Shown piece by piece: positions 1 to 64,000 of a stretch of DNA of 64,000 nucleotides. The notes under the pieces were generated by a model. The model searched no databases and was not told the origin of the DNA. It saw only the letters and a list, made by a program, of their open reading frames with translations. Origin of the DNA: Heterotrichella gracilis (lineage: Eukaryota; Sar; Xanthophyceae; Tribonematales; Xanthonemataceae); contig JAULBX010023741.1 of NCBI GenBank assembly GCA_032358255.1, forward strand, positions 1 to 64,000. Direction: 5' to 3'. Positions within the stretch are counted from its first letter, which is position 1. Every line of letters begins with the position of its first letter. Made by a program: the position numbers and the translations under genes.

Positions 1-97
1 GGCAGGGTGATCCACCTCCTCCGCATCACCCTGCCCCAGCAGCACCACCCCCCTTTGGCCCACACACACTCAGCAGCCTCACAACCACCGCTGCCAA
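1..97. repeat. Inverted copy of the G-rich tract found at 21.32-21.42 kb
   Basis: The first ~97 bases read as the reverse complement of the tract at about 21322-21415, sharing the GGCCAAAGAGGGGGTGCTGCTGAGGC-like core and the GTGAGGCTGCTGA stretch. From base ~100 onward the window matches 21.42 kb in direct orientation. The boundary therefore marks an inversion or rearranged junction inside an otherwise direct duplication. No gene is evident in these bases. Confidence 0.6.
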
Positions 98-99
98 TT

Positions 100-735
100 G
101 CTGATACCAGAATGAGATAGGTCGTGTTGGTTGTGCGCCACGTCAAGGCATACCTCAGCAATAGGCAGAGTGGCGTTCCATGTGGGCGACTGGCGGTGCT
201 GGCCATGCATGAGTCGCTTCACATGTTTCAAATCGCCGCGTGTTGCTCCGATTTAGCTACAAGGCAGAACGTATTGTTTTCCTTTTTTATCCAAATTGTT
301 CCCAGGTATATTTTGTTTATACTTCCTGCGTTCCTGCCCGCAGGCTGTCGCACCCGCAGCCCTACCCAAGCCCAGCCGCGCCCCCAAGCCTCCCTCCGCC
401 GCACCCCTCTCAGCCATCAAGGGGGTGAGTCGCGGCCCCCCACCGCCCCACGCACCCACCTCCAAGCGGAGCATGTCGCCCCCTCCATCGCCCCCTCCCC
501 TCGCCACCAGCAAGGGGGGGAAATCAGCATCCCCATCCGCGGCTGCCAAGGGGGGGAAGCCTGCGCCTTCAGCAAGAAGGGCAGGTCGTGCAGCGGCTGC
601 AGGGACACACCCACCCGCATCCAATGTGACTGTCAAGCTTGGCAGGCGGGGATAGGACCTGCCTTAAAGTGGCTACCAAGGCATGCTGGGGGCAAGCACC
701 TGTGGAAATGCTGCCCTGTCCAGAGTATCTGACTT
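100..735. repeat. Duplicated segment, copy 1 (partner at 21.42-21.95 kb)
   Basis: This stretch is similar along its length to 21425-21950. Both copies contain the sequence beginning ATACCAGAATGAGATA, then CGTCAAGGCATACCTCAGCA, then an intron end CCTGCCCGCAG and a Pro/Ala-rich coding exon, and finally the TGTGGAAA...CCAGA...TCTGAC region after the stop. Copy 1 carries about 115 extra bases before the exon (roughly 190-305). Differences inside the coding exon mostly keep the reading frame. Confidence 0.8.
344..655 (+). CDS. Last exon of a basic Pro/Ala-rich protein (copy 1)
   Basis: This is a 312-base open exon following a good acceptor (CCTGCCCGCAG) and ending in TAG. It encodes 103 residues rich in Pro, Ala, Ser, Lys and Arg, with a KPSRAPKPPSAAP start, a SKR-S/M-SPPP central part and a conserved NVTVKLGRRG ending. 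The same frame is open in the second copy at 21548-21862, with length changes in threes, which argues for a real protein tail rather than chance. No domain is recognised. Such a basic, disordered tail would fit a nucleic-acid or chromatin-associated protein, but that is only composition. The upstream exons were not identified; the sequence before ~100 is rearranged, so this copy may be truncated. An antisense open frame across the same GC-rich bases was rejected as a shadow. Confidence 0.5.
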   Translation, partial: AVAPAALPKPSRAPKPPSAAPLSAIKGVSRGPPPPHAPTSKRSMSPPPSPPPLATSKGGKSASPSAAAKGGKPAPSARRAGRAAAAGTHPPASNVTVKLGRRG

Positions 736-1770
736 CATTGGCCAATAGCACACCTGCCTGGGTAGCCATTTTCCCTGCGTGCATGAATGAAGTGCACAAA
801 CTACGCATTAAAGTCCGGGCACCGTGCAAGTTCACTGCCCAACTGCTTCCCTACACAGTATTCGGGAATCGGCGTGGTGTCCACTCACATTCTTGGACCT
901 CTTGAGTATAGTAATAATGCAGATACTGGTAAAATAGCAGATAGATAGTCTTGAGGACGCAAATTCAATTACGATTGGCACAGCTGAGCTTGTCCTGTGT
1001 CCAGTGTAGCAGGCTGCTGCAGCAATGACCGGCATATTTATAGGCAGGGCATGGCATTGCGCCATGCTTTTGCCTGACCTAGTAAATGCATGTACAAACA
1101 GTATATGCGCGCCGTGCATGGCATTGCGCGCATTTTTTGCTGCCAGCTAGGCTAGGCCCTAATATCCCGGGAAGTCCTCGCATGCCTGCAGGGATGCTTT
1201 CAGGTGGCGAGTAGCTGACGCCTGGTGGCGAGTAGCTGACGCTCATGAGTATGGCACGGTGAATGGCGCAACGCTGAAGCTCATTAAAAATATGTCCGAG
1301 ACGTTGGTCTGTTAGGATGGCAGGTCCAGGATGAAATTATGCAGGGATGCCTAGAACATCAGTGTCACTGATTCAGTGGAGGCCGGGGGGAAAGATTGTG
1401 GTTGATTGGGCGAGCTTTGAAAATATAAGTCGAGCTTGGCCACAACGCTCAGCGCTGCAGCCATCCAGAGTTAGTAGATATTATATCAATGCATTATTTG
1501 GGGTACACAAGTGCTCACTTTCTTCTCGGTGGTACAGTCGCCTGCAGGGATCCCCAAAGTCCGGAGGACTTATAGAAAAACAAAATTGTATATATTAGTA
1601 AAGGACTAAGACTTATCGTAGATATTTATAAATAAAGTATCAACAATTCCTGTAAAACCAAGGACTGCTGGACTGCAAGTTGCAACCAGCTGGATTTCAA
1701 CTCGTACACGTTAAAACGGATCGTTTTCGTCAGGGTATATAACAAAAAAGGAAACTACTGCACAGTCTAT
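736..1770. other. Spacer, no gene recognised
   Basis: No open frame here has a plausible protein composition. A short direct repeat lies at about 1203-1240 (AGGTGGCGAGTAGCTGACGC repeated as TGGTGGCGAGTAGCTGACGC). The last few hundred bases are AT-rich and may include the promoter or 5' leader of the Gly/Ala-rich gene that starts at 1807. Confidence 0.4.
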
Positions 1771-1806
1771 GTGACTGTTGAACCCTCTTCCCCTTCTTCA
1801 CGCACA

Positions 1807-2990
1807 ATGGTCATGCTAGTGGCCGTACCCCTGGGGGCATGCCTCGGGGTGCCCGTGCTTGGAGGTGCCTATCTTGCTGGTGCTGGTGCTGGGACTGCCG
1901 CTGCTGTTGGGCCTTCGCTGGTTGCCAGTGTTGCTGGCGCCGGCACCGCAACAGCTATTGGTGCTACGGCCGTGGGGACCTCAGCTGGGGTGGCCTCACT
2001 GGGAACCGCCCTTGGTGTTGCTTCCACCGTTGGAGGAGCTGTCGGCACTGGTGCTGGCGCGGTGGTAGCTACGGCGATTACCAGTGGGAGTCTTGTAGCC
2101 AGTGGGGCAGTTGGCGCAGTGGGAGGTGCAGTGGCAAGTGCTGCCACCGTAGTGACCACGAATGCCATAGTTGCTGGCACAGCAGCAGTGGGCTCCGGAG
2201 CAGCAGCTGCCACAGGTATGCTTCTTCCTTGGCCTCAGGCCTGTGTTCAAATAGTTACAATAAGCCAGTTCCTCTGTAACTACCAAATGAAAACGGAAAG
2301 CCCCACCACCGGTACCTGCTTAGGTGCTGTCCTGCAAACATATATTTGGTTGGGTGGCCTAGGACAACGGTAGTGTTTTATGCGCCCTCAGGATCACTCA
2401 GCCCAGTTGACCAACAAAGCTTACAAAGTCTATTCCTTGGAACAAAACACCACTTGAGCCCTTGACAAGTTTCCAGGCAACCTGCCAAGGTTCCAACCTG
2501 TCATGCCATCCAACCTGCCTGCCAACCTGTTCCACCCCAGCGGAAAACTGGGTCCTGACTATCTTGACTCGAGGGGTTAGTCAAGATGACGTGTATGACC
2601 TGATAAGCCGGCGTGTAACGCCTGTTGCTTGTACCACTTGCAATAAATTGAGTTTATTTTGCAGGTACTGCCGTCTTGGCCTCACTTGCTTTTCCAGTGG
2701 GGTTGGCGTTTGTGGGCACCAGCAGCCGCGCTGGTTCGAACTGCACCAACACTGACTGGGGCTGCTGGGCAGATGTGCTGCATGTGGCGCTCGAGGCTCC
2801 TTCAACAACCCCGGAGAAACGCTTGGCAGAGCTGCTGCTGGACAGTCGTGTCACGAGCGTACAAGAATGTGGCAGTGTGCCAGGTTTGGGCCCAACCTTC
2901 AGTGTCCAGAACATATGGGACGAGAGCTTTGCCGTGACGCCAGTGCAGCTGCCTTGCGGCTTGATTGCGTATCACTGCACTCAGTTGTGA
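1807..2990 (+). CDS. Gly/Ala-rich hydrophobic protein, two exons
   Basis: The proposed model has exon 1 at 1807-2215 and exon 2 at 2665-2990, giving 244 residues. Exon 1 starts at ATG (MVMLVAVPLGACLGVPVLG) and ends at CCACAG|GTATGC in phase 1. Exon 2 follows TTTTGCAG|GTACTG and ends TGA at 2988-2990. Residues 1 to about 145 are almost entirely Gly, Ala, Val, Ser and Thr in hydrophobic runs with G-x-G-x-G spacing, which suggests several membrane-embedded or amyloid-like segments. The C-terminal ~90 residues are ordinary sequence with six Cys (NCTNTDWGCW, QECGSVPG, LPCGLIAYHC) and look like a folded, perhaps disulphide-bonded domain. The composition loosely recalls IFI6/ISG12-type membrane proteins, but I see no diagnostic motif, so the function is unknown. 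An earlier start at a GTG codon (1771) is unlikely in a eukaryote. An upstream exon cannot be excluded. Confidence 0.55.
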
Positions 2991-4040
2991 GTGGATTGCA
3001 GTATGTGTTGTACTCACCACTCATGGAGATCTGCAGACTAGGTGCTTTCAGCGCTGATAGTTTATTTAAACTGGATAGTAGTCCCACTGGGGCGCGACGC
3101 GTACACTATTTTTTCTTCATTTTTATTTTCTTGATGAAAGGCTTGTGCCAGTGTGGAATGATCGCCTCAACCCTTGGGCACTTTTCTGCTTTTCTGTATC
3201 GCTTTATGTGAAGTGCAGGGGTGGGGGTGAACAAGTTATGCAGCCACCGAGTGGGTTTATTGGACTTGGCTAATTTGTGACAACTTCATGTTATGACACT
3301 CACTAGCAATCCGAGGTTTGGTGTCTGGCAAAGAATGGTTGAGAAGTTATGTGAGGCGGCGTGATCATGGGGGCATTTTGCGCTCAACGTCGGAAGTAGG
3401 GTGGGTGGTCCTAGTATTTGACTATTTCCAGGGGGGAACAATTCTTATATGGCAATATAAGCATTCAATTATCATCCACCAAAAGTATTATGACTCATGA
3501 TGATAAATATCATTTTGGTGCCACCATATGGTTATGGATCATTTGGTGTTCTTTGTTGGCTGAGGCCACAGTTTGACTTCCAGGAAGTCTACCCTACAAA
3601 TTCTCAAAATGAATATATAACTTGGAATAGTTACGCAGTATGTCCTTGCCGCGTTAGTTTGGTTAGAAAAGTTGGCATGCAGAGAGAAAGGCAGCTCCTA
3701 CTGGTACCCTCCTGTCCCGGAGAGGCTATGTCCACTACCATCGTTGCAAACAATTCAATGAACAATTGGCCAAAATCTGAGCTCTCAGGCCTCCGGAGGA
3801 CTCCTAGGATCGTTATCTCAAGAGTGCCATGTTGTGAGGCTCAGCCTATGATCACATATATCGATATATCGATAGCCTATTCCCAGCCTAAATATGCTCT
3901 TATTTTTTCATTGCAGCCTGAAGCACTGCTAGTAATTTTTGCGGAGCTAGTGAACTGAAGAAAGAAAGAAAGGGAACGCACAGAGGCGTAGTTATGGGGC
4001 CACTGGCTCGCACCAGGGCACCACAATAGCCACAACGGCT
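2991..4040. other. Spacer with simple sequence, no gene recognised
   Basis: Frames in this stretch are short and of mixed composition. A small palindromic TCGATATATCGATA run lies near 3859-3875 and an AAAGAAAGAAAGGG run near 3960. The first part may be the 3' UTR of the preceding gene. Confidence 0.35.
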
Positions 4041-4049
4041 GGTTGAGGA

Positions 4050-5640
4050 TAGGCCTGGGGCCTATTTAGCCAATGCCAGCAAGGATGGCATGCAAGAGGG
4101 TTTGGCGTTTAGTGTACACAGTATAGGAGCCTTGAATAGCAAGATGTCGCAACTCAGGAATTAGTTTGGCAATCACACGTGGGGCTAAACCTGTAGCATT
4201 CAAACGTACAAACTGGGACAATGCTGGTGTTGTCAATAACGAGTGCATGACAGGTTACTCTCCAACCAGCATTCCTGAGGTGGGTTAGGTGGGTAGCTGG
4301 TCCAACGTGTATGAGATGGGTGGCCAGTCTATCCAGTTCTGTGTGCTGGTTGAGTGCTGCAACACCTGTGCGATTCCAAATTTATTGGGGCACTTGACCT
4401 CTAGGAAGATGAATGTGGTGGTCCTTGCGGCGGGTCCGGGACAAGCGTGTGGTCCGAGGTATCCGAGCATGCAGATCATTCTTGACAGCATTGGTGATAT
4501 TATCATGATAATATCAGGCTTGGTGGTCTGGTGCTGAGGGGGCACTAGCCAGATTGGTAATTGCATGTAGGGGTGGGTGAGTTTCTGTGTCTGTAGATAG
4601 GAGGCAATTGCCAACGTTGAAACTCCCTATGGTAGTGGAGATGGAGTGAGCAAGGTTGCCATGCCTGGCTGTGACAAGGGCATGGACCTCAGGGTGTTTG
4701 CATGCTCCAAGATAGTGGGCAATGCCATCTTCGATACGGCATAAAGGGCAACGGGGAGCCGGGCTGGCTTTGCTGGCTGACTGGCCTCTGATGCAATACG
4801 GTTGTCCACAATGTGCCATACCGAGTGGTGTTTAAAAACTTGCGTTCTTTGTGGGGATGGGAGGAGCCCTTAATACGTGGTAGACTGGATTGGCAGAGGC
4901 TTTTGCCTGGCAGCGTTGTGTTAGCTAGTTTTTTGAGATAGCCAGGATAGATATTTTCATTAGCTGTAGCCCGCTTCCACAGGTGTTGGTACGTCGTCGA
5001 CTTGTCAAATAATCGACATGGGATTGCAAGTCGTCAACTTTCCAGAGTTCTCCGTCAGCCTTGTCGTATGACAGCCATGAGGAGCCTCGACCCGCATCGG
5101 GAAAAGCGGTAAACTCATCATCGGTTTCGGCAGTGTCGGTAGTGCCGGGCGGCATGCATACATGCGGGCTGGTACTGACGTCAGGTTTGGGTGGCTTGCA
5201 ATTGTTCGGCTACCATGTCAGCGATGTCGTTACCCCAGACGTTTGTATGAGCTTGAACTTTGCCACATATGATGCGGCTTTCATATAGCAGGATGTGTGC
5301 CATGATAGCGTGGAGCATGTGCTTGTGTAGCTTGTTTGTGGAAGCGGAGTCGTTCAGGGTTGTGGATAACTGTGTTGATTAGTTGGAGTGAGGTCAAGCT
5401 TTCAGTGAGGATATGGAGCTGGGTGCGTGCAGGTGTGTTGGACAAAGCACAAAATATAGCTGCTAAATCTGCCCTGAGATTTAATTTGGTGTCGATTTTG
5501 CCATCATGGAACACATGGCAAAATTCTCCAGACAGCTTTTTGCGTTGAAAAAGTGTACATGTAAAGTGGATCTTGGTGACTGTCTTTCCAGCCGGTGACA
5601 CCGAGATTCTAGAGACTCCCAAGTCAGCGCCGGCGGTGAG
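4050..5640 (-). mobile_element. Decayed LINE fragment (RNase H and C-terminal zinc-knuckle region)
   Basis: Minus-strand frames in order give an RNase-H-like part (about 5622-5281, with LRADLAAIFCAL and HILTESLTSLQLI, resembling the fold's second strand and the A-E-x-x-A helix). Next comes a Cys/His motif CPLCRIEDGIAHYLGACKHPE (about 4750-4690), typical of the LINE C-terminal knuckle C-x2-C-x(n)-H-x4-C. The tail (about 4490-4290) includes FIFLEVKCPNKFG. No reverse transcriptase is seen on the 5' side and the frames are interrupted, so this is a 5'-truncated, inactive copy. It is a different family from the LINE at 6.15-8.3 kb, which has no matching RNase H part. Confidence 0.6.
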
Positions 5641-6149
5641 AGTAGTTAGGTTTTGGTGACCGGTGCAGCCGTTACGGTATACTATATGGGCACTGAGTCA
5701 GTACGGTGAATATTCTAGAGTACTTAGAGCACTCGAACATTCCAAATGTTATATAATTATATAAATTTCTGCATATATTAGAGCTGCTCACTACGGCTTC
5801 CTGCAAATCCTCTAAGATCTTGACTCAATCTTGACTCATCTTCACGGTCAACAACGGTCAGCTCAGCTCAATTAACTGCCACATGGCATACAACATGGGA
5901 CTAGCATAGGACATGTGCCTGTCGACCTAAACCCTAATAGTTGATTCCCAAATTCACTACATGAATGATGATCTCATGGCTATAAGTCATTATCTTGGCA
6001 TAATCTAGTTTAATCAGAGCATGATTCGAAAGCCATCGCGTCCAGGATTAGCATGCTGATTTCATTATTACCAATTAGTGTCATGGCATGGACATCATAA
6101 CAATGTCATGAGATCAGGCATCAAAAGTGTGCACAGCCAATATTGCAGC
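5641..6149. other. AT-rich spacer, nothing recognised
   Basis: No coding frame or clear repeat was found here. There are short TCTTGACTCAATCTTGACTCATC repetitions near 5817-5842 only. Confidence 0.3.
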
Positions 6150-8325
6150 CTTGACATAAATTGTAAATAGCAACACGCAATAGAGGAATTTTGAGACAAT
6201 CATGAGGGAGCCAACCCAAACTCGTTGGACTGCTAGAGGTGTTGTTAAGAATTCACCTCGCTTACTAAAACAACTATGAATTAGTGAGGCCAAAAGGGCT
6301 CCAGGCTCCACTTCGCTACTAAAGATGCTAAACAAGTTTCTTTGAATATAAAAAAAACGACTCTGGTGTATCTGGTGTTGTTCTCTAATGTCCCCACTAG
6401 GGATTCATGACACGTAATGCACAGTACGCAATTACAGGAAATATGAGACAGTCATGAGGGAGCCAACCCGGGCTCATTAGATTTAGTCGACTGTTGGAGG
6501 TGTTGTAGGTGTTGTTGGAAAAATTCACCTCGCTTACTAAAACAACTATAAATTAGTGAGAGCAAAAGGGCTCCACTTTTGCTACTAAACATGCTAAACA
6601 AGTTTCTCTGAATATCAATATAGAGACTCTGGTGTTCTTCTCTGATGTCCCCATAAAGGGGAATTGCAATTTCATGAAAAGGAAATGCATTTCATCTTCT
6701 ACGTGTCCTTGTCCAATGCTGCAACAGTACTGGCAGCATCTGTCTTGAAATGGAGTTGTTGGTCTACGCCACCTACCAAGTTCAACCTCTAACACATGGG
6801 CCCCCATCCTAAACCTAGTAATTTCTACCCTGTTTGCCTTGTCAATATTAAACGTCAAATACTGTGTGATTTCGCCCCACTCGCCATCATGCATACTAAC
6901 ATATATGTGTGCATTTTTCCACTTGCACCCATGGTGTTAGACCTTTGCCATATGAGTATTGCATTTTCTCGTAGTTCCTCGCTGTCCAGCTCCTCCATGG
7001 CTGTCACAGAGGTTGCCAAGAATGCAATAATGAATATTAGCATCCAGGGGTTGGTCGGCTGCCGCACTGTCATGGGGCGCTCCCCTGCCCAAAGGTGAGG
7101 CCCCATGAACTGAGAGTGTGCGTGCTCATATAGATTTGCCGAGCTGCCGCCGCCTTCCCTGTTCGCTAGTGCACCTGGTCCCCCCTGTGTCCCCGTCATC
7201 ATCTCCAGTGTAGGCTGTGACCCAGGTCTGCAGTTGTGCTGCCCACGTGTGCTTCTCTTGCTGTGTACTGCCCATTCAAAAGCTGTTAATAACAGCCTAC
7301 TACTACCAGATTGACGGAATTCAAACATGCGGTTGCAAAATTTCAGTATTTGTTTCTGCCAGTAAAATTGCAAAGGGAGTCTACCCACTTCACTAAATAA
7401 CATGAACACTGAGGTTGAATTTCTAACCTGCAACAGTTTTCTCAGAAACATTTCCTGGACTTTTCACGCACGTTGCAGTCTGAACCCATGTATGCTGTGC
7501 CCCAAACCTCACACCCATACGATAGAACCGGTCTCACCACTGTGTCAAAAAGCTGGCATTTGAGTTCCACATTGGTAATACCTAGAGATGCACATCTGCG
7601 CAGTATACCAAACACCGTTTTCCTGGCCGCTACCGCAAGGGTGTCCACAGCTGCCTTCCAATTTGCCTTCCTATGAAAAACTACGCCTAAATACACGTAC
7701 TGCTCAACCTTGACTAAAGGGGCGCCCATGTAGTAAAGTTGTTCTTTATCTAAGAAAGAACAATTGGCGTTGCCAGGGCGGTGTTGTCGTTGAAGACCAC
7801 CACCTGCATCTTCTTCATATTCACTGTGAGGCCGTGTGCATCGCTGAACATGTTCAAGAGATCCAGACTACTCCGCAATCCAAATGGTGAGCGCGATAAC
7901 AAACAAATATCGTCTGCGTAAAGCAAGCTAGGAATCTGTGTTCCATTCAAGGCTGGTGGGTGTGTATCGTGTGAGTTGCCAACACAGATTCTAACAAATC
8001 AATGTATAATCCAAACAGGGTAGGGGATAGAGGGCAATCTTGCTTCACTTACTTCACTCGTAATGTGCACAGGAAAGACGATGTGAGCCCCTCCAAAGGA
8101 GTCTTCACACACGCCTTGACATTCCTGTACATGCTGATCAATGCATTCATGTACGTGCTCCCACAGCTGGTTGCGTGGTACAGTGTCAAAAGCTTTCTGA
8201 AGTCAACAAAGCACGCATACAGTTTTTCACCTCTACTACAAGCTTGGTCCATAAGGGATCTCAAGATGAACATATTGTCAGTTGACCGGAAGCCTTTCCT
8301 AAACCCCTCTTGACCTCATACTCGG
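6150..8325 (-). mobile_element. LINE family A, 5'-truncated and frame-broken copy
   Basis: Minus-strand frames give successive reverse-transcriptase blocks. An ACFVDFRK block lies at about 8210, LYADDICLLSRSPFG (the YADD active-site motif) at about 7925-7880, and a Gly-Leu-x-Val-Asn-x-x-K block (HGLTVNMKKMQVVVF) just after it. A YLGVVFHRKANW thumb block lies at about 7700, followed by VRPVLSYGCEVWG at about 7515. A Cys/His C-terminal block (DRCCQYCC...HVEDEMHFLF) lies at about 6750-6670. The reading frame shifts several times, and the 5' endonuclease and N-terminal RT parts are absent. The 3' UTR (about 6190-6660) is itself tandemly duplicated, with GAGGGAGCCAACCC and CACCTCGCTTACTAAAACAA in both units. 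Fragments of this 3' end recur at 27.35, 42.66, 59.34 and 61.43 kb. Confidence 0.8.
6190..6660 (-). repeat. Tandem duplication of the LINE-A 3' end (~240-bp units)
   Basis: Two units, about 6190-6410 and 6448-6655, each run from ATGAGGGAGCCAACCC through CACCTCGCTTACTAAAACAACTA to AAACAAGTTTCT and the TCTGGTGTTnTTCTCTnATGTCCCC block. They differ by scattered substitutions and small indels. Confidence 0.75.
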
Positions 8326-9980
8326 ACGCCCTTCGTTTCTGCCCAGTTGCTTAGTCATTGATGAAGGATTGTGGCATAAAGTAAATAAAGCTTGCCTAAT
8401 TATAATGTGGGAATAATATACTGTAATGATGTGGCACAGCATACTTAATTTGAAAAAACAAATGGAGTGCAGCGAATTCCCATGGGTTGGATTCAATGAT
8501 ATGTACTTTGCGCTGTGGGCTTGAATGATTGAAATATATTACTAGGAGATATCATGATCCTTGAGGACACCATCTGGTTTTAGGAGATTATATTATCCTT
8601 GAGGAAACCATCTGGTTTAGGGAAATTCTGGTGATTGAATTAATGTTGTAAGACTGCCTCTGGAAATACTGGAAACGCGCATGCTGCAGCTGCAGCTGGT
8701 TTGGTATCGAATCTGATCACCAGGGCCTGCGGCAATTTAGTTAAGCCAATAAATTCAGCCACGTCTTCTGTGATGCCGCGTGGGCCACGGCAGCCATGAT
8801 GAGGGCACCACGTAGTTGTCCAGCCACAGCTTTCATAATGTGTCTATCTGCGTCATTGTGACATGAGCAATATTACAAGTTACTTTATTGCTGGACATCC
8901 GCTGATAAAGTAATGGCCTCCGTCTATTGCCCCACATTCGATGCGGCATGCAGTTGGGTGATCGTGTGTGTTCATTTTTAGGATATTTGGGACGCCATGG
9001 CTGCAGGTATTAGTGTTCAAGCCCCCGCATTTGTATTGCAGTGTATGTTTCCTTTCTGCAAATGAAATGCATAATAAAGAGGACAGGTATGCCCACCAGG
9101 TTGATTACCCTATACACGCTGTCATGCTGGTATTAGAGTTGTGAGATATTTCAGGTAAAGGTTGTGGGGTAGTGTCCTCCAAAAGGTTGTAGTATATGGA
9201 GTCGCTGTTTGATTTGCCTTGGGGGCCACAATGTGTGTGTCCAGCAGCTGTTTCTAAAGCCTAAAGTTAAGCCCTTCATATGGACGTGGATAACATGGGC
9301 AAGTACGAGGACGGAATTACATCCAAGTCATTGTCATTTATGGGTTGCTGAGTTGGGTGCCACCGGTTGCATACTCTCACAGGAATATATATTCATGGTG
9401 AAGCTGACGGATCTGAAATTAGGCTCAGCATTCTGTCTCTCCTCGTGCAACCGTGACCACGCATGTTGTAATATAGCCTAGCCTGTGGTAGTTGAGTGGC
9501 TCAGTGTACTCAGTGTCTCGTGCCCATATGGATGCGGCAGTTATAATTATGTATTTGTAATTACAGGAGCAAGCTTTGATGATGCATGATATGCTCTATA
9601 TGCTCCTATCAAGTGCGTGCTTAGCTGGTCTCTTTACATACAATTAATCTATGTATGTCGCATACATATATGCGCAAATTATCACGATAACGCAGATTGT
9701 GAGCAGATAAGACAGATCGGAGCGCTACACTGGGCGCCACTGAAACGAGAACACTTTACTGGCAGTAAAACGGGGGAGGGAAGTTGATGGCACTGCTGCA
9801 ATGTGAAGCACCGCACATTCAGTGGCCTGTCGGCTAGGCACGATGACCTAACACCTAATCTCTGTTTCCATCGTGGTACCACTGCTTTCTGAGGTCAGCA
9901 GCATCTGCAAGCCAACTTGGCATGCGGTGAACATCTTGGTACTGCCAGCCATGGGGTTATGTTTTTTGGTTTGACTTTCA
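8326..9980. other. Spacer, no gene recognised
   Basis: No supported gene was found. A short imperfect tandem repeat at about 8550-8625 repeats ATCCTTGAGGA-ACCATCTGGTTT about twice. Confidence 0.35.
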
Positions 9981-9989
9981 CCTTTTGGG

Positions 9990-10100
9990 TTGCCCTGGTC
10001 AGTTTGCCCTGTCAGGTTGCCCTGTCAGGTTGCCCTGGTTGCCCTGTCAGGTTGCCCTGTCAGGTTGCCCAGTCAGGTTGCCCTGGTCAGTTTGGTTGCC
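9990..10100 (+). repeat. Minisatellite, ~13-bp unit GGTTGCCCTGTCA
   Basis: About eight imperfect copies of a 13-base unit, GGTTGCCCTGTCA, are arranged head to tail, with variants GGTTGCCCTGGTCAGTTT and GGTTGCCCAGTCA. The open frame through it is only translation of the repeat. Confidence 0.85.
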
Positions 10101-11399
10101 CTGCGTTCCGCTGCGCTCCGCGCTAAAATGCACGCCTTTTATACATGTTGATTAGAAAGCACGTTGCAGAATTGGACCTGCAGCTGTCAAACTTTCAAAC
10201 CTGCAGCTTGTGGTGGGCCAATAGGAAGTCAGGGATCACAGGGTCCGGATTCACAGGCCACCTGTGCAAGGGGGTCGGTAGTAATGGTCCCAGCTTGCTG
10301 GAGATGCGTTCTCGTTTTAACGCATCCCGGTGTATCACGCGTGAAAGTGCTAATTATCCATGCCAAGCAGATCTGCAGCTGACGTGGCCAAGCGACGATT
10401 TCGCATGCGATTTTCTAGATTTTTCCCGCGTGAATGCACCCGTGCTCGCGAAACCCTTCGACTCAACGGAATTTATTTGAAAGCTTAGTTGTGCTCTTCG
10501 ACAGTTGAAGGGTTGTTATCGCTGAGGTTCTACCAGTTGGGGCCTGTACATACAAGTCAGAGCGCGCACCTGCAGGTGCGGTGCACACAGCGTACCTGCC
10601 GCACAGCGTGGCACGGATTGCACAGACTGCGTGGATTGCCTAACTATTGTGGCCAAGGTAAGTTGCGTACGAAGCGCCCAGCTGGAGCTGCCATTTAATT
10701 GTATGTATTCTGCCACTGTTTCCAAAAATCCTCGCCTGTGCCTGTAAGCTGAGGTGTGGTAGCGTGAACGCCTGCTGGTAGATATGCCACTTTGTATGCT
10801 GAGGGGTTGTCCTCGCACCGAGCACAGTAGCGTTGGATCATGCACTGCCTATTTAAGGGGTGTAGTATTGTGTGATGAAAAGCCGCAGCCTTGGGTGTAT
10901 GGGGCGTTGAACGTACAAGACACCATGGTGCGAGTATTTCAGTTTTAGTCGTGCCATGGTGCCCTTATACATCCTCGAGCTGGTGTTGCAACTTGCTGGG
11001 AGTGCACGTGCACTGGACCAGTACTGCAAGCTATTTTGCTTCTAAGTATACGCGATATATGCATGTACTACTTTCTGTGGCTTTATAACGGTCCTGTGAG
11101 CGACGTGTATCAGGGACTGTCGGTGCTGTTGTGGTTCGTCGTAACCTATAGCTATAGGTATACCTTAAAAGGATGTTGGTTGCTGACTTGTTAGCTGCTG
11201 GTTCTTAAATAGATGCTTATTGCTTAAGCCCAGCTATAGCCTGCCGAGCACAAGCTCACACAACTTACACAACTTCGTTTCGATCGAGCACTGTCAGAAG
11301 TACGAGACTCTGAGTTGCGACAACTTGCTCTCATGATCAGCGTAGGTTTTTGAGAAGCCAAGCTGCAGGCCGACCACGTACTTCACCTGCAACGTCAAC
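10101..11399. other. Spacer and probable upstream region of the 11.4-kb gene
   Basis: No gene is supported. A minus-strand open stretch at 10640-10845 has ordinary composition (HTKWHIYQQAFTLPH...) but no recognisable domain, so I did not call it. The segment just before 11400 is the likely promoter and 5' UTR of the surface-protein gene. Confidence 0.3.
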
Positions 11400-14300
11400 A
11401 TGGCCCAGGCTGCGAACATGTCGGCCAGGAGCCTGTATGGCTACCTAAGCTTGCGTGCCCTGCTTCAGATGTCCGCCATCATTGCAATATTGCCCATCGG
11501 AGCTATGACACAGGTTCGTGCACCTATATAATATGTTTCGATTTGTTGCAAGTATATCCATAGACATTCTAGCAAACCTGTACTTATCTCTGCAAAAAAC
11601 ATCCAAGCAAGTCTTCCAAGTGGCGCAAGTTTGTATCTTGAAGAAATGTAACTTGGGGTTTATAAGCTGAGCCTGGCTGAGCGGTATGTGAAGGCCAATC
11701 CAAAGTAGCAGTAGACCTAGGGAAGAGCTTATGAGGAAAGGCACTTGGGAGACCTTGATGCAACAAGCGCTTCTTGCAACTTGAGCAGAGTAACGAATGG
11801 ACTTATTGATAGTGCTGCCAAAGCTTGTAACTGTCCATAAAAGTGGGCACGCATGGCCTCCACAAGCAGCGAGTTAGTTTCATACATTCCAGCAATACAG
11901 CCAGGTTAGCAATCAGGTCTTTGTCCTGGTTTGGCATACCCTTGGCATGTTGTGTAGCCAACCTACTGTCCAACTAGCGTTGTTTACACTGTTGTAAATA
12001 TTTATCACTTGCGTGTTGTTGCCATTTTGAGGGAGCAATGAAGGTGTTACCACCACGAAGTTACACTCCATTTGCAGTCATACTAGTTATACTTGCTGGA
12101 GCCGTTTTCACTGCTTAGTTGAGCTGATTTTTTCAGGGGAAAAATAAAAAGGTTGTATCTTATGATTCTTGTAACAAGGTTTCAAAAATATCCACATCCT
12201 GGGATATTTTTCAGTACTCGAGGTCCGTACCATAGTCTTACTCAATTACATTAAATGGCACTCTGGGCCAAGGACCATGCGATTTGGACCCCTTCCGGTG
12301 CTCCGACGCCAAAGGGTAATAAGATAATAATAGTCCCATTATTATCTTATCACCCTTGTCCGGCACCAACTTTGAGAAAATATTCGAAATCTGCACTCGA
12401 AATGGATTTTGGCGAGGTGAAGTTCATGGTTGTGTTTCCGGGGACACCCCCCCTTGCTCCAAGGTTCCCAATTGGTTGGTCAGTTTTGGATTGTAGGGCC
12501 TACACCTTGCTAGGCAGTGCCTTCCATAGCTACGAACGACTATGCTTACTGAGCTGTCTAAAACAATTTGCTTTTTTCATTAAACGACAGACGCGCGCTG
12601 GCCAAAACTGCCACAAAATAAATGATCAGTAAATATTGCCGATCCCCAATCCCCACATCGAACCAGTCCCGAGTTGCTCCATACTCGGGCTCCAAAAGCC
12701 AGCACACGAATATTATAACGGAGAACGGTGTGTTTCGTGTTCCTGTTCATACGGTTATGGAACGTCGTACTGCACTGATTCACAAGTGTTGCTCTGCAGA
12801 AACACGAGTCCGCATGCGGTACGTCGCGACCCTACGTACACGAACTGGTTCGCGATCAACTTGCTCGAAAAGCTGAAACAAACCTCAGTAATCAAATTTA
12901 GCGCGTTACATCTGCCGCGACGCGTTGCCAAACCGCTGCAATCCACTGGGCCAGACCCGAAGGCTCACTGGCGCACCCTGAGACCCTTAACCCATGTACA
13001 CGTTGGCCACTGGCCCAGCGGCTGGTTGGGCACGGAAAACTTCCCGGCTTGGGAGTTCGTGGTTACTTTAGTTACGTTGTAAAGTTGCTGCATGTTTGCT
13101 AAAGAAAACGCACAAACGTTTCACTATTGCACGCCATGACACTGTCTCATCCTATAGGTGTTTCGTTAAGATCGTTTGCTTAGAGCAATATGAGTATGAC
13201 AGGGCCAACGGTTTACCAGGTCAATACGTTTGGCAGGGCATTTTGGGTTAGCTAGGGCATTATGTGATTTCGTAATGCCCTGGCACACTCACCTTTGAAT
13301 TCCTTATATAATTTCATGATACCAAGACCTTTAGCAAGAAGATTGCTTGGCAGGGTTTTACATAAAATGTCAACTATTTTTTACATTTGAAAATGGTGCC
13401 AAAGGGGCAGAAAGAGGTGCAGCTGTATTATAAACACGAATTGAAGGAGCGAATGCAAGACCGGGGTTCTTCATGTCAGGGGTTTAGGACTGGGGACGTG
13501 CACAATTTTTTTGGCTGCCATTTTTGGGGCAAAATTGTAGTCGCTGTCCGGGAATGTAGACCCAAACCATGTATACAACGTTAAAAGATGATGTGCATAT
13601 CGGGTTGAACTTGTCAGAATTGGGCATGCAGGTCATGATGCCTTGTAAAAATTCAGTCATGGCTTCTACAATTAGATGATTGGGGTTTATTCAAAGACGG
13701 TTGACTAATGTACAATTACAGTACAGTCTTGCAATACATGTCAACACAGCCATAATCTTAGGTCCGCACCCCAACTCCCTTTCAACCATTTTGCAGAGCC
13801 CTCAGGTCATCGACGCCTGCGCGAAGGTGCTAGCTCAGGGAGTCTACAACCAAATCTCAACCTCCGCTGCCTCTCGTCTCACTGCAGAGGAGTTGGCAAG
13901 CCTTGATTCGTATGACAATAATTACTCCCTCATAGAGTTCCAAGAAGATCAAGCCAAAGCAAGGAACAAGCAAGAAGTCAGCAAATCATATGTAGCTGTT
14001 GAAACAGCTTTAAAAGCCAGCAAAACAGACTCGGTTTTTGGTATTGAAACTGGGCCTAAGGGTTCCCTTGACAACTCAGTGACCACAGACAACCTAAACT
14101 CCGTGGATCTGAGCGAGAGCGATAAATTTAGCACTTTCCAGAAAGCTGTTAACACTCGTATACAGAGTATGAAGAAAACCTTCAGCAGCTCTTTTGATCA
14201 GTCCAACGACGTCTCTGAGCTGAGAAAGTGGGTCGACGCAGGCGTTATGGATGCCTTCACAAAGTGCACTGCCCTGGCCAATGCTGGTGGCGTCTTTATT

Positions 14301-17300
14301 ACCCCTAGCCAGCCCGTGTTCAGCAATGGAAAATTATATGGTGACCCCAGCCACCAGAGCCTTGACATTTTTTATCAGCAGAAGGAGGCATCCGGGGTTG
14401 CGCAGTTGGTGGCAGTCAACATTGCACAAGTGGAAGGCATGCCAGCATATTGTGAGGTGTCGGGCGCAATTGTGCCTAGGGCCTCCGTGCGTGCAACCTC
14501 AAGCATTCGGCTGAAGCTTCCACTTACCAACCTGCAAACCGTCACCGTTGGATGCCAGTTATGTCCCACAAATGGTTGCCCCGCAGGAGTCACATCAGTC
14601 ACAGACATCACTAAAGGTGCGTCATACTTGTTGGAAAAAATACAGACGGTTGTCTCTCTTGTATTGACTAGCTTGCTTGTCTTTATAATTTATGAAGCAT
14701 TAACCACATATGGTCTCAACCTTGAGGTGGCACTAGTTTTACTGTTTGCATCATTATGTACCCGCATACATTGCATTCGCCAATATCTTGTGGCTGTTGT
14801 TTGAAAACCATATATTACATACCTATGGTGTTGCCTGTGGTTATCCTTGCGTGTCTGCATATAAAATGCTTTGATGGCCCCAATTGCTTTTGCAACTCTC
14901 ACAACAGACTTTCCTGGCTTTTCCTGGAATTTTTCACATTCTCACAATGATCCCGTGTGTCATGCAGAAACCTTGGCGGAGATTACTTTTTTCAGTCGTT
15001 TGGGTCAGTATTTTAGTTCTCTTGGTAAGAAGGACCAATCGCCACCTACGGGGCGCCGGCGCTTGTTGGAGGCTACAGATGCCACAGCATCCACACCTGT
15101 TCGTCCATTTACGACATCTTCTGGTGGCAATCCTATTACATCGAGTGTGGCTGTCAAAATTGTCACCACAGCCGGGAGCTACACCCTAACACTCTACTCT
15201 GAGCTTGAGACTCGAATCAGGAATGTTGAGGCAGAGGCAATACTTTTGCAGCTTCAAACAAATGACCTCAAGGCACAGATGCAGAGTCAACTAGACACAC
15301 TCAAGGCACAGATGCAGAGCTCAATAGACGAGCTCAAGGCACAGGTAAGCAAATCATCAAGAGGACTTTGATAAAACCCGTGATGTATTAAAATCCTCCT
15401 GAAGCATGTCCAAACCAGCTGGTTATTGGGCAGGAAACCTCAAAGCAAGCTCACTACATTTGAAAAATGTTTTAAGCGATGCTTTGTATATGTTGTCGAG
15501 TATTGCGTATCACAGCAAAATTCAGTTGCTTCATTTTTTCTGCAAATGATTTGTATGTTGTCTTTACTGTCCATGTAATCCATGCATGCATGTGTTGTGC
15601 TGGCGCAGTCGGTGGCAACAGTGTACTGGTGAGTTTAGACGCCATAAATGGCAGTGGTGTAAGTAATAGGTTTAGTCACTTTTGTGCTAGCACAATTTCC
15701 TCACATTGTAAATATTTTGGTAGCCAACCATGTTATGCATGACTAGTTTGCATCAAGTAGTGTGGGTCATCTTCAACCAACTGTACATACATATGCAAGC
15801 TAGATTAGCTAGATCTGCCATTTGCAAGCCCAAGTAGCAGCCTTGGAGGCTTGGTATGCCTTGCACCAACCAGTTCATGTTGCTCTCGAAGGGATATGAC
15901 TGCCTCTATTGCCTTGGGAGCAGCTAGCAGCACTTGCCACGATTTTTTGTGTAACATGCAAGTAGCAGGCAGGCGGCATAGGCTGCATGGCCCACACAAG
16001 CAACTATAATAGTTGAAGCCAATAAATATCAGTGCTGTATCGGCACACTTGCTACACTTAATGGACACACTTGATGTGTGCCCTATGTAGATGGCAGACG
16101 AAATTGTGACAAAAAGTCTCACAGTCACTGGTGATATGGCTGCGTCAAAGATATTTGTGCTCAACAATATTGGATCAAAGTTTTGGAACCTTAGAGACGA
16201 TGGTTCCGGCCTGGGCATTTACACAAATGACGACAATGTTGGAAGATTTGGCGCTGAGGTATGTTGTAACTCTGATCTGCTAAAAGACTACCAAATTTTC
16301 ATTGTAAAAACTTCGTATTATTCTTGTAATTTTAATCATGCATGCTAAATGCTGATAGTGTTCCCACCTTGAAACTTACATCCAGCACGTTCAAGGTGGG
16401 AACAGGATTACACAGGCATTGCAAAAGCTACCTTTTGTGCATACCATCGTGATTTTTATTGTACACAATTGGTGACCAACAAGATATTTGCGCATGAATA
16501 TACATTGCCCCCCCCCTGTGCAGGCTGATGGAGGACTCATTGTGAAGAAATTATCTTTTATGATTTCTGGCGGGGTAGCAACTTGGCTTCTTCAGGATGA
16601 CGGAACTGGCCTTGGCGCTTACAACATATACAACAACGCCGCTGGCACCCTTGTTGGAAGATTTAATCCCTCGGTATGGTAACTGCTGAACACAAGTGCT
16701 GCATGATTGTTCACATGTCAAGGATACTTTAGCGCACTTGGCCATACAGTGCTGGTTGCTTTGCCAACTTGTTTCTCATTCAATTAGGCAGCTTGCAGGT
16801 AATGCAACAAAAAGGCAAATTCCTTTGTGGATATAGTAGATAATATATACCTTCATGTTGCTCACGAATGTGCCAACTCAATGCTGAACCGTAGCTGTAA
16901 GTTCTTGCACATTGGACACCAGACTTAGCGAAGGTAAGTGCATAAAGTGTTGGATTCATGTATAGCATGTCACACACCAAGGGGACACTCACGCTCCCAT
17001 TCATCATCAACTTTAACCATGTCTGTGTATATACTAGGGCATGGAGACTCCAATGAACCTTGTGGTCAAAGGCGACATCACTTCCAGTGGCAAAGTTACC
17101 GGCAATGTGGTGGCTGCTCATTCTGTCAGATTTATCAACAATGTAAATGATGACCCTTGGACTATATATGATGACGGAGTCAATGGCCTTTTTGTTGCTG
17201 CTCGAGATAAACAAGTAATGAGGTTTTCCACTGGCGAGTACAAGGTGCAGATTTACAGATTTGGCAATGCTCAGGCCAAGGATTGGAGCGGGGGTGATCA

Positions 17301-17346
17301 CTTCTGGTATTACAATGACCATGGCGACTATGGCTCATTTGGTTAG
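11400..17346 (+). CDS. Secreted coiled-coil protein with three C-terminal beta-type repeats, six exons
   Basis: The proposed exons are 11400-11513, 13797-14616, 14968-15344, 16091-16258, 16524-16673 and 17038-17346. They give 645 residues, with all junctions GT-AG and in phase. Residues 1-38 (exon 1) form a signal peptide ending IIAILPIGAMTQ. Exon 2 (to ~311) is an unrecognised, partly helical domain starting SPQVIDACAKVLAQGVYNQ and ending with a paired-Cys segment CQLCPTNGCPAG. Exon 3 contains RRRLLE, a Thr/Ser-rich stretch and a heptad-like coiled coil with repeated LKAQMQS units (LDTLKAQMQSSIDELKAQ). Exons 4, 5 and 6 each hold one copy of a repeat with core W-x-L/I-x-DDG-x-GL and an R-F end. 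The last exon also has LVVKGDITSSGKVTGN, a beta-strand pattern often seen in trimeric fibres. I infer an extracellular or cell-surface trimeric fibre-like protein. The ligand is unknown, and no transmembrane anchor is seen apart from the signal peptide. Confidence 0.7.
11865..11930 (-). mobile_element. LINE family B extreme 3'-end fragment
   Basis: The sequence GTTAGTTTCATACATTCCAGCAATACAGCCAGGTTAGCAATC matches the 3' end of the LINE-B copy at 56.66-56.72 kb (GTTACATGCATTCCAGCAATACAGCCAG...). It lies in intron 1 of the surface-protein gene and is too short to carry coding sequence. Confidence 0.55.
12310..12355. repeat. Hairpin, inverted repeat of ~17 bp
   Basis: GGTAATAAGATAATAAT is followed after a 6-base loop (AGTCCC) by its near-perfect complement ATTATTATCTTATCACC. 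It lies in intron 1 of the surface-protein gene and may be a relic of a palindromic MITE end. Confidence 0.7.
12411..12550 (+). mobile_element. Truncated copy of the 450-bp Harbinger-like MITE
   Basis: It begins GGCGAGGTGAAGTTCATGG and continues through TTTCCGGGGACACCCCCCC and GTAGGGCCTACACCTTGCTAGGCAGTGCC, as in the full copies at 47179 and 53935. Similarity fades after about 12545 and the right TIR is missing. Confidence 0.75.
13797..14616 (+). CDS. Exon 2 of the surface protein: unrecognised N-terminal domain
   Basis: This 820-base exon has acceptor CATTTTGCAG|AGCCCT in phase 0 and donor ACTAAAG|GTGCGT in phase 1. It encodes about 273 residues with low aromatic content and helix-forming stretches (RLTAEELASLDSYDNN, VSELRKWVDAGVMDAF). 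The C-terminal half is richer in beta residues and has five Cys. It has no homology that I can name, and it is the largest exon of the gene. Confidence 0.7.
14968..15344 (+). CDS. Exon 3 of the surface protein: coiled coil
   Basis: The acceptor is GTCATGCAG (phase 1) and the donor GCACAG|GTAAGC (phase 0). The exon encodes ETLAEITFFSRLGQYFSSLG, then TGRRRLLEATDA, a Ser/Thr linker, and a C-terminal helix with spaced Leu/Met. The DNA has three near-identical CTCAAGGCACAGATGCAG units, giving an LKAQMQ repeat. This is likely the trimerisation stalk before the beta repeats. Confidence 0.7.
16091..17346 (+). CDS. Exons 4-6 of the surface protein: three W-x-x-x-DDG repeats
   Basis: Exons 16091-16258, 16524-16673 and 17038-17346 each carry one repeat: FWNLRDDGSGLGIYTN...GRF, TWLLQDDGTGLGAYNIYNN...GRF and PWTIYDDGVNGLFVAARDK...MRF. 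All three exon boundaries are phase 0, so the repeats could multiply by exon duplication. The final exon continues about 35 residues to a GGDHFWYYNDHGDYGSFG ending and a TAG at 17344-17346. The repeats resemble beta-strand units in viral and phage fibres by eye only; this is not a homology claim. Confidence 0.7.
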
Positions 17347-18960
17347 ACTCAATTAAGGCGTGTGTGCAGTTCCTCCATCTTTTTAATTTCAACATTGCTT
17401 CATGTGATTGTTTTTGTGATCAAACTTGCATTGTAGAGCATATTTAAAAGTTGATATAAGTGCATGCACTGTGCCGACTGATGAACCGGCCCTCTGGGCA
17501 TGATGTCAATGCTAAACTTTGGCAAATTTTGAAACACGTGTTTAGACATGTGGCAATATGCCAGCCCTGGATTGCAATGGCAATTGCGCATGTCAGTGTA
17601 TCATGACTTTGAAGGATTATGAAATGCTTATAATTAGTGTATTGAGCATACTTGCTGCCAGTGTTGAAGTCAGTGCTTGTCATGCGAACATTTTGTTGCC
17701 ATCAAGTTGTATTATACTTAACGGTGTGGTCCAGTCCTTGGGTGGCTGTGGTCCCTATCCAAGACCTCTTCACATCAGTTGCCTTAGTTGGCTGTTCGAG
17801 CCAGGTGTGTCGTATATTTACTAGCCAGCCCACTTGAATGGCAATTGCTTGCTCCACCAGCCCTTCAACCTAAGTAAGGTTGTAGCGCCGATGCATCGTA
17901 CCATCCCTCACACTGTGTGAGGGAGCATTAGACCCTACATGTCATTCATTGGAATGATAAAGTCGGGGTGCTCATACATTACCCTTGTTGTAATTAAATA
18001 TAGTAGTACTTGGAGTTGTGGACCCCAGGAGAAGCACCATTGGCCCTCGTGACCATTCCAAATTCTACCGATGAGTGGTCCCTCATGCACATTACACTAG
18101 TGGAAATCATTACAAGTCACAAACTTAATTGTTTAAACAAATACATCTCATAGGTACCGCCAGGCGCGGCCATGCACACATGTGACATGCCTGTCCACGC
18201 CCAGTCTCTGTCTCTCAATGAGTGCTTTTTCTATGTAACCGTTTCTGGGTCCATGCCTCCGCATCGGAGGATGGTGCTATCACCAGGCCATGAGCGTAGA
18301 GCATCCAGGCTGTAAATACCCACGCCGTATTTAGTTCGAACTGATCAGTACTGACATCAATGTTTTGGCCCCCTCTTTTGACAATGCGCAGTTCACTAAA
18401 TACTACTTGGTAACTACTAATTGTCATGTCAATGGGGCCTGATCAGTTTTTTGTGTGAGTCAATCCATGCTTGAATTCTCGTACGAGTCCACGTATGTAT
18501 GACGTGGACATTGCAAGGACTATTAGATGTGGCACCTCTTGGATGTCAAGTGCTTCAATGCATTCAGGACTCATGACAGAGTGGTTTGATCAACGCAGTC
18601 CGCTAGTACACAGCGATGGCCAAACTTTGGCCTGGTGGCACCTCGAAAAAGCAAATATTTGGATTCAATCAGTGACATGCCACATAAAGATTGTTGCCAA
18701 CTTGGAACTGATCCCTGAGCTGCAATACCCTTGAGGTGACTTGCATGCCCTGCATGCTGGCATTGGCGATGGCTTCTGCTTGACTAACAGCTTTGGCTGC
18801 ACGGCCATGGTTACAGTGCCCTGATGCAAGCCAGATTCCCCCAACCTCCGCGTCTATACATGTGCATTCCCTTATTTTCTCCTTCTGTGTGTTTGATCTG
18901 TGCTGCTGCCATTCTCATATGGAAGTGTTGAGAAGGCTACAGACAAGCATGTTTTTACTT
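17347..18960. other. Spacer, no gene recognised
   Basis: Only short frames without recognisable domains are present. The first ~100 bases are the probable 3' UTR of the surface-protein gene. Confidence 0.3.
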
Positions 18961-18969
18961 ATGCCAAAT

Positions 18970-19375
18970 GTTCTTCAAATGTGACATATGGACATACATC
19001 CATCCCCCAAACTTCACATAATGGGACAAACACTGTGGCATGCCATTTTGCAAGATGACCACACAGTCCCAAATGCAAAGTGTTGCCATTTCAACAGGTA
19101 CTATAACAATTGGACAACGTCAGAAGCAATCGCAGGTATAAAGACCACTGGTGTTTAGATTTGGAGGCTCGGTTAATCGAAAATCCCCTCCAAAGTTAGG
19201 GCTTTAAGTTTTGCCTTCTCGAGTTCTTCCACGGGCCCAAAGACACCCTGCCTCTCCCTCAAACCAGAAGGTGACAGCTTTGCACATCTTGAAGGTCTCT
19301 AAGGGCAAAGCCCTTCCCTTTCTGCTATTTCTGCACTTAAAACCTACCCATCCGGCATAGGGTAAAGAAACTTCC
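18970..19375. repeat. Interspersed repeat R, copy 1
   Basis: Similar to 45.6-46.2 kb. Shared blocks include CCCCCAAACTTCACATAATGGG, TTCTTCCACGGGCC...AGACACCCT and CCGGCATAGGGTAAAG at the end. The family is not identified; the pattern suggests the terminal part of an element or decayed gene. Confidence 0.5.
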
Positions 19376-19389
19376 TTATTATACTCTCC

Positions 19390-19760
19390 TTAGGTTACTT
19401 ACTTGGTTACATGCATTGCATCAACACAGCCACATTAGTAGTCAGTCTTGCACATGCGGAGCCCAGTGCCCCGCTGAGCAGGTCTTTCCTGGCACTGTTT
19501 GTACCACCCAGTGGATTCATACTATGGATTCTACTAATCCTACGCAACATGAGATTCTGCTAAACAAGGTAGGGTAGGGTAGGATAGGAACTCGAGCGCC
19601 CGGTAAACGTCCTAAGTGTCCCATTCAGCTGAGCCTAATGTCCCCGAGTTTGTCACATATGCTTTGTTGCCCATTTTTGAAGGATATAAGATAGAGGGGT
19701 GTGCGCCAACCCACTGTAATCAGATGACACTTGAGTATATTATGGACCTTAAAAGGTATA
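19390..19760 (-). mobile_element. LINE family B 3'-end fragment
   Basis: It is nucleotide-similar to 56.66-57.0 kb, beginning with the tail (GTTACTTACTTGGTTACATGCATTGCATC) and CAGTCTTGCACATGCGGAGCC. It continues through GCCTAATGTCCCCGAGTTTGTCACATATGCTTTGTTGCCCA. The coding strand is minus, and the frame is destroyed by deletions relative to the 56.7-kb copy. Confidence 0.7.
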
Positions 19761-20990
19761 TTGTGTGTTTCGTTGTCAAGAGTGGCTTCAAGCTATGATG
19801 TGGGCCCTCCACAACAATGTCTAACTTTGTCTTGAAGACTCTGAGCACTCTGTTGACTCTGCCTGCGATTGCCTGTCTAAGGGCGATGGAAAAAACCTGA
19901 TATGTATATTTATAGCGGCAACCTACGCTTTATGCTCGGCTGCTGTAATGGCCTTCCAGCGCCTGGGTTATTATTGCTCCATGCCAGATAGCACCATATA
20001 GCACCATACTCGCCATGCTCATTACAGTATATATTGTAGGGTGGTGGGTGCGTGAAACTCTCACAAGTCAGTGTGGTGTCTGCCACAGTGTTGTCACAGG
20101 CTGCCAGTGGCGTTATCTACATCGATATTTCCATTTTGACCAATTCTGGCTTTGAAATATCTGACGTTATGAACTGTGTTAAAAACGAAGTGTACCAACG
20201 GTAGTAAATAATAAATAATAGATGCGGAGAACAAAACATCGTATTTGCCTTGATGTTGTAGCAAACAATTTCCAAAATACTAACATACTTGTCTGCATTA
20301 TAAGTTAGCCAGCTGTAATGTCATGATCTGGAACTGGCAGCATGTACTACAGGACAGTGACGACAGGTATGCCTATGGACCACGCCATTAGTCTCTTCTC
20401 TCCGAAACTTACCAAACTATTTATAATATTTGTAGAAGCGGCTAGTATAATATGAATATCAAAATGCATACAGTACGGTACATGTCATTATTGGTTAGGA
20501 TTCCTCCTCCTATGAATTGGTAGGATTGGAACAAAGGGAATTTGTGTTGGGATGTGAATTGAATATAGGGAGCTTGGACTTCTGTTCAATGTTTCTCCTA
20601 CCATAATACTTGGGTGCACTCACGTATTATGTAGGGACATCAAGTGTGCAAGGTGGCAGAGTTAGCACCCGTCTCGATGTGTGATGGTTGTTGCAGCACT
20701 AGCTATTGAAGCAATGCATTTTGCGTAATTATTGAGCTGATCTCAGGGCTTGCTCCGCAGGGCTGTAGGTCTAGATTTGCTACCACAAGCTACACAGGCG
20801 TTAGTGCTTGCCCTGCAGAGCTGTAGGATTGTAATTTTGCGATTTAAAGATTGGGATTTAGGGTGTAGACTTGGGGTTCCCCACCTCTTAACTGGAGGAT
20901 CGCGTAAGGGATTTGTATATCAAAGGTATCTCAGAAAACGGCCATTACATTCGCTTGTATATTGTATTTTTTTTGAAAGGGTTAAGTGTT
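19761..20990. other. AT-rich spacer, nothing recognised
   Basis: No supported frame or repeat. A short direct repeat CTTGCTCCGCAGGGCTGTAGG / CTTGCCCTGCAGAGCTGTAGG lies at about 20749-20826. Confidence 0.3.
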
Positions 20991-21004
20991 GAAGGGTTGA
21001 AGTG

Positions 21005-21420
21005 AATGATAGGGGTGGGGTGTTGGGGAGGGGGGGAGGGCAAGAGGCTCAGGTAAATCTGCTGCACCAGGATGGGAGTGATATCATTACAATGTGCGGG
21101 GAGTGCGAGGCCAAGTTCCATGAGGCATGGGCCAAGGAGGGGCTGGCGCTGCTAGGGGGTGGAGAGGAGGTAGAAGAGGTGGGTGTGTGGTGGCTGGGGT
21201 GGGGGTGGGGGTGGCACTGGTGCGGAGAGGTTGCTGTTGAGTATATGTGGGCCAAGGGGGCTTGGCGTCGGTGGGGGTGGGGAGGATTTGGAAGAGGTGG
21301 GTGTGTAGTGGTGGGGTGCAGGTGGCAGCGGTGGTTGTGAGGCTGCTGATTATGTGTGGGCCAAAGAGGGGGTGCTGCTGAGGCAGGTTGATGAGGAGGA
21401 GGTGGGTTTGCTGGGCAGGC
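21005..21420. repeat. G-rich minisatellite-like tract of the duplicated segment
   Basis: The plus strand is dense in GGGG and GGGTGGGGGTGGGG runs (about 21180-21320), with imperfect repeats of a unit containing GCTGNTGAGTATATGTGGGCCAAG. It could form G-quadruplexes. Part of it (21322-21415) recurs in inverted orientation at the start of the window. A short frame with CGECEAKFHEAWAKEGLALL at about 21092-21152 may be a coding exon of the gene ending at 21862, but its splice sites are not clear. Confidence 0.6.
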
Positions 21421-21424
21421 ATTG

Positions 21425-21950
21425 CGAATACCAGAATGAGATAAGTCGTGTTGATTGTGTGCCACGTCAAGGCATACCTCAGCAAAAAACAGAGTGGCGT
21501 TCCATGTGGGCATGTTTTGTTTATACTTCCTGCGTTCCTGCCCGCAGGCTGTCGCACCCGCAGCCCTACCCAAGCCCAGCCGCGCCCCCAAGCCTCCCTC
21601 CGCCGCACCCCCCTCAGCCACCAAGGGGGGGAGTCGCGTCCCCCCACCGCCCCACGCACCCACCTCCAAGCGGAGCAGGTCGCCCCCGCCACCCCCCCCT
21701 ACCCTCGCCACCGGCAAGGTGGGGAAACCAGCATCCCCATCCTCGGCCTCCAGGATGCGGAGGCCTGCCCCTTCAGCGACAAGGGCGGGTCGTGCAGCGG
21801 CTGCAGTGACACCCCCACCCAAAGCCAATGTAACTGTCAAGCTGGGGAGGCGGGGAGAGTAGCTGCCCCACGACCTGGCTGGGGACTCTGATGATCAGCG
21901 CGGGCGGGAATGGCACCTGTGGAAAGGATGCCACTGTCCAGAATGTCTGA
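21425..21950. repeat. Duplicated segment, copy 2
   Basis: Direct partner of 100-735, more compact because it lacks about 115 bases between TTCCATGTGGGC and TTTTGTTTATACTTCCTGCG. Confidence 0.8.
21548..21862 (+). CDS. Last exon of a basic Pro/Ala-rich protein (copy 2)
   Basis: The exon follows CCTGCCCGCAG and stays open for 104 codons to a TAG. It has the same AVAPAALPKPSRAPKPPSAAP start and NVTVKLGRRGE end as the copy at 344-655. The middle differs by frame-keeping changes, for example SKRSRSPPPPPPTLATGK here against SKRSMSPPPSPPPLATSK there. It is predicted to be disordered and strongly basic. Function unknown. Confidence 0.5.
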   Translation, partial: AVAPAALPKPSRAPKPPSAAPPSATKGGSRVPPPPHAPTSKRSRSPPPPPPTLATGKVGKPASPSSASRMRRPAPSATRAGRAAAAVTPPPKANVTVKLGRRGE

Positions 21951-23700
21951 CACCCTTACTTAGTGGACATTAGCAAACTGAGGACAGGTGTTCTCCTAAT
22001 ATGATATGAGCGGCACGTATTAAGGCAGTTGGGCACAGTCACGTGGTACCTATTTGTTGGGGATTGATCAGCCGCGGTTCATTTGCAGCATGATTCCCGA
22101 AACTGCGCGGCCCAGCCGCCAAGGAACTGACTCCAACATGCAGGCCTCTGGTGGGGACAAAAGTTTTGCAGCCTGGCCCAGTGGATGGATTTGCTGCCTT
22201 GGATAGGGTGTGGGTTTGCTTGGGCACTGCCTTGGGCTAGTGTTGGAAAGGGAAAGAAAGGGAATGGCCACACATTAGTAATTTAGCCCTTTATGCCTGT
22301 GCACACAGGCTGTGGCCCACCCCAAGGGTGTTTCAAGGTTAGGCTAGAAGGATGCTTCCAGATTGCATGCGTAGCTTATGCTGTATATGTACGGCGGTCT
22401 GGGTTAAAAATCCGAGCAATATGGTATCATTGTAATATCTATGTCATATAAACTCTGGCCCAGGGATATGGCTAAGGCCTCTGCTCTATGATAATCTGAT
22501 TCAGTCATCATCAATGATTGCAGTGCTGGTTGCGCTGTCCTTTTGAGCCGCTCAGTGTGGCCTCATAACCCATGTCACTGATTGATAGCACCCACCATTA
22601 AAGTGTGCTTTCTCCCAAAAAGTTCTTTTTCTTTCCCTTTCCACATTGGCAAATTGCATCACATTAAATGCCAAATAATGGATACGTAGTACGTCTTTAT
22701 TCGACAAGCAATACATGTAATACAATCCTGTGAGAACGCAATGTAGCTAATTGTTAAGGTGACAGCGGTATGTTAAACAGCAGCTACATATTGTTTAAAG
22801 CGCTCCATATGGCGCCAATGGCATGATCATGCCTGGCAAGTTATAACATATGCGGCCCATGACTTGCATCGAGCTACATGTGACGAAAGTAAGGCTGTCG
22901 ACATGTCTGCAGAACTGAGGCTTACAAGAGCTTCTTTGTAAACGAATATCAGAGAGATTCTAAGCAAATTGAAGAAATATATTAACTGTCGACAGAAATG
23001 AGGCTCACATAAACAGTGCGGAACCAATTAAATACTGCAAGGCATGTATTAGATAATATCTTTCAAACTTCAAATCTTAAAATATGCCTCGCGACTTTCA
23101 TCCACATGTGCAACAGTACACCAGGTCTGATTTGTGGTGGTGTTGGCAAAAGTCACCTGTGATCACCTAAGACCATTTGTGTCGTATAAGTGTACAATGA
23201 GCTGAAACTGAATTTAGTAAACGATTTATAAGCAGTACAAAAGAAATATCTATGAAAGCCAAGTTTGTATTCTACTGCTGCAAACTATCAGCTTCAAATT
23301 AACTGTGAGTAACCTGCGCAACTTCAAGTACAATTAGTGGCGCAACGTCGAGCGATAAGAAGGAAAGAAAATCATCGTCACCAACAAAACAGGATAGCAT
23401 TCAAGTATATACGTAGCTCCGGGACCCATGAAAATCGGCTTGACCATCGACTTGGCTGGGAAAATAGGTTGGGCTGCAACTCCCTCGCCATTGTATTCTC
23501 AGCTGTCGCTTCCCACTGAGTTTCCCAAGGGGCAGGTGTAGGAGGACCTAGTATGGGGATAACTTCAAAAATAAACATCAAACCTTAGATGCTAAAACAA
23601 ACAATGCGAAATCAATTTGCAATACAGGCTTGAGAAAGATTTCCACGCATACAATTGCCCAGCTCAACAGCTTGTCCTGCCTGTTGTATCTGCCTGACAG
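21951..23700. other. Spacer with short repeats, no gene recognised
   Basis: At about 22167-22200 the sequence TTTGCAGCCTGGCCCAGTGGATGGATT recurs near 33775-33801 as CTTGCAACCTGGCCCAGTGGATGGATT. The stretch 23400-23480 (CATGAAAATCGGCTTGACCATCGACTTGGCTGGGAAAAT) is homologous to the 3' flank of the other kinase genes (34.66, 38.25 and 55.08 kb). Confidence 0.45.
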
Positions 23701-23781
23701 ACACTGTCTCGCCTAGCCCTCAGGCGCACCATGCTACGATAGCCATACGCCAAGCCCATCACGCATTTGCCATGCACACGC

Positions 23782-25117
23782 TCAATGCCTGGCCTGCTGC
23801 ATCCCCAGTTCAATCTCGTCTGCGATCTGCTTTGCTGATGGGCGCATCTTAGGATCTTCGTTGATGCAGCGATTGTAGAGGTCCACAAACCACTGGGGGC
23901 GCTCCGCGGGCACCCTGCACACAAGTACATATTATCTTGGACAAGCAAAAGTTCTTCACAAAAAGTAATGCAAACGTACATGCAAATTATGTAGGTTGGG
24001 GCGATTTCTCAGAAATTATTGTCACAAAAAGGCTTCACCCTGATCATGCCGACCCAGCCAATGCAACAGAAAGCGACTGTTAGCGACCCTTACCTAAATA
24101 GCTCAACCTTCAATCATGTGCCCAGATATTAACACTTACATTATTTCCCTGCGATTATAGCGACTCGGCATCTTCCCCACAGCGATCTCCCACAGCACCA
24201 CCCCGTAGCTGTAGATATCAGCCTTCTCGTTGACTTTGGTCATCGGAGCGTTGCTAAGCACTGCGTTAAAGAGCTCAGGCGCAGCCCACGCAAAGGTGCC
24301 AGCAGCGCCCTCCAAATAAATGTATGACTGGTCCTGCACGCGCGCGATGCCGACGTCCGCGATCTTGGCTGTGACGGTCAAGCCGCCCGTCAGGAGCACG
24401 TTGTGGCTCTTGAGGTCGAGATGTATGATGTTGTGGGAGTGCAGGTAGTGAAGACCGCGGGCAATGTGCAACGCAACGGAGAGGCCACTGCGGGCATAAA
24501 AGGGGGGGTGTTAGGTGGGCGCTTGCTGCGCAGATTGCTGTGTGGACATGTGCAGCAAATGTCCAAAACATGGTCGGCTGTTGGTAATCGTTCTCATATA
24601 CCATATATACCATCTCGCACCCTTTCCATTTAATTGACTTCCATTACAGCGTGAAGCAGTTGACAGTAGTGTGACAAGATGCACAATGCCAGTAATGCCA
24701 CTGCGTGGGACAGATAAAAACTGAAAGGATTAATACGATACAAGATAGGAAGCACAGGAGTAGATTGCATGGGACTGTGTACCCTGTGTGGACATGGCTT
24801 TTTACAGCTTCATGTCCACTATACTGTGGGAGCCACGATTCGAGGGCTGCTGGCGCCCTATGCAATACTTACTGGTTGTCCCTGAAGTAAGGATTGGGCA
24901 GCGCATGGTGCAGGTCGCCCCCGGGCATGAATTCGGTGACCAGCATGGCGCCAAGATTCTCCTTCTGGCACACGCCCAGGAACAGCACAATGTTTGCGTC
25001 GCGGCAGCCCTTGAGTATCGCCATTTCGTCCAAGAACTTGGTGCGCTGCTTCTCGCTGTGATCTATAAGCACCTTGACTGCCACCTCTGTCACGCCCCCT
25101 TTCTTGGCCTTGTACAC
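23782..25117 (-). CDS. RLK1 exons 9-11: TKL kinase domain
   Basis: Exons are 25117-24873 (VYKAKKGGVTEVAVKVL with the ATP Lys; NIVLFLGVC; EFMPGGDL), 24487-24140 (HIARGLHYLHSH, HLDLKSHNVLL catalytic loop, KIADVGIARV, GTFAWAAPELF, DIYSYGVVLWEIAVG) and 23914-23782 (VPAERPQWFVDLYNRC, KMRPSAKQIADEIE, stop TGA). HRD is replaced by HLD (a non-RD kinase) and DFG by DVG, with the Asp kept in both. Exon lengths of 245, 348 and 133 bases are identical in RLK2 and RLK3. Confidence 0.92.
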
Positions 25118-28100
25118 CTGGAGGCAATAATGTCGATGATAAAGTATCGGGGGTAATTGTTAATTCATTCATGTTCGCATACGGTAATGTGTTTTCCCCT
25201 GACATGGCTTAGAGTATACTGGTGATAAAGATATGGATGATAGTAATAGAACTTTGTTTTTTATTTAAAGCCCTGATACTCCAAATTAAAATAACTTCCG
25301 CGCTCTAGCGGCTAGAACGGCACAGGATGGGAACGAGTACACCCGGCTGCAAACGCATGCTGAGCACCATTAATATGTGCAATAGGGGTGCGCACCTTGC
25401 CAAACCTTCCTCCTCCCAATTCCCAATATGAGCCGTCAGACTTGCGCTCAATTTCGATTTGGTCAGGGGGAATCATCCAGCCCAGGGAGAGAATGTCACG
25501 AAGGTGGATGGGGGTGGTGCTGCTGGTCGCAGGTGCATCACCAGTCGTCCGCCTGCTGCCCACACCAGCTGAGGCGATGGCGCTAGCCTGGGCACCGGCA
25601 GCGCGTCGGAACGGTTCGGAGGGCGGGGGCTGGCTAGCCGTGCTTGGTGTGTCCAACGTGCCGGCGCTAGGCAACCGCTCATCCTCAGCGGTGCTGTCCA
25701 CAACTACTGGGGGGAGGACGGTGGGGGAGCTGATGTGTGTTGTTGGTGACTCATGCACCTTGGTTGCCTGCCCGTTGCTCTCGCCGATTGCGGGGAATGC
25801 AGGGGCAAAGGTGGCCAGCTCGACTTGACGTAGCTGGGATGGGGTGGGCACCACCTCGCTACTCAGCCTGCGGGCACTGGGTGGTGGCTGGCTTGCATGT
25901 CCACCGGTACCGTCTACAATTATGTGAGGGAGGACGATGGCGGTGCCGCTGCCCAGCGCAGATTCTTTGGACGACTGCCCACTGCTCCCATTACGTGTGG
26001 AAATGCTGCCATGGCTAGCTGGGGTCATTGGGTTGACTTGAGTGGGGCTCATGTGGATGCCTACTACGCCAGTGGTGGAGGCATCACTAACTGTGGTAGC
26101 AGGATTGGAATCAGAAGGGCGGGGGTGGTTGCTCAATGTGCTGTCCCTGGGTGATCCTACATCAAGCAACGCTGGATCAGGCGTTGTTACGTTCCCACCG
26201 TTGGTTCCATTGGCAGCATGGGGGTGCTTCTCTAGCCCCTCTGCTGGCTTGTGCTTGCGTCGCTTGTGTCGCCGATAGCAGATGAACAGCGCGGCCGCAA
26301 GCAGTGCAGCAGCAATTACACTGCCGGTAATTATACCTGTGTGTGGGAAGGTGGCCATGTAATAACATCAACATTGTGAGCTCTGCATGGTTGATTGCAA
26401 AGGAACATGATGGATAGAAAATTGTACTCCTGCAATACTTCACTCCCTTGATTCCATAGTGTCCAGACACCAATATCATTCCAACTAAATAGCCCATAAT
26501 GACATGGCATACTTGGCGTAATCCAACAGCCACCATTGGATCCTTGCTTAAATTGTGATTTCAGCATACAAAACTGCAGTATGTTTTGAATGAAATGTAA
26601 CTTAGTGTCAGTGTCGCCAACGGTTGTGCCATGCGTGTTTATCGCAACTTCAGCGAGCATGATCACCAGTGCAAGGATAGAGTGGTATGAAATGCTCCCC
26701 TGGCCATAGCTACTTTGCGCTGGCTACCTGCCCTCTCACCTAAGATTGCACCCAATGAGCTGCCGCCGCCACCAGTGCTGGGGCTCTTGGCGGGGGGAGG
26801 AGGGGAAAATGGGGTCCCTGGTTGGCCATTGGGAGAACTGGAGGGCGAGGGTGGGCTGGTGGGTTGTGGCATCGGCCCAGGCACTGGTGTTGAGGGCCCA
26901 GGGGCAGGAGCTGGGACTTTGGGTGGAGGGGGGAGAGTGGGTGCTGGTCCTGTAGCAAGACAGAACGGGGGGTCTGTAAATGATGTTGTTGCTTGTATAA
27001 CCTAAAACGACAGTATAGAGGATAGCACGTGGCACCCATGGAGGAGCTGGACATCGAGGAAGTATTTGATGAAGCAATTGTTCATATACCAGAAATATCT
27101 TGCTACACACCGGCGTTCAAGCATGGTGCTGCTTGTCCAGAACGACTGAAAATACAAATAGGTGGACAAAATGTTTTGCCTGGGGCCAAAGAATAAACAA
27201 GGCTTTATAATTGTTCTATGCAATGGGGGGCAAACCATTATTGCCAGTTCAGTATGGTTTCAAGAAAAAAATGCACATGTATACGTATACATGGTGAAGA
27301 GTGAGGGAAAACTGCACAACATCGTTCTAAGGTAAATATGGTAGAATGAAATGATTTAGGATAGAGGCCCATGAGTTGGAGGTTGAATTGGGTACATGGC
27401 GGAGGCCAACAGCTCTGCTTCAAAATAGATGTTGCCAAATATCACTGCTGCATTGGACATTGGCACGTAGAATATAAGTTGCATTTCCATTTTGACTGTC
27501 CTCTTTCTGGAGCCACCAGAGAACAACATAAATATATTTAAAATACAAAGAAATATGTTAAATATTATCATTAGCAAAAGTGGAACCCTTTGGGCCTCAA
27601 TAGTTCATAGTTGTGCAGTGTGCATTTTGCAATAACACCTCCACCAGCCTAATTAGCCCAAATTGACTCCCTCATGACTGTCTCGAAATACCTGCACCTG
27701 GTATGTAACATACCTGGAACAAGGCTCAGAGATTAGAAAATATCACAGACAAAAACAATAAAAATAAACTTATGAAAGCAACAAAAAAAATATTGGAACA
27801 AAATCATAGAAACAGAAATAAAAGCTGTACATATTTTGTTACATAAGTTACGTTTCCAATGATTTATGCAGGAACAGGGTTGTAAATATCTAGAAGTTCA
27901 GCGAATACATTGATATTTTAGTCTTGTAAATCTTGTTAAGCTAGCCAAATGCATGTGCAGAGCTATTGAACTCTCAGACCCGTACCGCTGCAGATCACCG
28001 TCGGCAAGTTGGCCACCTGTGTCGGGGCCACGCCGCATGCACTGCCCACATAGTCGGCCAGCCAAAGCGCATCGTCCAGGTGCTCAGACCTGTACCAGGT

Positions 28101-31100
28101 GCACTGCGACCGGCTAGACAGGCCAAATTTTGGGACAGGCACCGTCATGGCGGTCCAAGTAATCTGGGTGCCATCACCGCAGGGGGTCCCTCCAAAGTAG
28201 ATGTAGCCATCCGAGCCTGTGCCTTGGCAGAGGGCTGGGTCTTGGGTGTTGCCTCGAACCCCAAAGTAGGTGAGGTTGGTAGCTGGCACGCAGTCTGCGA
28301 TAGTGGTTCCACGTCACAAGACAGTACATTGTACCCGCCTCTGGTTAAGGTGTAGAGTTGAAAGATTCTATTGGGTTTAGGTTTAATTGGGTTTAAGGGT
28401 CAACTCGTACACATTGCCGCTTGCGGGTGCAGGGTTGAAGTTTGGGGTAAAGCTTTTTTGGTCCAGCAACTCCACATTACCAAATATGTGCCATGGCATT
28501 ATCGTTGCTGCGTTCAAGTGGGCTCATTGCATTCCAAGTGGTTCATGTTCTGTGCATGTTCATATAGAGGTGTTTTTGTGCACACCTGGTGCTGTCAATG
28601 GGGGCTTTCTTGTTTGGAGTGTGTGTTCGCTCACCTTGTGGTGCCGATGGGGACTGGCCAAGAGGGGAAGGAGGCGGTGGTGGTGGCGGCATAGGAGGCG
28701 ATGATGATATAGATAGTACATAGACTGCAACGGGGACGGCATCAGGTTATCATAGAGGCAAGGCCTGCAAGCAAATATGTAAGGGTAACCAGTGTTGAAT
28801 ATATCCGGTTCAGTGCTTAGAGTTGAGGTACCCCGTTCAGTTTCATTGCTTAGTGTTGAGGCATGTCACCCTTGTCAAGTAAGGGAGTCGGAACAATTCA
28901 AACAAATCCCTTAACAGTACTTACTGGCAGAGGTTTGTAACCTAAAATTCCTGGTTTATGTATTACAATTGGGACTGGGAGTTGGTCCAAGGCTGGGAGG
29001 TGGTGTACTGAACGACCAGTGGCTTGGATCAAAGCCACAATTGCTGATTTCTCGAATTCAGAGTCAAGGGTTGAATTCCTGCTGTAGGTATCGGGTACCC
29101 AAATGACCGCAAATCTGGCTGCATTGGTTGGGATGCAAGCAGGAAATCTCACTAGGTACGCACTGGGACTGAGAGTTGGCTGGGGACTGGGAGATGGTGC
29201 GCTAGGTGAGCAATAGCTTGGACCGGTGCCACATTCACCCGCCTCGCTGCAGCACTGCCCCTCTGGGAGGACGTATGGCGAGCACTGTCCGCCCCTGACC
29301 TCCCCAAAGCCGCAATAGGGGTAGGGGGTGGTCTCGCAGGGGCCGCTCAGGCAGTCCTCTGCAATATGCGAGGTATTAATATATAACTACAGAGAAAGGA
29401 AACTACTTATTTACAATTACTTGATTGCTTGATCTCATAATCACAAGATTATAAGATTATTTGACAGTCACTTCAAGATATAAAATTTATTTACACTACA
29501 GTCATGTGTAATAAATAATTTTCTATAACATACTAGTGATTTAGTTATATGTATGATTGTTTCCATGATTCCTGCCAAGGGTTGTAACACCGCCAGGCGC
29601 GTCGGGTAACAATGAAATGCTGGTAGGAAGGGGAGCAAGGAGAAAGGGTGGACAACAACGGGTGGGAAGTAGTCAGATCCCAGCCACTCCATCTCCTGGA
29701 CATATTTTTTATAATACATGTTCATATGCTATGCACAAGTATTGCCTGTTACTGGACAGCACTAGTGCACTAGTACATGTGTCCGCACGGGTCCACAAAA
29801 TTGCAGCCCAAAGTACTTTGTGTATCCACTCCACGGACCATAAAGGCTGCAGCACATGTGTACAGTATATCAGTACATTGCTGTTGCACCAAACCGGCTG
29901 CACGGCAACTGGTGCAACTTTTCAAAATATTACTGGCATTTCTATCAGCAATGCTGGCATATTTTCATATGCGGTATTACAGAAATTTACAGGTATTAGA
30001 GAAGCACTTGCCAGAAATTCCTACAGAATAATTACAGAATAAATAATTAAGTAAACATGTGAATACATAATTACCTATTGTTTACTAATCATAAGAAATG
30101 ATATCTAAATGGAAAACATATGCATAAATATGTATGTAAAAATAGATCTTGCATGCACTTGCCAATATACTACATACATTTATATTTAAACCTTTGTACA
30201 AAATTTGTGTGGAAGTGGATGCTTGCACTGGTTGTGATGCTTGTGTGTTTTCTAAAACACTTCATTTTTTTCGATGTTTCTTGCAGATAAAAAACTGCTC
30301 ACCTTTCTTGCAGTGGTCCACGTCTTTGAAGCACCACCCGTAGCTGCTGCAGCACTGCTCGGCGTCTGAGCACAGACCAGAGTTTGTATTGCCATGCCCG
30401 CACCATCCTGCAGCACACAGTGTCGACTCCTGTTACTGGGAATAATTGACGTCTCTGAGTACCTTGAAAGGTTTTGGTACACCAATAAATGGAAATCACT
30501 GCCATAATTATATATGCCAGTTGTAGGGTCAAAATAAAAAACAGTTTGTGCATCAAGTGTGTCAAGTGCACATGCCCCCTCAGAACTTCCATGGTGCGAT
30601 ACGATAGATATGCTCACACTTTGCTAGCCATCACCTGCCGCACTAGAGCAAAGGGCTGTGCCTGCCTACATATGACTGTTGCTTAGGTTTTAGGATACAA
30701 TTTTTAGGGCTTTACACGGTCACCCACCCACCTGCTCCAAGAAAGAGGGGGTGCATCGAATGCACGTGACCGCTTCCTTGGGTTTAGGACTTCCGGTTTG
30801 CAGTGGTTCTAAAATCTTTTGCTGTTACATATTACTTATTGGGGTTTGACCATTTATCATTATTCGTCATTTTAGGGTTTTTCGGGCTGTTATTATTATT
30901 TATGCAGTCGTATAGATTTGGTCAACACATTTATTGTTTTGATGAATTGTGTTATGGCAAGCCACCCACCTGCCGCGCTAGTGCAAGGAGTGCACCGTCC
31001 GCATGTGACTGCACACCACCCGTACTTCTGCACGCTGGGGTTGGCGTTTGTAGGATCCTCCCACCAACCTCGATCGTCGCACCTTCCATTAGTGGTTTTC

Positions 31101-31682
31101 TGCAACACGAACACATTGCAAAGTTCTGATTACATAAATGGGAAGACTTTGTTTTGCACCGCCCCGCCCATCTTGAGGTCAATGCTTCAAGCCCCAAGTG
31201 GGTCTGTTCTGCAATCTCTGCAAACACTTTCCCCGCAGCCATTCACCTGCTTGTCTAGGATGAATGCCCATGGTCCCTCACAGTGGTACATGTATAGTAC
31301 ATATATACATCTATATATGTATAAAGAGCCTCCCTGGGGTCTAAGTTTTTTGGTGGATGCATACCAAATGCTTCAAAGCAAGAAATTCACCCCACTTCAA
31401 GAAATAGCTGGTGCCTCAGTTTTCAAAGCCACAACTGGGCGATGAAGGATTGCGGTCTGCGGTGGAACAACCTGTATAACATACAAATCACCAACACCAG
31501 GTCTCTGTATCTTCGTCGTACCCATACCCTTCAACACCCTTTGGCCCTACCTCCGATTCGCAGCTCCAATCACTCCAGGGCTGCAAGTCTTTGCATAGTG
31601 GGTCGCATGTGAGGCACCATCCGCCACCCACACACGCCAGTGCCACCACCAGCACCAGGGACAGGTTTGTAAGAAGGTCCAT
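23782..31682 (-). CDS. RLK1: receptor-like TKL kinase with two hevein (chitin-binding type 1) modules
   Basis: The proposed exons, 5' to 3' on the minus strand, are 31682-31551, 31099-30970, 30407-30303, 29358-29164, 28724-28635, 28294-27986, 26949-26740, 26336-25396, 25117-24873, 24487-24140 and 23914-23782. They give 945 residues with every junction GT-AG and in phase. The order is signal peptide (1-23), short Cys segment, ShK-like module (45-88), hevein 1 (88-122), hevein 2 (123-187), Pro-rich linker, six-Cys module (218-320), second Pro-rich linker (321-390), one TM helix (about 391-411), a basic YRRHKRR stop-transfer sequence, a juxtamembrane segment of ~270 residues and the kinase (about 690-935). 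Ligand: chitin or GlcNAc-type glycans is inferred from hevein. The kinase is cytoplasmic and keeps the Lys, catalytic Asp, DVG Asp and APE, so it is probably active. The model rests on splice phase and on RLK2/RLK3; transcripts would settle it. Confidence 0.75.
25396..26336 (-). CDS. RLK1 exon 8: transmembrane helix, juxtamembrane segment and start of kinase
   Basis: A 941-base exon, phase 1 in and phase 0 out. The helix is IITGSVIAAALLAAALFICY, followed by RRHKRRKHK (stop-transfer). About 270 Ser/Thr/Pro-rich residues follow, likely disordered and phosphorylatable. The exon ends with the kinase start LGWMIPPDQIEIERKSDGSY and the Gly-rich loop LGGGRFGK. The donor is GGCAAG|GTGCGC. The segment before the kinase varies freely between paralogues, unlike the kinase core. 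Confidence 0.85.
26740..26949 (-). CDS. RLK1 exon 7: Pro-rich linker P2
   Basis: A 210-base phase 1-1 exon with acceptor CTTGCTACAG and donor ATCTTAG|GTGAGA. It encodes PMPQPTSPPSPSSSPNGQPG, then TPFSPPPPAKSPS and a SSLGAIL end. RLK2 has two copies of this exon (48902-49078, 42367-42573) and RLK3 has two (61089-61169 short, 58953-59168). It is probably an extended, glycosylated stalk next to the membrane. Confidence 0.8.
   Translation of the reverse strand, partial: DQHPLSPLHPKSQLLPLGPQHQCLGRCHNPPAHPRPPVLPMANQGPHFPLLPPPRAPALVAAAAHWVQS
27350..27695 (+). mobile_element. LINE family A 3'-end fragment in an RLK1 intron
   Basis: TTTAGGATAGAGGCCCATGAGTTGGAGGTTGAA...GCTGCATTGGACA matches the reverse complement of 6.69-6.81 kb. 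The end AACACCTCCACCAGCCTAATTAGCC...GACTCCCTCATGACTGTCTC matches the LINE-A 3' UTR. It is antisense to RLK1 and 5'-truncated. Confidence 0.8.
27986..28294 (-). CDS. RLK1 exon 6: unrecognised six-Cys module
   Basis: A 309-base phase 1-1 exon. It starts DCVPATNLTYFGVRGN and contains DPALCQGTGSDGYIYFGG, PCGDGTQI, QCTWYRSEHLDD, YVGSACGVAPTQV and LPTVICSG. Six Cys and many aromatic residues are conserved in all three genes (about 70% identical by eye). I cannot place it in a known family. Confidence 0.8.
28635..28724 (-). CDS. RLK1 exon 5: Pro-rich linker P1
   Basis: A 90-base phase 1-1 exon (acceptor CCCGTTGCAG, donor CACAAG|GTGAGC) encoding SPPMPPPPPPPSPLGQSP. It is the short counterpart of the RLK2 exon at 50343-50462 and the RLK3 exon at 62407-62592. 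Confidence 0.7.
28880..29080 (-). pseudogene. Decayed copy of the hevein tail in the RLK1 intron
   Basis: The minus strand around 28970-29040 repeats the CCAAGC...GTACACCACCTCCCAGCC-TTGGACCAACTCCCAGTCCC pattern of the exon-4 Pro-rich tail, but the conserved Cys part is lost and the frame does not continue. A parallel decayed half-module lies at 62.80-62.91 kb in RLK3. Confidence 0.5.
29164..29358 (-). CDS. RLK1 exon 4: hevein-type chitin-binding module 2 plus Pro-rich tail
   Basis: A 195-base exon, phase 1-1 (donor CCCA|GTGCGT). It encodes YCGFGEVRGGQCSPY, GQCCSEAGECGTGPSYCSP and then a SAPSPSPQPTLSPS tail. The hevein Cys order C-x(n)-C-x(n)-CC-x5-C-x6-C is kept. It is a divergent second copy, less aromatic at the sugar site than exon 3. 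Confidence 0.8.
30303..30407 (-). CDS. RLK1 exon 3: hevein-type chitin-binding module 1
   Basis: A 105-base exon, phase 1 on both sides (acceptor GTGCTGCAG|GATGG, donor AAGAAAG|GTGAGC). It encodes GWCGHGNTNSGLCSD, then EQCCSSYGWC, then a DHC end. The pattern C-G-x(n)-C-x(n)-CCS-x2-GWC-x(n)-C is the ChtBD1/hevein signature, with the aromatic and Ser residues that line the GlcNAc site (S-x-Y-G-W) present. Confidence 0.85.
30970..31099 (-). CDS. RLK1 exon 2: ShK-like Cys module
   Basis: A 130-base exon, phase 0 in and phase 1 out. It encodes GRCDDRGWWEDPTNANPSVQ and then YGWCAVTCGRCTPC. The C-x3-C-x2-C end resembles the ShKT fold (usual ending C-x-x-TCG-x-C), although the full six-Cys spacing is not met. 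It is nearly identical in RLK2 and RLK3. Confidence 0.75.
31551..31682 (-). CDS. RLK1 exon 1: signal peptide
   Basis: Starts MDLLTNLSLVLVVALACVGG and is followed by WCLTCDPLCKDLQP. The donor is TCGGAG|GTAGGG in phase 0. The same exon opens RLK2 and RLK3. An in-frame Met five codons upstream (MPRC) is possible, but RLK2 lacks it, so I chose the shared one. Confidence 0.75.
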
Positions 31683-31689
31683 GCACCTT

Positions 31690-33200
31690 GGCATGTGCCG
31701 AATGTGGCTTCCCCAAACTCTTGCAAGACCTGCAGGGCGTGAACCTGTTGCTTCCAAAAGTAGCACCACAGCGCTGGTCTGAAACTTCAGACGAGAAAGA
31801 TATGTGTTATAGTGCAATGTCACCTATTTTCTATCATGCCCTTCCGGGCAAAAATGGCCCTTTTTACCTGGGAATTGACATTTTGTCAAAAAGCTTCCTT
31901 TCAGTTGTAATAAAAATGTGATAGCACCCAATGTTTTATTACGAAATTGCCGAGTGGCAACCTAGCGCCGCTACTAGCCGCAGGACCACCAGGGTTTGGA
32001 CAACTTAGCGACGGGCAACGTTGTCAGCTAAGCGTTGTAGGTGCCGAAGAGCAATCAACCTCGTTTACTCAAGCACTCCCTACAAAGTACGTCCTGCAAT
32101 ATACCTAGCAAAGCCGTGCGTCTTACAGGCTCATGTGAAGCTTGACCCACAGCTTGAAGTGGTGGAAAAACACCATTGGGAGGGCACCTTGTGTAGCAGC
32201 CCTGTCCAAATGCCTTGCAACAAATCCCTTGTACACAAGACTTTCACAGACGCTTTTACAGCCGGACAACCTAACTCATCTCCATTCTAAGACCATCACT
32301 TTACAATGGAGCATGTGGATATGCATGCACTGTCATGCATGTCATGAGCATGATGTCTGTGCTGACGCACCCTGGCCACACGTACGGGTGCGCGCTTGTG
32401 GTTCCCACCGGACACTCCAGAACTCTTAAAAGTCGGCGACGTAGCTGCTTGAAAGCGGAGTGCCCTAGATCACGGCCACTCGTGCTGCCGTGCCTTGCTG
32501 CACAAGATCAGGCATCCGGGGAAGAATACATCAAGACCAAGCACTTGGCATTTTTGCTGCAACTGAGACTCTTGTACTTCTCCGTTGGATTTCCTGCCTT
32601 GCCCATGTGAAGCTAGGCGCCTGGTGGGGAATGACTGGAAGTGGCTTACCTCACCAGTTGAGGCTGTTGCTAACCCCACTGCTTCCACAGTGGACCGCAG
32701 TTATGCCTGATTTTTCCTTTCCACTTTTGACAAACTGCTGTTAGTTCCTTTTCCCTGGCGGGGTGCGGCGCCCCTGGTGCCCTTTGTTCGTGCCCCCAGC
32801 CATGTTCCGCTCTGCCCTTTTTTGCCCAAAGGTTTCCGCTCTGCCTGTTATTTTGCCCAATATAACTCTCTTGGTTTACAACGAATTTGCTTCTAACCTT
32901 TGTCTGCAATTGAAGTTTCGTTTGATCTTTGTCATCAACCCTCACAAAGCCGTGTACCAGCATGTTGCCACCTGGGGTGCAGAGCTTACATTTGTGCATG
33001 CATTTACGGTTACGCATGCATTTGCGCGTCTATGCTTGCACGTGCACCCAGCCTGGAGTAGTGTGCTTGGAAGGTACCTGGGTGTAGGTGGTGGGAAGGA
33101 AGGGCGAGTAAATTGGGTGAACATCGCTGAGCACATCTATGTCTTTACTATCTTTACCCACAATTAAGTTACAGATATTGTTTGCTTGCCCACACTCTTA
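31690..33200. promoter_or_regulatory. RLK1 5' flank, homologous to the RLK2 5' flank
   Basis: Blocks within 31.7-33.2 kb match 52.1-53.7 kb in the same order: TGCCCTTCCGGGCAAAAATGGCC / TGCCCTTCCGTGCAGAAAGTGGCC; GTGGCAACCTAGCG...GGTGCC; GCGCTTGTGGTTCCCACCGG; GGAGTGCCCTA; and CATGTTCCGCTCTGCCCTTTTTTGCC. The promoter was thus duplicated with the gene. No core promoter element can be fixed from sequence alone. Confidence 0.5.
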
Positions 33201-33314
33201 GTGTGTGTGGCATTTCTGCAGGGGCAATAGCCCTTGTGTATGCATGTACTTGAGCTCTGTGAACATGATGGGTATTAGAGTGCATACACAGCGCCATTGG
33301 TCAACACACGCCTG

Positions 33315-33480
33315 TTCCTGAAACATTGTGGTGGGGGCGGAGGGTGGTGCACGAGGGTGTGGATGTGGTGGCTATGCGGCTGCTGCGTATGGGGTTCTCC
33401 CAACTTGCTCAAAGTAGTGCGTAAGCACTGCGGCGTGAGAGGACTAGTGTCCAGTTATGTTGTGTTGGATGGCTCATGTT
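33315..33480. repeat. Spacer repeat X, copy 1
   Basis: GGAGGGTGGTGCACGAGGGTGTGG...CTCCCAACTTGCTC...CGTGAGAGGACTAGTGTCCAG matches 37288-37440. It lies in the spacer between tandem kinase genes. No coding function is seen. Confidence 0.7.
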
Positions 33481-34640
33481 TGCATGCCTATTCCAGTGAA
33501 GCAGCAAGGTCAGTTTGTGTGCTGCATTTTCACAGTGTAGGCAAAGACATAATAATATGATACGATTTCAAGCAGTTCAACTTGGCATTCACTACTTAGC
33601 TAGTTGTAAGCAGTAATACAGTGTCCATGTGTTCGAAGTATACATGATGGCTGGCTTCATAGGTATTTGTATTCTAAAACGTTTGAGGTATAAAATGCCT
33701 TGGCCCTTTGAGATGATCATGATCACTGAATGTAACATCACCTGGTGATTAACAGTCTGCGCACGGCACACTAACCTTGCAACCTGGCCCAGTGGATGGA
33801 TTAACTGCCCAGATATGCGTGGCATGCGCATGCGCCGTGCAGGAGGGTGGGCGTGGGCCAGTGGTAATTTCTTAATTCCACAACGCACAAGAGAGAACTC
33901 CAAAGGCTAGGCCGTAGGCTAGGTGGCAAGGCTTCCAGCTGGGTGCCCACGGTATATGCGCATGCTTTGTACTGCCTGGGGTCGGGGTACCCAAGTAGGA
34001 ATTTGCCCATGGGCACCATCTGATACAGTATATACTTTATTGTGGTCTATTTCACAATCTGATGGTTAATATATTTATCAAATGCTATTACAATGCCCCT
34101 TTATTTTTGATGTATAATATTATCTATCTAGTATTAATGGAGCCTCTTCAAATATGTACATGCACATTAATGGTCTAGCCCGCAATAGTGGTACTACCAA
34201 AAGCCAGAACACATGACGGTACGCAGTACATTAGCTCATCGGTGCTCAAACATGCATGGCCGCCAATCCTCTCCAATATGGCTGTACAACCTGGGGGGGC
34301 ATAGGTGCCTCACAACCCAACCGACATCTCCTGGGGTACATATTCCACGAGGACTGCACCAAACCACTATGGTAGAGGACATAGTGGGCATGAGGGTATT
34401 GCTTTTCTCCCTGCTCACTCCTCGTTCAAGAACTGGCTGCGTAGCTACTTATTTAACTATTTATATATTTTTTGCTAAAAAATGCAAAGCCATTAGTGAT
34501 GGTCTATTTAAATATAATCTACCTCACAATAGCACTATGCCATGGGTACTCCCAATACTTAGCACTATGCCATGGGTATTCCCTATTACTATGCGTGTTT
34601 ACTATGCGTGTTTACTACGCAATGCCATGGGTACTCCCTG
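33481..34640. other. Spacer with short CATGGGTA repeats
   Basis: A short direct repeat AGCACTATGCCATGGGTACTCCC recurs about three times at 34530-34640. No gene is supported. Confidence 0.4.
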
Positions 34641-34925
34641 ACCCATGGGAATGTCAGCTGGGCTGGGAAAATATATTCTGTGGAGCCCCGACTCAATTAC
34701 CACGTTTCATCAGCTGTTGCTATTCATCAGGGTTTCCCCGGATGGCCTTCATAACTAACACCGGTGGTTTGGTTGTGGTACCAAACCTTTGATGCCACAA
34801 CCAAAATAGTGCTCATCCCATCTGATTACAAGCTTAAGACGCATATTTACGCCTATAATAATGTTTTCTCCAGCTTGCCGACCTGTCGCAGCTGCTATAA
34901 CCGCCTGATACGCTTTGCCAACCGC

Positions 34926-35121
34926 CTAAGCCCCAGGCACACGCTGCGGTAGACACACGCCACGCATCTCTGTGCCATGCACACGCTCACTCCCTGGCCT
35001 GCCGCGCGTCTCCTGTTCAATCTCGTCCACGATCTGCTTTGCGGATGGGCGCATCTTGGGGTCGTTGTCGATGCAGCGTTTGTAGAGGTCAACAAACCAC
35101 TGGGGGCGCTCCGGGGGCACC
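34926..35121 (-). pseudogene. Orphan last exon of a fourth RLK
   Basis: The acceptor GTGTGCAG is followed by VPPERPQWFVDLYKRCIDND, KMRPSAKQIVDEIEQE, homologous to the last exons at 23914, 38707 and 55480. The end diverges (TRGRPGSERVHGTEM...) and runs about 20 codons past the usual stop, to a TAG at 34926-34928. No other kinase exon lies upstream before the transposon at 35395. The 3' flank (34.66-34.74 kb) matches that of the intact genes. It is a remnant of a fourth array member, not a functional gene. Confidence 0.85.
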
Positions 35122-35394
35122 CTGCACACGGAACAACACGCTATTAGTCTAAAAGCGCGCACAGAACGTCAACATATATTATAAGCAAGTAGACACACAG
35201 GAGGTTACGTGTGCTCTCCAGAATGGTCCAGCAATGGTTATAATAAAATTAGACACACATAGTGCATACACCGGCAAGGTCTTGGGCGGACCAAATGTAA
35301 GCGCAAGTGGACTGTCCTAGGCCAGTGAAATTGCCGGCGATCATTGTGTATCCAAAGGCAAGATCTGTGATGATGCAACAGGTTGTGGGCATGG

Positions 35395-37270
35395 GGGACT
35401 AGAGGTCAACGAAGTCATTGAATTTCAGTGAAGAAGAGTGAACCTAGTAGATATTGAAGGGGTGTGCTTTGGCAGTGAAAACGCATGCTCAGAGTGTGAA
35501 TTCAGCCAGCCAGAGCAGTGAAATCAATAGATTAATGAGTGAAACCACATATTTTAACTTGTAATTTAAATGAATAGCAAAATTAAGTTGTAAAATACTT
35601 TATTATAACTAGAATTTATAATTGTTTACCGGGGTTGGGTTCACCTCACTCGTGCCCATCATTCAATCCTTCACTCTGGAAAAGAAATACATTTTCATTT
35701 ACAAGCTCAGCCCCCCCACCCCCCACCCCCCAGTTTTAGCCTTCACTTCAATCCTTCAACCTGGAAAAGAAATACATTTTCTTGTCCAGGCTCAGCCACC
35801 CACCCCCCTGATCCAACCCTTCACTTCATTCAATCCTTCAACCTGGAAATGAAATACAATATCTTGTCCAGGCTCAGCCACCCACCCCACTGATTCAACC
35901 CTTCACTTCATTCAATTCTTCAACCTGGACAAGATATACAATTTCCTTTCCAGGCCCAGCCACCCACCCCCCTGATTCAACCCTTCACTTCATTCAATCC
36001 TTCAACCTGGAAATGAAATACAATTTCTTGTCCAGGCTTCCCTTCATTCATACATTCACTCTGTAAAAGATATACGTTTTCAATTTTAGGCTCAACACCC
36101 CAGTTTCAGCCTTGACTTTATTCACTCCTTCTTCTACGGGAAAGATTTGCCTGTTCTCTTTCCGTCCTTTACAAACCTCTTGCCGTAGGGCCTGCTCAGC
36201 CCCCTGCATTCGATGCTTTCCTAACATGGCATGTTTTTGGTCTTTTGTTTTCCGTGCGAGAGCCGAATCAGTGGTGTGATGGTTGACGATGTTTCCGAGA
36301 AAATACGAAATAACAACGCAAAGACTGCAGTCACTCGCTAGCACGTTCGTATGTACAACTGGGCTCGCATTCCCCTGTTTCAGTTACGATCGTTAATCCC
36401 GATCCGGCAATAGCCTAGCGGCAACCACGTTTTCTAAATACAAAACCATCGCGTTTCCGAAAGTGAAGGATTGAATGAATTGAAGCCTGAACTTTGGGGG
36501 ATGGGGGGTCTTGGCCTGGAAAAGAGATTGTATTTCTTTTCCAGGTTGAAGGAATGACTGAATTGAAGCCTGTTACTGGGGGTGGGTGGGTGGCTGGGCC
36601 TGGAAAATAAAATGTTTTTCTTTTCCAGGTTGAAGGAGTGAATGAATTGAAGGCTGAAACTGTTTTTTTTTGGGCATACTTGGGCTTGTTCCCCTCAGCT
36701 GCAGGCAATCGAGTGCAGGCACTTGAGTACAGTGCTGCCGTTCACCACCGTTCACCACCGAGGGTGGTAGGCGGATGGCCGCCGACGGACCTGAACCCTC
36801 GTTGTAATCAGGAAATCATATATCTTGCTTTAACTTCTACATCCGGAATGAAAATTATGGGTGTGCGCGCTGACTCGAGTGTTAGCGGGACTCGAGCGAC
36901 CCCGACGGCGCAAACAACGTCTGTACTCGGTGTGTGTGTGGGGGGGGGCTGAGAAAAACGAAATTTAAATGTATTTCTTTCCAGAGTGAACGATTGAATG
37001 ATGTGGTTGAGGTGAACCCACTGTGGGCCCCGATAAACAACTATAAATTCTGGAGAATAATAAAGACTTTACAACTGAATTTTGGTATAAATTATAAATA
37101 AATTATAAATTATAATGTGGTTTCACTCATTAATCTATTGATTTCGCTGCTCTGGCTGGCAGAATTCACTCTCTGAGCATGGGCTTTCACTGCCAAAGCA
37201 CACCCCTTCAATCTCTACTAGGTTCACTCTTCTTCACTAATATTCAAGGACTTCGTTGACGTCTAGTCCC
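35395..37270. mobile_element. Non-autonomous DNA transposon with long terminal inverted repeats
   Basis: The left end GGGACTAGAGGTCAACGAAG and the right end (reverse complement GGGACTAGACGTCAACGAAG) match with few differences for about 150 bases, and less exactly for ~600 bases. Shared parts are GGGGTGTGCTTTGGCAGTGAA, CCAGAGCAGTGAAATCAATAG and ATTAATGAGTGAAACCACA. Inside the arms are tandem ~90-bp repeats with TTCAACCTGGAAA...TCCAGGCTCAGCCACCCACC (35.68-36.05 kb), inverted again at 36.47-36.65 kb. There is no transposase frame and no clear target duplication. The superfamily is unresolved. Confidence 0.85.
35630..36060. repeat. Subterminal tandem repeats (~90 bp) of the TIR transposon
   Basis: Four to five units of CTTCACTTCATTCAATCCTTC, then AACCTGGAAA-GAAATACA, then TTTCTTGTCCAGGCTCAGCC and ACCCACCCCCCTGATTCAACC occur head to tail. 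The right arm has complementary units at 36465-36650. Confidence 0.85.
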
Positions 37271-37287
37271 TGAAACAAGTGACGCGT

Positions 37288-37440
37288 GGGCGAGGGTGGT
37301 GCACGAGGGTGTGGTGGCTACGGTGCAGTAGCATAAGGGCTCTACATACTCTCCCAACTTGCTCCAAGCGGTGGGTCGTGAGAGGACCGGTGTCCAGGTG
37401 TGTTGGCACGGCCCATGTAGCCCATGCGTTGTATGCATTG
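37288..37440. repeat. Spacer repeat X, copy 2
   Basis: Counterpart of 33315-33480. Its left boundary nearly coincides with the right end of the TIR transposon, which suggests that the transposon inserted at the edge of this repeat. Confidence 0.65.
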
Positions 37441-38574
37441 ACACGACCCATGCGTACATGCCTATCCAACAGCCTATTCAGCCTGATTCCTCATTTGCCC
37501 TGCAACGCCAGTCTGTGTGCTCTGGCAGATCTGCAATCCCAACATGCAGGTCACCGTTGCTGCGGCGCTAAGCACACACCCTCATGAGTGATCACCGGGA
37601 TGCTGCTAGTGGACAGCCTAGACAGCCCTAGGTGGGTGGACCACCTGTCTGTTGGGGTGGTTTAGATAGTTGGGGAGAAGACAGTGGCTCATGCCCCTGC
37701 TGGAGGACCCAGCGTACGAGGAGGATAGGTGCACCCGTAAAGCCTCTAACGCCCTCCTTTGACTGTTAAGGGCGCTGCAGATTTTGTACTCCCAAAGTGC
37801 CTCGGCCTTGTTCCAACCTGTATTATGACATGTCCTCAGACCCTGAGTCAGGGCACAGTGAACCTAGAGCTCAGCAATGTGGTTTTGGCTTTTTACGAGA
37901 GGCTCAGAGTGTCAGTACCTCGATGCAGTACTTACAACTGCTTAAATAGTGAATTTCCAGTCATATTATATCATCATGATAAAAGTACTGTGGATTGTAC
38001 ATGCTGTTGTGGCTCCGGACGGTCACATCCTGAATAACATACATCATATCATGGGCTGCAACGCCTCTCTAAAACCTCTACAATGTGATGGTTATAGTGA
38101 AATTAAATCGAATCATCCAAAGTGAAATATTGTTTGAAGAAAAAATAATAACATTCGTTAATTTAAACCTGGCAAGTGAGCAATAGAGATGAATGGAAAC
38201 CAGCGCGATTAGGCGTGAATAACATGGCACAGCAATCACGCATATCTCCGAGCATGGAGAATCAGCTTGGCTGGGAAATATGATATATTAGAGCCCAACT
38301 TGTCTACCATCATTCACCAGTGCCGCTATCAATAAGGGTGGTAGAGGGCAGGTATAGAAGAACCTAGTATGGAAAAGGGCTTTTAAATTATAGCAGGCCC
38401 TGCAGGCCAATATTGTGCTGAATCCATTGCAATACAACCTTGAAACCGATTTTCCCAGCGCGTCGGCTTGTCCTGGCTGTAGTAGTTGTAGCAACCACAC
38501 ATGCTTTGTTTGCCAAGCCCGCAGGCGCATGCTGCGATAGACACACGCCACGCATATATGTGCCATGCACACGC
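37441..38574. other. Spacer and RLK2 3' flank
   Basis: No gene is supported. The part from ~38250 (GGAGAATCAGCTTGGCTGGGAAA...) to 38574 aligns with the 3' flanks of RLK1, RLK3 and the orphan exon and probably contains the RLK2 3' UTR. Confidence 0.4.
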
Positions 38575-40266
38575 TCACTCCCTGGCCTGTTGCATCTCCT
38601 GTTCAATCTCGTCCGCGATCTGCTTTGCTGATGGGCGCAATCTGGGGTCGTTGTCGATGCAGCGTTTGTAAAGGTCAACAAACCACTTGGGCCGCTCCTT
38701 GGGCACCCTGCACAAAAAAAAAGCATATACATTCCTGAAAAGGCGAATACCAAAATGTCATCATACATACATAGAAACAAAAAAGACACTTAGGAGGCTA
38801 CCCATGTTGTCCTTAAACGAGAATGGTGTTCAAAGTAAATCTACACATACACAGGGTATGCAATGTCTTGACAGGCGATCAAATGCAAGCGCAACAGCCT
38901 GTCCTTAGGCCATTTCAAACCGCGCCGCAATCCTTGTGTATTCAACGCAAGAAGTGCAATGATCCATCATGTTGTGCGCATGGAGAAGACAGGTATGCCA
39001 TCCTTGTGCATCACCCTACCACTAGTAATTGTGTAATTCCTCCCCGTCGCCAGAGTTGGGCCAAAACTGGCGGGCATTGCCCTTTAAAATACCTTGACCA
39101 TAGCAGTCCGACGATTGCAACTCGGTCACCTCCCTGCCTTCATATTCCTCAGCGCTGACACACCTCAACCATTACTCCATGACCCTATAATTACCACCTA
39201 CGCCCCAAACTACCCCAACCCCCAAAATGCGCCTCCCAAACCCAAGCCCTTACTTGATGTCCCTGGTCCTCCCACGCAGTGGTGTCTCCCCCGTGGCAAT
39301 CTCCCACATAACCACACCGTAGCTGTAGATATCAGCCTTCTCGTTATACTTTGTGGTCAGAGAAATGCCCAATAGTTCATTGAATAGCTCAGGTGCGGCC
39401 CATGCAAAGGTGCCGGCAGTGCCCTCCAAATATATATACGAGTGGTCCTTCACGCGCGCGATGCCGACATCCGCAATTTTGGCCGTGATTGTCAAGCTGC
39501 CGGTAAGGAGCACGTTGTGGCTCTTGAGGTCAAGGTGCACAATGTCGTGGCTGTGCAGGTAGTGCAGGCCGCGAGCAATGTGCAGCGCAACGGAGAGGCC
39601 ACTGCAGGCATCAAACGGGTGGTTGGTGTTAGGTGGGCAGTTGCACAATGTTAGGTGCTATGGGCATGTGAAGCAGATTAGTGACGTGCAGCTCGCAATT
39701 GATCGAGTTCATGTACCTCCCTTGCCCATTTTTCATTTCATAAGCTTTCATTGTAGCTGTAACACATTTCACTAGCGTGACAAGATGCACAATGCCTTAT
39801 CGTGGCCCTTGGCCAGGTAGAACCCAGAGGAGAGAACATAGGAATCACGGGAGAGGATTGCATAGGACTGTGAACTCTGTGTATTTCACAGGTAATCATT
39901 GCAACTTCCCGCCCACTAAATTGGGGGGATGTAGATCGAGGGCTAGCTAGTACTATAAGTACTAGGGGTGTTAATATGTATATTCATCAACACCCCCGCT
40001 AGCGCTCAACGATGCACTTACTGCTTGTGTCTGAAGTCACGATTGGGCAGCGCATGGGACAGGTCGCCCCCCGCCATGTATTCGGTGACCAACATGACGC
40101 CGACATCATCCTTCACGCACACACCCAGGAACAGCACAATGTTTGGGTCGCGGCAGCCCTTGAGTATTGCCACCTCTTTTAAAAACTTGACACACTGCTT
40201 CTCAGTCTGGTCTATAAGCACCTTGACTGCCACCTCTGTCACGCCGGCTTTCTTTCCCTTGTAGAC
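38575..40266 (-). CDS. RLK2 exons 10-12: TKL kinase domain
   Basis: Exons are 40266-40022 (VAVKVL Lys, NIVLFLGVC, EYMAGGDL), 39601-39254 (HLDLKSHNVLL, KIADVGIARV, GTFAWAAPELF) and 38707-38575 (VPKERPKWFVDLYKRC, stop TGA). Lengths match RLK1 exactly. All catalytic residues are present, with HLD and DVG in place of HRD and DFG. Confidence 0.92.
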
Positions 40267-43200
40267 CTGGAGGCAATGGCGTGATGATAAAGTATCGCGG
40301 GTAAACGCTTTATTGAATTTTATCGTATTACTGGTGCTTAATTTGAAAACATAAAAAGTTAGATGCAGGTTCACGTGGCACCACCTTCAGAAAATGTTAA
40401 AAACTTTCCTTACAATGCTTCTGGGGCCTTCACTAGATTTTGTTTGCTTCGAAGACTTTTATTCACCCCCGGCGAAGGTAAATGCATGATGGTGATGAGG
40501 ATATTAATAGTTATTAATGAGTAATTATAGTGATATATGTAACAATAGTAGTAGTAAGAACCGTAATTTAATAGTAATGATGATGTTAATAATGACTATA
40601 ATGATATGGTATAAGCAAAAATAATGGTAACAAATGGCAACGCACACATAGGCGCGTACAACTGAAGGACGGGGGAAGCATATTAGTCAAATAAACAACT
40701 ACAGATGACGGATATATTAGACGGATGGATGGAGGATGGGCAACAACGCGTTGGCAGGGGCAACCGGGGCTGCGATAGTGCTGGCGATGGCCACTGGGGG
40801 TGGCGTCACAAATGAATCTATATTGGGTTAGATTAGTTAGGTAACACACCTATAATATGCAAATAATAAGAGCAGTTATCGACACAACAACATGAAAGTC
40901 AAAATGGCTGAGTAGCACACTCTAGCAGCAACAACGGCACAGGGATGGGGTAGATGGGGATGAATACACCCTGCAACGCAAAGTGGGCACCAGTAAATTT
41001 TGCAACACACCTTGCCAAAGTTTCCTCCTCCCAATTCCCAAAATGAGCCGTCCGATTTGCGTAGGATTTCGATGTCATCCGCGGCAATCATCCAGTCCAG
41101 TGAGGATATTTTTGGGAGGTCGATGGGGGTGCTGGAGGCAGGTCCATCTAGTCCATCAGTCATCCGCCCGCTCCCAACACCATTTGTATGGATGGCGTTA
41201 GCATAGCCAACGGCAGCGCGTTGGAACACTTCAGAGGGCAAGGGCTGCTTGCCTTGGAGTAGTTCAGATTGGGTTAACGCCGCCTCCGTGCTCAAACTGC
41301 TGGCACTGGGTGGTGGCTGGTTTGCATGCGCACCGGTACTGTCGATGATTATGTAAGGGGGGACAATGGCGACGCCGCTGCCCGGCGTAGATGCTTCGGA
41401 CAACTGCCTCTCGCTCCCATCATTTGTGGGGATGTACGCAGGGTTACCTGGGGTCACGGGGTTCAAATGAGAGGGTCGCCTGTATACGCCTAGTATGCCT
41501 AGTGTGCCATTAGTGGAGGTGTAGGAGGTATCATTAGCTGGGGTAACCAGGTTGGAATTGGAGGAGGGGGGCTGGCTGCTAATTGTGTTGGCCCCAAATA
41601 GTTCCACATCAAGCAACGCTAAATCGGGCGTTGTCTGGTCCCCACCGTCATTGGGGTGTCTCTCTGGCTTCTCTGGTGAGTTCTGTTTGCGATTGCGTCG
41701 CTTGTGTCGTCGATAGCGGACGAGCAGCGCGGCCGCCATAGCCGCCACCAATGCAGCGGCGCATACACCGGCAATTATACCTGTGTGGTGGGACAATTAC
41801 ATTATATTTTGGGTGCGTAGATTACATTTTTTTTGGGTGATGTATGCCTACATGGTAAAAAGAGTAAGACGGATGGAGACGTGTGCTCCTAAAATGCTTC
41901 ACTCCCTTGATCTTGTCGGATTAGCAGCAACTCACATAGGCAAAACGAGATGTTGCTCGCTTCCATAATGGAGAAAGATTGTGTTTTGTTTAGGGCTTTG
42001 GGGTTTTGTCATCTCACCCATTTCCCTCACGGTAGGGCCGCAGTGTTAACCCCCGCAGGCCATTGTGGTTGTGCGAGGCGCACCTAGGGTCCACAATTCA
42101 GGGTTTTAGGGTTGCTCCGTAAATCAGAGATTGTTAAGGGTTAAAATTTATTTTTGTATTTTTAAGAAAGTATATACCTGATAAACGAAATTAACACATT
42201 TTTCATTTTCAGCTGTAAAATTGTTGTGTGGTTTCTATGAAATGTAACCCAGCGCCAATGGTTGCGCCAACAGTGACAAGTATTCTGATTTGCAAATCAT
42301 CTCTGGAGCATGCATGATCATCAGTGCACACCCTGGCCATAGCTATTTGGGTACTGGCCCTCTCACCTATGATCGCGCCGGTGTTGGGGTAGTTGGGGCT
42401 GTTGACGGGGGAAGGAGGAGAAAACGGGGTTCTTCGTTGGCTATTGGGAGAACTGGTGGACGAGGGTGGGCTGGTGGGTCGTGGCATTGGCCCAAGCAAA
42501 GGCAACAGCGCGTCAGGGGCAGGCGCTGGGGCTATGGGTATAGCGGCAAGCGTGGGTGCTGTTCTGGCTGTTCCTGTAGCAAGGAAGGGTGTGTGAAGTG
42601 GATGATAATGGTTGAAATGACAATTTTGACAAGACAATGTTTACAAAGTTTACAATACTTATTTGACAACATTGAGGGAGCCTACTGGGGCTCACAAGAC
42701 TATTGAAGCTCTTTGAAAAGGTTACCCCGCTTGCTAAATAGTCTGAGCATGAACATCTTGTATATATTATAGTGCATTTAACTATGCCGAATGCTGTGTT
42801 TCTTTTCCTGCTGAAGGTTGAAGTGAACGATGTGGATAAAGGGTGTGGGGAGTGTGGGCTGAGAGGACTCACCGGGGGATGGCTTCAGCGACGGTGTTGT
42901 GTGGCTAGTGTAGTCGGCTGCAAGGGGGGAATGGGACGTGAGTATGCAGGCACAATGATGCGGCTGGTCCCCTGCACAGTGTCAAAAATAGTTCGAACAA
43001 CACAATATTCAAACTTTGAATTGAACAAAGACTGAACGCAGAGGCTTCAACTAGCTGGCAGAATCCTTCGCGCTGATGAACGTACGATACTGCATCAAGT
43101 GTCGAAAGGTATCGTGGGAACTAAAGTAGCTACCGATGAACGTACGGTAATGTGACACGATGCATAATACGTAAATTTGCACCTGTTTTGTAGCTTGCAC

Positions 43201-46200
43201 ATAGGCTGGAACTTGGCAGGTAAGAAATTCTCTTCTTTTTCAAAAAAGGAAGAAGAGAAACACCTGTGCAAGTGAGTGCACAAGGCGGCATAGTCCCCAA
43301 GAAAACATAATGTATATGTTGTAGGGCTCTGATGACAAGGGTGTGGGAGGTGGTATTTAATCCTATTTATCCCTGGCAGTGCGCGAGGGGTACGGGGTTG
43401 GTAATCATCACCTGCACCCCTGCTGGATGCAGGTGCAGGGTGGAGCTGCAATTAGTGCTAACTGCATTTTATGGTGCGCAGTAGGGTGTGCAGTGGCAAT
43501 ATTAATTGCGGTTTTGGGTGCGCAGTAGGGTGCGCAGTGGCAATATTAATTGCGGTTTTGGGTGCGCAGTAGGGTGCGCAGTGGCAATATTAATTGCGGT
43601 TTTGGGTGCGNNNNNNNNNNNNNNNNNNNNNNNNNNNNNNNNNNNNNNNNNNNNNNNNNNNNNNNNNNNNNNNNNNNNNNNNNNNNNNNNNNNNNNNNNN
43701 NNNNNNNNNNCAGTGGCAACATTTAATATAGTTGTGGTGGGCAGTAGGGTGCGCAGTGGCAATTAAAAAGGTATCTTAAAGGTGCGCATTGGGCCCTCAC
43801 TAGTACGGTACCCTAGTCTAGGACAATGCCCATAGGTAGGGTGCTGATTGTGCCTACTGGGCGGTTGCTTGATCAGTACAGCGTGGCAGTGACTGCGTGT
43901 GGGTGCCGCCAGGGCTTTGGCACACATGGTATATACCTGTGTGTTTGCTCTTGTTCTTGGCTTGGAGTAGTCACGCTTACTAGCTACTCGGCCCCATCCA
44001 GTTTCATGGACAACTGGTAGTGTAACACTGTATGCACCCCGGCGCATATGAATGGATGAGAAGGAACCCTAGCTTGGTATCATGCTGAGCAACGCATGAC
44101 ACAAAAATCGGAGGCTGAAGCCAGTGGTATATGGTGTCGGACCCCTATTTTCAAAAGTGTTTTATATTGTATACTGTTTTAAATATACAACTTCCTAGAA
44201 ATACTCTACATAGAGTGACATTTAAGATCAAAGTCGATTCTTTTAATGGGTTCAAATAGTACAAATGCGTATCTACAGACCATTTGAACATGTAGGTATA
44301 GGAGAACAAACATTGTACACCATGTCCTTATTGTACACCAAACGCACTCACTGCTGTGAAAACCTGTATTGGTTAGTCAAAATTAAATCCGAGGGTATTA
44401 AGGGGTATTACCATGCTTAAAAAAAGGTTGTTTGTAATTCAATTATAACACTTGCACTACAGGTCTACCCGCGACTAACTAGACTAATTAACGCTGCGGG
44501 GGCATACAACCGATATGCTCTAGAGTTGGGCAATAACAAAATGTCTCCTGGACTAAAGACGACCCCGACTTCACATGACAGGGACTTTATGTGACAGGGC
44601 ACCCTCAGGGTTGAAATAATGTGGCAAAGTGTGCCAGTCTATTGCCATGCATTGTAGTTGCAATTAGCCACAACTCAAAAGGCTCACAGTAGAGGTATAT
44701 TTGAACAGTGTAGTAGAGGTTGCATTGGGTTGATTATGTTGTTGAGTCAGAGCACATAGATCACGGTGAATATGCATAGTACTCACCAGATATGCACACA
44801 ACTTGTCCAGCCGCGAGGCTACCGCAATCGAGGCCCACGTTGGCGGTGCGGAAATTGGTCTCAGTCATCGCGTTGCTAGTCCATATGGTCCAACAGGTGT
44901 TCCCAGCCTGAACGGTGTAAGTAGCACCAGGGCACCCTGCACAGGAATAATAGAGAATCATGACAAGAGGTTTGGCCAGTCTGCCCTGTTGATTAACAAA
45001 GTATTTAATACAAGCAGGGTGGCTTCATTGTGTTGTACCGGTGAGTCATATGAGGCTGGGTTTGACCCCTGACTGTGAGTGTAGTGAGTATCCAAATATG
45101 TCTTGTACTTTTTTATGTGCATTGCATGCAACGACACAACCACCCATGGGGGGCAATACCAGGAAATAGCAGGGATTTGCGCGTACAACCCAACAATTGT
45201 GTCAGGCTTGCTGTCCAAGGTGACTAAGGTGACCAAGGCCTAGATCTTAAATGGCAGAATGCAAGGGGATATTCCAGGCAGGGACACGGTGTACACGGTG
45301 AAGACAATGGAAGCACTGGCGGGGTGCTCTAGATCTCGCCTCGGCTCTATATCTTGAACAAGTTCAACACCTTGGTACAGCCCCTCACAGTGCATGACCG
45401 CATGGGGATGTGCAGGTGATGTAGGTGATGTAGGTGATGTGCTATATTTGCATGATCACTGTGCACTAGAACATTGACTAAACCACACACCCGCGGTAAA
45501 TCTTTTACCAAAACAATAGTTTTGCCCAGAAAATATTTCGACCAAAAGCAGGTAGCAGTAGAAAAACTGTTTCAAACCCTATGCCGTTGTTTTTGCCATG
45601 CTAACGCCCAGGTACCATGGGACACCCACCCACCCTCTACAGCCCCCCAAATTCACATAAATGGGCAAAGTAGGTGGCAAAATGGCCTTTGCACACTTAT
45701 GAGTCCAACTGTACAGTTGGTGACCGCAGAAAATAACATAAGAAAGAAGTTGTAAAGGATTAATCCAATTAACGATAATAATATTGTACTCATCTTAACT
45801 TGATACCTTTATTAAGATGAATTCAACTAAAATCACCTATTCATATTACCATGCATGTATGTGGATCATGTGGTTGCAACTACTGCAATACCCCCAAGGA
45901 AAGTAGAACTACTCCTAGAGGTGTCAACACGCCTGCACTTATGTTTGCCCTGTTCAAGTGATCAAGCAGCCCCCCCATAGGCGCGGGCGTGTTGACACCT
46001 ATCGGATCTCCCTCAAACCTCAAAGGACTTTTCAGTTTTGCACTCAATTTTTTCACGGGCCTTTCAGACACCCTCTTCAACCTTTCTGCAGAAAGCAGGT
46101 GGTAACTTTTTATTTCCTTGGTACATGGTCCCTGAGTGGGTCTCATTTCTGCACCAAAACCTTGCTCGTCTGGCATAGGGTCAAAATGTTCATTATCTAT

Positions 46201-49200
46201 TGTCCCCTCCCAGAAGTGTGCGATGTTGTCTTTGTGCGCAGCACAGGCACACCACTAATCATGATGCCTCTTTGCAATGGATATCAGTCAATAGTTGTCG
46301 GGGGTTTTGGTAGCCAAACGACTTCTTGAAACAAGAAATACAATAAAACAAAAATTGCGTTTCGTTGACAGGTTGGTTATGGTGCATTTATCGTTTCTTA
46401 ATGCAATATGCTGCGAATGTGCGTGGATTATGACACCAGTAGGCGTTAGCATCCACTGTGGTACATGTGGGGGTACCGAATTCCCTTATATTTTAATTAC
46501 CGGTGAGCAGTGAAAGTGAGCAGGGTGCCCAGTTGGTGCGAACAAGTGTCGGCATCGGAATCACAGCATCTATTATTTAGAGTTCCCCGGGATGCAATCA
46601 CGGGTGCCCTGTCATATAGAGTCTTTATCATGTTAAGTCGGGGTCGTTGTTAGATTTGGCAAATTGTGCGAGCTTATTGCCATGCCATTGCAGTTGTGAC
46701 TAGCCACAACTCCGATGGTTGGCAGCAAAAGTACAGTGTACAGTGTAGTGTAGGTTGCATTGGGTTATTTAAGTCATTGCGTCAGAGCAGATAGGCTAGA
46801 TAGGCGCGGGAATATGCATGATACGTGACAAAAATACCAACAACTGCTTTTAGCTTTCTACTGTTATTTTTGTTATATTTCTATGGCATTTCTGTATGTG
46901 TTTCTGTTCTATTTCTACGGCATCTCCGTACGTATTATTTCTACGTCATTTCTGTACTATTTATGTATGTAATTCAATTCTTGCAAACCCGATGTACAGA
47001 ATGCGTCACTTCTCATGTGACTGCAGTCACTGCAATGAGAAGTGCCTCCGAAGGAAGACCAGGATAGGGAGTTTTGAGAAGTAAGAAAAATAAGAGAAAT
47101 AGGTGAAGTAAGCAAAATAGGGGAAATAGGCGGGAATAGGGGTAATAGGAGAACTGGACACAGGGGGAATAGAACTAAGGCGAGGTGAAGCTGATGATGT
47201 GTTTCAGGGGACAACCACCCCTACTCCAAGTTTCCGTCGCCCAGTTGGTTGGTCAGTTTTGGAATGTAGGGCCTACACCTTGCTAGGCAGTGCCTACCAT
47301 GGCTACGAACAACTAGGGTGGTGGTACGAGGTTTCCAGCCCATTTATGACAAGAGAGGCCAGACCTCTGTGGGTGTGGGGTCCCAAGGGGTCGTAATATT
47401 GTTTCCACGTTTTAAGCCTGGAAACTGAAATTTATTGATAAATCATTTAATAGATATATGATTTATAAAAGCTTATATTGCCATTTAATAAATGCAAATA
47501 AGTACTGTCCCTACTGGAAATAATCAACCAGCTAGGGACTGACCAACCAACTCCCCCCCCCCGCCCCCTCCCCCGTCATCCTTTGAGCCCCAATGTCCCC
47601 GGGAACACGACAACAACTTCACCCCGCCTAAGAGAAAGCACGAAAGTACAGAAATATTTCAGAGTATTTATATTCCTTTTGCATCTAGAAATATACCCTA
47701 TTTCGGAAAGCAGGATACAGGAAAATGTATCTGAGTATTTCTACACTTTCTATTCCTTATAAATATGGTCCTATTTTCACACAGTTGCATTTTCACCTCT
47801 ATTTCTATGCTGCATTGCCATATTTCAGAAATACAAAAGTATTCGTTGGTAGTGTGTGTGGTACTTACAAGGTAAGCAGACAACTTGTCCACCTTCGAGG
47901 CTGTTGCAATTGATGCCTGCGTTGGCGGTGCGGAAGTTGGTCTCAGAAATCCCGTTGCTAGTCAATATAGCCCCACAGGTGTCCCCAGCCTTGATGGTGT
48001 AAGTAGCCCCCGGGCACCCTGCACAAGTTAGTTAGTTAGTTCCATGCATCCTGCACCCTGCACAAAAATAGTGTCGAATGACGGCAAGGGATTTGGCCAG
48101 TATGTCCCTGTTTATAAACAAAGTATTCAATACAAGCAGGGTGGCTTCATTGTGTTCTAATAAGAGGGAGTCGTATGAGCCCAGCTCTGCTCCTAAATGT
48201 GAGTGTCCAAAAACGTATTGTATTTATTATAGTGCATCAAATGCAACGACACAACCACCCATTGGAGGCAATGCAGGGAATTTGCACGCACAACCCAATG
48301 ATTGTGGTAAACACTTGCTATCCAATATCCAAGGTGATCGCGGCCTACATCTCGAATGGCTGAATGCACGGAGACATTCCAGCCGAAGGCACGTGTGAAG
48401 CCAATGGGGGCACTAGTGGGATGTTCTAGTTTTGCTTTGTTGTCTATCTTCAACGTCAACAAATCAACTCCTTGGTACAGCCGCTCGCAGTGCATGACCG
48501 CATGGTGATGTGCTGGTGACGTGCTATGTTTGCATGATCACTGTGCACTGGAACCTAATTTTCAGTGTCCATTTAGGTAATTATACAACAAATTTGGAGG
48601 ATCATTTAGAGTTGTTATGATGATGTTTCCATTAACTTGTGGAGCCTTCTTCTAGTAAATGTGGGGCCAGGGTGGCACCGTTAATTTACAGATTGTTAAG
48701 CAAGCAGAATTTTCATTTCCCAGCCGTAATATTGTCGTGCGGTTTGAATGAAATGTAATTCGGCGCCAATTTCAGCGCCAACAGTGACATGTATATTGAT
48801 TGCAAATTAGCCTAGTCATCACATGCACACAGTGGAGTGGCATGGAATGCTGTCCTGGCCACAACGCCATAGGTATTTGCGCTGGCTACCTGCCTTCGCA
48901 CCTAACATTGCGCCAGTGTTGGGGCTGTTGACGGGGGGGGGAGGAGAAAATGGGGTTCCTCGTTGGCCACCGCGAGAGGCTGCGCTCGTGGGTTGTAGCA
49001 TTGGCCCAGGCACTGCAGTCAGGGGGCCAGAGGCAGGCGCTGGATATGTGTTTGGAGGGGCGAGCGTGGGTAGTGCTCCTGTAGCAAGCAAGGTTGGGTG
49101 CAGTAGATGACGATGGTGGAAACGACATTTTTTATGAATGAGGGGTGTTCTCAAGGGATATATGAGATGGTTCATATAACCCAATATAACGTTGTACATA

Positions 49201-52118
49201 ACTTTATCACTTATATAACGTTAACGGAAGGTTATGCATGACCCAGAAATCACAGAAGTGAAGTTTCATGACCATTTTTCTTTACTTTCACTTGCAAGGA
49301 CTAGAAAACTTCTAAACACTCTTGAGTCACACATGTAAGTCTTGGTCCTCTAAAACAGCTTGTTAAGTTGAACAACATGGCACACTGCTCCCCTACTAGG
49401 TTTACTAACAAATACAAACCCTAATATAGGGTTTACAGGTCTGAACCTTCAATCACCAAAATCACCAAGAAACATTTTTATGAAAACAGATTGCCCATGG
49501 GATCACCATAAATTGGTTGCTGGCTAAGGAGTTCAAGTACTGGAGCCTATATGCAACCTGTTGCACCATACAACTACCCATGTCAGGTGTAACATGGCAG
49601 CCTTCTACATGGTTATATAACCCTAACCCTTAAAGGGTTTTATATAATTCAAAACAACCCGTTTTGGCCATATAACCATGGTATAACATTAAAAAAAAAC
49701 CCTCCATATGTCATTTCAGAGCTAACTGCATTTATTAACTTCACAAATATGTTGTGTGAGGTTGGTACCACGTGCTAGCATGTGCAGGGTTCTGTAATTC
49801 AATACCGTTGCAGACCACTGTCGGCAGGTTGGGCACTTGTGTCGGAGCCACGCCGCATGCACTGCCCACGTAGTTGGACAGCCACTGCGCATCCTCCAGG
49901 TGGTCAGACCTGTACCAGGTGCACTGCGTCTCTGTGAATTTTGGGACAGGCACCGTCATCATCGTCCAAAGGATCTGAGTGCCATCACCGCAGATGCTCC
50001 CCATAAAGAAGATGTAGCCGTCTGCGCCTGTGCCCTGGCAGAGGGCTGGGTCTGTGGTGGTGGCTCGGACTCGGACTGAGGACTGGCTGAGACTGGCAGC
50101 TGGCACGCACCCTGCAAATACTGCAAGTCAATGGTTCCACATCACAAATCGAGACATCGCACACTGTGACAAGTGTTGAAGTTTGAAGACCCAGAGGTTC
50201 AACAACACAAGATGGCACAGTTTTTGCTCAGTCCGCGTGGGCTCACTGCATACTGAATGGTTCAGGTCATGTGTATGCTCAAGCAAAGGTGTTTTTGTGC
50301 ACAACTGGCGCTGGCAATGGCGACAATTTGTTGGTGTGTCACCTTGTGCTGCCAATGGGGATTTGCCAAGAGGGGAAGGTGGCGGTGGTGGTGGTGGCTT
50401 TGGTGGCGACGGTGATGGTGCCTTTGTTGACAGTGGTGATGATGGTGTTGACAGTATGCTGACTGCAACGGGGAGGATGACAGGTAATAATTTAGGCACA
50501 TTGAATGGCCCGCAATCAAACCTGGTAAAACCCCTGTTAGGGTCTGCCAGAAGTCAACATAGTCCTTGGAGTTCAATGCAGGACTTGAACGTAGGGGACG
50601 TAAAGGGATTTGCCGTGGCAGTGAAAACCTATGCTCAGTGTGAAGCAACCAGCTGTGGTCATGAAGCGAGCAAACTAACGAGTGAAACCACAATTTATTT
50701 GAAATTGTTGCTTATGAAAAGGCAGTAATTTGTTATAAATAGAAAAACAATACGAGAATAAACAAGCTGATGTTGCAGCTTATTTGACACGATATTTGAT
50801 TTAAAATATCATTCGTTTTCAAACTGAATCTGGAAAATAATATGATGTTTACATAAACTACCAGATTCAGAATAGTTTTCCACCCTAGAGCTGTTCACCG
50901 TCCACTCCTAAACACCTTTCCTTTTCCAGGTCCAGCTTCCCACCCAAAGTGGGCAGACTCCAAATTTACCCACTGAATCACTGATCGATGTCCCAATAAA
51001 CGGCGAATGTAAAACAAAATTAGTTTGCAACCGATTGGAGGCCGATGGATGCAACTAAAACGTTGATACAGCCAGTCGGTGACATCTTTCAAAGAGTCGT
51101 AACCGTTCTGTCAACCTAGTGACGAAAATATAATTATCAGCTATGCCGATGATGTTTTATGGGTCTGTGGTGTCGTCGATTGCCTTGTACTAGCCACCAA
51201 CCTGCCACAATGGAGCGAGGGGTACACCCGCCGGCAATTGACTGCTGCCTACAGTAAGGCTTTGACGTCCTCCATTTAATACTTGTTGTTTAAATGTAAA
51301 ATTTCAGTCTAAAATATTAAAATAAGCCACCCACTTGCCGCGCCAGTGCAAAGGGTGCACCGCCCGCAGGTGACTGCACACCACCCGTACTTCTTCACCC
51401 CGGGGTTGGCGTTTGCAGGGTCATCCCACCAACCTTGATCGTCGCACCTCCCATTTATGGTTTTCTGCAACACATTGCGGACCTTTAAAAAAAAAAAAAA
51501 ACCATAAAAAGCAGTGTTGCATTCCTCAGATGAGGTTGATTAGTCTTTTTTGTATTGCTTGGTAGCCCATCTTGACGTCCTGCATAATGCTTCCAATGCT
51601 GCAAGCGCCAGCGAGTCTGTTCTGCAGCCTATGCAAACATATTTCTTCCACCCCACTTGGCTGGCACGAATGCCCATGGCCCACACACACAACCTATGTA
51701 TAAATGGCTGAATTTGTATGTGCACAGCTTACCCACAATGGCCTCTAGTGCCAAAGAGCCTCCATGGGATTTGCCCATCAACGTGGATCCAACCCCACAT
51801 GCTTGTAGAAAATTATATTCCAACCATATATGCCAGAACGTATCTGATAACTCCACCGTCAACGTGATAACTGCGCTATGAAGAATTGCAGCCCACAGCA
51901 GAACAACTCATATAAAATATAAACCACTAACTACCTCTGTATTCCGGAGGTTTTTGTTCTGCATTCTCAACCATTCAAACTTCATTGAACCCCACCTCTG
52001 TTTCGCAGCTCAAATCACTCCGGGGCTGCAAGTCTTTGCATAGTGGGTCGCATGTAAGGCACCATCCGCCACCCAGTGCCACTACCAGCACCAGGGACAG
52101 TGATGTACAAGCATTCAT
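38575..52118 (-). CDS. RLK2: receptor-like TKL kinase with two LysM modules
   Basis: The proposed exons on the minus strand are 52118-51996, 51464-51335, 50462-50343, 50111-49806, 49078-48902, 48018-47869, 44936-44787, 42573-42367, 41780-41011, 40266-40022, 39601-39254 and 38707-38575. They give 952 residues with all junctions GT-AG and in phase. The order is signal peptide, ShK-like module (42-84), P1 linker, six-Cys module (about 125-226), P2a linker, LysM 1 (286-335), LysM 2 (336-385), P2b linker, TM helix (about 455-477), juxtamembrane segment (to ~690) and kinase. The LysM pair suggests binding of GlcNAc polymers (chitin oligomers or peptidoglycan). LysM kinases of land plants use an unrelated kinase type, so the combination here probably arose independently. 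No hevein exon is present. The 43.6-kb N gap lies in the LysM2-P2b intron and could hide a further module. Confidence 0.72.
40440..40700. repeat. Imperfect AT-rich microsatellite (ATRRTAATGATG type)
   Basis: Degenerate GATGATGTTAATAATGA / AGTAGTAGTAA runs in the intron between the membrane and kinase exons of RLK2. Confidence 0.5.
41011..41780 (-). CDS. RLK2 exon 9: transmembrane helix and juxtamembrane segment
   Basis: 770-base exon, phase 1 in and 0 out. The helix IIAGVCAAALVAAMAAALLV is followed by RYRRHKRRNRK, a Ser/Thr/Asn-rich segment of ~210 residues and the kinase start SLDWMIAADDIEILRKSDGS with loop LGGGNFGK. Confidence 0.85.
42367..42573 (-). CDS. RLK2 exon 8: Pro-rich linker P2b
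   Basis: 207-base phase 1-1 exon encoding PMPRPTSPPSSTSSPNSQRR, TPFSPPSPVNSPNYPNTG. It precedes the membrane exon as P2 does in RLK1. Confidence 0.78.
42660..42780 (-). mobile_element. LINE family A 3'-UTR fragment
   Basis: TTGAGGGAGCCTACTGGGGCTCA...GGTTACCCCGCTTGCTAAATAG resembles the LINE-A 3' end at 6.2-6.3 kb in the same orientation. It lies in the RLK2 intron next to P2b. Confidence 0.5.
43475..43770. repeat. 44-bp tandem repeat interrupted by a gap
   Basis: The unit GTGCGCAGTAGGGTGCGCAG plus TGGCAATATTAATTGCGGTTTTGG recurs with exact 44-base spacing at 43475, 43519, 43563 and 43607. The N block follows, then a diverged unit to ~43765. The assembler probably collapsed a longer array. 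It lies in the RLK2 intron between LysM 2 and P2b. Confidence 0.92.
43611..43710. other. Assembly gap, 100 N
   Basis: Exactly 100 N, the usual placeholder for a gap of unknown size. The true array length and any sequence inside it are unknown. Confidence 0.98.
44570..45470. repeat. LysM-exon duplication unit, copy 2
   Basis: Shares GTAGAGGTTGCATTGGGTT...GTCAGAGCA on one side of the LysM exon and GGTTTGGCCAGTCTG...CAAGCAGGGTGGCTTCATTGTGTT on the other with 46.56-48.54 kb. The exon was therefore duplicated in tandem together with its intron flanks. Confidence 0.85.
44787..44936 (-). CDS. RLK2 exon 7: LysM module 2
   Basis: 150-base phase 1-1 exon (acceptor CCTGTGCAG, donor ATATCTG|GTGAGT). 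It encodes GCPGATYTVQAGNTCWTIW, then NFRTANVGLDCGSLAAGQVV and CIS. About three quarters of its residues are shared with LysM 1. Differences cluster in the loop after the first Cys, where LysM proteins contact sugar. Confidence 0.88.
45600..46200. repeat. Interspersed repeat R, copy 2
   Basis: Similar to 18.97-19.37 kb (CCCCCAAATTCACATAAATGGGCAAA; TTTCACGGGCCTTTCAGACACCCT; CTGGCATAGGGTCAAA). Minus-strand open frame at 45880-46176 is probably part of the element. The origin is unknown. Confidence 0.5.
45919..46000. repeat. Inverted repeat, 15-bp perfect arms
   Basis: AGGTGTCAACACGCC at the left and GGCGTGTTGACACCT at the right are separated by about 52 bases. It lies inside repeat R and may be a short TIR of a small element. 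Confidence 0.8.
47179..47628 (+). mobile_element. Harbinger-like MITE, full copy (450 bp)
   Basis: TIRs are GGCGAGGTGAAG at the left and CTTCACCCCGCC at the right, flanked by TAA on both sides (47176-47178 and 47629-47631). A 3-base TWA-type target duplication is typical of PIF/Harbinger. There is no coding capacity. It is inserted in the intron between the two LysM exons. Confidence 0.88.
47869..48018 (-). CDS. RLK2 exon 6: LysM module 1
   Basis: 150-base phase 1-1 exon (acceptor CTTGTGCAG, donor TTACCTT|GTAAGT). It encodes GCPGATYTIKAGDTCGAI, then NFRTANAGINCNSLEGGQVV and CLP. The YTIKAGDTC start, N-x-x-x-N centre and L-x-x-GQVVC end are the LysM fold pattern. Confidence 0.88.
48902..49078 (-). 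CDS. RLK2 exon 5: Pro-rich linker P2a
   Basis: 177-base phase 1-1 exon encoding PGPMLQPTSAASRGGQRG, TPFSPPPPVNSPNTGAML. Together with ~250 bases of the following intron it is a duplicate of P2b and its intron (42.1-42.57 kb). Confidence 0.75.
49806..50111 (-). CDS. RLK2 exon 4: six-Cys module
   Basis: 306-base phase 1-1 exon. It has GCVPAASLSQSS, DPALCQGTGADGYIFF, CGDGTQILW, QCTWYRSDHLED, YVGSACGVAPTQV and LPTVVCNG. All six Cys of RLK1 are kept. Confidence 0.8.
50343..50462 (-). CDS. RLK2 exon 3: Pro-rich linker P1
   Basis: 120-base phase 1-1 exon (CCCGTTGCAG ... CACAAG|GTGACA) encoding APSPSPPKPPPPPPPSPLGK. Confidence 0.7.
50530..50760. mobile_element. Fragment of the 35.4-kb TIR transposon family
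   Basis: GTGGCAGTGAAAACCTATGCTCAGTGTGAA...AACGAGTGAAACCACAATTT is a diverged match to the left arm of the element at 35395. It lies in an RLK2 intron, and no opposite TIR is seen. Confidence 0.6.
51335..51464 (-). CDS. RLK2 exon 2: ShK-like Cys module
   Basis: 130 bases, phase 0 to 1. It encodes GRCDDQGWWDDPANANPGVK and then YGWCAVTCGRCTLC. The donor is GGCAA|GTGGGT, shifted by one base change but in the same phase as RLK1. Confidence 0.75.
51996..52118 (-). CDS. RLK2 exon 1: signal peptide
   Basis: Starts MNACTSLSLVLVVALGGGWC and is followed by LTCDPLCKDLQP. It is three residues shorter in the hydrophobic core than RLK1. The donor is ACAGAG|GTGGGG in phase 0. Confidence 0.72.
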
Positions 52119-52124
52119 GAGCCT

Positions 52125-53700
52125 GACATAGGCCCAAATACAAGCCTTGCTTGAAACTCTTGCAAGATCTGCAGGGAGCGAACCTGTTGCTTCCAAAGGG
52201 GTGCACTCCGCTGCGCTGGTCTGGACTTGCAGGCAACAAACAAATGCACTTTAGTACAGGGTCACCTGATTTTATGCCCTTCCGTGCAGAAAGTGGCCTT
52301 TTGAACATTGGAACTGGATATTGGTGTGTGTGCAGGAGGACTTTAATACATCTCGTGTACATCACACGCTATACCAATTGTCTCCAGGTGTGCGTCCGTG
52401 CTTATGTGACAATGAACGTGTATTCTATAATCATGCTTTATCCCGCTTGTGTGCTCAATAGAGTGCGCCTGGTAGATTTCATAAAGTTCAATCTGGGGGA
52501 AGCAAAACCTGCTAGCACTTGGAACTAAACCTGGTAGCAATTGGAACTAGCGGCAAGCTAGCGGTAACCTAGCGACAAGCACCCAGGAAGGCCTTGCAGG
52601 TGTGGAACGCAATTAACCTCCTCGCGCACTCCCTACACAGTACAGCTTGCAATATATTTACAACATGTGTCTTTTTCAGGCGCGCATGTGAACGTGAACT
52701 CCACAGTTGGAAGTGGTTTCAAAACATCAGTGAGGGCGCCTTACCAGCAGCCATGGCTATGAACAAAAAACCCTTCACCTGCAAGATTGTGTTGCTGCAA
52801 AGACGCTGGTAGAGCATATTCTAGCCTACAACCATGACTTTACAGTGGATCATGTGCATATGCATGCATTAGCATCATGCGCTTCTATCTGTGTCCCAGC
52901 ACCCTTGGGCAAATTGAATACATGTGTGCGCTTGTGGTTCGTACCGGTCACTCCAGGTTGCTCCTTAGAAGTGGGCGACGTAGGTACTTGGAAGTGGAGT
53001 GCCCTACATAATGACCACAGATGCTGCCCTGCCTAGGTGCCTTGCTGCCCAGTTGTACACGTTCACGGCACGTGGGGGAGAATTTGTCAAGTCCAGGTAC
53101 TTTTGGCTGCAACTGTGTCCTTGCACTTCTGTGTTGGTGGCCTGCCTTGCCCGTTTGAGGCTAGCAGGTGTGAGGCGCCTGGTGGGGTCACGACCGGAAC
53201 CGGCTAAACGGTTCGCCTCACAAGGTCAGGCTGTTGCTGTTGTCTGCTAATGTTGTCACAGTGCACCGCAGGTATTCCTGTTTCCTTACTTGCCACTTGA
53301 TGTTTCAGCTTTGGCAAACTGCTGCCGTTTTCTATCTCGATGTTCCCTGACGGGCGCCCCATTTTGTGGACCCCGTCCTGTTCCGCTCTGCCCTGTTTTT
53401 TCGCAAACCTTTTTTCCTTGAAAGGTTTGAAAGGTTTTTCATCACCTACATCTTGCCCCTAACATTTGCCTGCAACAGGAATTTCGCTGGTGATATCAAG
53501 CCGCACAAAGATGTTTACGAGCGTGTTGCCGCCTGGGGTTCAGGAGTTTTCATCGACGCATGCATTTTGATGCAAGCATGTGCACCCAGCCTGGTGAAGT
53601 ATTGGTACCTGGGTGTAGGCAGTGAGAGTAAAAGGGCGAGTGAAACGGGATAAACAACGCTGAAGCCCTTCTATGTGTTTACCCACAATCATTCTTCATT
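52125..53700. promoter_or_regulatory. RLK2 5' flank, homologous to the RLK1 5' flank
   Basis: Ordered matches to 31.7-33.2 kb (see that entry). At least ~1.5 kb of upstream sequence was duplicated with the gene, so shared regulation is plausible. No gene is supported within it. Confidence 0.5.
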
Positions 53701-53934
53701 TGCCCGCATTTCATGTGTGTCGATAAGGCATGTGGGGTTGGATCCCCATCGAGCTTTTGCACAAGTCCCCATCCAAGTATTCTACCGTTGACCGCCAATC
53801 ACCCCCGTGTATGCTGACATACTGCATAGTTTCCTGCTCGCATTGACTGTGCCACACGGTGTTTAACCACAAGTACAATATATATAATCAAAACATTTAC
53901 AAGATCTACAAGATATTTTTTACAGTCACCCTAA

Positions 53935-54384
53935 GGCGAGGTGAAGTTTATGTCGTGTTTCCGGGGATACCCCCCCCTGCCCCAAGTTTCCCCCGTCCAG
54001 TTGGTTGGTCAGTCTTGGAATGAAAGGCCTGCACCTTGCTAGGCAGTGCCTACCATGACTACGAACGTCTAGGGTGGTGGTGCGAGGCTTTAAAGCCCAT
54101 TTACGACAAGAAAGGCCATGGAAAGGCCTGACTGGTTGGGTGTGGGGTCCCAAGGGTTCATAATACACATTGAAGCCTGGGAAATCGAAATCAATTAACA
54201 AATCATTTTAATAGATATATGATTATTAAATGCTTATATTGCCATTTATTAAATGCGTATAATTACTTTCCACACTGGAAATATTCAACCAATTAGGGAC
54301 TGACCAACCAACTTCCCCCCCCCCTTTCCCGTCCTCCTTTGAGCCACAATGTCCCCGGAAACACGACATCAACTTCACCCCGCC
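53935..54384 (+). mobile_element. Harbinger-like MITE, second full copy (450 bp)
   Basis: TIR GGCGAGGTGAAG ... CTTCACCCCGCC, flanked by TAA (left) and TAG (right). Same length as the copy at 47179 and alignable throughout. It lies in the RLK2-RLK3 spacer. Confidence 0.88.
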
Positions 54385-54389
54385 TAGTA

Positions 54390-55347
54390 ATAAAAGAAAT
54401 TACGCTCTGTAGTATCCCGTGCTATTTTGCAAGGGAGGTTTAATTGAAGGTTATCCTTCTGAATTACTGAATTCTTATCATTTGAATCGACAGAATACCA
54501 ACAAGGTCTTTAAGATAATATTCTTTTATTGTGAAATCATGCAGTTCGAGCTGCTCACAATGTATTTATATCAATGTGTTTATATTCCTCGTGTGCATGC
54601 AGTCATCTTTACCACTTCACTATATATATCACGATCAGGTTCAGCCTCCCCCCCGGTGGGCCTAGCTTCGCCCTCACTGCATGAATCATTCACTCCGTCA
54701 TGCATGTTGCCTATGGCTGATGTTTTTTCTCAGTAGGGAATCGATTGTTTAAATTCCATCATTAAATGCAATTATAACCATTAAGTACAAATACAAAAAC
54801 ATAATGACAATTTCCAGGCTTGAAAAACAGGCAATATCTTGATCCCATTTGTAACATGGGCCATAACGCCTCTATAGCCGTGTACAGAGCCTCCTAAATA
54901 TCTGCAATGAAATGTAATCAGAGTGATTTAATTTACCCACAGAGAAAACTTGTTAAGGAAACTGACAACAATATGTAATTATAAATCTGCCATGCGAGGA
55001 CAAATGTGATAAAGGAATGAATGATAACCAATGCCAAAGAGGTGATATGGCATATTATGGCACACCAACCGTTGTGGGCATGGAAAGTCAGCTTGGCTGG
55101 GAAAATGTGATAAGTGGGACCAAACTCGTCCTGGTATGGAAAATGTTTTTAACATTATATGGCAGATCTTAATGGCCCAAACAAAATATATTCTCAATCC
55201 ATTTCAATTAAGCTTGAAAAACATTTCCCTAAGTCCGTCAACTTGTCCTGATAGCTGGTATAGCTGGCGATAGCCCAGCCACCTGACACGCTTTGTCCCG
55301 CCCAGCCCGCAAAACACACGCCACGCATATATGTGCCAGGCACATGC
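54390..55347. other. Spacer and RLK3 3' flank
   Basis: No gene is supported. From ~55080 (GGAAAGTCAGCTTGGCTGGGAAAA) it aligns with the 3' flanks of the other kinase genes. Confidence 0.4.
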
Positions 55348-56586
55348 TCACTCTCTGGCCTGTCGAAATTCTTGTTCAATCTCGTCTGCAATTTGCTTTG
55401 CTGATGGGCGCTGCTGAGGGTCATTGTCGATGCAGCGTTTGTACAGGTCAACAAACCACTTGGGGCGCTCCTCGGGCACCCTGCACATAAACAATACACA
55501 TTTTTGTGATTACTCCATGACCCTACAATTTTCACCTACGCCCCTAAACCCCAACACCGTGCCCTGCAAACCAAAGGCCTTACCTGATGCCCCTGGTCTT
55601 CCCACGCACTGGCATTTCCCCCGTGGCAATCTCCCACATAACCACCCCGTAGCTGTAGATGTCAGCCTTCTCGTCATACTTTGTGCTTGGAGAAATGCCC
55701 AATAATTCGTTGAAGAGCTCAGGCGCGGCCCACGCAAAGGTGCCAGCAGCGCCCTCCAAATAGATGTATGTGTGGTCCTTCACGCGCGCAATGCCAACGT
55801 CTGCGATCTTGGCCGTGACGGATAAGCCACCCGTAAGGAGCACATTGTGGCTCTTGAGGTCGAGGTGCACAATGTCGTGGCTGTGCAGGTAGTGCAGGCC
55901 GCGAGCAATGTGCAGCGCAACGGAGAGGCCACTGCAGGCATCAAATGGGTGGTGTTAGGTGGGCAATTGCACGGTGCAAAGTGCTATGGGCATGTGAAGC
56001 AAATTAGTGACGTGCAACTCACAATCAATCGAGTTTCATGTACCTCCCTTGCACATTTTTCATTTCATAAGCTTTCATTGCAGCTGTAACAAACTTCGCT
56101 AGCGTGGCAAAATGCACAATGCCTTATCGTGGCCCCTGGTCAGGTAGAACCCAGAGGAGAGGACATAGGAATCACGGGAGAGGATTGCATAGGACTGTGA
56201 ACTCTGTGTATTTCACAGGTAATCATTGCAACTTCACGCCCACTAAATTGGGGGGATGTTGATCGAGGGTTAGCTAGTGCCAGGGTTGTTAGTATGTATA
56301 TTTATAAACACTCTCCCGCTAGCGGCCAACGCCGCACTTACTGCTTGTGCCTGAAGTCAGGATTGGGCAACGCATGGAATAGATCGCCCCCCGCCATGTA
56401 TTCGGTGACCAACATGACGCCGAGATCATCCTTCGAACACACACCCAGGAACAATACAATGTTTGGGTCGCGGCAGCCCTTGAGTATCGCGACCTCTTTC
56501 AAAAACTTGGCGCACTGCTTCTCACTCTGGTCTATAAGCACCTTGACTGCGACCTCTGTCACGCCGCCTTTCTTTCCCTTGTAGAC
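55348..56586 (-). CDS. RLK3 exons 10-12: TKL kinase domain
   Basis: Exons are 56586-56342 (VAVKVL Lys, EYMAGGDLFHALPNP), 55931-55584 (HLDLKSHNVLL, KIADVGIARV, GTFAWAAPELF, EIATGEMPVRG) and 55480-55348 (VPEERPKWFVDLYKRC, stop TGA). Lengths of 245, 348 and 133 bases equal those of RLK1 and RLK2. The intron between the first two (56.0-56.3 kb) is highly similar to that of RLK2, showing that these two are the most recent pair in the kinase half. Confidence 0.92.
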
Positions 56587-59500
56587 CTGGAGGCAATGGC
56601 ATGATGATAAAGTATTGCGGGTAAACGTTTCATTGAATTGTATTAATTTAATTGCAAGGGTTAGTTAGTTAGTTAGTTAGTTACATGCATTCCAGCAATA
56701 CAGCCAGATCAGCAGTCGGTCTTGCACATGCGGCGCCACGCAGCTCTTTCCTGGCACTGTTTGAACCACTTATTGATCCCACGCGACTTGAGGTCCTGCT
56801 GGAGTAAGTCAGCCCACGTGGCCCTTGGCTTACCTACCCCCTTTGCCCCCTCTACCCTACCAAACACCATACATTTAGGAACCCTATCGTCTGATAAACG
56901 TCCTAATTGTCCCAACCAGCGTAGCCTAATGTCCCTGAGTTTGTCACTTATGCTTTGTTGCCCACACTTGCTAAATACAACGGAACTAGGGGTGTGCACC
57001 AACCTAGAAACCCCACACAGAGCCCTTAAACAACTATTTTGAATTACCTCTAATCTAGCAAGTTGTGGCTGCCTAATAATTGCAAGGGTTGGTGATGCAC
57101 TAATCAGCCTGCGCAAGCTGCTAGGGCGCTTGGCATTCAAACATGCATGTTTTCCTTTGTTTTATAGACTATGACTTGGTCGATGTATGTAGGAACCTTG
57201 CATGATAATATATGCTGCGGCGGGGGGCAGATGTCAAGTATGCCCTGGCCACAATATATCTATATATGTGCTGGCCACAATATATAGATATAATTATCTG
57301 CCATAAATCTAATTATGTGCCAAAAAGCTTGATCTAATTATCAAGCTTAGGTAAATTAGATCAAGCCATAGATTAAGCTTCATCTAATTTATTTAATATT
57401 TTATTATATTAACCTTCACAGACAGGTTACAAAATCTAATTTCTTTTTTGATATAAATAATATAAAAAATAAATTAGATTTATTTAATTTAAATGATCTA
57501 ACCATGCAGATATTTAGATATGGTGCGATATCTAAATAACGCAGGATTATAGATATATTGTGGCCAGGACATACTTGACATCTGCCCCCGCCGGCGCCGC
57601 AGCATTTATTATCATGCAAGGATTATAGATATATTGTGGTGAAGGTGCTGGCAATGGCCACTTAGGCCACTTGAGCTGGCGTCACAATGCATTATATTTT
57701 TTAGGTATCATACCTTAAAATACTATCAACTATGCAAAAAATAAGTGAATCACTTACGCAACGAGAAAGTAAAAATGTCTTGATAGCTGGTGCTTAATGC
57801 GTGGCGTGGCAATGCCTGCCAGAAATCAATTGTGATTTCTAGCGGCTACAAACTACTGCAACGGCATAAACGGCACATGTGTAGAGGATGGGAACGAACA
57901 CACCTACCCGCACCACATGGTGAGCACCACCGCATCATGATGCGCAAACAGGGATGCGTACCTTGCCAAAGTTTCCTCCTCCCAATTCAAAGTAAGAGCC
58001 GTCCGACTTGCGTACGATTTCGATGTGGTCTGCGGCAATCATCCAGTCCAGTGAGGATATTTTGGGGAGGTCGACGAGGTTGGTGCTGGACGTAGGTGCA
58101 TCTGTCGTCCGCCCGCTGCCCACGCCATTTGTGCGGACGGCGCTAGCATAGGCAACGGCGGCGCGTTGGAACAGTTCAGAGGGCAGGGGCTCGCTAGCAG
58201 TGCTCGGTGTGTACAACGTGCGACCACTTAGGGCATTGGAAGACTGCTCGTCCCCATTGGTACTGTCGACAGCTACAGGAGTGAGGACAATGGGGGAGCC
58301 GCTGCCAATGGCCGACAACACAGGGGAGGGGCTCCTGTGTATGCGTAGTACGCTACTAGTGGAAGTATCACTAGCTGGGGTAACAGGGTTGGAATTGGAG
58401 ATGGGGGGCTGGCTGCTCCATGAGTTGGCCCTGGCTGATTCCACATCAACAACATCGGCTTGCCTCTCTAGCCCCTTTGATGGGTTCTGTTCGCTGTTGC
58501 CTCGCTTGTGTCGTCGATAGCAGGAGAGCAGCACGGCCGCAAACACTGCAGCGCATACTCCGGCAATTACACCTGTGCGGTGGGAGGGTGGGATTGTAGA
58601 TTATGTATTATTGTGAATGCTGCATGGCCACATGGCAAAAGGAGTAAGCCGATGCCAAAATGTGTTTCTGCAATATTGTACTCTCTTGATCTTCCTGGAT
58701 CCGGAGATCAATATGCGCGAAGTGCAATGATGCCCTCTTCACTATCCCTAAACTAATAATTGTAGTTCCCCACATGCAAAATGCCCATGTGGTTTAAATG
58801 AAATGTAATTTGGAGGCAATGTCGCCAGCGTGACATGTATTTGATTGCAAGTATTGCAAGTTTGGAGCCAGCATGGTTATCAGTGCACATATGGAGTGAT
58901 ATACATTGCTGCCCTGGCTATAGCTACTTGCGTTGGCTACCTGCCCTCTCACCTAAGATTGCACCCATTGAGCTGCTAAAGCCGCCACCATTGCTGGGGC
59001 TTTTGGCGGGGGGAGAAGGGGGGAACGGGGTTCCTTGTTGGCCATTGAGAATGTCGGAGGGTGAGGGTGGGCTGGTGGGTTGTGGCATTGGCATTGCCGT
59101 AACTGCCGCCAATGGGTACAAGGGGCCAGGGTCAAGCGCTGGGGCTTTGAATGGAGGGGCGAGTGTGCCTGTAGTAAGGAAGGAAGGGTGGTACCGTGGA
59201 TGATGATGGTGGTATTTATTATGATAATGATAGTAACCAATAAAATAGTATTTCCAAATATTGTTTCATGAAACAATAATATGTGACACCAGTGGAGAAG
59301 CTTGATAGCCAAGGAACTACTTGATATAAGCAGTAAGTTTATGATATGCATTTCAATTTGACTGTCCGCTTCAATTGCACATCAGAGACCAACATCAGAA
59401 TAGGGTTATTGAATTACAAGGAAATATTTTAGTGTCATCAGTAGTAAACGAGGAGTTGGGTTGAGTTGAGTTCGTGTAGCCTAACTAATTCATAGTTGTT

Positions 59501-62500
59501 TAAGTAAGCGAGGAGCATCCTTGCAACATCACCTCCAACAGCCTAATGAGGGTTGGCTCCCTCGTGACTCCCTCAAAATTCTTGTAAATTTCTGTCATAA
59601 TTAAAAACAGGAAAATATAAATATTGCAACATGTATTATATTATGCCCTTATTCCTCGTGCGTGTGTACTTGTCTGTGTGTGAGCCGTACCTAATTTAAT
59701 ATACAGCCCGTCGCAACTTGATTCCGACCCTGATCGTGATCCCCATGCACTCTTGGGTCGGATTGTGTTCTTAAGGTATCCAATCGTGTTGAAACCTTTA
59801 CAGTATTCCGTGATGTTGCACGTGTCAGCAAAGATGGACAGGTGATCACTGATTGGAGTTCCTGGAGGTATGTCATACCCAAAACTGTCCTTGTTGAGGT
59901 TGAACTTGTACCCAGGGACTTCACAGCCTGCAACAAAGATCGCAATATTCCACGTCATCCTTAATGTGTATGTGGCATGTGCCTCTACAAGTACAAGTAG
60001 TGGCACAAAAGCATGCTGGGAGTGTGTACATATGAAGAATTTGGGGGAAAGGGGTTATGGCACCTCAAGAAAACATCGCCGTGATGCACTTGCATATGAT
60101 ATGCACATATTAATAACCGGCAAGAAGCACAACAATTACAACCAATAGAGGGCACTTACTGTTCTTCACGTACAATCCACTGCACTCAGATGTTGTGTTT
60201 GAAAACGGTATCGTAATGAAGTTGCTTTGTCCTGAAACTTTGTATTTCATAACCATATCACCATCCATTGAACTGAACCCTCTGCAGTCAAAAATTGAGG
60301 CACACGTGGACGCAATAGCAGCGATCCTGTCATTCTTGGCAATCGTTGTTTCCATGTCATACCCTACGCTGTTCTCGCCCTTGTGAAATTTGAAGCCATC
60401 AACATTGGGACAATCTGCCAGTGTCACAGACAAGGAGCTCAGAAGATCAAGTGCGATACAAGTTGTTTCAGATGATGGTGATTGCAGATAATGTGGGCAC
60501 ATGGGTAACCGACGGTTTGGGTTGTGATGCCGTTATGACTATACTTTTGCATAACTAAATCCAATCGGTGGGTCAAAGGGATCGGAGCATAACTAAATCC
60601 TCGAGACACATTGTAAGAGATTGCAAATGCTCGTGAGGTGAACCACCCAAACAAGACTATTTAGAACGTGTAGGTGTTAGCAAACAAAGCGACCACTTGG
60701 ACTGCAAAGGATTGTTGCTTTGCGTCGCTCATAGCAGCTTAGTGCTACACTAAGCGCATTAGCCTACGCACAAAAGAGGTACAAGGACAGAATGCATGCC
60801 ACGATGCTTGGCAAGGTTACCGTGCATGCAAGACCTGAGCAACACGAATGGATGATTGGACACCGCTGCAGCCGTGCTGTGAATGCCATCTCTGCGCAAG
60901 ATTACTTGTTATTGCACCTGTACTACCAGAAAAGGCATGGATGTATGTTATAATATCATTGATGTAGGGTATGTAGGGATGTGTGAGTGCGTGTATTGTC
61001 TTTGTAACTCCATGCCATTCATGCCAATTCCCCAGCCTCCCAAGCCCCCAACAAACGAGACAAACCCTTAACCCTCAGCAGAAATTACCTGGATCGGGCG
61101 AGGGTGGGCTGGTGGGTTGTGGCATTGGCAATGGGCCTATGGGTCGAGGGGCGAGCGCGGGTGTGGGTCCTGTAGCAAGGAAGGAGGGGAATATCGTGGA
61201 TGATGATGGTGGTTATTAATAAATGATGATGATGATAGCATCCAAACAGATGATAGTAAAAATATATGTGGCCTCCATGGGGGAGCTTGACAGCCAGGAA
61301 CCACTATATCAAGCAAATAATTTGTACCACAGGTCTTGTACTATGGGCGCAAGAAGAAAATTGCACACGTAAATTAGTGTACATGGTGCGAACCAGTGGC
61401 CCCCCGAATCCAGCCTAGTGCGTCCCCTTTCATTCTTTTACACATGGTGACAAGTGGGGTGATATTGTACAACATTTGACGTTTATTCTTTCCGAGGCAG
61501 ACAGGGTAGAAATCACTAGATTTAGGATAAGGTAGATAAGGGGCCTAAATAACCTGAGAATTGAATAGATGCCATAGACCAGGAGGACTTTAATATAATC
61601 ACTGATATATCAAAGTCCTCCTGCATAGACCAACACTATAATCTTATAAACCAGAAATGTAATTTGTATACCGTATATTTAATTACAACAGTTACGTTTC
61701 CAATGTTACAGGGTTATGGATGTCGAGAAGTCCTACCAATACGTTGATACTTACAGGTGCTACAACCATGGATGCTAGCAAAATGCATGTGCGGAACTCT
61801 TATACTCCATACCCTTACCACTGCAGACCACGGTTGGCAGGCTGGCCACCATTGTCGGAGCCACCCCGCATGCACTGCCCACGTAATCGGATAGCCACTG
61901 CGTATCGTTCAGGTGATTAGACCTGAACCAAGTGCACATGGGCCGGCAGAGTTTTGGAAGTGGCACCGTCATGGTATTCCAAAGGATCTGGGTGCCATCG
62001 CCGCAGGTGCTCCCTCCAAAGTAGATGTAGGTATCTGAGCCTAAACCCTTGCAGAGGGCACAGAGGGCTGGATCTCTGTTGCCTTGTACTCCGAAGTGGG
62101 TGAGGCTGGCAGCTGGCACGCAGCCTGCGAGACAGTGGTTCCATATCGCAAAACGGCACATCATACACGTCGCTGTTTGAGGTGTAGGGTTGGATTTAGG
62201 GTTCCAGTGGTTCCACATCACATGATAACGCAGTTTCGCTGCGCCCAAGTGGGCTCACTGAATACAAAGTTGTTCAAGTTCTATGAATCCTCAAGATGCA
62301 TACTGAGTGGTTCAGGTTTTGTGTATGCTCACGCAAAAGTGTTTTTGTGCGCACCTTGGCTGTCAATGGGGATTTCTGTGTTTGTGTGTGTGCTCACCTG
62401 GTGTACCTGATGCTCCCAATGAGGACTTGCCAAGAAGGGAAGGTGGCAGTGGTGTAGGTGGTGGTGACGATGGTAGTGGGGATGGTGGCTTTGGTGATTG

Positions 62501-63935
62501 TGGTGGGTTTGGTGGTGGTATAGGTGGTAGCGGCTTTGGTGACTTTGGTGACGGTGGTGATGATGGTATGGTTAGCATAGACCGGACGCTGACTGCAACG
62601 GGGAGGATGACAGGTAAATACTGGGGCATGCTGGACGCCTGCAGGCAACTTGGTGTAGATACCCTGTTAGGGCTGAAAATCCCCTGTCAAGGACCATACA
62701 AACACAATCCATGCAGAAGGCATATAAGGAAACAAGTTGGAAGCAAACACTTTTGCTTGTCAGGTGAGGAGATCGGAAAAGCACCCTTGAAGTTTGTATT
62801 GTAATTTGACTGGGAGTTGGTTCAGAGCTAGGAGGTGGTGCACTAGGTGAGCAACAGCTTGGACCCATTTCACAATTTCCTGCCTCCTCAAATTTAGGGT
62901 CTTGGGTCAAATACTTTAATCTCTCTGCTGTATGTGTGTAGGGTTAACTGCAAATTTGGCTGCATTGCTGGCATGCAAGTAGCTAACCTTTACTATTAGC
63001 TTTAAAAAGTAAGCACTGGGACTGTGAGGTGGCTGGCGACTGGGAGGTGGTGCGCCAGGTGAGCAATAGCTTGGGCCCGTGCCGCATTCACCCGCCTCGT
63101 TGAAGCACTGCCCCTGTGAGAGCAGGTGTGGCGAGCACTGGACGCTTCTGACCTCCCCACAGCCGCACCAGGGGTAGGAGATGGTCTTGCAGGAGATATT
63201 ACTATTACTTTAATAATTTATACCTACTGCACACCATGCTTTGATATATATAATTTATGTTGATGTTATATACTCACTGTATACTTTTATTTATTACTTT
63301 GATAAATTTATTTATTGCGAGCCACCCACCTGCCGCGCTAGTGCAAGGGGTGCACCGCCCGCACGTGACTGCGCACCACCCGTACTTCTTCACGCTGGGG
63401 TTGGCGTTTGCAGGATCCTCCCACCAACCTTGATCGTCGCACCTCCCACTAGTGGTTTTCTGCAACACATTGCAGAGTTTTATAAAGATTTCGGCCAAAT
63501 ATAAACTGAATGCCCATGGCCCCGCCACACATACAACATAAATATGGCAATATGTGACTGCACAGCTGTCTCAAAGTGGCCTCTAGTCCCAAAGAACCTC
63601 CCTAGGATTTCCACCCACGTGCATAGGTTTCCTTTGCCTTTGGGAGGAAGATACTTACCCATTAGATGCCAAACCGTAGGTAATGCGTCCATGGGCGCCT
63701 TGCCAACTGGATTATGGAGAATTACCCCGCAGGGCAGAACAAGTTGTATGCATGCCACCACCACTACCTCGGCATCATGCCATTAGTATTCCTTGGGCCC
63801 CACCTCTGTTTCGCAGCTCCGACAACTCCGGGGCTGAAAGTCTTTGCACGGCGGCTCGCATGTGAGGCACCATCCGCCAGCCACACATGCCAGTGCCACA
63901 ACCAGCGCCAGGGACAGGCTTGTATGATCGTTCAT
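55348..63935 (-). CDS. RLK3: receptor-like TKL kinase with two PAN/Apple-like modules
   Basis: The proposed exons on the minus strand are 63935-63804, 63459-63330, 62592-62407, 62124-61819, 61169-61089, 60414-60160, 59927-59691, 59168-58953, 58572-57962, 56586-56342, 55931-55584 and 55480-55348. They give 959 residues with all junctions GT-AG and in phase. The order is signal peptide, ShK-like module, long P1 linker, six-Cys module, short P2a, PAN 1 (about 279-363), PAN 2 (364-442), P2b, TM helix, juxtamembrane segment (shorter, ~180 residues) and kinase. A hevein-like exon at about 63020-63195 is decayed and left out because no in-phase acceptor is seen. PAN/Apple folds bind proteins or carbohydrates; the ligand here is unknown. 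A LINE-B fragment and a TIR MITE sit in the intron before the kinase core. Confidence 0.7.
56650..57150 (-). mobile_element. LINE family B 3'-end fragment with TTAG tail
   Basis: A minus-strand frame (57140-56709) of 143 residues is a LINE C-terminus: LARLEVIQNSCLRALCGV, RLRWLGQLGRLSDDRVPKCM, GKPRATWADLLQQDLKSRGI and ERAAWRRMC. The 3' tail is a (TTAG)n/(GTTA)n microsatellite at about 56660-56686. No RT core is present, so it is 5'-truncated. It lies in the RLK3 intron between the membrane exon and the first kinase exon. Confidence 0.85.
57196..57621. mobile_element. TIR MITE, ~426 bp
   Basis: Left end CCTTGCATGATAATATATGC and right end (reverse complement) CCTTGCATGATAATAAATGC. The arms match for ~70 bases through GGGGCAGATGTCAAGTATG and CCTGGCCACAATATATCTATA. 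The interior is very AT-rich with further palindromes (AAGCTTGATCTAATTATCAAGCTT). No frame is present. It is not related to the Harbinger-like MITE. The bases just outside the right end repeat ATTATAGATATATTGTGG from inside it. Confidence 0.9.
57962..58572 (-). CDS. RLK3 exon 9: transmembrane helix and juxtamembrane segment
   Basis: 611-base exon, phase 1 in and 0 out. The helix VIAGVCAAVFAAVLLSCY is followed by RRHKRGNSEQN. The kinase start is SLDWMIAADHIEIVRKSDGS with loop LGGGNFGK. It is about 110 residues shorter than in RLK1. Confidence 0.83.
58953..59168 (-). CDS. RLK3 exon 8: Pro-rich linker P2b
   Basis: 216-base phase 1-1 exon encoding MPMPQPTSPPSPSDILNGQQ, TPFPPSPPAKSPSNGGG, SSMGAIL. 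It is the closest relative of RLK1 P2. Confidence 0.78.
   Translation of the reverse strand, partial: AHSPLHSKPQRLTLAPCTHWRQLRQCQCHNPPAHPHPPTFSMANKEPRSPLLPPPKAPAMVAALAAQWVQS
59340..59585 (+). mobile_element. LINE family A 3'-end fragment in an RLK3 intron
   Basis: GCATTTCAATTTGACTGTCCGCTTC...AACATCACCTCCAACAGCCTAATGAGGGTTGGCTCCCTCGTGACTC corresponds to 27.48-27.69 kb and to the reverse complement of 6.45-6.68 kb. Confidence 0.75.
59691..59927 (-). CDS. RLK3 exon 7: PAN/Apple-like module 2
   Basis: 237-base phase 1-1 exon. It has GCEVPGYKFNLNKDSFGYDI, DTCNITEYCKGFNTIGYLKN and SSCDGLYIKL. All four Cys positions and the GY-K/F-F, GFNT and GLY motifs match module 1. Confidence 0.75.
   Translation of the reverse strand, partial: AVKSLGTSSTSTRTVLGMTYLQELQSVITCPSLLTRATSRNTVKVSTRLDTLRTQSDPRVHGDHDQGRNQVATGCILN
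60160..60414 (-). CDS. RLK3 exon 6: PAN/Apple-like module 1
   Basis: 255-base phase 1-1 exon (acceptor CACTGGCAG, donor AAGAACA|GTAAGT). It has DCPNVDGFKFHKGENSVGYD, STCASIFDCRGFSS, and TSECSGLYVKN at the end. The C-x2-x-GF/YKF start, DC-x-GF-x-S/T centre and C-x-GLYVK end are a PAN-like arrangement. Confidence 0.72.
61089..61169 (-). CDS. RLK3 exon 5: short Pro-rich linker P2a
   Basis: 81-base phase 1-1 exon (CTTGCTACAG ... GATCCAG|GTAATT) encoding PIGPLPMPQPTSPPSPDP. It is a truncated copy of P2 with a new donor inside the original exon. Confidence 0.65.
61430..61535 (+). mobile_element. LINE family A 3'-end fragment
   Basis: GACAAGTGGGGTGATATTGTACAACATTTGACG...GACAGGGTAGAAATCACTAGATTTAGGATA matches the reverse complement of 6.80-6.89 kb. 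It sits upstream of P2a at a position comparable to the LINE-A fragment upstream of RLK1 P2. Confidence 0.75.
61819..62124 (-). CDS. RLK3 exon 4: six-Cys module
   Basis: 306-base phase 1-1 exon with donor AGTG|GTAAGG. It has GCVPAASLTHFGVQGN, DPALCALCKGLGSDTYIYFG, CGDGTQILW, CTWFRSNHLND, YVGSACGVAPTMV and LPTVVCSG. It has one extra CALC pair and one extra Cys (LCRPMC) relative to RLK1 and RLK2. Confidence 0.8.
62407..62592 (-). CDS. RLK3 exon 3: Pro-rich linker P1, expanded
   Basis: 186-base phase 1-1 exon (CCCGTTGCAG ... GCATCAG|GTACAC) encoding repeats of SPKPL/SPKPPSPLP type and ending PSLLGKSSLGAS. It is twice the length of RLK1 P1, through SPKSPKP repeat growth. Confidence 0.7.
62800..62910 (-). 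pseudogene. Second, half-length decayed hevein copy in RLK3
   Basis: The frame FEEAGNCEMGPSCCSPSAPP aligns to the C-terminal half of the hevein exon (EAGECGTGPSYCSPSAPS). The N-terminal Cys half is missing. It parallels the decayed copy at 28.88-29.08 kb in RLK1. Confidence 0.6.
63015..63195 (-). pseudogene. Decayed hevein exon in RLK3
   Basis: Encodes YPWCGCGEVRSVQCSP and GQCFNEAGECGTGPSYCSPG, aligning to RLK1 exon 4. The CC pair has become CF, and the only upstream AG sites join in the wrong phase with the ShK exon. It is probably skipped in the transcript; RLK3 stays in frame without it because both neighbouring junctions are phase 1. Confidence 0.6.
63330..63459 (-). CDS. RLK3 exon 2: ShK-like Cys module
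   Basis: 130 bases, phase 0 to 1. GRCDDQGWWEDPANANPSVK, YGWCAVTCGRCTPC. Nearly identical to RLK1. Confidence 0.75.
63804..63935 (-). CDS. RLK3 exon 1: signal peptide
   Basis: Starts MNDHTSLSLALVVALACVAG and is followed by GWCLTCEPPCKDFQP. The donor is ACAGAG|GTGGGG in phase 0. An in-frame Met four codons upstream (MSRA) is possible. Confidence 0.72.
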
Positions 63936-64000
63936 GGCCCTTGACATGTGCCCAAATGTATGTCTTGCTTCAAACTCTTGCAAGACCTGCAGGGCACGAG

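Follow-up and report, generated by a model that had tools for sequence, protein, structure and literature searches.

Three predicted tandem receptor kinases of a green alga with ectodomain modules probably exchanged by exon shuffling

How could three neighbouring genes of one alga come to pair a common kinase half with different extracellular modules? The window (the whole 64,000-nucleotide stretch of DNA that was analysed) holds three adjacent genes in tandem on the minus strand, RLK1 (31694-23782), RLK2 (52118-38575), and RLK3 (63947-55348), each giving a single spliced open reading frame (949, 952, and 966 amino acids, respectively). Splice sites were picked by eye and the gene models are predictions; all 32 introns are of the GT-AG type, and the modelled coding sequences of 2850-2901 bases are free of stops and frameshifts. 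The spliced frames and introns bear out the three neighbouring receptor-kinase genes of the original prediction, as well as its conserved exon structure, in that four exons (130, 245, 348, and 133 bases) are equally long in all three genes, whereas exon 1, the six-Cys exon, and the transmembrane (TM) exon differ in length. Because the three genes agree exon by exon and dN/dS between their kinase exons is 0.13-0.27, chance can be ruled out for the genes as such. The exons are as follows.

31551..31694, minus: RLK1 exon 1, signal peptide and first half of ShK-like Cys module
30970..31099, minus: RLK1 exon 2, second half of ShK-like module, ending C..TCG.C; whole protein without ShK match
30303..30407, minus: RLK1 exon 3, hevein-like module 1, 1-1 exon; PF00187 below cut-off
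29164..29358, minus: RLK1 exon 4, hevein-like module 2, 1-1 exon; PF00187 below cut-off
28635..28724, minus: RLK1 proline-rich exon
27986..28294, minus: RLK1 six-Cys module exon
26740..26949, minus: RLK1 proline-rich linker exon, single copy
25396..26336, minus: RLK1 TM, juxtamembrane, and G-loop exon; TM hydropathy 2.52
24873..25117, minus: RLK1 kinase exon (N-lobe)
24140..24487, minus: RLK1 kinase exon (HLDLKSHN, ADVG, APE)
23782..23914, minus: RLK1 last kinase exon and stop
51996..52118, minus: RLK2 exon 1, signal peptide and first half of ShK-like module
51335..51464, minus: RLK2 exon 2, second half of ShK-like module; no Pfam match
50343..50462, minus: RLK2 proline-rich exon
49806..50111, minus: RLK2 six-Cys module exon
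48902..49078, minus: RLK2 linker exon, upstream copy
47869..48018, minus: RLK2 LysM 1, 1-1 exon; PF01476
44787..44936, minus: RLK2 LysM 2, 1-1 exon; PF01476
42367..42573, minus: RLK2 linker exon, downstream copy
41011..41780, minus: RLK2 TM, juxtamembrane, and G-loop exon; TM hydropathy 2.58
40022..40266, minus: RLK2 kinase exon (N-lobe)
39254..39601, minus: RLK2 kinase exon (catalytic loop)
38575..38707, minus: RLK2 last kinase exon and stop
63804..63947, minus: RLK3 exon 1, signal peptide and first half of ShK-like module; alternative start 63935
63330..63459, minus: RLK3 exon 2, second half of ShK-like module; no Pfam match
62398..62592, minus: RLK3 proline-rich exon
61819..62124, minus: RLK3 six-Cys module exon, here with 8 Cys
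61089..61169, minus: RLK3 linker exon, upstream short copy
60160..60414, minus: RLK3 PAN-like module 1, 1-1 exon; motif only
59691..59927, minus: RLK3 PAN-like module 2, 1-1 exon; 32% identical to module 1
58953..59168, minus: RLK3 linker exon, downstream copy
57962..58572, minus: RLK3 TM, juxtamembrane, and G-loop exon; TM hydropathy 2.76
56342..56586, minus: RLK3 kinase exon (N-lobe)
55584..55931, minus: RLK3 kinase exon (catalytic loop)
55348..55480, minus: RLK3 last kinase exon and stop

Common to the three proteins are a signal-like peptide, a Cys-rich N-terminal module, proline-rich exons, a six-Cys module, a TM segment, and a kinase, an arrangement that supports the predicted receptor-kinase architecture. 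Signal peptide and TM were judged from hydropathy alone; in RLK2, the TM peak is 2.58 at residue 456 and the signal peak is 1.88 at residue 3, with a stretch of the kinase core reaching up to 1.89. The shared parts, linkers included, were found as proposed, except that the ShK label of the N-terminal module lacks Pfam support: neither of two pieces (RLK2 and RLK3) matched PF01549 at E up to 10, and the four ShK matches found genome-wide all lie outside the window. No Rfam family reached its gathering score in the window, and none of ten frames scanned at 1-22 kb, to the left of the genes, matched a Pfam family above its cut-off. As to the source, the genome's CP26 light-harvesting protein has a match that points to a green alga on the chlorophyte side, given the species to which we presume the matched PDB entries belong; a second light-harvesting protein is less clear.

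The kinase is the constant half. All three domains match PF07714 (E 1.4e-46, 9.8e-50, and 3.6e-49) and carry the catalytic motifs VAVK, HLDLKSHN, and ADVG. The best 60 of 2643 PDB matches to the RLK2 kinase are named CTR1, RAF, B-raf, MLK, MLT, EGFR, and the like, and these matches of one kinase of the three support the earlier assignment to the TKL group rather than to RLK/Pelle. In the six-Cys module dN/dS is 0.35-0.58; values above 1 occur solely in two of eight linker comparisons (maximum 1.28 over 58 codons), which leaves the idea of a locus diversifying under selection unsupported. RLK2 and RLK3 may have undergone gene conversion in the kinase half, as the intron that separates their first two kinase exons shows 91% identity with abrupt edges, whereas the other four introns compared are 44-77% identical (49% in one shuffled control). 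The synonymous sites of the kinase exons, however, diverge more (dS 0.40).

The extracellular modules are established to very different degrees. The two LysM modules of RLK2 are firm (PF01476, 76.8 bits and E 1.2e-21 in the whole protein, 86 bits on the isolated pair), and the best sequence match of LysM 1 is the chitinase LysM of PDB 4pxv (E 2e-12). The proposed pair of hevein modules in RLK1 stands in part: both exons, scanned singly, match PF00187 (24.0 bits, E 4.8e-5; 20.3 bits, E 6.7e-4), yet both fall under the curated cut-off of 27.8, and a PF00187 profile search of the genome gave four matches, none within the window. The PAN label of RLK3 could not be confirmed, with neither exon matching PAN in Pfam at E up to 10 and none of 11 genome-wide PAN_4 matches falling in the window. 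A genome search with the PAN-like module returned two matches, the two RLK3 exons themselves; a profile of both exons against the loci examined, with 11 window-overlapping loci excluded, found nothing convincing (best E 0.37). AlphaFold models of PAN1 (pLDDT 42.5) and of the six-Cys module (pLDDT 43.1) are too poor for judging fold. The LysM and hevein families bind GlcNAc polymers. From its sequence, RLK2 probably binds such polymers (chitin or peptidoglycan) through the LysM pair, and for RLK1 hevein module 1 may have the same role. The broader claim that all of the modules bind sugars is unsupported, since PAN is unconfirmed and, of the three aromatic residues of the usual sugar site, two are missing from hevein module 2.

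The positions of these modules bear on how the genes were assembled. Each of the 20 introns that separate ectodomain modules is in phase 1, compared with none of the other 12, which are phase 0 or 2; such a pattern is a signature of exon shuffling. Exon-shuffled animal receptors likewise have 1-1 phase ectodomain modules, with a different lineage, kinase group, and set of modules. The LysM pair of RLK2 and the PAN-like pair of RLK3 occupy one slot, flanked by two copies of the linker exon that is single in RLK1. In RLK2, linker exon plus adjoining intron are duplicated around the LysM pair (49132-48710 versus 42627-42200, 68%), and the LysM exons plus intron are themselves duplicated (48554-47861 versus 45472-44779, 70%). 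Phase-1 exons and duplicated linkers thus support modular swapping, although the view that all modules interchange in one place had to be corrected: the hevein site of RLK1, between the ShK-like and six-Cys modules, differs from the LysM/PAN-like slot. A same-slot swap of hevein, LysM, and PAN was rejected on this ground and because RLK3 retains a hevein-like relic. Three decayed or isolated copies were found.

63018..63191, minus: hevein-like exon, decayed, inside an RLK3 intron; 69% identity to RLK1 exon 4 across 58 aa (E 2e-27)
62809..62886, minus: second hevein-like fragment in RLK3; 69% over 26 aa
35004..35120, minus: lone copy of last kinase exon between RLK1 and RLK2; 86% over 37 aa

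The longer hevein-like relic has a broken CC pair (CC to CF) and scores 9.9 bits (E 1.1) against PF00187, and no phase-1 acceptor was found for it in a splice reading by eye. The lone kinase exon is possibly the relic of a fourth gene. With this exon and the longer hevein-like relic so close by, one or more of the RLK copies might themselves be decaying pseudogenes, but the intact coding sequences and the low dN/dS of the kinase exons make this very improbable. We also consider it improbable, if less so, that the exons for the LysM, PAN-like, and hevein modules are spliced in optionally or are part of other transcripts, such that the receptors would be alike or differ as splice variants. Skipping a 1-1 exon leaves the frame unchanged, of the three introns that border the LysM exons two are large, at 2.2 and 2.9 kb, and RLK3 keeps an unused hevein-like relic; however, the reading frame of these exons is unbroken, their splice sites are canonical with phase 1 at either end, and by eye no start exon or TM of their own was noticed among the frames listed.

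We therefore prefer, with a probability of roughly 0.6, to read the genes as chlorophyte receptor kinases made by exon shuffling, with splicing predicted and kinase class taken from best matches. Tandem duplication would have produced the array of three type-I membrane receptor kinases. Shuffling would have altered the ectodomains at two points, namely upstream of the six-Cys module, for the hevein-like exons, and between the two linker copies, for either the LysM or the PAN-like pair; the kinase would have stayed under purifying selection. Ligands would be bound at the cell wall by the ectodomain modules, with the kinase passing the signal inward.

A microbial target, as the proposed pattern-recognition locus would have, is unsupported as well, and those ligands could be read differently. 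The receptors might be sensors of the alga's own cell wall or matrix (integrity, mating, or development), with lectin-like modules that bind self glycans. All three have proline-rich exons; on contig C170, two proline-rich genes whose products seem to be secreted contain the six-Cys module as well, with no kinase match in the 20 kb examined; and close kinase relatives on C508 and C255 bear long proline-rich, extensin-like stretches. We regard this reading as unlikely, as LysM and hevein are known as families that bind GlcNAc polymers, and the modules differ between paralogues, consistent with changing ligands.

Related kinases of putative receptors elsewhere in the genome lie downstream of LRR (C90), PAN_4 (C218), or the proline-rich stretches of C508 and C255. 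Like RLK1-RLK3, they share the first kinase intron site; of 78 matches, counting the window exons, 50 begin at query residue 48-51. In C508 and C90 (also, by eye, in C255), the reading frame of the G-loop includes a TM-like stretch; in C218, such a stretch lies in a separate upstream frame. Unlike in the window genes, no LysM, ShK-like, or six-Cys module was noticed by eye in the stretches of these relatives that were examined; module peptides were searched against C508 and C218 only. The kinase tree had 22 rows: L012 and L024 (genes already represented) and, inadvertently, L031 (another C508 gene) were left out, L014, L029, and L038 fell to the length limit, and the overlapping L030 and L032, one gene, were both kept.

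The closest known systems are the LysM receptor kinases of land plants and charophytes (CERK1/LYK, NFP), with which RLK2 shares a signal peptide, a LysM ectodomain, a single TM, and a cytoplasmic kinase. Plant LysM-RLKs (LYK) are defined by three LysM separated by CxC. RLK2, in contrast, has two LysM in two exons, additional ShK-like, six-Cys, and proline-rich parts, and a kinase that is TKL by best match (CTR1, RAF, MLK), not RLK/Pelle; its LysM match the general PF01476, with PF23577 (LysM_RLK, 17.3 bits) and PF23457 (LysM2_NFP, 18.9 bits) both below cut-off. The chitinase LysM that it matches in sequence (4pxv, 5bum at E 1.8e-5, and 5k2l at E 1.7e-4) belong to enzymes, not to receptors. Parts of a 2019 survey (PMC6362431) mention chlorophyte architectures joining hevein to a kinase or glycosidase (the kinase one for more than two hevein domains), retrieve no lectin receptor-like kinases from the chlorophytes surveyed, and place the first LysM receptor kinase in Chara; the section on architectures does not describe a LysM/PAN swap at one locus. 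A review passage gives about one to four RLKs per chlorophyte having any (PMC10868138), and a passage of a Trebouxia paper lists families named CERK1, LRR-RLK, and CRK41, by name without architecture (PMC11523091). Among the entries listed by literature searches, no chlorophyte LysM-TKL receptor was noticed.

These comparisons suggest that algal sugar-sensing receptors were built independently of land plants, and convergence with land-plant LysM kinases is the best reading of the RLK2 type at the level of sequence. More tentatively, and at somewhat less than even odds, chlorophytes may have evolved a large TKL receptor-kinase superfamily of their own, parallel to land-plant RLK/Pelle, in which exchange of symmetric phase-1 exons, including a LysM-or-PAN-like cassette slot between linkers, would have yielded, by convergence, a receptor for chitin or peptidoglycan. 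Should RLK2 prove to be a genuine LysM receptor of the cell surface with a TKL kinase, receptor kinases for glycan sensing would have arisen at least twice in green plants. Algal detection of fungi and bacteria would then be directly testable with a defined receptor and ligand class, for which the RLK paralogues would serve as natural domain-swap controls.

Comparing the reading frames of the window all against all (contig C238 of a 68.5-Mb assembly in 903 contigs) revealed three units in tandem, all encoded on the minus strand. Models built from the DNA around each exon yielded the following receptor kinase genes.

31694-23782, minus strand: RLK1, 11 exons, 949 aa
52118-38575, minus strand: RLK2, 12 exons, 952 aa
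63947-55348, minus strand: RLK3, 12 exons, 966 aa

All three genes are real and well formed. Frame and phase are concordant across them, and four common exons have the same length in each (130, 245, 348, and 133 bases). The proteins begin with a signal-like stretch, their top hydrophobic peak precedes a basic stretch of the YRRHKR type, and the kinase motifs (G-loop, VAVK, HLDLKSHN, ADVG, and AAPE) are present in all three. GT-AG borders are found at 32 of 32 introns, a count that is no independent test of the models because the splice sites were picked by eye.

The original prediction held that each gene carries a different pair of ectodomain modules within one frame. This module swap is real, but it involves two sites rather than a single one. 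The first site lies between the ShK-like exons and the proline-rich and six-Cys exons and contains the hevein exons of RLK1. The second contains the LysM pair of RLK2 or the PAN-like pair of RLK3, flanked by two copies of a linker exon that RLK1 has in one copy only. In RLK2, the duplication took in intron sequence for both the linker exons (68% over 459 columns) and the LysM exons (70% over 746 columns). A relic of the second hevein exon of RLK1 persists in RLK3 (69% over 58 aa), with CF in place of CC; it scores 9.9 bits to the hevein model, and no phase-1 acceptor for it was seen among the nearby AG sites checked by eye. A module with phase 1 at both borders can be gained, duplicated, or lost and the frame stays intact. 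Phase 1 is found at all 20 introns between ectodomain modules; the other 12 introns, which interrupt the ShK-like module or the kinase, are of phase 0 or 2. Between RLK1 and RLK2, a solitary copy of the last kinase exon (35004-35120, minus strand; 86% over 37 aa) suggests that a fourth gene may have been lost.

Pfam matches the kinase in all three proteins. As for the labels first given to the ectodomain modules, LysM was borne out, hevein fell below the cutoff, and PAN and ShK had no match in scans of the RLK proteins and modules; the latter two labels are provisional here. The LysM pair of RLK2 scores 76.8 bits, or 86 bits when scanned alone, and LysM 1 resembles the LysM of a chitinase of known structure (PDB 4pxv, E = 2e-12). 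The RLK1 hevein exons reach 24.0 and 20.3 bits against a cutoff of 27.8. Whole-genome searches gave 4 matches for hevein, 11 for PAN_4, and 4 for ShK, none inside the window. Hevein modules usually bind sugar through Ser, Trp, Trp, and Tyr; module 1 of RLK1 has Ser, Tyr, Trp, and His at these positions, and module 2 has Ser, Ala, Glu, and Tyr. On this comparison, module 1 would be the better candidate for sugar binding. A further hevein-like fragment (28971-29051, minus strand; 52% over 27 aa) lies 3′ of hevein exon 4 of RLK1. The two PAN-like exons of RLK3 are 32% identical with four Cys in common; a genome search with them returned two matches, both the exons themselves, and structure prediction for the PAN-like module gave no usable model.

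The six-Cys module belongs to no Pfam family. It occurs in five copies in the genome, three in the window and two in contig C170. The six-Cys genes outside the window are as follows.

L052 (a locus of contig C170), 5266-6618: six-Cys gene
Contig C170, near 20.8-21.1 kb: six-Cys gene

The C170 genes are apparently secreted, with a proline-rich stretch and a GDPHF region, and one of the two copies has an in-frame stop. No kinase-exon match was found near them in the 20 kb read, and two frames scanned from the GDPHF region of one gene had no Pfam match.

Other elements are also present in the window. Two blocks 21 kb apart (304-663 and 21508-21867) contain frames that are 71–100% identical over 25–120 aa, the longer of which have no Pfam match. 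A dispersed repeat is found in three copies (12428-12576, 47175-47634, and 53929-54390), of which two share 82.5% identity across 469 columns; the one frame scanned, from one copy, had no Pfam match. Within an RLK3 intron, a frame (56712-57161, minus strand) resembles by eye the end of a LINE reverse transcriptase, and a related piece is located at 19410-19544; neither matches Pfam.

Pairwise dN/dS values among the window genes (NG86 counts) are 0.13–0.27 for the last three kinase exons, 0.35–0.58 for the six-Cys module, 0.46–0.61 for the first two exons, 0.71–0.88 for the TM/juxtamembrane exon, and 0.19–1.28 for the linkers (eight comparisons of 26–66 codons each). LysM 1 against LysM 2 gives 0.57, and dS is saturated between the PAN-like exons. 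The pattern agrees with functional genes and a constrained kinase, and the values provide no evidence for positive selection. RLK2 and RLK3 are 90% identical in the kinase exons and 63% in the six-Cys module, where each is 72–73% identical to RLK1; the receptor halves thus differ in history or in rate. The first two kinase exons are separated by an intron (39602-40021 in RLK2 and 55932-56341 in RLK3, both minus strand) that is 91% identical between the two genes, a higher value than for the four other introns compared and for synonymous positions in the kinase exons. Either gene conversion or a constrained intron could account for this identity; Rfam had no match in the window.

The best 60 of 2643 PDB matches of the RLK2 kinase carry names such as CTR1, RAF, B-raf, and MLK, with EGFR and another tyrosine kinase also among them; no land-plant RLK/Pelle name was seen among these 60. 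A genome query spanning the G-loop exon through the first kinase exon gave at least 78 matches, window exons included, although one gene may yield more than one. Fifty of the 78 matches listed start at query residues 48–51, which is where an intron falls in the window genes. Among 25 scanned stretches around related kinases, some overlapping, six had no G-loop exon by the pattern used, and a TM in the G-loop frame was clear in L012/L053 (one gene, contig C508) and L037 (contig C90); contig C255 has one by eye. At L062 4640-8677 (C90), an LRR stretch, a TM, and a kinase of TKL type, related to the window kinases, lie in order on the same strand. Across six frames scanned, LRR_1 scored 24.1 bits (above cutoff) in one and 17.4 (below) in another, and LRRNT_2 fell below cutoff in a third. 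This gene is likely an LRR receptor kinase on the same kinase type. Contig C218 has three PAN_4 matches upstream of its kinase, two above cutoff, and the C508 and C255 loci have proline-rich stretches. In a 22-row kinase tree, the window trio forms one clade (support 1.00), and the LRR, PAN_4, and proline-rich receptors group elsewhere in the tree, whose deep nodes are weakly supported. The C218 kinase, like those of the window, has HLD in place of the usual HRD, so this motif is not peculiar to the locus.

The CP26 of this genome scores 273–312 bits against PDB entries 7pi0, 9is4, 6kac, and 8bd3, compared with 133–137 bits against the land-plant CP26 entries 8c29, 5mdx, 9i4t, and 6yp7. This difference places the alga within the chlorophytes; the result for a second light-harvesting protein was less discriminating. 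The assembly also includes bacterial-looking contigs of 34–39% GC (C331 and C151; loci L039, L040, and L041), which hold 5 of 13 matches in the genome LysM search and in which the frames with LysM look by eye like wall enzymes of bacteria.

According to PMC6362431, lectin receptor-like kinases were not retrieved from its chlorophytes, and Chara starts the LysM-RLK record. PMC10868138 tabulates chlorophytes with about one to four RLKs and finds any RLK in 9 of 18 studied. For Trebouxia, PMC11523091 lists families named CERK1 and LRR-RLK, and PMC12712428 mentions a chitinase with LysM. A chlorophyte LysM-TKL receptor is not described among the literature matches listed, a set with subscription papers mostly outside its coverage.

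We propose that the three proteins would act as surface receptor kinases in which the variable ectodomain modules select the ligand and the TKL kinase passes on the signal. Our best guess for the RLK2 ligand, from family knowledge, would be a GlcNAc polymer. Such a polymer may derive from a fungus, a bacterium, or the alga itself; we consider it rather unlikely that the receptors sense the alga's own cell wall. For the locus as a whole, there is a fair chance that the window genes represent a convergent family of glycan receptors.
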